In this document: one piece after another, positions 1 through 34,557 of the stretch
How the letters are laid out: the number at the start of each line of letters is the position of its first letter
Numbering within the stretch: the stretch's first letter is position 1
Program-made: the position numbers and the translations under genes
From: Candidatus Nanoarchaeia archaeon
GTDB taxonomy: Archaea > Nanobdellota > Nanobdellia > Woesearchaeales > DATDTY01
DNA: 34,557 nucleotides
Reading direction: 5' to 3'
Assembly: GCA_035290625.1 (NCBI GenBank)
Contig: DATDTY010000015.1
Span: 1 to 34,557, forward strand
The notes under the pieces: generated by a model
Seen by the model: the letters and a program-made list of their open reading frames with translations, nothing else
Database searches by the model: none
What the model was told of the DNA's origin: nothing

Positions 1-45
1 TATAGCTAAAGCTACTCAGATCTGTCTGTATCATTTGATCTTCCT

Positions 46-88
46 CCGAAGGATAGCACAGCTTCAACGCTTTTTGGCTATCCTTCGG
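46..88. other. 12-bp perfect inverted repeat, hairpin or terminator-like element
   Basis: Bases 46-57 are the exact reverse complement of bases 77-88 (arm CCGAAGGATAGC), with a 19-base loop. On the plus strand the second arm is followed by TTTTC. It could end the transcript of a gene left of the window or form an RNA hairpin. No gene is visible in bases 1-269. Confidence 0.55.
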
Positions 89-125
89 TTTTCTTTAAGA
101 AAAAGGAGATTTTATGTTTTCCCAC

Positions 126-164
126 TTAAGTTGACTTAACCAGAGGACAGATAGGTTTATAAAT
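126..164 (+). promoter_or_regulatory. TATA-like promoter with upstream palindrome
   Basis: TTTATAAAT at 156-164 is a good archaeal TATA box, predicting a transcript start near 183-188 and a leader of about 85 bases before the zinc-ribbon gene at 270. Just upstream, 126-139 is a palindrome with 6-base arms TTAAGT/ACTTAA around TG, placed where a regulator could interfere with TFB/TBP. The same arms with a 7-base spacer recur before the ATPase gene at 21569. Confidence 0.5.
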
Positions 165-269
165 ACGTCCTTCTTTTATGCAGAGTAATCAGGAGCACTC
201 TTGGCTTGTTGTTGGTAACGGTTCGAGATTGGATTTTTCTGATTAAAAACAAACGGAGCGTAGAAGACC

Positions 270-479
270 ATGAGGCGGGATAACCGAAGATCAGATAGGG
301 ATTCTGGTGAGAAATCTGGGTTTAGAAGCAATTTTCGGGAGTTTGGATCCGGGCCGAGAGAGATGCATAAGGCCACGTGTTCTGAGTGCGGAAATGAATG
401 TGAGGTTCCTTTTAAGCCTACACAAGGCAAGCCAGTATACTGCAGGACCTGCTTTGCCAAGCGCAGGCCTCAGTTCTGA
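270..479 (+). CDS. small CxxC/CxxC zinc-ribbon protein
   Basis: This is a 69-residue protein. The first 30 residues are Arg/Ser/Gly-rich, probably disordered and nucleic-acid binding. The rest is a zinc-ribbon-like module with CSEC near residue 37 and CRTC near residue 59, joined by the segment VPFKPTQGKPVYC, ending in a basic tail. This CxxC-x(17-20)-CxxC type is common as a tiny stand-alone protein in DPANN genomes, where it is thought to bind nucleic acid; its exact job is unknown. An in-frame TAG just upstream fixes the start at or after 270. A second mini zinc ribbon begins 12 bases after its stop, suggesting one transcript. Confidence 0.75.
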   Translation: MRRDNRRSDRDSGEKSGFRSNFREFGSGPREMHKATCSECGNECEVPFKPTQGKPVYCRTCFAKRRPQF

Positions 480-491
480 GGCTGCGCAAGA

Positions 492-638
492 ATGGTGGAT
501 TACAACATCATAAGGTATTGTCGGCTGTGCAAAAAACGAATGGTTCTCAAGAAAGGAGAGTTTGCGTTCTACTGCGCTGATTGCAAGCTGAGGCTGGATA
601 AGCAGCCGAGGAATCCACCCTCTTCCGTTGCCAAGTAG
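492..638 (+). CDS. 48-residue zinc-ribbon miniprotein
   Basis: This short frame reads MVDYNIIRYCRLCKKRM and then a second knuckle CADC near residues 28-31, that is C-x2-C-x15-C-x2-C, which is enough to bind one zinc ion. The C-terminus is basic and Pro-rich. It starts 12 bases after the stop of the preceding zinc-ribbon gene and is probably cotranscribed with it. Both metal-binding pairs and the compact tandem layout argue that it is a real gene rather than a chance frame. No specific function can be assigned; nucleic-acid binding is the usual role of such ribbons. Confidence 0.65.
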   Translation: MVDYNIIRYCRLCKKRMVLKKGEFAFYCADCKLRLDKQPRNPPSSVAK

Positions 639-683
639 GCATTCATTGATTTTGATAGGCTGATTGAAAGAGTTCCAAAATTC

Positions 684-1286
684 TCAAATATCAATAATCT
701 TCCCGCTCTTTCCGACATTGATGACCTTTGTCGATCCGATCTTCTCTTCGATGCCTTCTGCCTCATGGACATGGGAGCAGAGCACGATGTCTGGCTTAAA
801 GGCATCAATGGCCTTTCTTAATCCAACAGAGCCTGGAAAGAAATGAGTAAACTTCTCCATCAAGGTTCCTTCGGGATGGACATGGGAAACAAGCACCTTC
901 GTCTTCGCCGCCTTAATGCCCTCATGGGCTTTTTTCAGAGTCGCATAGATCTCCTCTTCACTCAGCCGATGCGGCCCAACATTTGCTCCGCCGCAGCCAA
1001 AGAATCCGATATCCTTGTATTTTACTGAATACCCATGGAGGTTTTTTACTCCATACAGCTCTGCAAGAAAGTCAGCAGTTGCAAAGCTCTCATGGTTTCC
1101 AGGAATCAGCATGACTTTCTGCTTATTCTTCACAAAAGGGCCGATAATACCCTGTGTTGACTGCTCAGATTGTGTGAGATCCCCACACAGCACGACAAGG
1201 TCTACCTTTTCCTTCTTTGCCTTCTCAGCCAGCTTCCTGACCTGGCTTGTGTCTCCGTGGATGTCTCCTGAAGCAAGTATTTTCAT
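684..1286 (-). CDS. calcineurin-like metallophosphoesterase
   Basis: This is a 200-residue protein of the compact archaeal metallophosphoesterase class (YfcE/MJ0936-like). The metal ligands are visible in order: DxH in GDIHGD (residues 7-12), GD at 35-36, GNHE at 63-66, then two late His motifs, SHVHP and SHVH, the second standing for the usual GHxH. Such enzymes hydrolyse phosphodiesters or phosphomonoesters with two metal ions; the substrate cannot be read from sequence. I start it at 1286 (MKILASGDIHGD). The longer frame upstream only reads through the 71-bp tandem repeat and contains copies of the same start. Confidence 0.88.
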   Translation of the reverse strand: MKILASGDIHGDTSQVRKLAEKAKKEKVDLVVLCGDLTQSEQSTQGIIGPFVKNKQKVMLIPGNHESFATADFLAELYGVKNLHGYSVKYKDIGFFGCGGANVGPHRLSEEEIYATLKKAHEGIKAAKTKVLVSHVHPEGTLMEKFTHFFPGSVGLRKAIDAFKPDIVLCSHVHEAEGIEEKIGSTKVINVGKSGKIIDI

Positions 1287-1499
1287 TGTGTACTCCGTTG
1301 CTGAAGGAGGCTCAAAAATCCCTGATTTTTGTTGTCTCCTGAAGCAAGTATTTTCATTGTGTACTCCGTTGCTGAAGGAGGCTCGAAAATCTCTGATTTT
1401 TGTTGTCTCCTGAAGCAAGTATTTTCATTGTGTACTCCGTTGCTGAAGGAGGCTCGAAAATCCCTGATTTTTGTTGTCTCCTGAAGCAAGTATTTTCAT
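1264..1499 (-). repeat. 71-bp tandem repeat spanning the metallophosphoesterase start
   Basis: Copies begin at 1264, 1335, 1406 and 1477 with period exactly 71; the last is partial. They differ at only a few positions. On the minus strand each unit carries GGAG, then ATGAAAATACTTGCTTCAGG, the Shine-Dalgarno-like site plus the first codons of the metallophosphoesterase (MKILASGD). The gene therefore has up to three decoy starts upstream. Because 71 is not a multiple of three, the copies lie in different frames. It is a tandem duplication of the translation start region. Confidence 0.9.
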
Positions 1500-1506
1500 C
1501 TTAGTA

Positions 1507-1935
1507 CTAAGAATATTCTGTTCTTGGCTGGACCCCCAGTTCATTCGCTTCATCAAATCTGTGAACAACGCCTTCCAAAGAATCAGTGCCGAATACTTCC
1601 CTCGTCTTTCTCAATAAGTGACGGTACATTCCTTTTGGTTCCTCTCCCAAACCTTTTTCAAACAATTCCGGAACAAACCAAAGAAGATGGACTCTTTCAC
1701 CAGCCAACACATTGGGAGCAACTGCTTCCAGCCGTTTAAAAGTTTCCGGGTCTTGACTGAGTTGATACCCGAGCCTTTGTATGATGGATGGCCTTCTCAA
1801 TTTGGTTGCTATATTGGTAGTTATATTGGTGCTGCCAGATTCGTAATATCTCAGCAACATCCCGGCAGCATCACCATATGCTCTTTGTTCATACAATCGT
1901 ATGATGTCTTGAGGGTCTATTCGGGTTTGTTCCAT
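1507..1935 (-). CDS. hypothetical protein, 142 residues
   Basis: I do not recognise this protein. It is soluble and looks alpha-helical, with Arg-rich segments (ITTNIATKLRRPSIIQRLGY near residues 37-56) and no signal peptide or membrane segment. The start at 1935 is an ATG about 40 bases downstream of the start expected from a minus-strand TATA box (TTTATAAA around 2000-2008). It ends just before the tandem repeat of the neighbouring gene, which has the same orientation, so read-through into the metallophosphoesterase is possible. Confidence 0.55.
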   Translation of the reverse strand: MEQTRIDPQDIIRLYEQRAYGDAAGMLLRYYESGSTNITTNIATKLRRPSIIQRLGYQLSQDPETFKRLEAVAPNVLAGERVHLLWFVPELFEKGLGEEPKGMYRHLLRKTREVFGTDSLEGVVHRFDEANELGVQPRTEYS

Positions 1936-2070
1936 TGTTGGTATACCACTCCCTAGAGATTCTATTTGATCGTCTGTCGATGAAGGGTGGTTGGAATTGC
2001 TTTATAAATGTTCTGGTACAGTGGTGACAGATTACCGCGAGGATATCTTTGTGAAGAGTTGAGCGTAGTG

Positions 2071-2291
2071 CGGCTCGATTGCAAGTTAACTCGAGAGGAA
2101 TTGAATAAATGCTAAACAGGGTCAATAAAGCTAAAATCTCTAAATTTCGCTCTTTTGGATTGCAGTATCAGACGGGAAGATCCAACCCAAGAACCCCCGG
2201 ATTATGGAACTTGATGAAGATGCCTATGAGCGTCGCGACCAATCTTGGATCTGTCTTGACGATTTTTATATAGGAACTTGCAATCGAGCCG
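2071..2291. repeat. 221-bp element bounded by 17-bp perfect inverted repeats
   Basis: The 411-base gap 1936-2346 holds no convincing gene. Within it 2071-2087 (CGGCTCGATTGCAAGTT) is the exact reverse complement of 2275-2291. The 187-base interior has smaller possible hairpins but no frame of note. It could be a structured RNA closed by a 17-bp helix, or a MITE-like remnant. I see no target-site duplication and none of the GTGAG/AGGG landmarks of the four-copy RNA family. Confidence 0.5.
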
Positions 2292-2317
2292 GTTCACCAA
2301 GGGCTCAGTCACAAGCC

Positions 2318-2324
2318 TTATATA
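2318..2324 (+). promoter_or_regulatory. TATA box of the LOG/SLOG gene
   Basis: TTATATA at 2318-2324 lies about 26 bases before the ATG at 2347. This places the transcript start almost on the start codon, as for a leaderless archaeal mRNA. It also argues for the ATG at 2347 rather than the in-frame TTG at 2329. Confidence 0.55.
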
Positions 2325-2346
2325 GAGATTGGCTTTGTCCCATGCC

Positions 2347-2910
2347 ATGAACCTAGCAGTGTGCGGATCAGCAGCAGACCACTTCAAAGACAGCATACTG
2401 CGGAAGGCATTTCTCCTTGGAAAGATCATAGCAGAGAAAGGCCACACACTTCTTACTGGCGGAAGCGGAGGCTTGCCCTATCAGGCTGTTCTTGGCTGCC
2501 ATGAAGCTGGAGGAAAGAGCATTGGGTATTCAGCTGCGATTAATCTCCGGCAGCACATCTCCTATAAGCAGCCAACTCATGGGTTCACAGAGTTCGTTTT
2601 CATACCACGAAATTATGAGTATGCGAGCAACAAGCTTGTCTCACGCAAATACCGCAACATATCCTTAGTGGCTGCAGCAGATGCAGTCATCATCATTGGC
2701 GGAAGGATCGGCACAATGAACGAGTTCACCATAGCGTATGACCTTGGAAAGCCAATCGGCATCCTTGAAGGAACAGGCGGAATTACCAACAGCGCGATCA
2801 AAGTTCTCGTTGCCGAGGCAGGTAAAGAATCTCCTGCCGCAATCCTCAGAGAATCAGACCCGTCCATCTTAGTGGATAAGATAAGCCAGATTTATACCAA
2901 CTCTTGTTGA
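2347..2910 (+). CDS. LOG/SLOG Rossmann-fold protein (TIGR00725-like)
   Basis: This is a 187-residue protein starting MNLAVCGSAAD. It has the Rossmann pattern of the SLOG/LOG superfamily: an N-terminal VCGSA loop, the glycine-rich TGGSGGLPYQAVLG near residues 37-50, and a C-terminal IIIGGRIGTMNEFTIAYDLG segment equivalent to the PGGxGTxxE nucleotide-binding motif. Family members include cytokinin riboside phosphoribohydrolases and the old 'lysine decarboxylase' annotations, but here Arg-Ile replaces the usual residues around GTMNE, so enzyme activity is unproven. An ADP-ribose or nucleotide ligand is the family expectation. Its last codons overlap the probable TATA box of the following RNA. 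Confidence 0.75.
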   Translation: MNLAVCGSAADHFKDSILRKAFLLGKIIAEKGHTLLTGGSGGLPYQAVLGCHEAGGKSIGYSAAINLRQHISYKQPTHGFTEFVFIPRNYEYASNKLVSRKYRNISLVAAADAVIIIGGRIGTMNEFTIAYDLGKPIGILEGTGGITNSAIKVLVAEAGKESPAAILRESDPSILVDKISQIYTNSC

Positions 2911-2915
2911 GTAGC

Positions 2916-3078
2916 GGCTCCGGTGAAAATCATTGCTGCCGCCTCTTTGTGAGGCTCTTAAGGATTGCCATAGACGGAATTGAGGGGGTCGCCCCATTCG
3001 GGGCTTCAAAGGTACGCAAGCAGAGGATAGAACGAGCCGAGCCGGCGGCAGCCGCGAAGAGAGATTTTCGCCGAATCC
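2916..3078 (+). ncRNA. candidate structured RNA, family copy A
   Basis: P1 pairs 2921-2931 with 3063-3073 (11 bp) and continues through mismatches to 2916/3078. P2 pairs 2935-2943 (GCTGCCGCC) with 3044-3052 (GGCGGCAGC). TCTTTGTG at 2944-2951 pairs with CGCGAAGA at 3053-3060, outside P2, which makes a pseudoknot. GTGAG is at 2949-2953 and AGGG starts at 2983, followed by a GCCCC-ATTC-GGGGC hairpin (2991-3004). GGCTC/GAGCC (about 2953-2957/3034-3038) may close the inner domain. A TATA-like TTTATA near 2890-2896 could start the transcript close to P1. Strand is inferred from this and from GTGAG. Confidence 0.6.
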
Positions 3079-3125
3079 AAGCAATTACGAAGATTTATTA
3101 AGAAGTTCTTTCCTACTGCTGGACT

Positions 3126-4136
3126 ATGAAGGTAGCATTTTTCGGACTGGAGAATGAGCACGAGGAGTATGCCAAAAAAGTTCTCAAGAAGCATCAGCTG
3201 TCCTTCTATCGCAACCATCTCGACGAGCAGACCCTTGCCCTTATAAAGGATGTTGATGTGCTGGCTGTCTTTGTCTTCTCTCCAGTAACCAGGGCAGTTA
3301 TTGACAGCCTGCCCAAGCTTAGGCTTGTCACAACAATGTCCACAGGCTTTGACCATATCGATCTTGAATACTGCAAGAAAAAGAAGATTACTGTCTGCAA
3401 TGTTCCAACCTATGGAGAGAATACTGTAGCAGAGCATACCTTCGCCCTTATACTGGCATTATCACGAAGGCTCTATCAGGCAATCGAGAGGACTCACAAA
3501 CAGCATTCATTTGAGACTGACAGCAGCTTGAGGGGATTTGACCTTAAGGGAAAGACCTTAGGCGTTGTGGGATGCGGCCATATCGGCAGGCATGTCGCCA
3601 GGATTGGTGTAGGGTTTGAGATGAATGTAGTCGCCTTTGACCATTATCGCGATGAAAAACAGGCACGCAAGATTGGCTTCACCTATGCTCCTTTTGACGC
3701 AATCCTCAAGAAATCAGATATCCTCACCCTGCATGTTCCTTACATGAAGCAGACCCATCACCTCATTGATGCAAAAGCGATCAGGAAGATGAAGAAAGGC
3801 GCATTGATTATCAACACAGCAAGGGGGGGAATTATTGATACCCCGGCATTAGTTGATGCCCTGGAAAGCGGAAAGCTTGCTGGAGCTGGCCTTGACGTGC
3901 TTGAGGGAGAGTGCGAAATCAAGGAGGAGGCTTCTGTCCTGAAGAAGGAATACAAGGCAACCTGCAATCAGCTCACTACTTTGCTTGAAGACCATGAGCT
4001 GATGAAGATGGAGAACGTGATCATCACTCCGCATAACGCCTTCAATTCAAAGGAAGCTTTGCAGCGGATCCTTGACACAACGATTCAGAATATTGTCAGT
4101 TTTGCACAGGGAAAGGTGGAGAATCAGGTGAAGTGA
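3126..4136 (+). CDS. D-isomer-specific 2-hydroxyacid dehydrogenase, D-lactate dehydrogenase-like
   Basis: This is a 336-residue NAD-dependent dehydrogenase that interconverts a 2-keto acid and a D-2-hydroxy acid. Family motifs are clear: the NAD loop GVVGCGHIGRHVARIG near residues 146-161, the catalytic Arg in NTARGGIID, the Glu in LDVLEGE and the catalytic His in ITPHNAF. Overall it resembles LdhA/fermentative D-lactate dehydrogenase more than phosphoglycerate dehydrogenase, and it has no ACT domain. A TATA-like TTTATTAA near 3093-3100 sits 25-30 bases before the ATG, suggesting a nearly leaderless message. In a fermentative DPANN cell it would reoxidise NADH; that role is inference. Confidence 0.9.
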   Translation: MKVAFFGLENEHEEYAKKVLKKHQLSFYRNHLDEQTLALIKDVDVLAVFVFSPVTRAVIDSLPKLRLVTTMSTGFDHIDLEYCKKKKITVCNVPTYGENTVAEHTFALILALSRRLYQAIERTHKQHSFETDSSLRGFDLKGKTLGVVGCGHIGRHVARIGVGFEMNVVAFDHYRDEKQARKIGFTYAPFDAILKKSDILTLHVPYMKQTHHLIDAKAIRKMKKGALIINTARGGIIDTPALVDALESGKLAGAGLDVLEGECEIKEEASVLKKEYKATCNQLTTLLEDHELMKMENVIITPHNAFNSKEALQRILDTTIQNIVSFAQGKVENQVK

Positions 4137-4146
4137 CGAAATCCAG

Positions 4147-4638
4147 CTACTTCAGCATATCTATCGTCTTTCTTAGTTGATAATGAGTATCCAAGTAACC
4201 TTCTCCTGGCACATACATTCTAAGGTGGCCGCCCCTATATAGGTCTAGAATACCAATAGGATCTTTTGGATGGATAATCACAGACTGCTCAGACACAATG
4301 GTGTAATCCTGGGTGTTGCAGCAGTCTAACAAAAGCGCTAATGCCTGCCCATCCATCTTGTTGATCCAATTCTGCATGATATGCTCTCTTTTACCATCAA
4401 AAAAAATCCACTTGCTTTCCGAACCATCAGTTTCAAGACCATGAGCACTGAGTAGGATATACCCTGTTAAATGGGTTCTTTGGCTATAGGCTTCCAGCAC
4501 TTCTCTAAACAATCGCCGCTTTGTAAACTCTCTTACTATAGTGCCTACATATACCTCCAAATCCTCCGATCCCCTCTCTTGATCAAAGAAATCTGAGGAT
4601 TCATAATACTCACAATGGTCAAAAGTGTATAGTCTCAT
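4147..4638 (-). CDS. small caspase/CHAT-like peptidase domain protein
   Basis: This is a 163-residue protein carrying the two catalytic landmarks of the caspase-hemoglobinase fold. A hydrophobic strand ends in His-Gly (YILLSAHG, His66) and, about 40 residues later, another ends in LLLDCCN (Cys106 or Cys107). Clan CD proteases such as caspases, metacaspases and CHAT domains share this spacing. The N-terminal part includes LEVYVGTIVREF, and the tail has RGGHLRMYVPGEGY. No signal peptide, TPR or other domain is attached. It is convergent with the dehydrogenase, 10 bases apart. A degenerate or non-proteolytic member cannot be excluded, but His and Cys are both kept. Confidence 0.6.
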   Translation of the reverse strand: MRLYTFDHCEYYESSDFFDQERGSEDLEVYVGTIVREFTKRRLFREVLEAYSQRTHLTGYILLSAHGLETDGSESKWIFFDGKREHIMQNWINKMDGQALALLLDCCNTQDYTIVSEQSVIIHPKDPIGILDLYRGGHLRMYVPGEGYLDTHYQLRKTIDMLK

Positions 4639-4686
4639 GAAGGAACTAGCGTTTTGAGGGAGATTATAACCGTTGCGGCAACAAGG

Positions 4687-4890
4687 GCTCCATCCAAAAA
4701 ATGAAGGTTGCCATCAATTCGTGAGGCTCTTTGCAATGATATGCGCTGCTGGCAGGGGGATGTCCCTACGGGGATGCCAGCCTTATACTGTGAGAAGATC
4801 AGCCGAACCGATGCGCTCCGGAGGAGCACTTGAAAATACCCGAGTATTTTCATTGGCAACCCGACTGAAAGGAGGTTTTTTGGATGGAGC
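4687..4890 (+). ncRNA. candidate structured RNA, family copy B
   Basis: The longest copy. P1 is a perfect 15-bp helix, 4687-4701 with 4876-4890. P2 pairs 4706-4713 (GGTTGCCA) with 4854-4861. The weaker pseudoknot is TTCGT at 4718-4722 with ACTGAA at 4864-4869 (one bulge). GTGAG is at 4721-4725 and AGGGG starts at 4754. Extra hairpins are GCTGGCA/TGCCAGC (about 4747-4782), GCTCC/GGAGC, and a perfect 9-bp stem with a CCGA loop at 4831-4852. A TATA-like ATTATAA lies near 4663-4669. With its flanks it fills the 371-base gap 4639-5009, where I see no credible gene. Confidence 0.6.
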
Positions 4891-5009
4891 TCCTCAAAAG
4901 GTTCGCGAGAGTTCGATTCTGAGGATGCCAAAGCTGCAAAAAAGGTAGTTCAAAACGTCTACAATTATCACAGGTCTTATTATGTAGCTTTAAGAAAGCC
5001 GTAATGAAT

Positions 5010-5249
5010 TCATTTTTCAACATACCATCCAGGAATCTCATCGAAGAAGATGTAATCCCGGCAAACAGAGCTTCTCACCCTGTTCAACTCTTCTGCGGCG
5101 CTGAAATACTCCAGTGATTGAAAAAGAAACGTGAAATAATTATTGAGCACAACATACTTCTTGCATGCAGCAAACAAATCGATTACCCTATTTTGGTCTT
5201 TGGTATGCGCCTCAGCCAAGAGTTCTTCCAGGAGTTGTGTGTCTTGCAT
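5010..5249 (-). CDS. hypothetical protein, 79 residues
   Basis: I do not recognise this protein. It is small, acidic and probably helical, starting MQDTQLLEELLAEAHTKDQ and ending in the aromatic FFDEIPGWYVEK. It has no signal peptide, membrane segment or metal motif. Support for a real gene is a minus-strand TATA box (TTTATAAAG, plus coordinates about 5278-5288) some 30-35 bases before the ATG. It is divergent from the DsbA-like gene at 5396. Confidence 0.5.
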   Translation of the reverse strand: MQDTQLLEELLAEAHTKDQNRVIDLFAACKKYVVLNNYFTFLFQSLEYFSAAEELNRVRSSVCRDYIFFDEIPGWYVEK

Positions 5250-5354
5250 TTCTGTTCAATGGTTGTGGGCTCTCACTTACTTTATAAAAATTACTACTTT
5301 CGATAGGTGTGATCTTAGAATCAATCACTCATAACTTCACTATCGTTACGGATA

Positions 5355-5364
5355 CTTTTAAATA
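5355..5364 (+). promoter_or_regulatory. TATA-like box before the DsbA-like gene
   Basis: TTTTAAATAA around 5355-5364 lies about 30-40 bases before the ATG at 5396, giving a short leader. The 146-base divergent gap 5250-5395 thus holds one TATA box for each direction. Confidence 0.45.
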
Positions 5365-5395
5365 AACCTCATTGCAACATTGCGCTTGATTACGA

Positions 5396-6289
5396 ATGAT
5401 CTGCATCATCGCTTTGATTGTCTTTGGGATTTTAGGCATTTTCAGCGCAGCGCACAGGAAGCTTGCAAAAGAGGCTCTTGATTGCGTTGCCAGGAGAGTT
5501 GTCCTTAGGCCTTGCGAGACAGGCTTTGACCAGAGGATAAAGAGCCTTGTTGTTGGAAAGTTTCTCCGCTTTCCCTGGCTCGCCAGGCCGCTGTACAGGC
5601 ATTTTGAATCCTTTTCCTGGCTCTTGATTGGCCTGATGATTGTAAGCACGTTCTTTATTGCCCAGGGCGCTTACAATTATGCGAAGTATGGGAACTGCAA
5701 TGGCAGCCAAGGAGGATTCTGCATCTATGATTCCCTGGATGGAAAATCTGAGCTAAAAAACCCAGGCCCCGATGACGATCCCGGCATTGGCCCAATCGAT
5801 GCGCCTGTCCAGATTATCGAGTTTGGCTGCTTTAAGTGCTCGTTTACAAGGGAGGCTGACAAGGTTATCTGGCAGGTTATGGAAGAGTATCCGGAGAAGA
5901 TAAGGTTTGTGTACAGGGATTTTCCTCTCTCAGCAAGGCACAGGGGCGCTGTTGATCCCAGCCTTGCAGCAGACTGTGTGCTTGAGCAGGACCAGAGCGC
6001 ATATTGGCAGTACCGCGGCATTCTTTTCCAGAACCAGAATGCGCTGAGCAATGAAGACCTTGCTGCCTATGCTCAAAACATAAGTATAGACCTGGAGCAA
6101 TGGAAAGAATGCTTTGACTCAGGAAAACACCTTGATGAAGTGGAGCATGACTATGAGGATGGATTGGAAGCAGGAGTGTATGGAACACCCACATTCTTCA
6201 TCAACAACCAAAGCTTTGTCGGGCCTCAGAGCTATAAAACGTTCAAGAGGGTAATCGAAAAGGAGCTGGAGAAAGCGGGCGTCACGTGA
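5396..6289 (+). CDS. membrane-anchored DsbA-like thiol-disulfide oxidoreductase
   Basis: This is a 297-residue protein. Two hydrophobic segments (about residues 1-18 and 73-91) form an N-terminal hairpin, with a basic Arg/Lys-rich stretch between them on the expected cytoplasmic side. A DsbA/thioredoxin domain follows from about residue 133. The active site is CFKC (residues 145-148) after the strand VQIIEFG, and the cis-proline loop is GTPTFF (263-268). It should oxidise or exchange disulfides in extracytoplasmic proteins. The window also encodes Cys-rich secreted proteins, a second thioredoxin-fold protein and CcdA, which fits a dedicated extracytoplasmic thiol system. The downstream 176 bases are AT-rich with no evident gene. 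Confidence 0.88.
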   Translation: MICIIALIVFGILGIFSAAHRKLAKEALDCVARRVVLRPCETGFDQRIKSLVVGKFLRFPWLARPLYRHFESFSWLLIGLMIVSTFFIAQGAYNYAKYGNCNGSQGGFCIYDSLDGKSELKNPGPDDDPGIGPIDAPVQIIEFGCFKCSFTREADKVIWQVMEEYPEKIRFVYRDFPLSARHRGAVDPSLAADCVLEQDQSAYWQYRGILFQNQNALSNEDLAAYAQNISIDLEQWKECFDSGKHLDEVEHDYEDGLEAGVYGTPTFFINNQSFVGPQSYKTFKRVIEKELEKAGVT

Positions 6290-6465
6290 TCGTTTTAGTT
6301 GGTTAGAAAATCAGCGAAAATTAAACAATTAAATAAAATTAATGAAGATTAAACAATGAAATGCGAATAAAGGCTCAATGAAAATAAAAAGATAAAGACA
6401 GTAATCAGGCATAAAACGGAAGATGATGTCAATGAGAAGCAAATACTAGCTCCGGTCTATTAAAA

Positions 6466-7683
6466 ATGCTCAACACAGAAAAGATACGAAAGGATTTTCC
6501 GATATTGGAAGGCAAGAACCCTCCGGTCTATTTTGACAGCGCATGTATGGCGTTAAAGCCAAGGCAGGTTGTTCAGGCATTAGAGCGCTATTACTATGAA
6601 TTTCCAAGCTGCCATGGAAGAAGCTCGCATAGGCTTGGAAGGAAGCTGAATGACGAGATTGAAGCCAGCAGAAAAGTGATTCAGAGGTTCTTTGGCTCCA
6701 AGGGAGAGGTTGTTTTTACCAGAAACACAACCGAGGCCATTAATCTGGTAGCCAGCTCATTTCCCTTCAAAAAAGGAGATACAGTCATCACAACAGATAA
6801 GGAGCATAACTCCAACCTGGTTCCATGGATACGATTAGCTCAGGAGAAAGGGATTGTCCATAAGATTGCAGCATCTGATGAGAGAGGCCTTTTTTCTTTG
6901 GATTCATTTGAGAGCCTCTTAAAAAAAGCAGGAAAGGAGGGAGCATCGCATAAAAGTATATTGGTCTCAATGGTGCATACCTCTAACCTTGATGGAACAA
7001 CACTTCCTGCAAAGGAGATCTGCAAGATCAGCCATGAGTACGGAGCTGTTGTGCTTCTAGACGGCGCGCAATCTGCCCCGCATAAGGAGATTAACCTAAA
7101 AAAGATTGATGCTGACTTCTTTGCCCTCTCAGGCCACAAGATGATGGGGCCCACAGGGATTGGATGCCTGATTGGAAAGCCGGAAGCTCTCGAGAAGCTC
7201 TCCCAGTTCATTGTTGGGGGCGAGACAGTAACAAACTCAACCTATGAAGGATACACTCCTGAAAGAATACCGAATCGTTTTGAAGCAGGGCTGCAGCACT
7301 ACGCAGGCATCATAGGGATGGCAGAGGCATGCAGGTATATTGAGGCAATTGGGAGATCAGATATAGAAAAGCATGACCTGGAGCTGAATGGGATCATAAC
7401 CCATGGGCTTAGGGATTCTGTCGATATCCTTGGGCCAGAGGATCCTGCAAAGCGCGGCAGCATCTTCAGCTTCTGGATTAGGGGGATGGAAAGCCATGCA
7501 GCTGGCCTGATGCTTGATGCCCGGAATATCATGGTCCGCTCAGGGATGCACTGCTGCCATTCGTGGTTCAATGCCAGGAAGAAGGAAGGGTCTGTCAGAG
7601 CATCCCTGTATATCCATAATACTGCAGAGGAATGCCATAGGTTTATTAATGAGATAAAAAGAATAAAGCGTATTGCGGGGTGA
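6466..7683 (+). CDS. sufS: cysteine desulfurase, SufS/CsdA type
   Basis: This is a 405-residue PLP enzyme of the class V aminotransferase fold. It takes sulfur from cysteine to give alanine and an enzyme persulfide for Fe-S cluster or thio-cofactor synthesis. The PLP lysine is Lys225 in SGHKMMGPTG. Upstream are TRNTTEAIN (cofactor phosphate loop), the histidine in DKEHNSN and the aspartate in LLDGAQS. The mobile-loop cysteine is in RSGMHCCHSW (Cys363-Cys364), the SufS-type position. SufBCD partners are not in this window. The next gene starts 4 bases after its stop, so the desulfurase and a thioredoxin-fold protein form an operon. Confidence 0.92.
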   Translation: MLNTEKIRKDFPILEGKNPPVYFDSACMALKPRQVVQALERYYYEFPSCHGRSSHRLGRKLNDEIEASRKVIQRFFGSKGEVVFTRNTTEAINLVASSFPFKKGDTVITTDKEHNSNLVPWIRLAQEKGIVHKIAASDERGLFSLDSFESLLKKAGKEGASHKSILVSMVHTSNLDGTTLPAKEICKISHEYGAVVLLDGAQSAPHKEINLKKIDADFFALSGHKMMGPTGIGCLIGKPEALEKLSQFIVGGETVTNSTYEGYTPERIPNRFEAGLQHYAGIIGMAEACRYIEAIGRSDIEKHDLELNGIITHGLRDSVDILGPEDPAKRGSIFSFWIRGMESHAAGLMLDARNIMVRSGMHCCHSWFNARKKEGSVRASLYIHNTAEECHRFINEIKRIKRIAG

Positions 7684-7687
7684 AACC

Positions 7688-8386
7688 ATGAGGTATGATC
7701 AAATAACAGCTGTTGTGCTGAGCCTTGTTTTGGTTATGTTGGTTATCAATTATTTCCAGATCCAGTCAGTCCAGAAGACCTTGAAAGGAACAGGATTGGC
7801 GACTGTTGGAAATACCGACACTGTGAAAGGCGCTGTTCCTGTTGAATTCTATGTGATGAGCCAGTGCCCCTATGGAATCCAGGTTGAGAATGCCATAGCT
7901 CCAGCTTTAGGGTTATTGGGAGATGCTGTTGATTTCAGGGTTGACTACATTGCGGATGGAAGCGGCGGAAGATTTACAAGCCTTCATGGCCAGCCTGAAG
8001 TCGAGGGAGATAAGATCCAGCTGTGTGTCCAGGAGCACTTCCCCCAGGAGTTTATGGATTTTGTCACATGCCAGAATCAGCAGCCTGCAAACCTTGGAGG
8101 AACCGTAGAGTCATGCAGCAGAGCCGCAGGCATTGATTCGCAGAACGTGCTTGCATGCGCTTCAGGAGAGGAAGGAAACATGCTTCTGGAGCAGTCGATT
8201 GCAGCTTCAAGGAATGCAGGAGCGACAGGAAGCCCGACCATGTTCGTCAACAACAAGCCGTATAGAGGAGAAAGAAGCTCGCAGGCTTTCCTGGCAGCAA
8301 TCTGCAATGAGCTTGCTGTGAAGCCGGCTGCCTGTAACAGCATTGTCGGAGGAGAGGCTGCTGCTGTGCAGGGCGGATGTGAGTAG
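7688..8386 (+). CDS. membrane-anchored thioredoxin-fold protein with CPYG motif
   Basis: This is a 232-residue protein with an N-terminal signal anchor (about residues 8-25) and an extracytoplasmic thioredoxin-like domain. The active-site position reads SQCPYGIQ (Cys60), a single-cysteine version of CxxC, and the cis-Pro loop is GSPTMF near residue 193. Several further cysteines occur, including CVQEH, CQNQ, CSRAAG and the C-terminal GGCE. This resembles DsbA/GILT-like proteins of archaea and suggests isomerase or thiol-carrier activity. I chose the ATG at 7688 because GGGGTGA precedes it by a few bases; the in-frame TTG at 7673 overlaps the desulfurase. Confidence 0.8.
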   Translation: MRYDQITAVVLSLVLVMLVINYFQIQSVQKTLKGTGLATVGNTDTVKGAVPVEFYVMSQCPYGIQVENAIAPALGLLGDAVDFRVDYIADGSGGRFTSLHGQPEVEGDKIQLCVQEHFPQEFMDFVTCQNQQPANLGGTVESCSRAAGIDSQNVLACASGEEGNMLLEQSIAASRNAGATGSPTMFVNNKPYRGERSSQAFLAAICNELAVKPAACNSIVGGEAAAVQGGCE

Positions 8387-8471
8387 GGGGTAGTTTGTAT
8401 GTTTGGCATTTTGGTTCCAAAAAAGAGTACAGGGCTCTTGGCTTAAATGTATGGGAACTGGAAAGGCGTTC

Positions 8472-9209
8472 TTACACTTTTTCTTTCTTATCTTCAAGGT
8501 TAGTTCTTTCATCTCGTGCTTTAACCGCCTTATACCACAGTACGTGCTCATAGATGCTTGACCATAACATTCCAAAGGTAAAAGCAAACATCAATTCTTC
8601 CAAGGGCACTCCAAGAAGCAATACTCCTGAAATTGCTGAAAGATTCCACACTTCTTGAACCAAACCAGGATAACCTAGGTTAAACAAAAGGAAAAATCCA
8701 AAATAGAGGGCTAGGAAGGATAACCCTCCAATCCAGACTTTTCTCTTTAGATCAGGCCGGCAGAAAATTGCGGCTATCCCGCCAACAAACATGGCGATAC
8801 TCGCTGAATAAATGGGATTCAATTTAGTAAATAATTGTAATGGAAGGAAAACAATCACCGGAGAAGCTAAAGCAAGTAGATGCAATCTATGTTTTTTTCT
8901 ATGTCTTTCATGCTTGCTTATTTCTTGATGGTTCACTCTAAGTAAAGCTTCATACATGATCGCCCCAATCCCACCAATAGCAAAGCTGAAAATAAAGCTC
9001 TCGATATCAAAGCCGGTTCTACTAGCTAGGTTAAATAAAGATGGAGGGCTCCAGTATTCGGGCACGAACAAATGTTCGGTTAGTCCAAAAGGCGCAGTGA
9101 AAATACTTACCCAAAACATTTCTTTACGGAGTTTTGGCTTAACCAACCAGATAAGCAGCCAAACTGACAGAAGTACTAAAGACGCTGTTAACCATGGATT
9201 CAATGCCAT
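8472..9209 (-). CDS. lycopene-cyclase-domain integral membrane protein
   Basis: This is a 245-residue polytopic protein with about six or seven hydrophobic segments. Two motifs resemble the CrtYcd/lycopene cyclase domain: FWVSIFTAPFGLTEHLFVP near residues 32-50 and GVPLEELMFAFTFGMLW near 205-221, the second matching the conserved P-x-E-E-x-x-F motif. In known members this domain cyclises the ends of lycopene. No carotenoid genes (crtB, crtI) lie nearby and many archaea carry orphan relatives, so the substrate is uncertain. It is convergent with the CPYG thioredoxin gene, 85 bases apart. The C-terminal tail is charged and probably cytoplasmic. Confidence 0.75.
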   Translation of the reverse strand: MALNPWLTASLVLLSVWLLIWLVKPKLRKEMFWVSIFTAPFGLTEHLFVPEYWSPPSLFNLASRTGFDIESFIFSFAIGGIGAIMYEALLRVNHQEISKHERHRKKHRLHLLALASPVIVFLPLQLFTKLNPIYSASIAMFVGGIAAIFCRPDLKRKVWIGGLSFLALYFGFFLLFNLGYPGLVQEVWNLSAISGVLLLGVPLEELMFAFTFGMLWSSIYEHVLWYKAVKARDERTNLEDKKEKV

Positions 9210-9362
9210 CGTTTCTCTTTTGCAGCTTTCCTCTCGTCAACATTCATCTTGCATATCGGATCCTGTACCGTACTACTGACCTCAAGATCATTTTAACGGA
9301 TGCTTTGGCAGCCTCCATCTACCCCTTTTTTTGAGAGAACAATCTCCCATGTTTTTTCCATG

Positions 9363-9470
9363 TTACGGCCTCAGCCATGTTGGGTGCATTATCACCAGCA
9401 TAATTATAAAGAATGCTGCAAATATCCCCCATACCATCGCATTCTTAATTCTCCTTTTGTCTAATGGCAT
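9363..9470 (-). CDS. 35-residue single-pass membrane miniprotein
   Basis: The frame starts MPLDKRRIKNAMVWG, runs through one hydrophobic helix (about residues 11-28) and ends MHPTWLRP. Its ATG at 9470 lies inside the last codons of the DUF2933-like gene (stop at 9461) in another frame, a 10-base overlap typical of translational coupling. AAAGGAG lies downstream inside the gene, so initiation probably depends on the upstream gene. The basic N-terminus predicts that end in the cytoplasm. The His near the membrane exit could touch metal, but that is speculation. Bases 9210-9362 hold no evident gene. Confidence 0.55.
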   Translation of the reverse strand: MPLDKRRIKNAMVWGIFAAFFIIMLVIMHPTWLRP

Positions 9471-9682
9471 TTTTTATCCTCTCCGGGTTTCTTATCGTCA
9501 TGCATATGCCTCATCATAAAGTAATGCGATAGCGGACAGAGCAATAATACCGCCCAAAATAAATAACTTCTGCTTATTCCAAAAAAATATATGGCTCCAA
9601 TTAACAAAAGCAAAGGCACGCCGCAGCACACAATCATCATTAAGGCGTGGTTATGCTTTAATTTGTCTATCCAGTTCTTCAT
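9461..9682 (-). CDS. DUF2933-like small membrane protein
   Basis: This is a 73-residue protein: a short amphipathic start (MKNWIDKLKHNHALMM), two hydrophobic helices separated by GISRS, then LCPLSHYFMMRHMHDDKK and a Cys-His end. The CC near residue 19, LLCPLxHxFMMR and the His/Met-rich tail match the DUF2933 pattern, which is usually found beside copper, mercury or other heavy-metal genes. The start at 9682 is preceded by GGAGGG; the longer upstream frame runs through the divergent promoter and is less likely. It is divergent from the PadR/TRASH regulator and probably controlled by it. Confidence 0.72.
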   Translation of the reverse strand: MKNWIDKLKHNHALMMIVCCGVPLLLLIGAIYFFGISRSYLFWAVLLLCPLSHYFMMRHMHDDKKPGEDKKCH

Positions 9683-9740
9683 GTTTACCCTCCAAACATT
9701 ACGGTAATTGCATTGAGGGTAACCCCTCCTCGATTCACCC

Positions 9741-9778
9741 ATCTATATTTAGATATATCGAAATATTTAAATATTTCG
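9741..9778. promoter_or_regulatory. divergent operator: perfect 20-bp palindrome
   Basis: Bases 9759-9778 are a perfect palindrome (CGAAATATTTAAATATTTCG) covering a TTTAAATA TATA-like core 20-40 bases before the regulator start at 9797. A weaker palindrome, ATCTA-TATT-TAGAT, lies just before it (9741-9754). The position between the regulator and the divergent DUF2933-like gene suggests autoregulation by a dimeric PadR protein that blocks both promoters. Confidence 0.7.
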
Positions 9779-9796
9779 GTCGCTTCTACACAGTAT

Positions 9797-10228
9797 ATGC
9801 AGGTGAAGATCGGAAGTTTAGTCAAGTTTTATACAATTCTTCTGCTTAGTGAAGAGCCCAAGCATGGCTATGACCTTATGAAAGAGCTGGAAGAAACGTT
9901 AGGAAGAAAGATAAGCACCAGCCAAGTATATCCCTTCCTTAAGCTCTTAGAGAAAAATAGGCTCATTAAAATAGAGGAGATAGGGGAAAGAGAGAAAAAA
10001 ATATATCAGTTAACAAAAAACGGGAAAAAATTCGTTAATGTTTTCCTTCAAAGATTCGGGGATTTGATTGATATAGCCGTAGAGCCAAAACTCACAACAT
10101 GCGCGCATTGCAGCTGCAAGGTCTATGAAGGGGGCCATGCTGAACAAATGAAAGGAAACCTATTAAAATTCTGCTGCATGCACTGCGCCAGCGCCTACAA
10201 AAACATGTTAAAGAAACGTTTAAGGTAA
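9797..10228 (+). CDS. PadR-family metal-responsive regulator with C-terminal TRASH-like motif
   Basis: This is a 143-residue protein. Residues 5-80 form a PadR-type winged helix (LLLSEEPKHGYDLMKELEE, then STSQVYPFLKLLEKNRLI). The C-terminal region replaces the usual PadR dimer helix with a Cys cluster: CAHCSC (102-107), His114 and CCMHC (126-130). This resembles a TRASH metal-binding knuckle known from archaeal copper regulators. It probably senses a soft metal and controls the genes around it. The ATG at 9797 lies just after the palindromic operator; upstream codons in the same frame run through it and are rejected. Confidence 0.82.
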   Translation: MQVKIGSLVKFYTILLLSEEPKHGYDLMKELEETLGRKISTSQVYPFLKLLEKNRLIKIEEIGEREKKIYQLTKNGKKFVNVFLQRFGDLIDIAVEPKLTTCAHCSCKVYEGGHAEQMKGNLLKFCCMHCASAYKNMLKKRLR

Positions 10229-10229
10229 A

Positions 10230-10730
10230 ATGAAGCCCTGCTTTGCAAATCTTGACAATAAGCGAATCGGGATGGTTATCAGTGTTATTTCCATTATACT
10301 CCTGCTCATGTTATCCTCATTTTCCTTTAAAATCGCAAGGGCGGAAGCCGCAGCATGTGTCCATCCCGGCAATGTGTCATGCCCCGTAACCGCGCACATA
10401 CCTCCAGCCTCATATTTTGGAGCTGCTCTCCTTGCAGTTATATTCATTCTTGGGATTCGGCTTATGCGAAAAGCTGAAGCTGGTGAAAAAATACGCAAAG
10501 ACGCTGCAGAAAAGGCAGAAGCCGTTGCAAAAGCATTAACAGGAGACGAGAAAAAAGCTTATGAGCTGATTATGGCATCACAAGGGGCCGTTTTCCAGGG
10601 CGAGCTTGTGGAAAAAATGGGCTATTCAAAAATGAAGGTTACAAGAACTCTGGACAAGCTGGAAGGGCAGGGGTTAATCGAGAGGAGAAGGCGCGGATTG
10701 GCAAATATGGTTTTGATAAGATATCGCTAG
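10230..10730 (+). CDS. membrane protein with cytoplasmic winged-helix domain
   Basis: This is a 166-residue protein. The first hydrophobic helix spans about residues 14-33, a short loop with two Cys (CVHPGNVSC) faces outside, and a second helix spans about 62-77. A coiled Ala/Glu/Lys-rich linker leads to a MarR-like winged helix from about residue 103 (KAYELIMASQGAVFQGELVE to GLIERRRRG). Membrane-tethered wHTH proteins of this form are common in archaea. The two outer cysteines could form a disulfide or bind metal and signal inward (inference). The start is one base after the PadR stop, so the two are translated together. Confidence 0.75.
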   Translation: MKPCFANLDNKRIGMVISVISIILLLMLSSFSFKIARAEAAACVHPGNVSCPVTAHIPPASYFGAALLAVIFILGIRLMRKAEAGEKIRKDAAEKAEAVAKALTGDEKKAYELIMASQGAVFQGELVEKMGYSKMKVTRTLDKLEGQGLIERRRRGLANMVLIRYR

Positions 10731-10776
10731 TAACGTTGTAAGCTGAAACTAGTTTTGTTACTATGCCTTATATATT
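10728..10776 (+). promoter_or_regulatory. internal promoter region with inverted repeat
   Basis: TAGTAAC at 10728-10734 (overlapping the stop of the wHTH gene) and GTTACTA at 10757-10763 form a 7-bp inverted repeat with a 22-base spacer. TTATATATT follows at about 10768-10776, about 50 bases before the redoxin start at 10827. A second, regulated promoter inside the metal operon is plausible. Confidence 0.4.
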
Positions 10777-10826
10777 GTATCATCTTGACAATGGCAGAAC
10801 CAAACATAAACCTGAAAGGAGGGATC

Positions 10827-11714
10827 ATGATTTCACAGAAAAGAAACATCATCACAGCATCTTTAATATTGATAATCTTTGTTGGAAGTATTGTCGGATA
10901 TGGCATTATGGATGCGAACCCAGGAAAAAACAGCAAGGACATAAAGAAAACGCCAACTGGGAGCTTTCTTGGCTTGCCAGAGTATCCTGATGATATAACC
11001 ACAATGTTCCTGTGCCCGTGCTGCGGCCAGGCTCTTGACAGGAAAAACATATGCTGTGGCATGGCTTCTGATATGATAGCTTATATTAATTCATTGACTG
11101 GCTCAGGGCTTTCAAAAGACGAAGTCCTTATGAAGGGTGTCGAGAAATACGGCATCAATTCAGTCATAGAGTCAAAAAGATCTGCGGTGCAGGCGATGTT
11201 CGCAAAGCAAAATCCCTCAGTCTTCCCAGAAGGGCAGCTTCTGTTCTCAAATGCCGTAGGCCAAAAGGCTCCTGATTTCACGCTTGAAAGCATCGAAGGA
11301 GTATCAGTAAAGCTAAGCGATTACAAGGGGAAAAACGTGGTCTTATTTTTTACAGAAGGAAGCATGTGCTATCCTGCATGCTGGGACCAAATGAGCGCTT
11401 TTGGAAATGATGAAAGGTTCAATAATGATGAGCTAGTTGTATTTTCAATAACACCCGACCAAAGAAGCGAGTGGCAGAAAATAGTCCAAAAAGTCCCTAA
11501 AATGGCAAAAGCTAAAATTTTGTTTGACTCAGCAAGGGCAGTCTCTTCAGCTTACGATGTGCTGTCGCTTGCATCCTCAATGCACAAGGGCTCTTATCCG
11601 GGCCATACCTATTTTATAATCAACAAGGAGGGGATTATCCGCTATACACTGGACGATCCAAAGATGGCTATAAGGAACGACGAGCTTATTTCTGAGATAG
11701 ATAAGATTGCATGA
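10827..11714 (+). CDS. membrane-anchored CcmH-like/redoxin fusion protein
   Basis: This is a 295-residue protein. A signal anchor (about residues 7-27) precedes a Cys-rich module FLCPCCGQALDRKNICCGM (61-79) that looks like the CPCCG zinc/thiol knuckle of CcmH-type proteins, followed by a helical stretch with KYG. From about residue 144 there is an AhpC/TSA redoxin domain (VGQKAPDFTLESIEG, then FFTEGSMCYPACWDQM with two Cys). It probably uses thiol chemistry outside the membrane, taking electrons from the CcdA protein encoded next. I start at 10827 because GGAGGG precedes this ATG; an upstream in-frame ATG lacks such a site. Confidence 0.8.
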   Translation: MISQKRNIITASLILIIFVGSIVGYGIMDANPGKNSKDIKKTPTGSFLGLPEYPDDITTMFLCPCCGQALDRKNICCGMASDMIAYINSLTGSGLSKDEVLMKGVEKYGINSVIESKRSAVQAMFAKQNPSVFPEGQLLFSNAVGQKAPDFTLESIEGVSVKLSDYKGKNVVLFFTEGSMCYPACWDQMSAFGNDERFNNDELVVFSITPDQRSEWQKIVQKVPKMAKAKILFDSARAVSSAYDVLSLASSMHKGSYPGHTYFIINKEGIIRYTLDDPKMAIRNDELISEIDKIA

Positions 11715-11723
11715 GGGCATAGA

Positions 11724-12581
11724 ATGGAATATGTGCTGGTAATGGCCTCGCTTGTAACCGCCTTTATTGCCGGAGTGGCCGCATTGTTTGCACCCTGCTG
11801 CATAACCGTGCTGCTGCCTGCTTATCTTGGCTCGATTTTCAGGCAGAAGGCTACAATAATGCTCATGACTTTTGTGTTCTTTGCAGGGCTGCTTGCAGTA
11901 TTTTTGCCTCTTGGATTGGGCTTTGCAGCCCTCGGTGTATTGTTCAGCAAATACCATAACTTAATTTTTGTGTCAGGGGGCGTTTTTCTATTGCTTTTAG
12001 GCGCATCAACACTTCTTGGAATGCATTTTTCGCTGCCATCTGCGCATCCAAAAATGAAGGTGCAGGATGCCGCTTCTGTTTTTGTGCTGGGAGTTTTTTC
12101 AGCTTTCGCAACCCTTTGCTGCGCCCCGGTATTAGCTGGCGTTCTGGCTTTGTCAATATTGCCTGGCTCAGTATTCTGGGGAGGACTGTATGCGCTTGCG
12201 TATGTGTTAGGCATGATTTTTCCGCTCTTTATCCTTGCTTATTTTGTGGACAAATCGGACTTAGGCAATAGACTGAGCTTTTTCAAAAAACAGGTTTCAT
12301 ATTTCATCGCAAAGAAGAAAATAGAAGTTACAATTGCCGAGATGATAGCAGGGATAATGTTTCTTTTGATGGGAACGCTTATACTCTACCTTGCAAAAAT
12401 GGGCAAGCTTGCAATGAGCAGCGATTACCAGGTAAGCGTAAATATATTTATGGCTAATCTAACCACTTTGATAAACTCTTTTTTTGTAAAAGGGCCTTTA
12501 GTAGTTTGGTTTTTGTTTGCAGCCGCAGTTTTATTGGCCTTAATTGCATTAATAAAGAGGGGGAAGGGTCAAGTTGACTAA
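11724..12581 (+). CDS. ccdA: CcdA/DsbD-family transmembrane thiol electron transporter
   Basis: This is a 285-residue membrane protein with about seven hydrophobic helices. The redox cysteines lie within the membrane as in CcdA: FAPCCITVLLPAYLG (near residues 23-37) and FATLCCAPVLAGV (near 132-144), each with a CC followed by a helix-breaking proline. CcdA moves electrons from cytoplasmic thioredoxin to extracytoplasmic thiol proteins. The start lies 9 bases after the redoxin stop, so the redoxin fusion is the likely partner. An extra hydrophobic C-terminal helix follows a long loop. It is the last gene of the metal-response operon. Confidence 0.85.
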   Translation: MEYVLVMASLVTAFIAGVAALFAPCCITVLLPAYLGSIFRQKATIMLMTFVFFAGLLAVFLPLGLGFAALGVLFSKYHNLIFVSGGVFLLLLGASTLLGMHFSLPSAHPKMKVQDAASVFVLGVFSAFATLCCAPVLAGVLALSILPGSVFWGGLYALAYVLGMIFPLFILAYFVDKSDLGNRLSFFKKQVSYFIAKKKIEVTIAEMIAGIMFLLMGTLILYLAKMGKLAMSSDYQVSVNIFMANLTTLINSFFVKGPLVVWFLFAAAVLLALIALIKRGKGQVD

Positions 12582-12624
12582 ACAATTCATCTTTAGGTGA
12601 CCTCGACTTTACAGCTCAGATAAG

Positions 12625-12799
12625 GGAGGTTGGTGCAAAATTGTAGGTTGCCATCATTTTGTGAGCAACATCGCTAATGAATAAGCATCGACCTCGAGGG
12701 GATGCTCCATCCGGGACGAATGTCGATTATCACAGACATCTATGCCATGTGCGAACTCGATGGCAATCCGAGCATTGCGAGAATTTCGCACCAGCCTCC
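12625..12799 (+). ncRNA. candidate structured RNA, family copy C
   Basis: P1 pairs 12625-12642 with 12782-12799, 17 of 18 positions. P2 pairs 12646-12655 (GGTTGCCATC) with 12759-12768 (GATGGCAATC), 10 of 10 with one G-T. TTTTGTG (12657-12663) can pair, mostly by wobble, with TGCGAGA just after P2, forming the pseudoknot. GTGAG is at 12661-12665 and AGGGG at 12697-12701. The distal arm CGAC...GTCG is shared with copy D. The copy follows the ccdA stop by 43 bases and may be the 3' part of that transcript; a separate promoter is unclear. It occupies most of the gap 12582-12864. Confidence 0.62.
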
Positions 12800-12864
12800 A
12801 GATAATGGAAAGTCTTAAATATTCTCTCTGCAAGATACATTTCTTGAGCAGGTAAGCAGATGCA

Positions 12865-13812
12865 ATGAAAAAGCAACAACCATCAAAAAAGATTAAAACA
12901 AAGAATTACCAGCGGCTTAGTTTTCTTGCTCTTTTTCTGGCGTTTGCTTTGATTCTAGGCAGCTTAATCGGAAATGATAAAGACAGCGACAAAGCAGGCC
13001 TTGCCTCAAAGAGCAGCACTGATCACTCTACTGATACTTCTCATTCTACTGAAGTGAGAATCTGTGAGGCTCCGTGTATACTCTCATTTAATCCTTCTCG
13101 ATGGACGCCTCCTCAAGGAGTTACTCAGCCAGATGATGTCGGCAGGGAGATTGCACGCAGTCTCGGAATGACAGGAGAAGGATGGAGCGAAGGTGTTATG
13201 TCTATATGCCGCAGAGAGTTCTCTGAATCAGTTTATGATGTAATGAGATGTCGTCTTTCTTTTGTCACTATTTCAGGGATCGGAGATCGAAATAAAGACA
13301 CCGACAAAGCAGGCTTTGCTTCAAAGACTACTACCCATTCAACTGAGGTATCCACTGAAGTACCGACCTGCCAGGCTCCTTGTATACGCCATTTAGACCC
13401 ATCGGATCCCTTCCAATGGCAGCAACTAAGAGAGATTACTCAGCCAGATGATGTCGGCAGGGAGATTGCACGCAGTCTCGGAATGACAGGAGAAGGATGG
13501 AGCGAAGGTGTTATGTCTATATGCCGCAGAGAGTTCTCTGAATCAGCTGATGTAACGGGATGCTATCTTTCTTTTTTCAATATTGCATTGGAAGGAGCTT
13601 GCGTAGGCGGCCAAAGCCCTTCCGATGTAGCTTGGAACACGCTTCAGGCAAACGGCATAGAAGACAGAAACGCATATAGCGGTACAGAAGAAACTCAGCG
13701 TTGTTTAAACGCCCGCAGAGATTGCCAGGAGGCCTGCGGTTCTATCCCAGACGGTGAATTACTAAACACGTGCCTTACTCGGCTTAAAACCATAAACCCA
13801 GCCTGCGGATAA
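12865..13812 (+). CDS. secreted Cys-rich protein with duplicated domain
   Basis: This is a 315-residue protein with a basic start (MKKQQPSKKIKTKNYQR) and one hydrophobic segment (about residues 18-36), a signal peptide or anchor. A Ser/Thr-rich linker follows, then two copies of a domain of about 105 residues with CEAPC or CQAPC, TQPDDVGREIARSLGM, MSICRREFSES and another Cys. A third, different Cys-rich tail follows (CVGGQSPSDVAW, CLNARRDCQEACG, CLTRL, PACG). The even Cys spacing suggests extracytoplasmic disulfides, making it a possible client of the thiol enzymes in this window. I do not recognise the domain. A TATA-like TTAAATATT lies near 12815. Confidence 0.7.
   Translation: MKKQQPSKKIKTKNYQRLSFLALFLAFALILGSLIGNDKDSDKAGLASKSSTDHSTDTSHSTEVRICEAPCILSFNPSRWTPPQGVTQPDDVGREIARSLGMTGEGWSEGVMSICRREFSESVYDVMRCRLSFVTISGIGDRNKDTDKAGFASKTTTHSTEVSTEVPTCQAPCIRHLDPSDPFQWQQLREITQPDDVGREIARSLGMTGEGWSEGVMSICRREFSESADVTGCYLSFFNIALEGACVGGQSPSDVAWNTLQANGIEDRNAYSGTEETQRCLNARRDCQEACGSIPDGELLNTCLTRLKTINPACG
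13121..13545 (+). repeat. exact 110-bp direct duplication within the Cys-rich gene
   Basis: Bases 13121-13230 and 13436-13545 are identical over 110 bases and offset by 315 bases, which is 105 codons, so the frame is kept. The flanking parts of each unit match only at the protein level. This means either a recent duplication or gene conversion of an older duplicate restricted to the 110-bp core. Confidence 0.9.
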
Positions 13813-13848
13813 TAATCATTAAAGCCAAAACCAAGCACCCCTTATTAT

Positions 13849-14421
13849 TTATTTCCTCACCACTTTCTCCTTCCCTCCCGTCAGATCAACCACCTGGGAA
13901 GGCTGCCCGTTCTTCTCCCCTTCATAGATCACAATGGGAACCTGTGCCTTGAAATCATGGTGCAAGTTCTCCAGAGAAGTCATGAAGTCCTGGCCTGCCT
14001 TGTTGGCAGAGGTGGTGATAATAGGAAAGCCGAGTTTCTCAACGACAGTATGGATCCAGTGGTTGGGAATTCTCACGCCGAGAGTCTTGCCTCCCGGGTT
14101 TACAGCCTGGCTCACGGCCTTCTTATTCTTTAGCTCCAGGATAAGAGTCAATGGCCCCGGAAGCTTCTGCACCCACTTCCTCTCCTTCTCAGATACCCTG
14201 CAATTCTTCAGTATCCATTCCTTTGAGGGAGCGATGATGGAGAACGGAGCAGTCTTCCTTGCCTTGAGCTCCCTGATCTTCCTGACTGCAGCATCATCCT
14301 TTGCATTGCAGCCGATGCCGTAGATCGTGTCTGTAGGATAGATGAAAATCTCCCCTTTCTTTATCTCAGCAAGGCAGATGTCCGCAGTATACAGCACGTC
14401 TTCCTTTGAGAGCACTCTCAT
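13849..14421 (-). CDS. threonylcarbamoyl-AMP synthase, Sua5/YciO/YrdC family
   Basis: This is a 190-residue single YrdC domain without the extra Sua5 domain. It makes threonylcarbamoyl-AMP from threonine, bicarbonate and ATP for the t6A modification of ANN-decoding tRNAs. Diagnostic segments are IYPTDTIYGIGCNA (residues 27-40), KIRELKARKTAPFSII with the conserved KxR near 48-60, PGPLTLIL near 89-96, and the C-terminal GVRIPNH and ITTSANKAG. The minus-strand TATA box TTATAAAT is about 20-30 bases before the ATG, and GAGGTGG precedes the start. The usual partners (Kae1, Bud32) are not in this window. Confidence 0.9.
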   Translation of the reverse strand: MRVLSKEDVLYTADICLAEIKKGEIFIYPTDTIYGIGCNAKDDAAVRKIRELKARKTAPFSIIAPSKEWILKNCRVSEKERKWVQKLPGPLTLILELKNKKAVSQAVNPGGKTLGVRIPNHWIHTVVEKLGFPIITTSANKAGQDFMTSLENLHHDFKAQVPIVIYEGEKNGQPSQVVDLTGGKEKVVRK

Positions 14422-14627
14422 GCCACCTCGGCATTGCCGGGAATTTATAAGAGTATGGTTTAGATTTTATATAATTTATATAGAACTCCAGTACTATCCC
14501 CAAGTGTGGAACTTCGCTTTCTGGAAAACCTGCCGAAGTTATTACTGCTGAATGGATCGCATCTTCCCGAGGATAAAACGCAAAAAACAACGTATCTGTT
14601 CTAATCTATAGTTTTAAGATTCAATGT

Positions 14628-14637
14628 ATTTATAAAT
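14628..14637 (+). promoter_or_regulatory. TATA box of the ribonucleotide reductase gene
   Basis: ATTTATAAAT at 14628-14637 lies about 29-38 bases before the ATG at 14666, giving a very short leader. I see no long conserved leader or riboswitch here, although the encoded enzyme is probably B12-dependent. Confidence 0.5.
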
Positions 14638-14665
14638 TCAGCAGCCAGAAAAAAACTTCAGAAAG

Positions 14666-17620
14666 ATGGATAACAAAACCCTTCAGTATGTTCGAAAGCG
14701 GGATGGCTCAAAAGCGGAGTTTTCCAGAGACAAGATCACTGAAGCCATTTTCAAGGCTGCCGGGTCTGTAGGAGGCAGCAACAGGAGAGAGGCAGCCAAG
14801 CTTGCTGATTTGGTTGTGGCGCTTATGGAAGAGGCATTTCCTTCCTCGCACATCCCGCATGTTGAGGAGGTCCAGGATATCGTTGAGAAAGTCCTGATTG
14901 AGAACGGTCATGCAAAGACTGCAAAATCCTATATCCTGTATCGGGCCAGGAGGGCAAAAGAGCGCGAAGAGGAAGTCACCCAGAAGGTCGAATCAGAACA
15001 TGCTGAACAAGGGTCTGCTGAAAGCCCGGGCCAGGCCGTTGCTGAGATGTTCACCTATACCTCAAAGCTTTCCAGGCTTGTGCCAAAGGAGAGGATTGAG
15101 ACATACCGGAGGCTCTATTATCTGCTCAAGGACATGATTGCTGCAGGCGAGCTTCCAAGCCATCCAAACTACCTGGGCGATAACGAGCTTGCAGAGAACA
15201 TCTACAGGAACAAGTATTATCTGAAGGATTTTAAGGGAGAGTGCATTGAGGGCTGTCCTGAAGACGTCTTTGCCAGGCTGGCCTCATATATCGCTGCAGT
15301 TGAGCCAACAGAGGATACTCAGAAGAAGTTTGCAATTGCGTTCTACAAAGACCTGTATCATGGAAGCTATCTTCCAGGAGGCAGGGTGATGGCCGGAGCA
15401 GGGGATCTCTACAGGCTCAAGACCCTTGCCAATTGCTTTGTGAGCCTGATCCAGGGAGACGATATCGAGTCTATATTCGGCACTGCCTATGAATGTGCGC
15501 GCACCTATAGTTATGGAGGCGGCATTGGTGTGGATATCTCAAACCTCAGGCCGACAGATTCCATTGTGCATAATGCAGCAGACCGCTCAACAGGAGCAGT
15601 CTCATTTATGGAGCTCTACAGCCTCACCACAGGCTTAATTGGCCAGTCAGGAAGAAGAGGGGCGCTTATGCTTACCATGGATGTCAAGCATCCTGATATC
15701 CTCCGCTTCATTGATGTCAAGAAAATCCCGAATTGGGTAACAAAGCAAGTTATCAAGCAGTGCGAATGGACAGGAAAATTCAGCCAAGCCCAGCTTGGAG
15801 AGATTGAAACGCAGGTGAGGGATAACACCCAGGTGAGGTTTGCCAATATCAGCATCAAGGTTTCTGATGAGTTCATGGGAGCAGTAGACGAACAGATCAC
15901 CTATGGGGAGAACGCTATCATGGTCTACAAGAAGTATACGCAGCATATCGTAAACGACGCTCCGCAGAACAAGACCCTGCACTACTCCTACGGCATTCCC
16001 TCAAAGAACCTTGAGGATTACAGCTTAGAGGCTGGCTTTAACACACTTCAGGACGCCAACACCTACCTCAAAGAGAAGTATCATATCGCGCTCAAAGAGG
16101 CTGACCTCGCATTTGAACGGAGAGATGTGTTCGGAGATTTTGTTGTCCCCCTGGAGCATGAGAGCTATCATCTGGCGATCCATAGGTCTGGTGATTTTAT
16201 GCTGTACTTCAGTTCTTCCCATACAGGCGAGATCAAGAGGCTTGTCAAGGCAAGAGATGTCTGGAACCGCTTTATTGCCTCAAACTATAAGACTGCAGAG
16301 CCTGGCCTGATATTCTGGTCTACAATGGTGAAGTATTCACCCTCAAACTGCCTTGGCGTGCCGATTGCAAGCACCAATCCCTGCGGAGAAGTTCCTTTGG
16401 AGGATGGCGGAGCCTGCAACCTCGGCTCTATAAACCTCTCACGCTTTGTGAAAGGGGGGTATACTGAAGAGGCGAGCATTGACTGGAAGGGAATCCAGGA
16501 TGCAACCTCCAACCTCGTCCGTTTTCTTGATAACGTGATCAGCTGGAATTCGGTGCTCAATCCCCTGGAGAAGCAGAGGGCTGCAGCATCCAGCATGAGG
16601 AGGATCGGCCTTGGCATCATGGGCATTGCAGATATGCTGAATCAGCTCGGGATTGGCTATGACAGCGAGGAGGGCATAAAGCTCATGGAGAAGGTCTCAT
16701 CAGTGATTGCAAACAGCGCGTATGGTGCATCAGCCATGATTGCTGCTGAGAAGGGCTCATTTCCGCTCTTCAACCTTGAGCAGTATGCAAAGAACAGGTT
16801 CTTCATTGAAAGCCTTGCTGCCGAAACAAGAGAGGCAGTGGTGAAGCATGGCTTGAGGAATGTTGCCATCCTTTCAATTGCGCCCACAGGAACCATATCA
16901 AATGCCATCCTGGGGTTCACGAACAAGGCTAGGAATTATGTTGGCGTTTCAGGAGGCATTGAGCCGATCTTCAGCCTCTACTACACAAGACGATCCGAGT
17001 CATTCAACAAATTCTTCAAGGTATTCCATCCAACTGTGCAGGCCTATATTGACCTGAAGGAGATGAACACCAAGGTCCAGGATACAAAGGATATCGATGA
17101 TCTGCAGAAGCTGCTTCCCAGCCATTTCTTCCGCACAGCGCACTTCATTGCAGCAGAGAAGAGGGTTGTGATCCAGGCAATCTGCCAGAAGTATATTGAC
17201 CACAGCATCAGCTCTACGGTAAACCTGCCTGAGAGCGTTGATCCGGAAACGATCACAAACATCTACCTCAATGCCTGGAAGCAGAAGCTCAAGGGCATTA
17301 CGATCTACAGAGATGGAAGCAGGTATCCAATCCTCTCCATCGAGGCAGAGCAGACAGAGTTCAAGGATATCAAGGAGAAGCAGTTCCGCTACCTTACAGA
17401 GGAGGGCGAGCAGATCGTGAAGGGAGACGAGGTTGTTGTGCTTCCGAATGCCGAGCTCAGCACACCTTTCCATCTCATGAAGAACGGCAAGCCTAATGAT
17501 ATCATCCTTGAAGAGATCTCAGCAGAGGAGCAGCTGGTGCAGCCTGAGGTCCCTGTTTCTGGAAAGGTATGCAAAGTGAAGTTTGAGAACGGCAAGCTTG
17601 TCAAGGACTGCGGTGATTGA
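14666..17620 (+). CDS. nrdJ: ribonucleoside-diphosphate reductase, probably adenosylcobalamin-dependent (class II)
   Basis: This is a 984-residue enzyme that reduces ribonucleotides to deoxyribonucleotides. Residues 5-95 form an ATP-cone (VRKRDGSKAEFSRDKITEAI). The catalytic barrel has the first redox Cys in LANCFVSL (Cys257), the active-site NPCGE (Asn571, Cys573, Glu575) and the second redox Cys in GGACNLGSINL (Cys584). The PTGTISNAILG loop and the absence of a neighbouring small-subunit gene favour class II. The C-terminal tail has Cys969 and Cys982, 12 residues apart, a wider pair than the usual CxxC reductant tail. Residues about 425-525 look like a lineage insertion; I see no intein motifs. 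Confidence 0.88.
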   Translation: MDNKTLQYVRKRDGSKAEFSRDKITEAIFKAAGSVGGSNRREAAKLADLVVALMEEAFPSSHIPHVEEVQDIVEKVLIENGHAKTAKSYILYRARRAKEREEEVTQKVESEHAEQGSAESPGQAVAEMFTYTSKLSRLVPKERIETYRRLYYLLKDMIAAGELPSHPNYLGDNELAENIYRNKYYLKDFKGECIEGCPEDVFARLASYIAAVEPTEDTQKKFAIAFYKDLYHGSYLPGGRVMAGAGDLYRLKTLANCFVSLIQGDDIESIFGTAYECARTYSYGGGIGVDISNLRPTDSIVHNAADRSTGAVSFMELYSLTTGLIGQSGRRGALMLTMDVKHPDILRFIDVKKIPNWVTKQVIKQCEWTGKFSQAQLGEIETQVRDNTQVRFANISIKVSDEFMGAVDEQITYGENAIMVYKKYTQHIVNDAPQNKTLHYSYGIPSKNLEDYSLEAGFNTLQDANTYLKEKYHIALKEADLAFERRDVFGDFVVPLEHESYHLAIHRSGDFMLYFSSSHTGEIKRLVKARDVWNRFIASNYKTAEPGLIFWSTMVKYSPSNCLGVPIASTNPCGEVPLEDGGACNLGSINLSRFVKGGYTEEASIDWKGIQDATSNLVRFLDNVISWNSVLNPLEKQRAAASSMRRIGLGIMGIADMLNQLGIGYDSEEGIKLMEKVSSVIANSAYGASAMIAAEKGSFPLFNLEQYAKNRFFIESLAAETREAVVKHGLRNVAILSIAPTGTISNAILGFTNKARNYVGVSGGIEPIFSLYYTRRSESFNKFFKVFHPTVQAYIDLKEMNTKVQDTKDIDDLQKLLPSHFFRTAHFIAAEKRVVIQAICQKYIDHSISSTVNLPESVDPETITNIYLNAWKQKLKGITIYRDGSRYPILSIEAEQTEFKDIKEKQFRYLTEEGEQIVKGDEVVVLPNAELSTPFHLMKNGKPNDIILEEISAEEQLVQPEVPVSGKVCKVKFENGKLVKDCGD

Positions 17621-17766
17621 GTTTCAAGTAACATCGGGGGTTCTGTTAGCCGACCTACGCGTAAACATCTAGAGAGACATCTCACTTTTCTAGAAGATAG
17701 GTAGTATCCAGACCGCATAAATAGGCTAAAGCAACCTCTCGTTCTTGTTGTTGATCTATAATCAAG

Positions 17767-18090
17767 TTATACCTTCACTTGAACGAGCGGTTTTACGCGC
17801 CCCTTCTCCACTTCGGAATCAACAACGGACCAATAGTATGCAATGAACTTCTCTACATAGGGATTTTCCCTGTTTAATGCATACATTTTTGCCTTTCCAA
17901 CATTCCTTGTATTGACAACGATCTTTCTTCTTATGAAAAGTTTCCAGATTTCTTTTAACGCAGTGTAGCTCACGTCTGAGAACCGAGCAATATCTTTCAT
18001 TGAATAATCAAATTCTGAATGAACTATTAAAAAATTCCATAGTCTATTCCGGACGGTATTCCCTTCCAGTCTTAGAAATGCTGATGTCAT
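17767..18090 (-). CDS. winged-helix DNA-binding protein
   Basis: This is a 107-residue protein. Its first 75 residues form a winged helix: NTVRNRLWNFLIVH, then the helix-turn-helix SMKDIARFSDVSYTALKEIWKL, then the wing IVVNTRNVGKAKMYALNRE. The tail (YVEKFIAYYWSV) is a likely dimer helix. This architecture is frequent in archaeal regulators and in the N-termini of nucleotidyltransferase antitoxins. A minus-strand TATA (TTTATATAC, about 18111-18119) lies some 25 bases before the ATG, so the message is probably leaderless. It lies head to head with the next small gene, about 100 bases away. The target is unknown. The 146-base gap after the reductase shows no gene. Confidence 0.7.
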   Translation of the reverse strand: MTSAFLRLEGNTVRNRLWNFLIVHSEFDYSMKDIARFSDVSYTALKEIWKLFIRRKIVVNTRNVGKAKMYALNRENPYVEKFIAYYWSVVDSEVEKGRVKPLVQVKV

Positions 18091-18193
18091 GGAATAAGGA
18101 ACCTGGCCCTTGTATATAAAGGTTTCTTTTTTGTACTTTAAGGGTCAAGAAAGCGACCCAAACTTTATTAAGCCGGTAGTATCGTCTTAATCT

Positions 18194-18511
18194 ATGCCCA
18201 AAGTGAAAAGGAGTGAATATATCAAACTCAGTAGAACCGTCATTAGAAAATTGTACGATGGAACTTGTTTTGGCAAGGGTTCCCTGTATCTTGAAACTCT
18301 ACAGCACGGCATTCCTCCTGAGTATGGAGGCAAAGTAGAGATCGTACTCGATGCTTTGGTTAAACAGCGCGTTTGCGGAAAGAAGAAGAAGGAACATGGC
18401 TGGAAATATTATCTGAATATGGAGAGAATAGACAAAATCAAAGAAATACTAAAAGAGAAGGACGAAAGATCAATAATTCCGCTATTGTTGATGTTACCGA
18501 ACATCTTGTAA
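18194..18511 (+). CDS. hypothetical small basic protein, possible winged helix
   Basis: This is a 105-residue Lys-rich protein, MPKVKRSEYIKLSRTVIRKL, with a segment EIVLDALVKQRVCGKKKKEH followed by WKYYLN that could be the recognition helix and wing of a winged helix. A basic amphipathic C-terminal helix follows (IDKIKEILKEKDERS). I do not recognise the family. TTTATTAA near 18164-18171 is a TATA-like site about 25 bases upstream of the ATG, and it lies back to back with the divergent wHTH gene's promoter. Confidence 0.5.
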   Translation: MPKVKRSEYIKLSRTVIRKLYDGTCFGKGSLYLETLQHGIPPEYGGKVEIVLDALVKQRVCGKKKKEHGWKYYLNMERIDKIKEILKEKDERSIIPLLLMLPNIL

Positions 18512-18546
18512 ATATGACTGCTGTCGGAGATGCAGAGATTTGGTGA

Positions 18547-19242
18547 TTAACGATTTTCTACATGGATTGTTGAATCCTTCATACCCAATTTAAGGATGTC
18601 ATCGAGGCTTGCCCTTTCAGCCGGAACTATGCCGTCAAGAGCGTCTGTTTTGTTTCCGTCCTTGAGATCTCCTACACACCAGACCTTATCCCAAAGATTA
18701 AAGGCATAACCAGCCTGCGCAAAACCAATGAGCGCGTCATGCATTGTCCCATCATACAAAAGACGCCTTTCTGCTTTGGCAAATCGTATTTTTTGATGAA
18801 GAAAGTCATCATACCGGCCACTTCGATCCTGTAATCTGAAACAGTCTATTCGCCTGGCTGGAGCTGTGATTTCCGCGAGAAGATTGAGAGACTCATCCCA
18901 CATTGCTTGCTTGAGAGATGATGACTGAGACTTGAAACCTGATGCCGGAGGATGAGAGATCATATAAACTCCCGTATTATCATATGCTGCGTGGGATTGA
19001 TTTTTTATTTCTATCATACGTGCAATTTCTTCTCCAGTAGAGAAGCCCATTCGCTCCAGATCTTTTCTAGATTGGGCAAGATATTCCTGCCATTCTTCGG
19101 GATTCTTCCTTCGCCATATCCTTACTCCTTCCACAAGAAATACTCTATGAGAGGCGAATAATTCCGGAATGGATACCTTTAGCCTCCCAGAATCCGGGTC
19201 TCTATTTTCGGAGATTACTGAATCTGAATAGAGATGAGCCAT
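18547..19242 (-). CDS. hypothetical protein, 231 residues
   Basis: I do not recognise this protein. It is soluble and has no signal peptide. Features are a Trp/Arg-rich segment VFLVEGVRIWRRKNPEEWQE (residues 34-53), the Arg-rich stretch ITAPARRIDCFRLQDRSGR, KIRFAKAERRLLYDG near 151-165, and WDKVWCVGDLKDGNKTDALD near 184-203. Conserved-looking charged and aromatic residues suggest an enzyme or nucleic-acid binding domain rather than a chance frame. It is 33 bases from the TFB gene stop and in the same orientation, so it may be transcribed after TFB. Confidence 0.55.
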   Translation of the reverse strand: MAHLYSDSVISENRDPDSGRLKVSIPELFASHRVFLVEGVRIWRRKNPEEWQEYLAQSRKDLERMGFSTGEEIARMIEIKNQSHAAYDNTGVYMISHPPASGFKSQSSSLKQAMWDESLNLLAEITAPARRIDCFRLQDRSGRYDDFLHQKIRFAKAERRLLYDGTMHDALIGFAQAGYAFNLWDKVWCVGDLKDGNKTDALDGIVPAERASLDDILKLGMKDSTIHVENR

Positions 19243-19275
19243 AAAAGACCTCTGCCATTGGGTTTCTAGTAAGAC

Positions 19276-20196
19276 TTATTTCTTCCGCTTAACCTTCTTT
19301 ATCTCCCGCTCCAGCTTAAGCTCTTCAAGAAGTTCCTTGTAGCGGTTTCGGATTGTGACTTCAGTGACTCCTGCCACGTCTGCAACCTCTCTCTGAGTCC
19401 TCTTCTCTCCATGGATGAGGGCTGAAACATACAACGCAGCTGCAGCAATCCCTGTCGGCCCTCTTCCTGAGGTCAGCTCAGATCTCTGTGCGCGCTCAAG
19501 GATCTCAACAGCCTTTGATTGCGTCTCTGCAGTGAGCTTTAATGAGGATGCAAACCTGGCGATGTAGTCAGAAGGGTTGGATGGCCTGATTGTGATCCCA
19601 AGCTCTCTCGTGACAAAACGATACGTCCTTCCGATCTCTTTCTTCTCTATTCCAGAAGCTTCAGAAAGCTCATCCAATGTTCTTGGCACTTCATGCCTTC
19701 TGCATGCTGCATAGAGCGCTCCTGCAACAACAGATTCCATAGACCTTCCCCGTACAAGGCCCCGCTGGACAGCAAGGGTATAAATCCTGGCAGATTCCTC
19801 TTCCACAGAACTTGGAAGCTTAAGGTAGGAAGCAACACGCTTCAGCTCTGCCAATGCAAGCTTGAGGTTCCTTTCAATAGCTGTAGAGATCCTGTACTGC
19901 CACTTTCGCAGCCTGAAGAATTTGTTCCTGTCTCTTGCCCCAAGCTGGTAGAGGTCTGCCTTTCTCCCAACCTCAGTCCCCATGCCCTGGTCAAACTGGG
20001 TATAGGTCATGGGAGCTCCGGTTCTCCTTCGTGACTCCCCGCCTTCTGACTCAAACTCACGCCATTCCTGGGTGAAATCGACCATCTTGTCTTCAATGAC
20101 AAGGCCGCAGTCTTTGCAAATGATCTCTCCCTTCTCCTTATTCATGAAGAGATTGATTCCTGCGCATTCCGGACACTTCTTCACATATTGGACCAC
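19276..20196 (-). CDS. tfb: transcription initiation factor TFB (TFIIB homologue)
   Basis: This is a 306-residue archaeal general transcription factor that bridges TBP-TATA and RNA polymerase. The N-terminal zinc ribbon has C8-x2-C11 and C27-x2-C30. The B-reader/linker includes EWREFESEGGESRRRTGAPMTY. Two cyclin folds follow (about 105-200 and 205-300), with GRSMESVVAGALYAACRR in the first and GRGPTGIAAAALYVSALIHG in the second. The C-terminal helix-turn-helix TQREVADVAGVTEVTIRNRY contacts the BRE. It is full length and is the strongest evidence for an archaeal source. It is divergent from the Trm112-like gene, sharing a 126-base AT-rich gap. Confidence 0.97.
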   Translation of the reverse strand: MVQYVKKCPECAGINLFMNKEKGEIICKDCGLVIEDKMVDFTQEWREFESEGGESRRRTGAPMTYTQFDQGMGTEVGRKADLYQLGARDRNKFFRLRKWQYRISTAIERNLKLALAELKRVASYLKLPSSVEEESARIYTLAVQRGLVRGRSMESVVAGALYAACRRHEVPRTLDELSEASGIEKKEIGRTYRFVTRELGITIRPSNPSDYIARFASSLKLTAETQSKAVEILERAQRSELTSGRGPTGIAAAALYVSALIHGEKRTQREVADVAGVTEVTIRNRYKELLEELKLEREIKKVKRKK

Positions 20197-20289
20197 TGCC
20201 AGACCCCCAACTTATTTATCGGCATATGATAACACTACTTTTATATACTAAATTCAGTCTCCCTTTATAAATATATCGCTTTTTTGGGA

Positions 20290-20298
20290 AGGTTTATA
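20290..20298 (+). promoter_or_regulatory. TATA box of the Trm112-like gene
   Basis: GTTTATAAA around 20290-20299 lies about 25-33 bases before the ATG at 20323, giving a leaderless or nearly leaderless transcript. Confidence 0.5.
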
Positions 20299-20322
20299 AA
20301 TGGCGGTCGGATTTTTGGCCCT

Positions 20323-20463
20323 ATGGGGCTTCCAAAGGAACTTCTGGACATGCTGGCCTGCCCCCAGTGCAAGGGAAAGCTGAAGCAGAACGGAGAGAGC
20401 CTTCTGTGCGAAAAATGCAGCAAGGAGTATCCAATCCAGGATGGGATCCCTATCCTGACATAA
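20323..20463 (+). CDS. Trm112/YcaR-like zinc-ribbon protein
   Basis: This is a complete 46-residue protein reading MGLPKELLDMLACPQCKGKL, then the second zinc knuckle CEKC (residues 29-32), and ending EYPIQDGIPILT. The order ELLDxLxCPxC...YPIxDGIPxL is the signature of the Trm112p/UPF0434 family. Trm112 activates several methyltransferases that act on tRNA, rRNA and release factors in archaea and eukaryotes. This copy is shorter than eukaryotic Trm112 and equals the minimal ribbon found in bacteria and many archaea. Copy D of the repeated RNA starts 24 bases after its stop and may share its transcript. Confidence 0.85.
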   Translation: MGLPKELLDMLACPQCKGKLKQNGESLLCEKCSKEYPIQDGIPILT

Positions 20464-20486
20464 GTCCATCGTTCTGAACAATTCAG

Positions 20487-20645
20487 CTCTGGTGAAAGTG
20501 AAGGTTGCCGCCCTTTCTGTGAGGTTTTGGACCAAGACATCAGCACCGACAAGGGAGTTGCCCCCATGGAGGAATGTCGGTTACCATCAAAAACAGCAGA
20601 GCCGGACTTGGCGGCAACCCAAGCGTTTGCGAGATTTCACCGGAG
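20487..20645 (+). ncRNA. candidate structured RNA, family copy D
   Basis: P1 pairs 20487-20497 (CTCTGGTGAAA) with 20635-20645, 11 of 11 with one wobble. P2 pairs 20503-20512 (GGTTGCCGCC) with 20610-20619, 10 perfect pairs. TTTCTGTG (20514-20521) can pair with TGCGAGA (20628-20634) with one bulge. GTGAG is at 20519-20523 and AGGG starts at 20552. CCGACA/TGTCGG (about 20546-20580) closes the distal arm, where copy C has TCGAC/GTCGA. No TATA box is obvious between the Trm112-like stop and P1, so it may be cotranscribed. It lies in the 375-base gap 20464-20838. Confidence 0.6.
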
Positions 20646-20669
20646 TAGCATACTTCATACTCTTGAAAA

Positions 20670-20760
20670 CCAGCCATACATGGCTGCAGACGGATTGCCC
20701 TGCAATCCTACTCGGGTTTCCCGAAGGGAACGACCCCTCCCTCGTCTGCGCCATGGCTGG
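20670..20760. ncRNA. candidate cloverleaf-like structured RNA
   Basis: An outer stem CCAGCCAT/ATGGCTGG (20670-20677/20753-20760) surrounds a 7-bp stem GCAGACG/CGTCTGC (20686-20692/20743-20749). Inside are three hairpins: GATTGC/GCAATC (20693-20707), TCGGG/CCCGA (20712-20724) and AGGGA/TCCCT (20725-20742). The plan looks tRNA-like, but two loops have only three bases and there is no anticodon or T-loop. The strand is uncertain: the shared TTTATAAA at about 20806-20813 is symmetric and could also drive the minus strand. Confidence 0.4.
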
Positions 20761-20838
20761 AGTCCTCTTCTCGGATAATCGGGATGCAGTTGCACGTTCC
20801 AAACCTTTATAAACGAAATTTAATTCAGGTTTCTTCCT

Positions 20839-20922
20839 GCCGCGGTGGCACAATCTGGCACTGCGCGAGCTTGGAGAGCTCGTTTCCTTCGGGATATCCC
20901 GGTTCAAATCCGGGCCGCGGCG
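20839..20922 (+). tRNA. tRNA-Ser(GGA)
   Basis: This is an 84-base class II tRNA. The acceptor stem is GCCGCGG/CCGCGGC (20839-20845/20915-20921) with discriminator G at 20922. The D stem is GCA/TGC. The anticodon stem CGAGC/GCTCG holds loop TTGGAGA with anticodon GGA at 20873-20875. The long variable arm is TCC-TTCG-GGA and the T arm is CCCGG-TTCAAAT-CCGGG. Discriminator G and the long variable arm fit archaeal serine tRNAs. CCA is not encoded and there is no intron. A TTTATAAA box lies about 26-33 bases upstream. Confidence 0.95.
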
Positions 20923-20989
20923 TAGCGAACAGAGTGAGTGAAGCCAAGGCACGGTCCGAGACGAAGTCTCACTACCGGGCCGCGGCGTA
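20910..20989. repeat. duplicated tRNA 3' end, att-like direct repeat
   Basis: CCGGGCCGCGGCGTA, the 3' T-arm and acceptor strand of tRNA-Ser plus two following bases, occurs at 20910-20924 and again at 20975-20989, 65 bases apart. The 50-base spacer contains GAGAC-GAA-GTCTC. Repeats of a tRNA 3' end are the usual trace of site-specific integration, here with almost nothing between them. A local duplication is the alternative. Confidence 0.65.
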
Positions 20990-21054
20990 TCCTTACTTTT
21001 CCTTTTGTAAATCTCCACATCATCTTTTTAAAATCCATCATATTCTCCCATCCA

Positions 21055-21501
21055 ATGCCCAAATACCTATTCGTTTGCAATCAAAATCTCTTCAGAAGCC
21101 CATGGGCTGCTGACTGGTGTTCTGAGTACTGCAGGAGCAGAGGCGTCTCTGCCGAAGTGAGGTCTGCAGGCGTCGGAGAGGAGCTCGAGAGCCATGCAAC
21201 CCGGTTTTCCAGGGACTTGCTCAAATGGGCTGATGCCATCTTTGTTATGGAAGGGTATATGAAAACTGCAATTCTTGAAGACTACTGCCAATTAGGCGAA
21301 GAGGAAAAAAGAATTGCTGAAGAAAAGATCGTCTGCCTGGATATACCTGATTGCTTCAGGCGAAAAGCAGAAGAAAATTCGATCTCAGAGAATATGACGC
21401 CTCAGGAAGCAATAGCCTACCTTAATCAACATCCCTGCCACATCTTCGGCCCAAAGCTGTTTTCCAAGGCTCTTGAAGGGAAGTTGGAAGCGCTGCTCTA
21501 A
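21055..21501 (+). CDS. predicted low-molecular-weight protein tyrosine phosphatase-like protein
   Basis: This is a 148-residue protein starting MPKYLFVCNQNLFRSPWAAD. The CNQNLFRSP segment (Cys8, Arg14) is the C-x5-R-S phosphate-binding loop of the low-molecular-weight phosphatase/arsenate reductase fold, followed by SAGVGEE and an aspartate-containing CLDIPDCF in place of the usual late DPxxx acid loop. It is close to the uncharacterised predicted tyrosine phosphatase group (COG4551-like), whose substrate is unknown. I start at 21055 because TTTTTAAAAT (about 21025-21034) makes a TATA box 25 bases upstream; a longer frame would run back through the tRNA flank. Confidence 0.75.
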   Translation: MPKYLFVCNQNLFRSPWAADWCSEYCRSRGVSAEVRSAGVGEELESHATRFSRDLLKWADAIFVMEGYMKTAILEDYCQLGEEEKRIAEEKIVCLDIPDCFRRKAEENSISENMTPQEAIAYLNQHPCHIFGPKLFSKALEGKLEALL

Positions 21502-21510
21502 AACCGAAAG

Positions 21511-21564
21511 GTTTATATATCTTAAGTTAATTCTACTTAACCTAAAATAGAATCTAAGTTAACT
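21511..21564 (+). promoter_or_regulatory. TATA box with palindromic operator sites before the AAA ATPase
   Basis: GTTTATATAT (21511-21520) is followed by TTAAGT-N7-ACTTAA (21522-21540) and then by the palindrome AGTTAACT (21557-21564), just before the ATG at 21569. The nested symmetry downstream of the TATA box suggests a repressor site. The TTAAGT/ACTTAA arms also occur at 126-139. Confidence 0.5.
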
Positions 21565-21568
21565 AGAA

Positions 21569-22831
21569 ATGACACAGATTAAGGATGTGCTCTTGGAGCT
21601 AAATCCCTGGTGGAAGCAGGATTTCAAGGCCGAATTTAAAGAGAGAGAGGTCTACTCTAAGATACAGAAATTTATGCCCCTCAGACAGATCCTGGCATTT
21701 ACTGGCTTAAGGAGGGTTGGGAAGACCACATTACTGCGTAAGATCATCGAGGATGCCATCACAAAAGAGAACTTTGATCCAAAAAGGGTTATGTACTTCT
21801 CATTTGACGAATGCAGGGAAGCTGAGATAAAAGAGGTGCTGCGCAGCTATGAGGAACTCACTGAAAACAGCCTGCGAGAAAAAAGGAGCTTAGTAGTGCT
21901 TGACGAAGTGCAGAAAGCAAGCAATTGGGAAGGCCAAGTCAAGAGCATATACGACCTCTATGAAAAACACGTCAAGATCATTGTTTCAGGATCAGAATCC
22001 TTGTTTATAAGAAGCAAATCAAAAGAGACTCTTGCTGGAAGAATATTCGAGTTCAAGATAGAGCCATTGTCTTTCAGGGAGTTCTTAAGATTCAAGGAAG
22101 CGAAGTTCGAGCCCATCCCTCTGTATAAAAGGGAGCTGGAAAAGCTTTTTGAGGAATTCACCTTAACCCAGGGCTTTCCGGAATTGATCGGCATTCAGGA
22201 TAAAGAGATAATAAAGAAGTACCTAAAAGAAAGCATCATTGAAAAAGTCGTATTTCAGGATATGCAGAGATTATTTCCTATTAAGGACGCATCACTCATA
22301 GAATCCCTGCTTAGCATCTTTCTTGAAGAGCCCGGGCAAATAATAGAGATTTCTGACCTCGCGAACGATTTAAACGTATCAAGGCAGACCCTTTCAAATT
22401 ATATACTGTACTTGGAACATGCCTTTCTGATAAGGAAGCTGTATAATTTCTCCAGGAACAGAAGAAAAGTTGAGAGAAAACTAAAAAAATATTACCCCAC
22501 CATCGTTTCACCAACGCTTGTATTCCGGCAAGATGATGTATCCAAGTCAAAGGTGTTTGAATGGCTCATTGTTAATCAGCTTCAAGCAGAATTTTTCTGG
22601 CGGGACCCGTATAAAAATGAAGTTGATATTGTTTTATTTGACAAAACAATAATGCCAATAGAAGTTAAATATGGGAAAATAGAATTGGAGGGCATGCGCT
22701 CTTTTATGGAAAAATTTAAGGTTAAAGAAGGCTGCATCATCTCGAGAAATGTTGAGGAAAAGAAGAAAACCGATGGAAGGACAATCTCCATAATCCCTGC
22801 CTTTAGATTTCTATTGGGCAGGGGAATCTGA
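21569..22831 (+). CDS. AAA ATPase with C-terminal DUF4143 nuclease-like domain
   Basis: This is a 420-residue protein. The N-terminal ATPase has Walker A GLRRVGKTT (residues 46-54, Lys52) and Walker B LVVLDE (Asp112-Glu113), followed by a sensor-like KIIVSGSES. A winged-helix-like middle region (ISDLANDLNVSRQTLSNYIL) leads to a DUF4143 domain with a PD-(D/E)xK-like core: NEVDIVLFD (Asp353) and PIEVKYG (Glu365, Lys367). Such orphan ATPases are very common and variable in archaea and often behave as mobile or defence-related genes; the true role is unknown. Its stop abuts the stop of the convergent surface-protein gene with no spacing. Confidence 0.88.
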   Translation: MTQIKDVLLELNPWWKQDFKAEFKEREVYSKIQKFMPLRQILAFTGLRRVGKTTLLRKIIEDAITKENFDPKRVMYFSFDECREAEIKEVLRSYEELTENSLREKRSLVVLDEVQKASNWEGQVKSIYDLYEKHVKIIVSGSESLFIRSKSKETLAGRIFEFKIEPLSFREFLRFKEAKFEPIPLYKRELEKLFEEFTLTQGFPELIGIQDKEIIKKYLKESIIEKVVFQDMQRLFPIKDASLIESLLSIFLEEPGQIIEISDLANDLNVSRQTLSNYILYLEHAFLIRKLYNFSRNRRKVERKLKKYYPTIVSPTLVFRQDDVSKSKVFEWLIVNQLQAEFFWRDPYKNEVDIVLFDKTIMPIEVKYGKIELEGMRSFMEKFKVKEGCIISRNVEEKKKTDGRTISIIPAFRFLLGRGI

Positions 22832-25800
22832 CTACCTCTCCGGAGTCGGAGTCACTGTAGGAGTAGGCGTTCTTGTGACCAAAGGAGTGAGAGGCGTTGG
22901 AGTGCGGTAGAACTCCTGGCTTGCCGGAGGCTGCTCGACAATGTAGTTAAGAGCACCAACTGTATCTACGCGGACAAGATTCTTGGTTATACCTGATGCG
23001 TCCGGGCCTCGGCCATAGACTGTGAAGTTGTAATTTCCTGACTGAGGGCCCTGTCTGAAATTCGGATGGATAAGCCTGTTTCCTGGTGCCCAGACAAGCA
23101 TCCCTTCTCCCTCAAGAGGCCCCGTCCTTCCAAGATAGACGCCGTTGGCATACACATGGTGGTCTGTAAACACCTGGCCAGGCTGCCGGAGATCAAATCG
23201 AATCACGATCTGCCTGTCATTCTGGGGATCTGTGTCTGAGCCTCCTGCAAGGTTCTCCAGGCTCTGCTCTGTGTCTGTGATTGCAACTCCATAATAGCCG
23301 ACAGGGCCTGTATGCAGGCTAACAACAGGAACCAGAGCATTGGATGTGTTCCGTGCAAGCCCATACAGATCAAACTCGTGTTCTGATCCGAACTGAGGCC
23401 CATTCCTGAAAGCAGGGACGATATTCGTGTTGCCAGGCTCCCATTCAAGGGAATCCACAACGCCAGAGTGTGTCTGGCCAAAGTAGCTCCTGACTCCGTT
23501 TTGGATGATGTAAGCATGGAAGTTCTCAATATCAGCTCTTGCAACACTCCATTGCAAGCTGAGCTTGCGCGCCAATGGAGAATCAAGGTCATAGTGGCCT
23601 GATAAATCAACAATAGAGTCAGCATGATCTGTCACAATGAATGTGTCTGGAGTAAACTCGTAGGTTACAGGCCCGGCATCGATGCCAGAAAGAGGATGCA
23701 GCACATTATTCTCATCTGCTACAAGAGGGAATATCCTGAAACTGATGTTTCCTGGAACAGGAGCTCCTGCTGAAAGAGGATTTGTCTCAGACCACTCAAA
23801 GCTGGTTGCTTCTCCATCTCCTGTTCTACCGATATAGATGTAAGGGCCTCCATTAACTGAAGCCTGAAAATGGATGTCTGCAAGGCCATCAAGATTGCTG
23901 AATTTCAATGCGAGGCTTCTGTCAGCAGCAGTGTCTATGTCTACTTGTCCAGTCAAGTCAATAAGGCTTTCAAGATTGTCTGTAATGATTGGGTTTTGGA
24001 TTGGAGGCACGGGTGTTGGGGTTGGAGTGGGCTGTTCAACAATATAAGAGAGGGTTCCAGACTCAAGGGGCTGCTCCGGAACATTCCCATGTAAGCCAAA
24101 CACCCTGAATTGCCAAATTCCCGGATCAAGATTCTGCAAAAGGATAGATGTTGCATTTCCATCGCCTGTCCTTGCAAGGTAGCCATAGTTGCCTCCATTC
24201 AAAGAGCCATAGACATGATGGTCAGTAAGAGTATTGACTCCAAGATCCCACATTAATGCAAGAGTCCTTTCATCGAATGGGTCTTTGTCTTCTCCTCCTG
24301 TAAGGTCGAGGTCTGAGCCAAGATTGTCAGTGATTCTGAGATTTGACAAGGCTGGAGGAAGGGTAACATTATAGGCAATGACTGGAGAGTCAATAGGATT
24401 AAGGGGAACGTTTCCCTGCAATCCAAACACCCTGAACTGATAGGTTGCGGGCGAGTCAGTACCTGGCATCCACGAGAAAGATGTATCAGTTCCATTTCCT
24501 GTCTGTCCAAGGAATTCATAAGGACCGCCATCCTTTGATCCATAGATATGAGCATTTGTTGTAGGCACAGGAAGATTCCATCTTACAACGAGCTCTCTGT
24601 TATTTATAACATCCTCATCATGCACGATAGCCTCAAGGCTAGCCAGAGTATCAGTCACAATCACTGATCCCGCAGGCAAAGGAGTATAGGTTGGAGTTGC
24701 TGTTGGTGTGTTAGTTGGAGTATTTGTTGGAGGAACAGGTGTTGGAGGTAGTGGAGTGTCAGTTGGCAGGCCTGGAGTGAAAGTGGCAGTGGGTTGAAGT
24801 GTATTTGTAGGAGTTGGAGTGTAGGTTGATGTCGGAAGTGGCGTACGTGTATATGTGGGTGTTGGAGTTGGAACAGGAGTGTTGGTTCTGGTATAGGTTG
24901 GAGTTCGGGTTGGTGTTCTGGTGGATGTGGGTGTGGATGTCGAGGTTTGGGTTGCTGTGTATGTAGGTGTGCTTGTTGGAGTTGCAGTGTATGTTGATGT
25001 TGCTGTAGCCAGGCTAGTTGCGGTTGCTTCTAAAGTAGGAGTTGCTGTTGGATTCAGAGGATTGATAACAAGATGGATGTTTTGCGTGTCTGAATAATCG
25101 CTTCCGTCATAAGCACGGATTGTGAAGTTAAAGTCTCCTGGAGCTGAGGTATTCAGGCGGTATTCTCTAATAAGCAGAGTTCCGACTGGCAGCTGTGGGT
25201 TGATTGGGGTCGCCCGATCAGAATCTGAAAGGACGATCTCAAGCAGCGACGGCCCTTTGTCAAGATCCCTGGCCGTAGCTGTAATTTGGCGTACATCTCC
25301 CTGAGTCAAAACATACTCAGTATCGCGAGGAAAAATGCCTAAGGTAGGATGCACATTGCCTGGCAAGGGGATGTTTGTTGCTGTTGCTGTAGCAGTTGCC
25401 GTACTTGTCGGGATAGGAGTGTCTGTAGGAATAAGCGTTGGTGTTGGAGTGTACGTTGGAGTGTCTGTCGGCAAAGGAGTGTTTGTAGGAGCAAGAGTGT
25501 AGGTTGGCGTAGCTGTGAATGTTGCCGTTGGAAAAGGCGTGCTGGTTGACGGAACAGGCGTGAATGTGCTGGTTGGCTGAGACGGTACTGGAGTGTTGCT
25601 TGGAGTGAATGTAGAGGTTGGCTGAGGTTGCGGGGGGACTGAAGTAAACGTGCTTGTCGGCTGGGGAGGAACTGGCGTGAAGGTTGAGGTTGGGATGGGA
25701 GTGTTTGTGTAGGTAGATGTTGAAGTCGGAGTGTTTGTGGACGTGGCAGTTGCTGTAGGAGTTGGCGTTGGAGTGGGAGCAGGGATGGTGATGTTCTGCG

Positions 25801-26728
25801 CTGTGCTTCCCCCAATAGTATGGATGACCTGTTCAAGAGCCGGCTCGTTATTGATGTAGATTCTAAGTGCCTCTCCGTTAACTCCGCCCTCCTTATTCTC
25901 TATTTCAGGAGTATTTGGATCATCAAGGGTAGCAGGATTATCAGAAAGCGCAAGAACATTATAATAACCTGATGTTGTTGTTGGAGAGTCCTGCGTGTAG
26001 TTCTGTCCAGTTGGGCCTTTAATCCTGACTTCAAGGCCGTCAGGCACTGCTCCGCCATGATAATTCACAAGGCCGTAGAATCTGGAAGGCGCTTGAGGAA
26101 CATCAGGCGGTGCTGTCGGCGTTGGCGTGATTAAGGCCGTGGCTGTTGGAACGAGAGTATATGTGGCGGTTGGAAGAGGCGTACTTGTATATGTAGGTGT
26201 TAACGTATTTGTAGGAACTGGCGTGAATGTGCTTGTTGGAGCTGCTGTAAATGTGGGGGTGGCAGTATACGTTGGGGTTGGCAGTGGCGTGTTTGTTGGA
26301 GTAAATGTTGGAGTGTCTGTTGGAACTGGAGTATTTGTGGAGGTTGCTGTTGGCGTAGGAGTGGGGGAAGGGATGGTAATATTAACAGATGAACTCCCTC
26401 CAATCGAATGGGTTACGGTCTGGGTTGCAAGCTCATTGTCGATGTAGATTTGTAGTGTCTCTCCTGAAAGCCCTCCTTCCTTTTGGGGTGTGTCAGGATC
26501 ATCAGAAAGCGCATACACATTATAGTAGCCGCTGGCTGTTGTCGCTGAGTCTTGGGTGTAATTCTCTCCAGCCGGGCCTTCAATCCTGATAGCAAGACCA
26601 TCAGGAACAGCACCTCCGTGATAATCAACAAGGCCGTAGAAGCGTGAAGGTTGTTGAGGAACTGATTCAGCATTCCTCACTGCATACATAGAACCGAAGG
26701 TGAGAGCAGTAAGTGCTTCCAGAGTCAC
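22832..26728 (-). CDS. giant secreted Thr/Pro-stalk surface protein
   Basis: This is a protein of about 1298 residues from the GTG at 26728. Two N-terminal domains of about 95-110 residues ([18 protein letters not shown]; about 28-122 and 213-316) are separated by Thr/Pro/Ala stalks of TPT type. An Ig/cadherin-like domain follows (about 456-563), another stalk, then five beta-domain repeats (about 686-1270), each opening with VTD or ITD and many containing GxTGxG and FxVxG. It ends in TPTP repeats with no membrane anchor. Dense Thr and NxS/T sites suggest glycosylation. The true start may be the ATT at 26767 (see findings). It may serve in adhesion or S-layer attachment. Confidence 0.85.
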
Positions 26729-26819
26729 TGCCGCTTTGCCGATTGTCTTCCTGAGTTTCTGTATAATAGTCTGTCCCCCCTCAAAAATGGAAATTAGGTT
26801 ATGCTTTTATTCTTTGCGG

Positions 26820-27881
26820 TTAAGGAGCACTTGCATTCAGGTTAATCCAGTATCCAAACCCAGACGTTGCAGTTGTCAAGGAATTCAGGAAGGCAGGGGC
26901 CTTTGGATCAAAGACTTTCCATTCATTTCCGGCATCAAAAGGATCATAAATCCACGCAGCCAGTGTCTGGTTGGTGTAGTTTCCAAGGAAGGCCTCAATT
27001 GGTTTTCCTGTTGTGAATGGATATCCTATCATGTTCCATCCATTGGCCATATTTAAGGTAAAATTCAAGCTGTCAATGCCAGTCACATTAAGCGTTGTAT
27101 CCTTGCTCATGTTGATCCAGAACCCTTGGCCTCTGTGGATCTCTGTCAAAGAGTTCAGGAAGTCAGGAGCAGCAGGATCAAAGCCCTTCCATTCTGTTCC
27201 TACTGATTGGGCATCGTACAGGTTAATCACATTAAAGTCTCCTATGAGGTTCTTAAAGATGTTTCTTACAGACTCGTTTTCAAGGACAAGAGGTATGGAA
27301 ACAAGGTTCTGTCCCTTCTTTAGGGGGATCTGGAGTGTGGTGAGTGAGACGACGCTAAAGCTTGCCTCTCCAGAATAGATATGGGAAGCTGAGGGGCTGT
27401 CTGCATTCATATCAAGAGTCAGCGTGTGATTGCCTGGCGTAATGCCAAGGAATGTGCTATTCAGCTTTACGTGATAAGAAAGATTCCCCGTATAGCCCTG
27501 GTCAAGGCCATACCCATAGCCAAAGTTTGTGAATTCTAAAGTAGCCTCATCTGTTCCTGAAAGGTTTCCTGTTCCAAAGCTTCCGGTGCTTAAAGGAGTG
27601 ATTTCGATTCCTAGGCAGGGAGTTGTCGGAGTTCCGTTGACTGCAAAGCTGCAGATCGGAGCTGCATCAAGCTCAAGGCTTAAGTCAGTGATTGGAATCC
27701 TTTCATTCGGGTTGATCATAAGGTTCAGGTCTGCCTGGACTTCCTCATCAGGCACATACTCCGGCTTGCTTGTAAAGACAGAAACAGAGACAGCTGTTGC
27801 AAAATTTGGTATAAGATAGATGGCAATCACTAGTATTGTAAGGGTTATACTTAGTAGACTCTGCTTCCCGTTCTTATTCAC
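26820..27881 (-). CDS. secreted beta-rich surface protein with two C-terminal repeats
   Basis: This is a 353-residue protein with a signal peptide (basic MNKNGKQ, hydrophobic core about residues 9-30). An N-terminal Ig-like region begins VSVSVFTSKPEYVPDEEVQADL. From about residue 185 two related modules follow: LKKGQNLVSIPLVLEN to GQGFWINM, and LNMANGWNMIGYPFTTG to GFGYWINL, each with an FDP-APxFLNSLT segment. Many NxS/T sites suggest N-glycosylation. Related 'GWNxIGYP' modules are frequent in archaeal and bacterial secreted proteins; function is unknown. The start is GTG at 27881 with GTGAGGA upstream. It is 91 bases before the giant stalk protein and the two probably form an operon. Confidence 0.8.
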   Translation of the reverse strand: MNKNGKQSLLSITLTILVIAIYLIPNFATAVSVSVFTSKPEYVPDEEVQADLNLMINPNERIPITDLSLELDAAPICSFAVNGTPTTPCLGIEITPLSTGSFGTGNLSGTDEATLEFTNFGYGYGLDQGYTGNLSYHVKLNSTFLGITPGNHTLTLDMNADSPSASHIYSGEASFSVVSLTTLQIPLKKGQNLVSIPLVLENESVRNIFKNLIGDFNVINLYDAQSVGTEWKGFDPAAPDFLNSLTEIHRGQGFWINMSKDTTLNVTGIDSLNFTLNMANGWNMIGYPFTTGKPIEAFLGNYTNQTLAAWIYDPFDAGNEWKVFDPKAPAFLNSLTTATSGFGYWINLNASAP

Positions 27882-27993
27882 AGTTCCTCACGCAGATTCT
27901 GCTAAGGAAGCTACTTTATAAAGATTTTGATTGTTGGAGCTATAGGATGTGGGATTTATGTGGAATGAATATATCACTGGAGGATAACAATCC

Positions 27994-28001
27994 TTAAATA
28001 A
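27994..28001 (+). promoter_or_regulatory. TATA box of the first ribbon-helix-helix copy
   Basis: TTAAATAA at 27994-28001, about 39 bases before the ATG at 28033, in the context AACAATCCTTAAATAACCG. Nearly the same sequence precedes the second copy (TTAAATAA at 29223-29230), so the duplication includes the promoter. Confidence 0.5.
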
Positions 28002-28032
28002 CCGTAGGGATACCATTTGCGAAGGGGGAAGC

Positions 28033-28168
28033 ATGGTCAACGTAGACATTGATGATACACTCTATAATGAGATCAAGGAGATTGTAGAGAAAGACAGGCT
28101 GAGCTACTCCTGCATCAGGCACCGGCAAGATGGCCTTTGAGAAGGTATCGGAGGTTAAGAAGGAATGA
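28033..28168 (+). pseudogene. frameshifted small ribbon-helix-helix gene, copy 1
   Basis: The frame starts MVNVDIDDTLYNEIKEIVEK and stops at 28140 after 35 residues. A second frame then continues GKMAFEKVSEVKKE to the TGA at 28166-28168, which looks like the natural C-terminus, so a one- or two-base indel probably broke the gene around 28112-28120. The intact relative is at 30341. The start follows GGGGGAAGC. The shifted frame's stop overlaps the ATG of the Bro-N gene (ATGA), so the original pair was translationally coupled. Confidence 0.7.
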
Positions 28169-28461
28169 ATCCGGAAAGCGCTTTAGTCGTATTTCAGGGA
28201 AAGGGGATCAGAGGGATATGGCACAATAATGAGTGGTATTTCTCAGTGGTGGATGTTATTGCTGCCTTAACAGACAGCCCCACGCCCATGCAATATTGGG
28301 GCAAGGTCAAGGACAGGGAATTTGCAAAGCTTGAGTTGTCCCCAATTTGGGTACAACTGAAGTTGATTTCAGCAGACGGCAAGAAATATGACACTGACTG
28401 CGCAAATACCGAGTCTATGCTCACAAGAATGAAGGCGCCACAAGTTTTATATACTACTTAG
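28165..28461 (+). CDS. truncated Bro-N domain protein (antirepressor-like)
   Basis: This is a 98-residue protein with most of a Bro-N domain: VVFQGKGIRGIWHNNEWYFS, VVDVIAALTDSPTPMQYWGK and the late SADGKKYDTDCANTE. Bro-N occurs in baculovirus Bro proteins and phage antirepressors and probably binds DNA. Normal relatives continue well past CANTE; here the sequence switches to LTRMKAPQVLYTT and stops, overlapping the promoter of the next gene. It looks like a 3' truncation by recombination. Its start overlaps the shifted frame of the preceding ribbon-helix-helix gene. Confidence 0.75.
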   Translation: MNPESALVVFQGKGIRGIWHNNEWYFSVVDVIAALTDSPTPMQYWGKVKDREFAKLELSPIWVQLKLISADGKKYDTDCANTESMLTRMKAPQVLYTT

Positions 28462-28478
28462 TATTACTTAGTTATACC

Positions 28479-28733
28479 ATGGAAGCTGTAAGCTTGAAAT
28501 TAGAAGATTCATTTTTGAAGGACATAGAGAGGTCTATGAAGAGGCATAGATATACGACGAAGACAGAGTTTATCAGAGAAGCAATAAGGGATAAAATGAG
28601 GGGCCTGGAAAAAGAAGAGGCATTATTGAGGGTAAAGGGGCTTTATGGGGCATCAAAAAGGAAGACAACAGATGCAGAGTTACATAGAGCCAGAGAAAAG
28701 GCTTTTAGAGAGCTAGACAAGGAGCTTAGATAA
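28479..28733 (+). CDS. CopG/ParD-type ribbon-helix-helix antitoxin
   Basis: This is an 84-residue protein with the ribbon MEAVSLKLEDSFLKDIERSM and the helix pair RYTTKTEFIREAIRDKMRG, then a charged tail likely to wrap a toxin. This is the CopG/ParD DNA-binding antitoxin pattern. TTTATATA near 28445-28452, within the Bro-N fragment, and tandem TACTTAG/TTACTTAG motifs before the start look like promoter and operator. Its last 8 bases overlap the end of the convergent PIN gene, an unusual tail-to-tail arrangement for a toxin-antitoxin pair. Confidence 0.75.
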   Translation: MEAVSLKLEDSFLKDIERSMKRHRYTTKTEFIREAIRDKMRGLEKEEALLRVKGLYGASKRKTTDAELHRAREKAFRELDKELR

Positions 28734-29133
28734 GGTCTTCTGGCAGTTTAGCAATGGTAATATCTCTTAACTGCATAAAATGAAGGTCTCGGGAGATCAT
28801 TTGCAGATTATTGTCTCTGCATAAAATAGCTTGTAAAGCATCTCCTTCAGGCACATTTCTCTGTTTAGCCGTCTTTTTAGCTTCTTCTTTTTGCTCTCGA
28901 TAGATATGAACTTTCTGGATATTATTTGGCTTGAGCATACTCAAAACAGAGTCTATTTGATCTTGGGTATAATCCAGATCTTTGAATTCTTTAACATTCA
29001 AATCGGAATACCCTATCCTGAGATCTTCGTTAAGTATCTTAAGAATCAATTTTAAAGCTGACCCTCCATTCTTACCCCTTTTCTCATGGAAATCTAACCA
29101 AATTGAGGTGTCAAAATAAAATCCCTCTGTCAT
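28726..29133 (-). CDS. PIN-domain ribonuclease, VapC-like toxin
   Basis: This is a 135-residue PIN domain. The acidic metal-binding residues are visible: Asp8 in YFDTSIW, Glu in NVKEF near residue 48, Asp in EGDALQAIL near residue 98, and Asp in MISRDLHF. PIN toxins cleave tRNA or rRNA with Mg2+. It runs convergent to the CopG/ParD-like gene with an 8-base overlap, so antisense transcription could join protein-level control. A separate antitoxin upstream on the minus strand is not visible. An independent PIN endonuclease is the alternative. Confidence 0.78.
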   Translation of the reverse strand: MTEGFYFDTSIWLDFHEKRGKNGGSALKLILKILNEDLRIGYSDLNVKEFKDLDYTQDQIDSVLSMLKPNNIQKVHIYREQKEEAKKTAKQRNVPEGDALQAILCRDNNLQMISRDLHFMQLRDITIAKLPEDLI

Positions 29134-29269
29134 TTAGATCAGCCACGTATCTCTCCTTATATAATTTGCTGATGAAATTGGTTTTCGTTTTGATTCTTGA
29201 GTGAAGAAAAAAACAACAATCTTTAAATAAACGCATCCATTCCGCATAAGAAATATGTTTGGGGGAAGC

Positions 29270-29371
29270 ATGGTCAACGTAGACATTGACGAGAAGCTTT
29301 ACACTGAGATCAACGAGCTTGTTGGAAAAGACAGGCCGCTCAGATGGTCGTGGCAGAACGGAAAAACTTAA
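29270..29371 (+). pseudogene. truncated ribbon-helix-helix gene, copy 2
   Basis: The frame starts MVNVDIDEKLYTEINELVGK and diverges after DRP, ending in RWSWQNGKT at 29371, 33 residues against 46 in the intact copy at 30341. The first 20 codons, the GGGGGAAGC leader and the TATA region match copy 1. The 3' end has been replaced by sequence leading into the operators of the nucleotidyltransferase gene. Confidence 0.65.
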
Positions 29372-29373
29372 AT

Positions 29374-29414
29374 ATAACCTAAATAGTGGTTATTATAACC
29401 TAAATAGAGGTTAT
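29374..29414 (+). promoter_or_regulatory. tandem 20-bp palindromic operators of MNT/HEPN module 1
   Basis: ATAACC-N8-GGTTAT occurs twice, at 29374-29393 and 29395-29414, differing at one base, directly before the ATG at 29419. The period of 21 bases (two helical turns) puts two dimers on the same face of DNA. This is typical of toxin-antitoxin autoregulation. Confidence 0.75.
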
Positions 29415-29418
29415 CTAA

Positions 29419-29919
29419 ATGGGCATCCTTGATTTTTTAAGATCAGACAAGAATACGAGGAAGGTATTCGGGAAGAGGGAATTAAAGATTATTGAGAAGC
29501 AGCTCTACGGAGTTGCCTTAAGCCAGTCAGAGAAAAACAGGCTCTCCCGGGATATACGCAAAAAGCTTGAGTTTATGCGGGAAGCTGCCAGGTTTTCAGA
29601 AGAATTTGAATTAAAGAAGGGAAGCATCATCAAAGACGCAATAGAGGAGGCTAAAGAGGCCATCTTAGCTGAGTCTAACAAGGTCAATGAAATACGGCTC
29701 TACGGCTCTGCAGCAGAGAATACTCTTACGCTCAGGTCAGATATCGATATAAGCGTTGAGTTTTCCGCTATCAGCCTAAAGGAGGCAACGCTGTTCAGGA
29801 AGAGGATTTCCGGAAGGGTCAATCCCCGGATAGACATCCAGGTCTACAATCATCTGCCTGAGAAAATAAGAAAAGAGATCAGGGCTAAAGGCAGGGTGCT
29901 GTATGAGGATAAAAGATAA
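29419..29919 (+). CDS. MNT-type minimal nucleotidyltransferase (antitoxin-like), module 1
   Basis: This is a 166-residue protein. A helical N-terminal half (about residues 1-85) precedes a minimal nucleotidyltransferase fold with GSAAENTLTLRSDID (residues 96-110), giving the GS motif and Asp108/Asp110, and a third acidic strand PRIDIQVY. MntA-type antitoxins silence HEPN toxins by AMPylation. The usual Arg of GSxR is absent here (Ala), so the fine specificity may differ. The stop overlaps the HEPN start by 17 bases, showing tight coupling. The tandem palindromes upstream imply autoregulation, although no DNA-binding domain is obvious. Confidence 0.8.
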   Translation: MGILDFLRSDKNTRKVFGKRELKIIEKQLYGVALSQSEKNRLSRDIRKKLEFMREAARFSEEFELKKGSIIKDAIEEAKEAILAESNKVNEIRLYGSAAENTLTLRSDIDISVEFSAISLKEATLFRKRISGRVNPRIDIQVYNHLPEKIRKEIRAKGRVLYEDKR

Positions 29920-30319
29920 GACAGAAGAGATTGAAGGCTACCTCTCAGAGCTTTCAGAGATCATGCCAAAAAGCCTTGAGGAATACAGCGAATTAAAGAC
30001 AAAAGCTGCATGCGAGCGGTATTTTGAGAAGATTATTGAGGCAACAGTTGATCTGTCTTTTTTGCTGATCAAGGAAAGGCGGCTAAGGCCTGCTGAAGAA
30101 GATAAGGAATCCTTTGATATCATCTCAAAAGAAGGGCTCATCCCTGCTGAACTGGCAGGCAGGCTTAAGGATGCCAAAGGGATGAGAAACATACTTGCCC
30201 ATGAGTATGGAACCGTTGATGATGAAACTGTTTTTCACGCCATAACAGAAGAATTGGCAGGCGATATTAGGGAGTTTATTGCTCATGTTAAGCATAGGGA
30301 AAAGGAAGAGAAAGGATAA
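29903..30319 (+). CDS. HEPN/DUF86 toxin-like RNase (HepT-like), module 1
   Basis: This is a 138-residue all-helical protein of the DUF86/HepT group. The RNase motif is RNILAH (Arg95-His100), the Rx4-6H signature, in GMRNILAHEYG, the context typical of HepT. HEPN toxins cleave RNA or tRNA and are neutralised by an MNT partner, here the overlapping upstream gene. The C-terminus is a charged helix (HVKHREKEEKG). The third ribbon-helix-helix copy begins 21 bases after its stop, which may add a regulator to the operon. Confidence 0.85.
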   Translation: MRIKDKTEEIEGYLSELSEIMPKSLEEYSELKTKAACERYFEKIIEATVDLSFLLIKERRLRPAEEDKESFDIISKEGLIPAELAGRLKDAKGMRNILAHEYGTVDDETVFHAITEELAGDIREFIAHVKHREKEEKG

Positions 30320-30340
30320 GACAGGAGAGTTGGGGGAAGC

Positions 30341-30481
30341 ATGGTCAACGTAGACATTGACGAAAAGCTGTATGCTGAGATCAAGGAGATTGTTGAGAAA
30401 GACAGGCTGAACTATCCTTCCATCCGGCATTTCGTGCATAAGGGATTATTGGAGAAGGTGAAGAATGGGGGGAAGGGATGA
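30341..30481 (+). CDS. small ribbon-helix-helix protein, intact copy 3
   Basis: This is a 46-residue protein, MVNVDIDEKLYAEIKEIVEK then DRLNYPSIRHFVHKGLLEK and a basic tail KVKNGGKG. The order beta-strand, helix, YPSIRHFV, helix matches a minimal ribbon-helix-helix DNA-binding protein. It is the only intact member of the three copies and starts after the same GGGGGAAGC. Its last 20 bases recur at the end of the chimeric frame at 31930-32004, just before the sugar dehydrogenase. It probably acts as a regulator or antitoxin; targets are unknown. Confidence 0.7.
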   Translation: MVNVDIDEKLYAEIKEIVEKDRLNYPSIRHFVHKGLLEKVKNGGKG

Positions 30482-30570
30482 ATCCTTGATTAGGCTGCGG
30501 ATCTTGGACAGGCTTTTGAGGGATTTATGCCTTATGGAGGTTGTATGGTGAGGATTTGCGGAGGTCTAGG

Positions 30571-30648
30571 ATGAAGCTGGTGGGTGTTATTCCTGCGTTT
30601 GATGAGGAAGAGCCCGTTGCCATTGCACGTTTATTTTCATTTATTTGA
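30571..30648 (+). pseudogene. 5' remnant of a family 2 glycosyltransferase
   Basis: The frame reads MKLVGVIPAFDEEEPVAIA and then six unrelated residues to a stop at 30648. V-x-IPA-x-DEE is the first strand and nucleotide-sugar loop of GT2 glycosyltransferases such as dolichol-phosphate mannose synthases. Homology ends about at the first operator of the next module, so the remaining gene was lost when that module arrived or by later deletion. Between 30482 and 30570 are further short coding-like scraps (for example LRILDRLLRDL). Confidence 0.65.
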
Positions 30649-30753
30649 AAATATGAGGTATTATTTATAAATGAAAACAAGTATATTCACTATTTTGAAA
30701 ATAGAAAGATTTAAATATATGAAACAGTTATCTATTTTCACTATTTTGAAAAT
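30633..30753 (+). promoter_or_regulatory. three operators at about 50-bp spacing before MNT/HEPN module 2
   Basis: ATTTTCA-N6-TGAAAAT is found at 30633-30652 and 30734-30753, and with one change in the left arm at 30683-30702. Start-to-start distances are 50 and 51 bases, close to five helical turns. TATA-like sequences lie between and after them (TTTATAAA near 30664, TTTAAATATA near 30710, TGTATATA near 30753). The arrangement suggests cooperative or looping repression by the winged-helix nucleotidyltransferase encoded at 30811. Confidence 0.78.
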
Positions 30754-30810
30754 GTATATACCTAGCAAAGTGATTTCGATCATCCTCAAAGATGGAGGTT
30801 TTGGCATAAA

Positions 30811-31437
30811 ATGTTCCTCGAAAACGTGGTAGGATCAAAGGCAAAAGTAAAGATACTCAGGGTTTTATCAGAATCCAGAGCTGCTTTCAGCCTGCAAAAC
30901 CTCAAGAATGAAACCGAGCTGAGCATTGGAATAATCCACAAGGCCCTTGAGGAGTTAGTCGAAGAGGGGATTTTGCTTAAAATCAAAGGAAGCAGAAAAG
31001 AAAGGCTCTTCAAGTTCAATACTGAACATCCTTTCGCCCATGAGGTATTTGAGATTTTCAGAATAGAAAAAACGCGGCAGCGGAAAGAGATTGTATTTTT
31101 ACATACATGGAATGTCCTGGAAAGCGCTGTTGCAAAAATAAAAGAAAATGCCGGCTTAATCATGCTCTTTGGAAGCCAAGCCAGGGGGGATGCAACATTA
31201 CGAAGCGACATTGATTTGCTGATTGTGCCAAAAAATTCCCAGGATGGGATTTTAGATGCGCTGCGTGAGGTAAAATCAGGCAATAAAATAAACGCAACGG
31301 TTATAAGCCTGGAAGCCTTTAAGAACGATGCAAAAAAGGACACGTTATTCCACAAAAACATAAAAAGCGATTCCATCATCCTGCATATCAGTCCTGAGCT
31401 GAAGGAAGAGGTAGCCTCATTTCTGGGGGTCATCTAA
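30811..31437 (+). CDS. winged-helix/MNT nucleotidyltransferase fusion, module 2
   Basis: This is a 208-residue protein. Residues 1-75 form a winged helix (GSKAKVKILRVLSES, LSIGIIHKALEELVEEGIL) and residues 105-200 a minimal nucleotidyltransferase with GSQARGDATLRSDIDLL (from Gly121; Asp133, Asp135), the full GSxRGD-like motif. Here the antitoxin-like enzyme carries its own DNA-binding domain, fitting the three-operator promoter in front of it. GGAGG at about 30794 precedes the ATG. Its TAA is directly followed by the HEPN ATG at 31438. It should AMPylate or otherwise restrain the HEPN partner. Confidence 0.88.
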   Translation: MFLENVVGSKAKVKILRVLSESRAAFSLQNLKNETELSIGIIHKALEELVEEGILLKIKGSRKERLFKFNTEHPFAHEVFEIFRIEKTRQRKEIVFLHTWNVLESAVAKIKENAGLIMLFGSQARGDATLRSDIDLLIVPKNSQDGILDALREVKSGNKINATVISLEAFKNDAKKDTLFHKNIKSDSIILHISPELKEEVASFLGVI

Positions 31438-31908
31438 ATGGATAAAGAATTTGAAGAAAAATGCCTGGGCAGGAGAACGCTCACATTGGAGCCTACGGTA
31501 ACCAACATAGAGGACAACAGGATGGTGCAGCAGCTGTCAAAACAGCATAAAAATAATTCTGAATATTTTCTGGAAGGCACCAAGGCGCTATTGAAATCTT
31601 CTGCCCCATTATTAGCGGTGTTGACAGGCTATTTTGCCATGGAGCACAAGGCAAACCAGATTTTGGCTTTGAAAGGCTATAAAGTCGAAAGCCATATTTG
31701 CGTGCAGATTGCCCTAAGCCGGGTTTTAGGCAGGAGAGCTCTTGCAAAGAAAATAAGCCGGGTTTTTGAATTAAGGCAGAATATCGGCTACCGAATGTTT
31801 TTAGCCCATAGCGAAGAAGAGAGAGAAAATACAGAGAAGATTATTAATGGGGACATTATTCCTTTCATAAGAGAGATTGATGGCCTGATAGAGAAAGAAG
31901 ATTATTAA
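31438..31908 (+). CDS. HEPN-domain protein, toxin-like partner of module 2
   Basis: This is a 156-residue helical protein. A HEPN-type helix pair includes FLEGTKALLKSSAPLLAVLTG, YFAMEHKANQILALKGYK and a late RMFLAH (Arg119-His124), which fits the Rx4H RNase signature. It differs from module 1 and resembles the HEPN domains that accompany kanamycin-nucleotidyltransferase-like proteins. It starts immediately after the stop of the nucleotidyltransferase, the standard MNT-HEPN gene order. Substrate and toxicity are not visible from sequence. Confidence 0.82.
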   Translation: MDKEFEEKCLGRRTLTLEPTVTNIEDNRMVQQLSKQHKNNSEYFLEGTKALLKSSAPLLAVLTGYFAMEHKANQILALKGYKVESHICVQIALSRVLGRRALAKKISRVFELRQNIGYRMFLAHSEEERENTEKIINGDIIPFIREIDGLIEKEDY

Positions 31909-31929
31909 AGTTCATGTTGGGGGTTTAGG

Positions 31930-32004
31930 ATGAAATTAGGGGTTATTATCCCTGCACTTCGTGCGCAAAGGATTGACAAGGTGAAGAATGGGGGGAAGGG
32001 ATGA
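31930..32004 (+). pseudogene. chimeric remnant: glycosyltransferase start joined to ribbon-helix-helix end
   Basis: The 24-residue frame reads MKLGVIIPALRAQRIDKVKN and GGKG. The first nine residues are a GT2 glycosyltransferase start like that at 30571. From CACTTCGTGCG onward the DNA matches the 3' end of the ribbon-helix-helix gene (compare 30428-30481), partly in another frame. Its TGA overlaps the ATG of the sugar dehydrogenase (ATGA at 32001-32004), so it may still act as a coupled leader. Confidence 0.65.
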
Positions 32005-33167
32005 AAAGCGTCTGCATTATCGGCCTGGGGTATGTGGGCATGCCACTGGCTGAGTTATGCGCTCAGAAAGGGTATGATGTTGTTGGATATGATATTCTCG
32101 AGAAGAAATCCAGGATAAAGACGACTACTGACCCTTCCTGCATCAAAGAGGCTGATATTGTCGTGATGTGCGTTCCCACTCCTGTTGATGAAAGACACAA
32201 TCCTGATTACGGTCCTGTGCAAAAGGCAGCTGAGTCAATTTCAACGTTTATGAAGCAAGGCCAGCTTGTGATCATTGAATCAACCCTGAATCCCGGAGCG
32301 ACTGAAGAGGTCATCAAGCCGATTCTCGATGAGAGCGGAAAGAGGTATAATCTTGCCTATTGCCCTGAAAGGATTGATCCAGGAAACAAGGAATTTACGC
32401 TTACAAAGATACCAAGAGTCATCGGAGGAATTGATGCAGAGAGCTTACAATTGGCAAAGAAATTCTATGCCTCAATCCTCGACTCACCAATCAAAGAGAT
32501 GAGCTCAATCAGGGCAGCAGAGGCAGTCAAGATTGTCGAGAATACATTCAGGGATGTCAATATCGCTTTTGTGAATGAATTGGCTAAAGGCTTTGACAGC
32601 ATCGGCCTTGATGTGATTGAGGTTATCCAAGGAGCGTCAACAAAGCCGTTTTCCTTTATCCCCCATTTCCCTTCCTGCGGAGTTGGAGGCCATTGCATCC
32701 CTGTAGATCCATATTACCTTATCAGGAATCCCGGCAAGAACGGCTTTGACTATAAATTCCTGAAATTAGCGAGGGAGATCAATGAGGGCATGCCTGCGTA
32801 TACGGTGAAAAAGGCACTAGAGGCAATTACGGAAAAAGGAAAAAATGCGAAGGACGTGAAAATCAGCGTTCTTGGCTTGGCGTATAAGGGGAACGTTCCT
32901 GATATCCGCGAGAGCCCTTCCTTCGAGATCATTCATGAGCTGAGGAAGCTGGGGGTTGAGCCTTTGGTTTTTGATCCCCATGTTCCTGAAAAGTCAAACT
33001 GCAGCTTTGAGGAGGCTCTTCGCTCTGATGTCCTGATATTTGCATCAAACCACGATGAGTTCAGGCAGATCGACTTCTCTAAGATGAAAGATAAGATCGT
33101 GATTGACGGAAAGAACTTTTTGAAGATTGAGGATGGCTCGATAACCTATAAGGGGATTGGGAGATGA
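32001..33167 (+). CDS. UDP-sugar 6-dehydrogenase (UDP-GlcNAc/ManNAc dehydrogenase type)
   Basis: This is a 388-residue NAD-dependent enzyme that oxidises the C6 alcohol of a UDP-sugar to a uronic acid in two steps. Motifs are IIGLGYVGMPLA (residues 6-17), VVMCVPTPVD near 55-64, IIESTLNPGATE near 91-102, AYCPERIDPG, the linker VKIVENTFRDVNIAFVNELA and the catalytic PSCGVGGHCIPVDP (Cys232 the likely nucleophile). GLAYKGNVPDIRESP marks the C-terminal domain. CGVGGHCIP favours the WbpA/WecC group over UDP-glucose dehydrogenase. It would feed glycan synthesis, in line with the glycosyltransferase remnants upstream and the Thr- and Asn-rich surface proteins. Confidence 0.9.
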   Translation: MKSVCIIGLGYVGMPLAELCAQKGYDVVGYDILEKKSRIKTTTDPSCIKEADIVVMCVPTPVDERHNPDYGPVQKAAESISTFMKQGQLVIIESTLNPGATEEVIKPILDESGKRYNLAYCPERIDPGNKEFTLTKIPRVIGGIDAESLQLAKKFYASILDSPIKEMSSIRAAEAVKIVENTFRDVNIAFVNELAKGFDSIGLDVIEVIQGASTKPFSFIPHFPSCGVGGHCIPVDPYYLIRNPGKNGFDYKFLKLAREINEGMPAYTVKKALEAITEKGKNAKDVKISVLGLAYKGNVPDIRESPSFEIIHELRKLGVEPLVFDPHVPEKSNCSFEEALRSDVLIFASNHDEFRQIDFSKMKDKIVIDGKNFLKIEDGSITYKGIGR

Positions 33168-33238
33168 ATGAATATTCATTATTATTGAATGATTGGGCGG
33201 CTGAGGAAAGCTTGAGGATTTTGGAAAGGACAAGATGA
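33164..33238 (+). CDS. 24-residue coupled miniORF
   Basis: The frame reads MNEYSLLLNDWAAEESLRIL and ERTR. Its ATG overlaps the dehydrogenase stop (ATGA at 33164-33167) and its TGA overlaps the next ATG (ATGA at 33235-33238). It may be a gene remnant or a translational relay; I do not recognise it. AATGAATATTCATT at 33167-33180 is a perfect 14-bp palindrome inside it and may be an operator of the following regulator. Confidence 0.35.
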   Translation: MNEYSLLLNDWAAEESLRILERTR

Positions 33239-34557
33239 AATTCAAAGAGTCCGAGACCGTTGAATTGAAGAAATCAACCTCTGAACTAAAGGAGGCTGTT
33301 ATTTCGATAGCTTCCATCCTGAACAAGCACCAGAAGGGGGAGCTTTATTTTGGGATAAAGAATGACGGGGCCGTTGTCGGGCAGGAGATTACCGAAAGAA
33401 CGCTCAGGGAAATCTCAAAAGCAATTTCTGACTCCATTGAACCAAAGATCTATCCCTCCGTACAGAAGCTGGATCTCGAGGGAAAAGAATGCGTCAAGGT
33501 TTCTTTTCATGGAGAAGATGCGCCTTATTTCGCTTTTGGCAGGGCCTATATCCGGGTTTCTGATGATGACCGGCGGCTGAGCCCAAAGGAGATTGAGAAT
33601 TACATCTTGAAGAAGAACATGGGGAAACTTCGGTGGGACAGCCAAATATGTGAAAATGCAACATTAGGGGACATTGATGAAAGTGCGATCAGGAGATTCA
33701 TTGAAGCAGCAAAAAAATCAGAAAGGCTTGCCATTAAAAATGAAAAGAAAGGATTAGTCCTTAAAAAGCTCGGCTTAATCAAGGATGGCAAATTGACAAA
33801 TGCAGCAATAATCCTTTTTGGCAAGGAGCCCAAGAAATTCTTCAACAATGCTATAGTTAAATGCGGAAGGTTTAGGGGGGTCACGAAAGAAGGATTTATT
33901 GACATGAAGGATTTTGACGGCAACTTATTTGACAGTTTAGACAAGAGCATATCTTTTTTCCAAGAGCATTTAAGGTTGTCCGCTAAAATTGAAGGGCTTT
34001 ATCGAAAAGAGAGATGGGAAGTCCCGATTGAAGCATTAAGAGAAGCGGTAATTAATGCTTTGATACACAGGGAGTATTTTAGCACAGGGTTTGCTTATAT
34101 CAAGATTTACGATTCTGAAATTGTCATTGCCAATCCCGGAAAGCTTCCTGATAAAATAAAGATCAAGGATTTGTACAAAGAGCACGAATCGGTGCCGAAA
34201 AACCCCTTATTAGCCAAGGTTTTTTATTATACCGGGTTAATTGATGTGTGGGGCAGGGGCATTCTCAATATCATCAAATGGCTTAAAGCGGAAGGGCTTG
34301 ATAAGCCAGCGTTTGAGGAGTCTGCGGGCCATTTCAGGATAATCTTTGAAAGGCCGGCAGGAAAAACTTCGGAGAAAACTTCGGAGAAAACTTCGGAGAA
34401 GATAATTGAACTGATAAAAGCCAACCCGGAGATCAGCGCAAAGGAATTGAGCCAGAAAATTGGGATAAGTTCGAGAGCAATAGAAATGCAGCTTTCCAGC
34501 CTGAAGAAGTCAGGAAAAATAAAAAGAGTCGGCCCGGACAAAGGCGGCCATTGGGAG
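33235..34557 (+). CDS. AlbA-2 (Schlafen-type)/HATPase-like regulator, cut by window end
   Basis: The frame is open for 441 codons to the last base. Residues 1-125 are an AlbA-2 putative DNA-binding domain (ESETVELKKS, HQKGELYFGIKNDGAVVG, YIRVSDDDRRLS). A GHKL-like ATP-binding region follows (EALREAVINALIHREY, IVIANPGKLP, NPLLAKVFYYTGLIDVWGRG), the plan of the 'RecG-like' predicted regulators (COG2865 type). A linker of three TSEK repeats leads to a C-terminal HTH (KELSQKIGISSRAIEMQLSS). It is common in mobile and defence islands. The start ATG overlaps the preceding miniORF. Stop and tail lie outside the window. Confidence 0.85.
   Translation, partial: MKFKESETVELKKSTSELKEAVISIASILNKHQKGELYFGIKNDGAVVGQEITERTLREISKAISDSIEPKIYPSVQKLDLEGKECVKVSFHGEDAPYFAFGRAYIRVSDDDRRLSPKEIENYILKKNMGKLRWDSQICENATLGDIDESAIRRFIEAAKKSERLAIKNEKKGLVLKKLGLIKDGKLTNAAIILFGKEPKKFFNNAIVKCGRFRGVTKEGFIDMKDFDGNLFDSLDKSISFFQEHLRLSAKIEGLYRKERWEVPIEALREAVINALIHREYFSTGFAYIKIYDSEIVIANPGKLPDKIKIKDLYKEHESVPKNPLLAKVFYYTGLIDVWGRGILNIIKWLKAEGLDKPAFEESAGHFRIIFERPAGKTSEKTSEKTSEKIIELIKANPEISAKELSQKIGISSRAIEMQLSSLKKSGKIKRVGPDKGGHWE
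34363..34401 (+). repeat. 12-bp triplicated repeat coding TSEK linker
   Basis: AAAACTTCGGAG is repeated three times in frame, giving TSEKTSEKTSEK between the ATPase region and the HTH domain of the regulator. Such repeats are prone to slippage, so linker length may vary between strains. Confidence 0.85.

Follow-up and report, generated by a model that had tools for sequence, protein, structure and literature searches.

Four intergenic intervals in a 34,557-nt stretch of contig DATDTY010000015.1 (the window) are very probably copies of a structure-defined, non-autonomous mobile element of Woesearchaeales whose insertion is targeted to the preinitiation complex. The source is the genome of a Candidatus Nanoarchaeia archaeon of this order (1.37 Mb, 84 contigs), and all genomes compared here are draft metagenome assemblies. 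The element is 150-220 bp long, non-coding and multicopy, its termini are paired with each other through a closing helix (P1, GG...CC), and it occupies roughly 1.7% of its own genome. The initial annotation had described the intervals as a new RNA family; its unrecognised, covarying fold stands, while an RNA gene family placed beside unrelated neighbours gives way before 9-bp target-site duplications and a fixed distance to promoters. Both of these were absent from that account, as were a helix P3 inside P2, a hairpin P5 and about 140 further copies.

Copies in the window and in other genomes

The consensus fold was derived from 19 curated copies of the source genome, and a covariance model (R1) was built without copies A and B. 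R1 recovers all four copies where they had been annotated and nothing else in the window (Table 1), and the shared order of parts is as first described: P1, P2, a U-rich strand running into GTGAG, an AGGG arm, the P2 partner and the P1 partner. All four indeed lie between genes. The 3' edge of copy A is 47 nt from the ATG at 3126 of a 2-hydroxyacid dehydrogenase gene, and the 5' edge of copy B is 48 nt from the ATG at 4638 of a minus-strand, weakly caspase-like ORF (4147-4638), whose caspase-fold (Peptidase_C14) match falls just below the Pfam cut-off. Copy D lies 192 bp upstream of tRNA-Ser at 20838, and neither a duplication nor a promoter signature was recognised at its edges. The extra arm seen in copy B is optional, occurring in about half of the curated own-genome copies. 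Elsewhere in the window, a 1298-aa ORF with long Thr/Pro-rich repeats (22832-26728, minus strand) is probably a surface protein.

Table 1. Element copies and associated features in the window
Feature	Coordinates	Strand	Remarks
Copy A	2916..3078	+	R1 73 bits; decayed; without remaining target-site duplication
TATA-like box TTTATT	3094..3099	+	16-21 nt from copy A; gene starting at 3126; spacing equals the general TATA peak
TATA-like box TTATAA	4664..4669	-	18-23 nt from copy B; leftward gene with ATG at 4638
Copy B	4687..4890	+	R1 match 4699-4831, 41 bits; decayed; extra two-hairpin arm
Optional two-hairpin arm (copy B)	4810..4851	+	Follows CGAAC and precedes the P2 partner
Left target-site duplication of copy C, CAGATAAGG	12617..12625	+	8/9 identical to right copy
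Copy C	12625..12799	+	R1 match 12628-12796, 101 bits
Right target-site duplication of copy C, CAGATAATG	12799..12807	+	8/9 identical to left copy
TATA-like box TTAAATAT	12815..12822	+	16-23 nt from copy C 3' edge; upstream of gene starting at 12865
Copy D	20487..20645	+	R1 130 bits; fold well preserved

With copy D as query, BLAST against the 84 contigs of its own genome gave 21 matches, so that the four copies are members of a dispersed repeat, and R1 places the element at 144 sites in the 1.37-Mb genome and at 148 in the stretches that were fetched. Contigs C9, C22, C27, C45, C56, C67, C75 and C80 of this genome start or end within element copies; the element thus interrupts the assembly, and the copy number is probably under-counted given these contig ends. 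Among relatives, R1 is positive in 18 of 61 genomes of the order and in 54 of 377 of the phylum, all 54 of them belonging to the same order as the source; the named carriers are Woesearchaeota and Nanoarchaeota assemblies. Searches of viral contigs, phages and plasmids with one consensus pattern and one 156-nt copy gave no match. In keeping with the initial view that the family is unrecognised, a search of Rfam matched none of the element copies, with cut-offs of E<=5 in the window and E<=1 at 13 loci.

Several copies carry additional sequence. A second palindrome (GTGGCTTGCGAGC...) is inserted at differing positions within copies, for example at L016 (1845-2161) and L020 (1885-2200), and the two-hairpin CTCCGAAGGAG...ATGCGAAGCAT arm is recurrent at one place in the element; both may be small repeats in their own right. 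One truncated 5' half (L013:3219) was considered as a coding version of the element and rejected, being a broken copy beside a gene end.

Target-site duplications and position relative to promoters

Among the 138 own-genome copies with both flanks available, 44 have 9-bp direct repeats (at least 8/9 identical) abutting their paired termini, as compared to 0.45 expected when flanks are swapped among copies, and in 29 of these the repeats are identical at 9/9 positions. The same is seen in relatives, where 53 of 94 copies have such repeats (at least 8/9 identical) as compared to 0.8 expected. The presence of 9-bp direct repeats at its edges therefore indicates that the element was inserted. Five pairs of copies are separated by only 7-9 bp, and at three loci (L093, L102 and L111) the same short repeat is found at all three edges of the paired copies, as expected if a second element had inserted at the same site.

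The site of insertion is defined with respect to the neighbouring gene. With simple hexamers taken as TATA boxes and open frames as genes, a TATA-like hexamer lies about 16-25 bp from the element edge, its start being at 18-25 bp, at either end and far above background; the gene concerned points away from the element, and its ATG is found at 43-48 bp with a peak at 45. Counts of ATG at 43-48 nt from element ends (119 copies) reach 54 as compared to about 5 expected, and 52 of the 119 copies have an ATG within 42-50 bp. This spacing is repeated in relatives (TATA at -23/-21, ATG at 45-46), and the peak is 3-5 bp wide. In ordinary genes of the source genome TATA starts at -30 to -28 from the ATG, these being leaderless promoters; therefore the TATA near the element is the neighbouring gene's own core promoter, and the element is positioned just upstream of BRE and TATA. 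Three copies are found upstream of tRNA genes at 46, 46 and 42 nt, with a TATA-like stretch between, and three further copies lie 62-82 bp from tRNA genes.

The promoter signature accompanies 76% of copies with intact duplications in the source genome and 90% in relatives, so that about a quarter of young own-genome copies have no recognisable signature, whereas among old copies, those without intact duplication, it falls to 50% and 43%, respectively; control windows 60 bp further out from intact copies have it in 2-4%. Since the signature is weaker in old copies, the position is attributable to targeting at insertion and not to survival. Both orientations are used, with 20 young copies in relatives having the signature at the 5' edge only and 21 at the 3' edge only.

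Conserved fold of the element

The fold is nested, with P1 closing the element and P2 inside it, from which GU/AC pairs and a tandem G.A motif lead into P3. The tandem G.A motif (GUGAG/CGAAC) frames P3, with U-A to C-G switches present, and P3 in turn encloses a hairpin, P4, with the near-invariant CGACAAGGGAGTTGCCCC..GGGGAATGTCG. A small variable hairpin, P5, lies between P2' and P1'. Double changes are found in 24 of 42 pairs in the 19 own-genome copies, a number reached in 0/500 shuffles, and double substitutions are found in 41 of 42 pairs in 94 distinct copies from other genomes, aligned by fitting to R1. When partners in the latter alignment are slid by one to three columns, pairing drops from 94% to about 40%. 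The earlier statement that helix sequences change with pairing kept is thus borne out, and the covariation extends to more homologues. The pseudoknot proposed at that time, between the U-rich and purine-rich strands, does not hold up, as the two strands taken from one copy show no better pairing than strands exchanged among copies (mean run 4.62 as compared to 4.68 shuffled in the source genome, and 3.76 as compared to 3.82 in relatives). In one copy (L045/L106, G000:C51:5508-5672), one P1 strand has drifted while the opposite strand and the 9-bp duplication are intact, which is a natural example of post-insertion decay.

Conservation is unevenly spread over this fold. The sequences of P1, P2 and P3 change almost completely between subfamilies with the fold kept, at least 10 subfamilies with differing end sequences occur in one genome, and the best-conserved parts are the centre (P4) and the unpaired motifs GTGAG...CGAAC, not the termini. 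This pattern is at odds with an ordinary MITE derived from an insertion sequence (IS), in which a DDE transposase would read duplex terminal repeats and the inner palindrome would be a foldback remnant kept paired by arm-to-arm correction. Such an origin is possible, if doubtful: it would account for the terminal repeats, the 9-bp duplication, the high copy number, the lack of a gene and the near-pure Watson-Crick pairing with few G-U pairs, but arm correction would erase the conserved unpaired loops too, and no transposase with matching ends was seen among those of the IS240, IS256 and mutator types.

It is unlikely that the element is a structured non-coding RNA family, each copy being an RNA gene or leader selected as RNA and served by a promoter of its own some 25 bp upstream. 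Such a family would have strong covariation across homologues and on one defined strand, conserved loops, and a TATA upstream of the 5' end, and these are seen, the last in some copies; the target-site duplications and the lack of an Rfam match speak against it, and in relatives the 3' edge has TATA and ATG as often as the 5' edge, both belonging to the gene that points away. The nature of the pairs is also informative, since RNA-selected pairing predicts frequent G-U and rare A-C. In relatives, G-U and A-C make up 2.3% and 1.3% of pairs (81:44), a modest G-U excess that would fit RNA, as compared to 7.2% and 0% (14:0) in nine tRNAs from the same loci, which were called by a tRNA finder that disfavours mismatches. 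In copies with intact duplications the ratio of G-U to A-C is 64:45 outside P4b (own P2 omitted because of register), and in 17 subfamily consensus sequences G-U is near zero there (10 of 622 cells, alignment slips accounting for part of these). A-T pairs often switch to G-C while G-U intermediates are few, and an RNA-like G-U frequency with rare A-C was thus not found.

Because G-U pairs are scarce and the helices nearly pure Watson-Crick, the evidence suggests that the selected fold is DNA at least as likely as RNA, and the fold is read here as acting mainly in DNA, single-stranded or extruded. As G-U versus A-C is not fully one-sided, RNA is kept as a rival. As DNA, each of the two strands gives a good fold (z -5.4 and -6.1). 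GAA triloops, whose stability in DNA is very high, are frequent in P5 and are a suggestive pointer, though only that, to a DNA fold. Strong covariation by itself should not be equated with an RNA gene, and duplications and the ratio of G-U to A-C should be checked.

Relation to known systems

The systems nearest to the element in kind are MITEs, while those nearest in targeting are TRE5 and Ty3. Like MITEs such as the Sulfolobus SM elements, Correia, ERIC and BOX, it is short, non-coding, multicopy and intergenic, with terminal inverted repeats, target-site duplications of fixed length and, if transcribed, a foldable transcript (PMC10969869). MITEs are normally derived from an IS and share the end sequence of that IS (PMC10969869), whereas the ends of this element vary by subfamily with pairing kept and the centre conserved, no IS from which it could derive was found, and its insertion is directed to one set position at promoters.

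In Dictyostelium, TRE5-A has its primary site 47 bp upstream of tRNA genes, immediately past the footprint of TFIIIB, and TBP binds the TRE5-A ORF1 protein in vitro (PMC5391098). TRE5-A and yeast Ty3 insert upstream of the start at a constant distance from it, next to the footprint of a TBP-containing complex, a safe site in compact genomes that is used repeatedly; both are retrotransposons with coding capacity that use RNA polymerase III genes specifically, and TRE5-A is always in one orientation (PMC5391098, PMC5006619, PMC8632968). The present element resembles them in site, at 45 bp from the leaderless ATG and 42-46 bp from three tRNA genes, where it would abut a bound preinitiation complex. 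It differs from them in lacking genes, in lying at promoters of both protein and tRNA genes, and in using both orientations; at 150-220 bp, the copies are too short for a reverse transcriptase, integrase or endonuclease gene.

Other systems also involve hairpins of DNA. Integron attC sites recombine with attI via a tyrosine recombinase and are not known to have a 9-bp target duplication or promoter targeting, and IS200/IS605 and REP/RAYT are not known to leave a target-site duplication. The element is like IS200/IS605 and REP/RAYT in being a small hairpin DNA unit that would be moved in trans, and unlike all three in its 9-bp target-site duplications. attC sites are folded DNA hairpins in which the stem sequence varies and unpaired features are conserved (PMC3053210, PMC11641012), and the element resembles them in this.

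In the literature searched, which left most subscription journals outside, no earlier description was found of this element or of promoter-complex-targeted insertion by any archaeal mobile element. The archaeal TBP-TFB complex has its eukaryotic homologue in the TFIIIB/TBP machinery by which Ty3 and TRE5-A are guided, and targeting of the kind proposed here would therefore represent a parallel strategy, perhaps a convergent one, in another domain. If so, element copies would mark core promoters in uncultured archaea.

Mobilisation of the element

No mobilising gene was found. Six families were profiled (PF00872, PF13610, PF01797, PF00078, PF01609 and PF00665) with no convincing link to element presence, and an all-against-all comparison of 1155 open frames near copies, in which an autonomous copy was sought, gave no transposase-like family. 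Transposases of the IS240, IS256 and mutator types in 61 draft genomes were without the element's ends, other families being searched for presence only. Y1 transposase genes occur in the source genome, and their presence does not follow that of the element (8 of 18 genomes with the element as compared to 14 of 43 others).

Reverse transcriptase genes alone are nominally associated with the element (Fisher p 0.01 before correction), which, together with the conserved fold and the precedent of TRE5-A (PMC5391098), would fit an RNA-mobilised, SINE-like element whose folded RNA would be copied by reverse transcription for integration at promoters. This is distinctly improbable, as the duplications are close to 9 bp and not variable, orientation is not fixed, no tail is present, and 9 of the 18 element-bearing genomes show no reverse transcriptase. 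The reverse transcriptases that were read (two genomes) resemble diversity-generating retroelements, and the association was rejected on this ground. Random insertion with survival only just upstream of promoters, for which the compact, gene-dense genome and the harm expected of insertion inside a core promoter could be cited, is very improbable given a peak 3-5 bp wide and a signature stronger in young than in old copies, the opposite of what survival predicts.

The preferred reading of a promoter-targeted mobile element can be carried further only tentatively: its identity may lie in the fold of a single DNA strand and not in an end sequence, and it may be moved by a recombinase of an undescribed kind and tethered to the archaeal TBP-TFB preinitiation complex, so that it inserts just upstream of promoters genome-wide, including those of tRNA genes. 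In the preferred reading itself, a bound preinitiation complex (TBP-TFB, perhaps with RNA polymerase) would lead a trans-acting enzyme to the site, where it would make a 9-bp staggered cut, and the bound complex would protect the core promoter, so that the host would suffer little from the insertion. Subfamilies have different end sequences and yet keep the pairing, and for this reason recognition by the enzyme is probably of the folded strand (single-stranded or cruciform DNA) with its conserved central hairpin, not of a fixed terminal sequence.

Two further loci are of separate interest. At the end of one contig of the source genome (L210, G000:C49:1-914), an IS240-like transposase lies between GGTTAAGTCAAC...GTTGACTTAACC repeats that start exactly at the contig end; the IS240-type transposase of this genome is bounded by GGTTAAGTCAAC repeats, ends other than those of the element. 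In a relative (L239, G047:C49), the N-terminal part of a reverse transcriptase ORF (1114-3450, minus strand) resembles the end of the neighbouring ORF (VERVLRLGCYANGFYVYAYGVVNDEWPARG), and the locus has the appearance of a diversity-generating retroelement accompanied by its template repeat.

Follow-up and report, generated by a model that had tools for sequence, protein, structure and literature searches.

Among the closest known systems are the archaeal TRASH-domain regulators CopR and CopT, which share a promoter region with a divergent copA (PMC7830388), and in P. furiosus CopR, the semi-palindrome TTNNCAWWWTGNNAA lies directly upstream of BRE/TATA (PMC7830388). The locus analyzed here is similar in that it combines an HTH with a C-terminal TRASH domain, a shared divergent promoter, and copper genes, and in that a box lies beside a promoter element (TTNNCAWWWTGNNAA in CopR, candidate operator TTTnGATATATCnAAA here). 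It differs in the family of the HTH, which is PadR, in the box itself, and in the divergent gene, which encodes a DUF2933 protein in this genome rather than CopA. A second relevant system comprises ArnR and ArnR1 of Sulfolobus (PMC6396743), which, like one of the proteins described below, are archaeal membrane-bound one-component HTH regulators without a kinase. However, ArnR has an N-terminal HTH, HAMP, a sensor, and C-terminal TM segments and controls archaella (PMC6396743), whereas the protein described here has a TM-loop-TM arrangement followed by a C-terminal DUF7343 winged HTH (wHTH), with an outer Cys/His loop as the sensor candidate and putative soft-metal targets.

Extracytoplasmic thiol reductases of the CcdA-TlpA/ResA and CcdA-Etrx types likewise pair a CcdA-type conduit with an exported AhpC/TSA-fold partner, and Etrx2 (4hqz) and ResA were among the sequence matches. 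In the present pair, by contrast, both redox positions of CcdA carry vicinal Cys, and the partner has CxxxC rather than CxxC, two invariant His, a CcmH-like fusion, and a copper-gene context. The SCO/SenC copper chaperones share the Prx/thioredoxin-type fold, CxxxC, and a downstream His with the redoxin, but its His is offset by about two positions from the Sco copper-ligand His in a by-eye alignment, and SCO was absent among the matches listed in sequence and fold searches.

The window, a 34,557-nucleotide stretch of DNA, is a complete contig of a 1.37-Mb Woesearchaeota-type metagenome-assembled genome (MAG). The features of the locus are as follows.

9363..9470, minus strand: putative membrane miniprotein of 35 aa, seen only as an open reading frame that shares 10 nt with the 3' end of the DUF2933 gene
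9461..9682, minus strand: DUF2933 protein, a small membrane protein with Cys and His (Pfam PF11666, 25.6 bits, cut-off 21)
9748..9763, no strand: TTTaGATATATCgAAA in the divergent intergenic region, candidate operator of PadR-TRASH, from recurrence in homologue promoters
9759..9778, no strand: perfect 20-nt palindrome CGAAATATTTAAATATTTCG, the TATA-box region, with its center some 28 nt ahead of the PadR start
9797..10228, plus strand: PadR winged helix with a C-terminal TRASH-like Cys cluster, candidate cytoplasmic metal sensor (PF03551, PF24273, Cys conservation)
10230..10730, plus strand: membrane winged-helix regulator with TM1, outer loop CVHPGNVSCP, TM2, and cytoplasmic DUF7343/MarR wHTH (PF24034)
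10745..10756, no strand: candidate membrane-wHTH operator GAAACTAGTTTT, one mismatch from the consensus GAAACTAGTTTC, from position and recurrence
10768..10777, plus strand: TTATATATTG, a TATA-like element belonging to a separate promoter for redoxin-ccdA, kept in locus L022
10827..11714, plus strand: extracytoplasmic fusion of an N-terminal TM, a CcmH-like CPCCG..CCGMA domain, and a peroxiredoxin-fold redoxin with CYPAC, His253, and His260 (PF00578, 76.6 bits)
11724..12581, plus strand: CcdA/DsbD_TM-type membrane electron-transfer protein with vicinal pairs C25-C26 and C132-C133 (DsbD_TM scores of 35-43 bits for homologues against a cut-off of 27)

A sequence-only reading of this DNA had named all six genes, and each is present, with the membrane protein carrying two TM segments and its two outer Cys (Cys43/Cys51), and with the DUF2933-like gene and the miniprotein on the opposite strand. 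The combination had been considered novel, but PadR-TRASH, membrane wHTH, fusion redoxin, and CcdA occur in identical order in two other Woesearchaeota MAGs. The miniprotein had no Pfam or NCBIfam match and no homologue by tblastn among the relatives' loci fetched by then.

The PadR-TRASH gene and its promoter region

Membership of the PadR family is indicated by a PF03551 score of 58.3 bits (cut-off 27), while the TRASH model PF24273 scored 26.5 bits, 0.5 bit short of its cut-off of 27. The Cys pattern C105-X20-C126-X3-C130 corresponds to C-X20-C-X3-C, and C-X(19-22)-C-X3-C was identified in 29 of 31 PadR-TRASH homologues, with the individual cluster Cys kept in 28-30 of the 31. PadR-TRASH was not found in six redoxin-carrying genomes of CPR bacteria. 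In the literature searched, no description of PadR combined with TRASH was found.

The core of the candidate operator TTTnGATATATCnAAA is GATATATC at 9752-9759, which adjoins the 20-nt palindrome. Exact GATATATC was present within 110 nt upstream of 16 of 27 PadR-TRASH homologues versus 19 of 679 other genes (binomial probability of about 1e-18, with relatedness ignored). The intergenic site between PadR-TRASH and DUF2933 is the one place in the 1.37-Mb genome at which GATATATCnAAA occurs, and GATATATCNAAA is likewise unique to the operator site. The box is common to divergent ATPase, YHS, SHOCT, and DUF2933 genes, and in L035 it sits between PadR-TRASH and redoxin-ccdA. Comparison of these promoters suggests that TTTnGATATATCnAAA is likely the operator of PadR-TRASH.

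The perfect palindrome that the sequence-only reading had placed between the divergent genes is real and is by far the longest in the window, the runners-up having 7-bp arms, but it is mainly the TATA region, and the candidate operator adjoins it. Four relatives (G048, G122, G023, and G172) have a matching palindrome of 16-20 nt at the equivalent position before PadR-TRASH; in the other orthologues, this position holds just a TATA box. The palindrome at 9759-9778 was therefore rejected as the PadR operator, GATATATC being the recurrent part. Given the position of the TATA box, the PadR-TRASH transcript would be leaderless.

The membrane winged-helix protein and its candidate box

The gene for the membrane wHTH protein starts 1 nt past the PadR stop codon. 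Its cytoplasmic domain matched DUF7343 (PF24034, 41.6 versus a cut-off of 27.6 bits) and MarR (34.5 versus 24.6 bits). A regular-expression search identified the outer Cys pair in 23 of 25 relatives, 11 of which have the C-x-H..C form. The family is broad, with related proteins in 240 of the 371 genomes sampled from the phylum, and copper sensing is therefore not required of every member.

A second candidate regulatory palindrome, overlooked in the sequence-only reading, GAAACTAGTTTT, is placed between the membrane wHTH gene and the redoxin promoter. The exact 12-mer GAAACTAGTTTC was identified in 20 of 27 independent loci of the membrane wHTH, versus none for 119 palindromes of the same composition. 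The genes downstream of it in these unrelated loci mostly encode HMA, CopG/DUF411, CCG-domain, cupredoxin, or Cys-rich proteins. The sole exact copy in this genome lies 2 nt beyond a second membrane-wHTH paralogue and ahead of a DUF411 gene. At other places in the genome, one-mismatch matches do not exceed chance (5 versus 10 for the control), and GAAACTAGTTTT is put forward as an operator because of its position and an exact copy in the L022 relative. The box varies with the recognition helix, since genes for KLS-type regulators carry TTCTGAAC instead at the same spot (3/3). The GAAACTAGTTTC box could instead belong to another regulator.

No description of this box or of the DUF7343 domain family was found in the literature searched, and the membrane sensor and its switch appear to recur, undescribed, across related archaea. 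As far as the literature was searched, metal sensing in DPANN archaea is itself undescribed. The locus offers two candidate regulator-operator pairs, one of them with a transmembrane one-component regulator, that are testable in vitro without culturing the organism.

The redoxin fusion, its CcdA partner, and their copper-gene surroundings

An alternative upstream start of the redoxin fusion is possible at 10791. Its redoxin domain is predicted (AF2, pLDDT 86) to have a peroxiredoxin fold, with AhpE matching at Z 21.7 and 1.9 A across 148 residues. CxxxC and two His are invariant among homologues. The conservation of CYPACW is inflated because many of the loci were fetched by patterns that contained this motif; unbiased sets agree but are smaller. 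The PxxxTxxC active site and catalytic Arg of peroxiredoxins are replaced by CYPAC and the invariant His260, with Tyr and His aligned at the Thr and Arg positions, and a role as a plain peroxiredoxin was rejected on these grounds. Because the initial PDB search by structure was filled by peroxiredoxin matches, a separate prediction was made for the N domain. Its top match was CcmH 2hl7 (Foldseek E 1.5; Z 5.2 with 3.2 A across 63 residues), and the CcmH model PF03918 matched weakly (14.2 versus 25 bits). A tblastn search of plasmids recovered only peroxiredoxin/TlpA-type proteins of about 30-34% identity.

The CcdA-type protein itself had no direct Pfam match; the redox motifs of CcdA (PC, CxP) are found in it as APC25C26 and C132C133AP. 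In redoxin-adjacent CcdA, the second position is CC in 33 of 33 sequences and the first in all 32 that were readable, unlike the canonical CcdA on contig C1, which has a single Cys.

The gene-neighbor survey that had been proposed revealed that redoxin-CcdA and PadR-TRASH each recur amid P1B ATPases, CsoR, DUF411/CopG, YHS, cupredoxin, and DUF2933. In 24 of 31 PadR-TRASH loci and 21 of 35 redoxin loci, a P1B-type ATPase is encoded within 8 kb, and at least one copper-linked marker lies within 8.5 kb in 31 of the 35 redoxin loci, many of which have CsoR-family (Trns_repr_metal) genes close by. HMA domains were seen in ATPases, and 30 of 42 neighbor ATPases have the Cu+ P1B-1 signature (CPC, N(x6)YN(x4)P, MxxSS). 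The absence of a metal ATPase holds for this contig but not for the genome, which encodes one with the same signature on contig C30. By association, these neighbors point to copper as the metal. The survey supports a tie between soft-metal sensing and thiol chemistry outside the cytoplasm, with the role of the palindrome, the absence of an ATPase, and the uniqueness of the gene order corrected.

Candidate mechanism and rival explanations

The genes, conserved residues, copper-gene context, and two DNA boxes with their statistics are read from sequence, and from them we infer which protein pairs with which box, the direction of regulation, the identity of the metal as copper, and the redox and Cu biochemistry. 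The locus is probably a copper-responsive (soft-metal) two-sensor module that drives extracytoplasmic thiol/Cu(I) handling. In the cytoplasm, PadR-TRASH would occupy TTTnGATATATCnAAA, next to the TATA box of its own gene and to the promoter of the divergent DUF2933 gene, and Cu(I) on the TRASH cysteines would probably displace or switch it. The two-TM wHTH would read extracytoplasmic copper or thiol state via its outer Cys/His loop and govern the GAAACTAGTTTC box ahead of the redoxin-ccdA promoter. As output, CcdA with its vicinal Cys pairs may serve as a membrane electron conduit to the exported CcmH-like/peroxiredoxin-fold protein, which would keep external copper-binding cysteines reduced and/or handle Cu(I) at its CxxxC-His site, while the P1B-1-type ATPase from C30 would export Cu(I).

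CcdA and an AhpC/TSA-fold partner together form the classic thiol-reductase pair. The window also has two DsbA-like genes 1-4 kb further upstream, and PrxQ-like and canonical ccdA genes occur elsewhere in the genome. The locus might thus serve extracytoplasmic disulfide chemistry or oxidative stress in general, as an operon of CcdA-TlpA/Etrx or peroxiredoxin type, its metal context incidental. We regard this as doubtful, given the Tyr and His in place of the peroxiredoxin Thr and Arg, the consistency of the copper neighbors, and the GAAACTAGTTTC box ahead of copper-type genes in unrelated loci. The membrane proteins MerT and MerF have vicinal Cys pairs, which those of CcdA resemble. TRASH domains are also mentioned in archaeal mer contexts (PMC3466566, PMC8261052), and the signal could be mercury or a different thiophilic metal such as Ag or As, with the CcdA pairs serving Mer-like metal transit. 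This is distinctly unlikely, since P1B-1-signature ATPases, CsoR-family, DUF411, cupredoxins, YHS, and DUF2933 recur whereas mer genes are absent among the recurrent neighbor families.

The CcmH-like fold match would also be consistent with a cytochrome c maturation/assembly module of CcmH-like protein, CcdA, and redoxin. However, the haem-copper oxidase COX1 was not found in the genome, and the CcmH-like domain carries extra conserved Cys and is fused in L025 and L054 to a DUF1573-type domain rather than a redoxin, making such a module highly improbable. A role in cytochrome oxidase or SCO assembly was rejected, given a genome without COX1 and SCO not being among the matches listed.

Returning to the copper-responsive module, a bolder version of it would have the membrane wHTH define a new and widely distributed class of transmembrane sensors by which archaea read metal outside the cell. 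In this version, the double-vicinal-Cys CcdA would carry not just electrons but Cu(I) itself to the redoxin with its CxxxC-His site, in a thiol-based copper relay independent of the ATPase; we consider it unlikely. The locus defines a copper-linked CcdA variant and redoxin family common to CPR bacteria and DPANN archaea, and this link to copper genes therefore makes function assignable to several unnamed Cys-rich exported families. The DUF2933 gene is preceded by a GGAGGG Shine-Dalgarno sequence, and DUF2933 was found inside or close to the copper islands of relatives.

Gene content of the operon and its relatives

The window corresponds to a complete contig (C15, 34,557 bp) of a metagenome-assembled genome (MAG) that comprises 84 contigs and 1.37 Mb. 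Gene calls agreed with the sequence-only reading of its operon as a PadR/TRASH-like Cys fusion, a membrane winged helix (wHTH) protein, a CcmH-like/redoxin fusion, and CcdA, with DUF2933 and miniprotein genes divergent to them:

9797-10228 (+): PadR-TRASH, a PadR wHTH (Pfam PadR, 58.3 bits) with a C-terminal Cys cluster
10230-10730 (+): membrane wHTH, starting 1 nt past the PadR gene; two transmembrane segments and a cytoplasmic DUF7343/MarR wHTH
10827-11714 (+): fusion redoxin, a CcmH-like domain joined to an AhpC/TSA-fold redoxin
11724-12581 (+): CcdA-type protein
9461-9682 (-): DUF2933 protein, divergent to PadR-TRASH
9363-9470 (-): 35-aa ORF, also divergent

The combination had been considered novel; however, the same order of the four (+) genes was identified in groundwater MAGs of Candidatus Woesearchaeota, which also include the nearest named loci. 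No homologs of the 35-aa ORF were found by tblastn of the loci fetched by then. A lycopene-cyclase-domain protein (8472-9209) adjoins the operon and has homologs near redoxin-ccdA in four other loci, and two exported DsbA/thioredoxin-like proteins (5396-6289 and 7673-8386) with a SufS-type cysteine desulfurase between them are encoded upstream.

The PadR-TRASH Cys cluster has TRASH spacing (C105-X20-C126-X3-C130), with a Pfam TRASH score of 26.5 bits versus a cut-off of 27. Among 31 homologs, its six Cys are kept in 28-30 and C-X(19-22)-C-X3-C is satisfied by 29. The outer loop of the membrane wHTH reads CVHPGNVSCP.

The redoxin adopts a peroxiredoxin (Prx) fold (AF2 pLDDT 86; AhpE Z 21.7), but in alignments Tyr and His stand where Prx has its Thr and Arg. 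A CYPAC motif together with two invariant His was present in 41/41 homologs of a set whose retrieval favored the motif, and in all 11 matches of at least 45% identity from a largely unbiased set when CYPSC was allowed. Since a sister group carries CxPC and the same His, the CxxxC probably descends from a thioredoxin-type CxxC. The N-terminal domain is CcmH-like (top PDB match 2hl7, with a weak E-value) and, judging from profile comparisons, is probably distantly related to two families of copper islands (hhalign, 86.6% to one and 7% to the other). These unnamed, exported families (c6 and c7) carry a CCG...C-x-H domain, are mutually homologous (hhalign, 96.9%), recur in CPR/DPANN copper islands, and had no match in Pfam:

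c6/c7: neighborhoods of loci L025-L054 and L059-L085 from other genomes, e.g., L027:9246-10193 and L089:6477-7037; in this genome, contig C1:22786-23493

In CcdA homologs encoded next to a redoxin, CC occupies both redox positions (second, 33/33; first, 32/32 readable); generic CcdA, including the copy on C1, has a single Cys.

Association with copper genes

Redoxin and PadR-TRASH loci were fetched, and their ORFs were called and clustered. P-type ATPases bearing CPx/HMA motifs formed the most frequent neighbor family (44 loci). This gene-neighbor survey, proposed in the earlier reading, revealed a conserved association with copper genes: a P1B-type ATPase lies within 8 kb of 24/31 PadR-TRASH and 21/35 redoxin genes, and 31 of the 35 redoxin loci have at least one copper-linked marker (ATPase, CsoR-family, YHS, DUF411/c12, DUF2933, or CCG-domain gene) within 8.5 kb. 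All three P1B-1 Cu+ motifs were identified in 30 of 42 neighbor ATPases (only those >550 aa counted). In one genome (G142, L076), PadR-TRASH, ATPase, CcdA, redoxin, DUF2933, and a CCG-domain gene occur within one stretch. A published parallel exists in Alteromonas, where DUF2933 adjoins copper ATPase and cupredoxin genes (PMC8478169). The reported lack of a metal ATPase holds for C15 but is a trait of the contig rather than the genome, because contig C30 encodes a YHS-HMA-HMA-CPC ATPase with all three P1B-1 Cu+ motifs.

Two candidate operators

Upstream of PadR-TRASH genes, the motif TTTnGATATATCnAAA (first box) lies directly ahead of the TATA box. Exact GATATATC occurs within 110 nt of 16/27 PadR-TRASH genes versus 19/679 other genes in the same loci (binomial about 1e-18, with relatedness ignored and without discounting those of the 19 that are divergent partners). 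GATATATCNAAA occurs at this place only in the genome (both strands). Divergent genes sharing the first box include ATPases, YHS, SHOCT-type, and DUF2933 genes, and in one locus (L035) the box lies between PadR-TRASH and redoxin-ccdA. Three PadR-TRASH genes from one genus (L068, L070, and L075) lack both an ATPase neighbor and the first box, and serve as a natural control. The perfect palindrome previously noted between the divergent genes (9759-9778) is present, but it overlaps the TATA box ~28 nt ahead of the PadR start; it is kept at 16-20 nt in four other genomes, while only the TATA box is left in most. PadR-TRASH resembles Pyrococcus furiosus CopR in architecture, although the box and HTH of CopR differ (PMC7830388).

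The gap between membrane wHTH and redoxin contains, in order, GAAACTAGTTTT, TTATATATTG, and a Shine-Dalgarno sequence; the equivalent gap in a relative (L022) contains the exact palindrome GAAACTAGTTTC (second box). In the discovery loci, this 12-mer was found right after membrane-wHTH genes, ahead of redoxin, CCG-domain, DUF411, and other genes. To test this independently, we then searched 371 genomes for membrane wHTH and inspected 27 previously unused loci. The exact 12-mer was identified in 20 of these, and a one-mismatch copy directly downstream of membrane wHTH in three more; 119 control palindromes of identical half-composition had no occurrences, and any other palindromic 12-mer was found in at most two loci. 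The box precedes the next gene start by 24-94 nt, often 38-41 nt, and the genes that follow mostly encode HMA, CCG-domain, cupredoxin (one), and Cys-rich or Met-rich proteins, although a few have no clear type. The copy in the window deviates from the 12-mer at one position, and one-mismatch matches by themselves were not above control in this genome. The sole exact 12-mer in the genome is on contig C74, 2 nt past a second membrane-wHTH paralog and followed by a DUF411 gene.

All three members with a KLS-type recognition helix lack the 12-mer and instead carry TTCTGAAC/GTTCAGAA 14-15 nt past the membrane-wHTH stop codon; in loci L059, L083, and L022, this alternative box lies downstream of KLS-type genes and ahead of CCG-domain genes. 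One KVK-type member (L023), with a truncated C-terminus, has no box. That the membrane wHTH binds the second box is argued mainly from this match between recognition helix and box.

Proposed regulation and other features of the window

We regard gene content, conserved residues, genomic context, and the two boxes as established; the assignment of each regulator to its box is strongly indicated, and copper is the likely signal. CopR proteins regulate in both directions (PMC7830388). Since both boxes adjoin TATA elements, redoxin-ccdA could be transcribed from its own promoter and by PadR read-through, which would merge cytoplasmic and extracytoplasmic signals. CcdA and the fusion redoxin may serve to supply reducing equivalents, or to handle Cu(I), on the outer side of the membrane. 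TRASH regulators, CcdA-redoxin pairs, and membrane one-component regulators, such as ArnR (PMC6396743), are already known. Within these known kinds, the PadR-TRASH type and the membrane Cys-loop wHTH type, each together with its operator, and the vicinal-Cys CcdA represent novel variants as far as the literature searched shows.

Several other features were observed in the window:

12625-12796: 173-nt element, a dispersed repeat, 93% identical to C1 (L112:6708-6880) and intergenic in both
12865-13812: Cys-rich exported protein that contains an internally duplicated segment (117 nt, 98% identical; unit about 310 nt)
22832-26728: Thr/Pro-repeat protein of 1298 aa, probably a surface protein; local GC skew is strong
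28024-28121, 29259-29336, and 30330-30429: a repeat of 76-98 nt, present three times and located between small genes that, by eye, resemble MNT/HEPN-type pairs

Follow-up and report, generated by a model that had tools for sequence, protein, structure and literature searches.

The window, by which we mean the whole 34,557-nucleotide stretch that was analysed, is contig 15 of its genome and carries a two-gene operon preceded by an array of three palindromes, referred to below as operators 1 to 3 (Table 1). The first gene encodes a protein in which a winged helix is fused to a nucleotidyltransferase of the MNT type (wHTH-MNT) and the second encodes a HEPN protein, the ATG of which directly follows the stop codon of the first gene.

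Table 1. Position of the operators, promoter elements and genes of the module in the window.
Feature	Positions	Strand	Description
Operator 1	30633-30652	.	ATTTTCATTTATTTGAAAAT; ATTTTCA-N6-TGAAAAT, exact
TATA-like element	30664-30671	.	TTTATAAA; halfway from operator 1 to operator 2; may be a second promoter
Operator 2	30683-30702	.	ATATTCACTATTTTGAAAAT; ATATTCA-N6-TGAAAAT, one mismatch
Main promoter	30703-30719	+	BRE-like AGAAAGA, then TATA box TTTAAATA (30710-30717)
Operator 3	30734-30753	.	ATTTTCACTATTTTGAAAAT; ATTTTCA-N6-TGAAAAT, exact
wHTH-nucleotidyltransferase	30811-31437	+	208 aa; first gene of the two-gene operon
HEPN protein	31438-31908	+	156 aa; AF0298-like/class II

The assignment of both a winged helix and a nucleotidyltransferase domain to the first gene, made in an initial sequence-only reading, was supported by profile matches and by an AlphaFold2 model. 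The model (pLDDT 86) showed three helices and a wing at residues 10-69, a helical linker at 76-110 and the MNT fold from residue 114, and Pol-beta/NTP_transf_2 profiles matched the protein. The GSX10DXD signature is intact (GSQARGDATLRSDID, G121 to D135), and G121, S122, D133 and D135 are invariant. Fold and profile neighbours were MarR/Lrs14-type regulators and MNT antitoxins, and the fold neighbours also included HalB of Hailong next to MNT antitoxins and MarR-type regulators. The PDC-M05A models of PADLOC cover the whole wHTH-MNT architecture; PDLC04368 matched residues 7-190, wHTH included, with E=5.9e-20. The NCBIfam MntA model did not reach its cut-off (28.9 bits, cut-off 60), and where the neighbouring MntA (RVNPRID) has an acidic residue, wHTH-MNT has KIN/KINP instead. 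The initial reading held that the majority of described MntA antitoxins have no DNA-binding domain attached to them; this is true for the antitoxins that have been studied. Fusions of wHTH and MNT are common in archaea, and several more lie beside HEPN genes in the same genome.

The model of the second protein (pLDDT 91.5) has the HEPN fold, and PDB entry 2hsb (AF0298) was its closest match by sequence profile and by fold, with weak E-values (0.15 and 0.009). The RX4HXY motif of HepT comprises both the residues of the RNase and the tyrosine that is AMPylated. This motif is absent from the HEPN partner, where the conserved motif is R113-x4-Y118. The invariant residues across the family and its distant paralogues are G80, H86, R113 and Y118; H86 and R113 are thus retained, with a tyrosine where the histidine stood, as in AF0298-like HEPN-T proteins. 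The sequence RMFLAH (R119-x4-H124) was considered as a catalytic motif and rejected because it is not conserved: it is present only in the window copy, and it is followed by SE, not by xY. PF05168 scored 18.8 bits with the window HEPN, just below its gathering score of 22, and matched five of the six HEPN family members at E<=0.01. The NCBIfam HepT model gave no match with the HEPN partner. Similarly, the PDC-M05B models gave no match with the window HEPN at E<=1; they matched four of 14 aligned HEPNs (best E=1.8e-11), and paralogous HEPNs are reached. A similar MNT is paired with a HEPN in structure entry 9xbd, for which we found no paper.

The array had been described as three copies of ATTTTCA-N6-TGAAAAT at 50-51 bp, with helical-turn spacing and TATA-like boxes between them. 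The three sites are real and two of them are exact, but the middle copy carries one mismatch. The start-to-start distances were measured as 50 bp between operators 1 and 2 and 51 bp between operators 2 and 3, and the TATA-like boxes lie between the operators as described (TTTATAAA at 30664 and TTTAAATA at 30710). The helical-turn spacing is approximate only, as 50-51 bp correspond to 4.8 turns at 10.5 bp per turn, which is not an integral number; therefore, successive operators do not lie exactly on one DNA face, and the constancy of the spacing points more to a fixed geometry of the protein than to simple phasing. The exact sequence TTTTCA-N6-TGAAAA occurs twice in the 1.37-Mb Woesearchaeales genome, both times in the window array. 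This restriction to the array, together with the excess of spaced pairs over shuffled sequences (see below), indicates that the operators are more than chance occurrences.

Orthologous modules were sought with an alignment query in 353 genomes of the order, which gave 11 modules at E<1e-60; the next wHTH-MNT subfamilies appeared only at 1e-24, leaving a clear gap. Extending the search to 371 genomes of the phylum brought two more modules (G413 and G494), which come from the same class and lie outside the order. There are therefore 12 modules in other genomes and 13 with the window copy; these 13 are partly related by descent, many of the genomes are fragmented assemblies and the start codons are predicted. 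The HEPN gene is directly behind the wHTH-MNT gene in all 13; among named relatives, the nearest ones with the module are Candidatus Woesearchaeota genomes. No wHTH-MNT of this clade was found in viral contigs, and a plasmid search gave one distant match (28%, Sinorhizobium).

Sites resembling TTCA-N6-TGAA were present at all three positions, 50/51 bp apart, in 10 of the 13 modules. The three-site grid precedes orthologues G302, G338, G294, G276, G260, G280 and G351. G494, whose module came to light once the pattern had been set, carries three exact TTCA-N6-TGAA sites spaced 50/50, and G413, likewise a later find, has variant sites with the same 50/50 spacing. The conserved spacings are 50 or 51 bp, never 52-53 bp nor other multiples of the turn. 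The position relative to the promoter is conserved as well: in 11 of the 13 modules operator 2 begins 24 bp ahead of the TATA box, and in the register fixed by this box nearly all modules have operator 1 at -74 or -75 and operator 3 at +26 or +27. Operator 1 has a counterpart in 12 modules; it is degenerate in G331, as is the array of that genome, and absent in G261. In G113 the three sites (51/51) are displaced upstream by one unit, and no clear site 3 occupies the usual place. The sequence-only reading had proposed a search for the operator in front of homologous modules, and the operator was indeed found across many families of the order, as well as in the two genomes from two other orders; these modules do not lack the repeats, and the sequence, the spacing and the TATA position are all conserved.

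Site numbers were compared with those expected from 2000 dinucleotide shuffles. For the ten orthologues of the order (window excluded), four of which belong to one genus and are not independent while the others come from different families, we counted 16 exact sites versus 0.10 expected, and 27 sites with at most one mismatch versus 2.36 expected; pairs spaced by 50/51 bp numbered 15 versus 0.01 expected (shuffle maximum 1). No such pair was found before 25 paralogous wHTH-MNT loci. In the 353 genomes the exact tandem pattern gave 11 matches, eight of which precede the module (in five genomes), and the reversed control pattern gave one; two of the three remaining matches are within unrelated open frames and one is intergenic in G113. 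This G113 match consists of two TTCA-N6-TGAA sites 50 bp apart in an intergenic region of contig 139 (1501-1564, locus L157) with no adjoining module; the module of this genome sits elsewhere, and the pair is possibly a second target or a relic. In a very large viral-contig collection the tandem pattern gave 100 matches, none of them near relatives of the module.

The tree of the 13 modules departs from taxonomy: G413, although outside the order, nests with the window genome (G000), G302 and G338 (62-65% identity), and the two f62 genomes are unpaired. This discordance indicates that the operator moves with the gene, in other words that the array travels together with the module. Half-sites with TCCA tend to occur with Leu39 in the recognition helix, and ATTCA-N6-TGAAT with Arg39; this covariation was discarded as evidence, since the pattern follows the tree and proves nothing.

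The block ATAGAAAGATTTAWATATA, directly behind operator 2, is the best-conserved part of the upstream regions of the 13 modules; we take it to be a typical archaeal BRE/TATA. The right arm of operator 2 runs into the BRE-like element. The element of TTTATAAA type is found at the same midway position in G302, G413, G280 and G351, and a sequence resembling it in G494, G276, G260 and G331. Operator 3 is expected to overlap the transcription start, judging from the usual archaeal distance from TATA box to start. With operator 2 beside BRE/TATA and operator 3 over the start, a bound repressor would flank TBP/TFB and cover the start.

Taken over wHTH-MNT genes at large, single upstream palindromes showed only a modest enrichment compared with other genes (p<0.05 for 6 of 35 wHTH-MNT genes and 6 of 70 controls; rank test p=0.008), and we therefore make no general claim on wHTH-MNT genes. 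Another wHTH-MNT subfamily (L009, L019, L020, L022 and L023) has the palindrome TGTTMA-N6-TKAACA just before the start codon; it is weaker in L022 and present in three copies, at -76, -56 and -19, in L009 (G000 contig 22). In a further subfamily, L021 and L030 from two different genomes have TGTTGCA-ATTA-TGCAACA over the start codon.

The module has a canonical class I MntA/HepT pair directly upstream (29419-30319). The HepT of this pair (29903-30319) contains RNILAHEY and matched the HepT model at 96 bits, and the MntA of the pair has Asp where wHTH-MNT has Asn. The region 28165-29133 holds a BRO-N-like fragment, an RHH antitoxin-like gene and, on the other strand, a PIN-domain gene; together with the two MNT/HEPN pairs these genes form a TA-rich island beside a UDP-glucose/GDP-mannose dehydrogenase gene. 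Fragments of one RHH-gene stretch recur at 28032-28121, 29269-29336, 30340-30482 and 31951-32005 (83-88% identity), with a 31-nt copy at 30452-30482 and 31975-32005 that differs by one base. They lie at the borders of three consecutive TA-like cassettes, as though every cassette had gone in beside a copy of the same border sequence.

We propose that wHTH-MNT very probably represses its own operon via the three palindromes, and that the operon is an autorepressed, toxin-antitoxin-like class II HEPN/MNT module. Binding, repression, dimerisation and bridging are inferred, and this protein is linked to the sites by the co-conservation of array and module. A wHTH dimer, alone or complexed with HEPN, would bind each TTCA-N6-TGAA site. 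Occupancy of operator 2, which abuts BRE/TATA, and of operator 3, which would span the expected start, would exclude TBP/TFB or the polymerase, and operator 1 would either add cooperativity or cover the second TATA box between operators 1 and 2. The constant distance of 50/51 bp would be that of a multivalent protein assembly bridging neighbouring sites. The module would thus keep itself low by autorepression and rise once the repressor is titrated or lost; it is probably either toxin-antitoxin-like or a candidate defence system (PDC-M05).

The sequence-only reading had gone further and suggested an antitoxin that is at once repressor and AMPylator. The repressor part is well supported by the conservation of the operator with the module, but the AMPylator part is conjectural, RX4HXY being lost in the HEPN. 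That wHTH-MNT represses the operon and also AMPylates a HEPN RNase toxin, as MntA does with HepT, with looping among the three sites, seems to us doubtful. It fits the intact GSX10DXD, the MNT antitoxins among the closest folds and the invariant Y118 after the conserved R113; the invariance of Y118 keeps neutralisation of a HEPN toxin by AMPylation possible, and class II HEPNs reportedly keep the tyrosine as a candidate for adenylylation (PMC7641770). It does not agree with a partner that has RMFLAH in the window copy only, whereas the neighbouring HepT has RNILAHEY, nor with the KIN/KINP replacement and the NCBIfam MntA and HepT models that were not reached. As for the looping, or a cooperativity between operators, it is possible; the spacing is fixed, but the number of turns is not integral. 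The HEPN may be catalytically inactive or substrate-binding, the pair being a nucleotidyltransferase that modifies something else and keeps autorepression. HEPNs that lost RX4H were proposed to bind substrate or to be non-catalytic in other NTase pairs (PMC3710099), and HalB of Hailong is a structural neighbour; nevertheless, the invariant H86 and R113 fit the alternative AF0298-like active site proposed in the same work, and we regard this reading as rather unlikely.

Two other explanations concern the repeats themselves. Another cellular regulator, for example of stress or defence with several targets, might bind the operators, wHTH-MNT being linked to them by inference and one G113 tandem pair lying away from the module; this is improbable, as the genome has the exact site nowhere else and the array persists where the module lies in other families, other orders and other gene neighbourhoods. 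That the repeats are mobile-element ends, integration sites or replication iterons is hardly credible: the module does belong to a row of TA-like cassettes with repeated fragments at their borders, but these insertion borders differ in sequence from the operators, which hold a fixed register with the TATA box across many genomes and do not lie on either side of the module. As a speculation that we hold only loosely, the 50/51-bp grid could be a ruler: a wHTH-MNT/HEPN hetero-oligomer would clamp two or three operators around the TATA box, and transcription would read the ratio of the two proteins or the nucleotidylation state, a form of conditional cooperativity in which one protein is repressor, antitoxin and nucleotidyltransferase.

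Class II HEPN/MNT modules are more prevalent than class I in archaea according to PMC7641770, and 59% of the related PDC-M05 systems are archaeal (PMC12988326). A tested function for either is reported neither in PMC7641770 nor in PMC12988326. The conserved operator geometry provides a concrete regulatory link and predicts that the nucleotidyltransferase itself is a transcription repressor. The operator and the wHTH set the class apart from MntA/HepT, which has the same gene order and a different HEPN active site. The operator code, TTCA-N6-TGAA here and other palindromes before some paralogues, could be of help in sorting out paralogous modules and the insulation between them.

The closest known relatives are the class II HEPN/MNT pairs (PF05168/PF01909; Yao et al., 2020, PMC7641770). 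The module shares with them an archaeal GSX10DXD MNT upstream of a PF05168-like HEPN and the loss of RX4HXY with the conserved tyrosine kept. According to that study, no biochemical work on class II existed as of 2020; the attached wHTH and the three-site operator are features of the module not found described in its consulted passages. More broadly, a three-site, fixed-distance operator tied to an archaeal promoter was not found described for class II in the literature searched; wHTH-MNT fusions were already known, as was autorepression by an MNT antitoxin without HTH (PMC4621449). With the class I HepT/MntA type VII toxin-antitoxin the module shares gene order, MNT fold and GSX10DXD, and it differs by a HEPN without RX4HXY, an extra winged helix and scores below the NCBIfam cut-offs. 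The PDC-M05 candidate defence system (PADLOC; PMC12988326) has the same nucleotidyltransferase and HEPN layout and a full-length PDC-M05A match, but the PDC-M05B models do not extend to the HEPN of this clade, and the antiviral role is that of a candidate. AF0298-like HEPN-T proteins (PDB 2hsb; PMC3710099) share the upstream His and R-x4-Y at the place of the usual motif, at low identity; the upstream histidine may replace the lost one (Anantharaman et al., PMC3710099). For the regulation, SO_3165/SO_3166 of S. oneidensis (PMC4621449) is similar in that its MNT antitoxin acts as a repressor by binding to its own promoter, which has two palindromes, and differs in that there is no HTH, the two palindromes are dissimilar and the promoter is bacterial. 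Finally, although AbiEi (PMC7319586) belongs to a system of unrelated proteins in which the nucleotidyltransferase is the toxin, it is similarly a two-domain antitoxin of a nucleotidyltransferase system that represses its operon via several inverted repeats.
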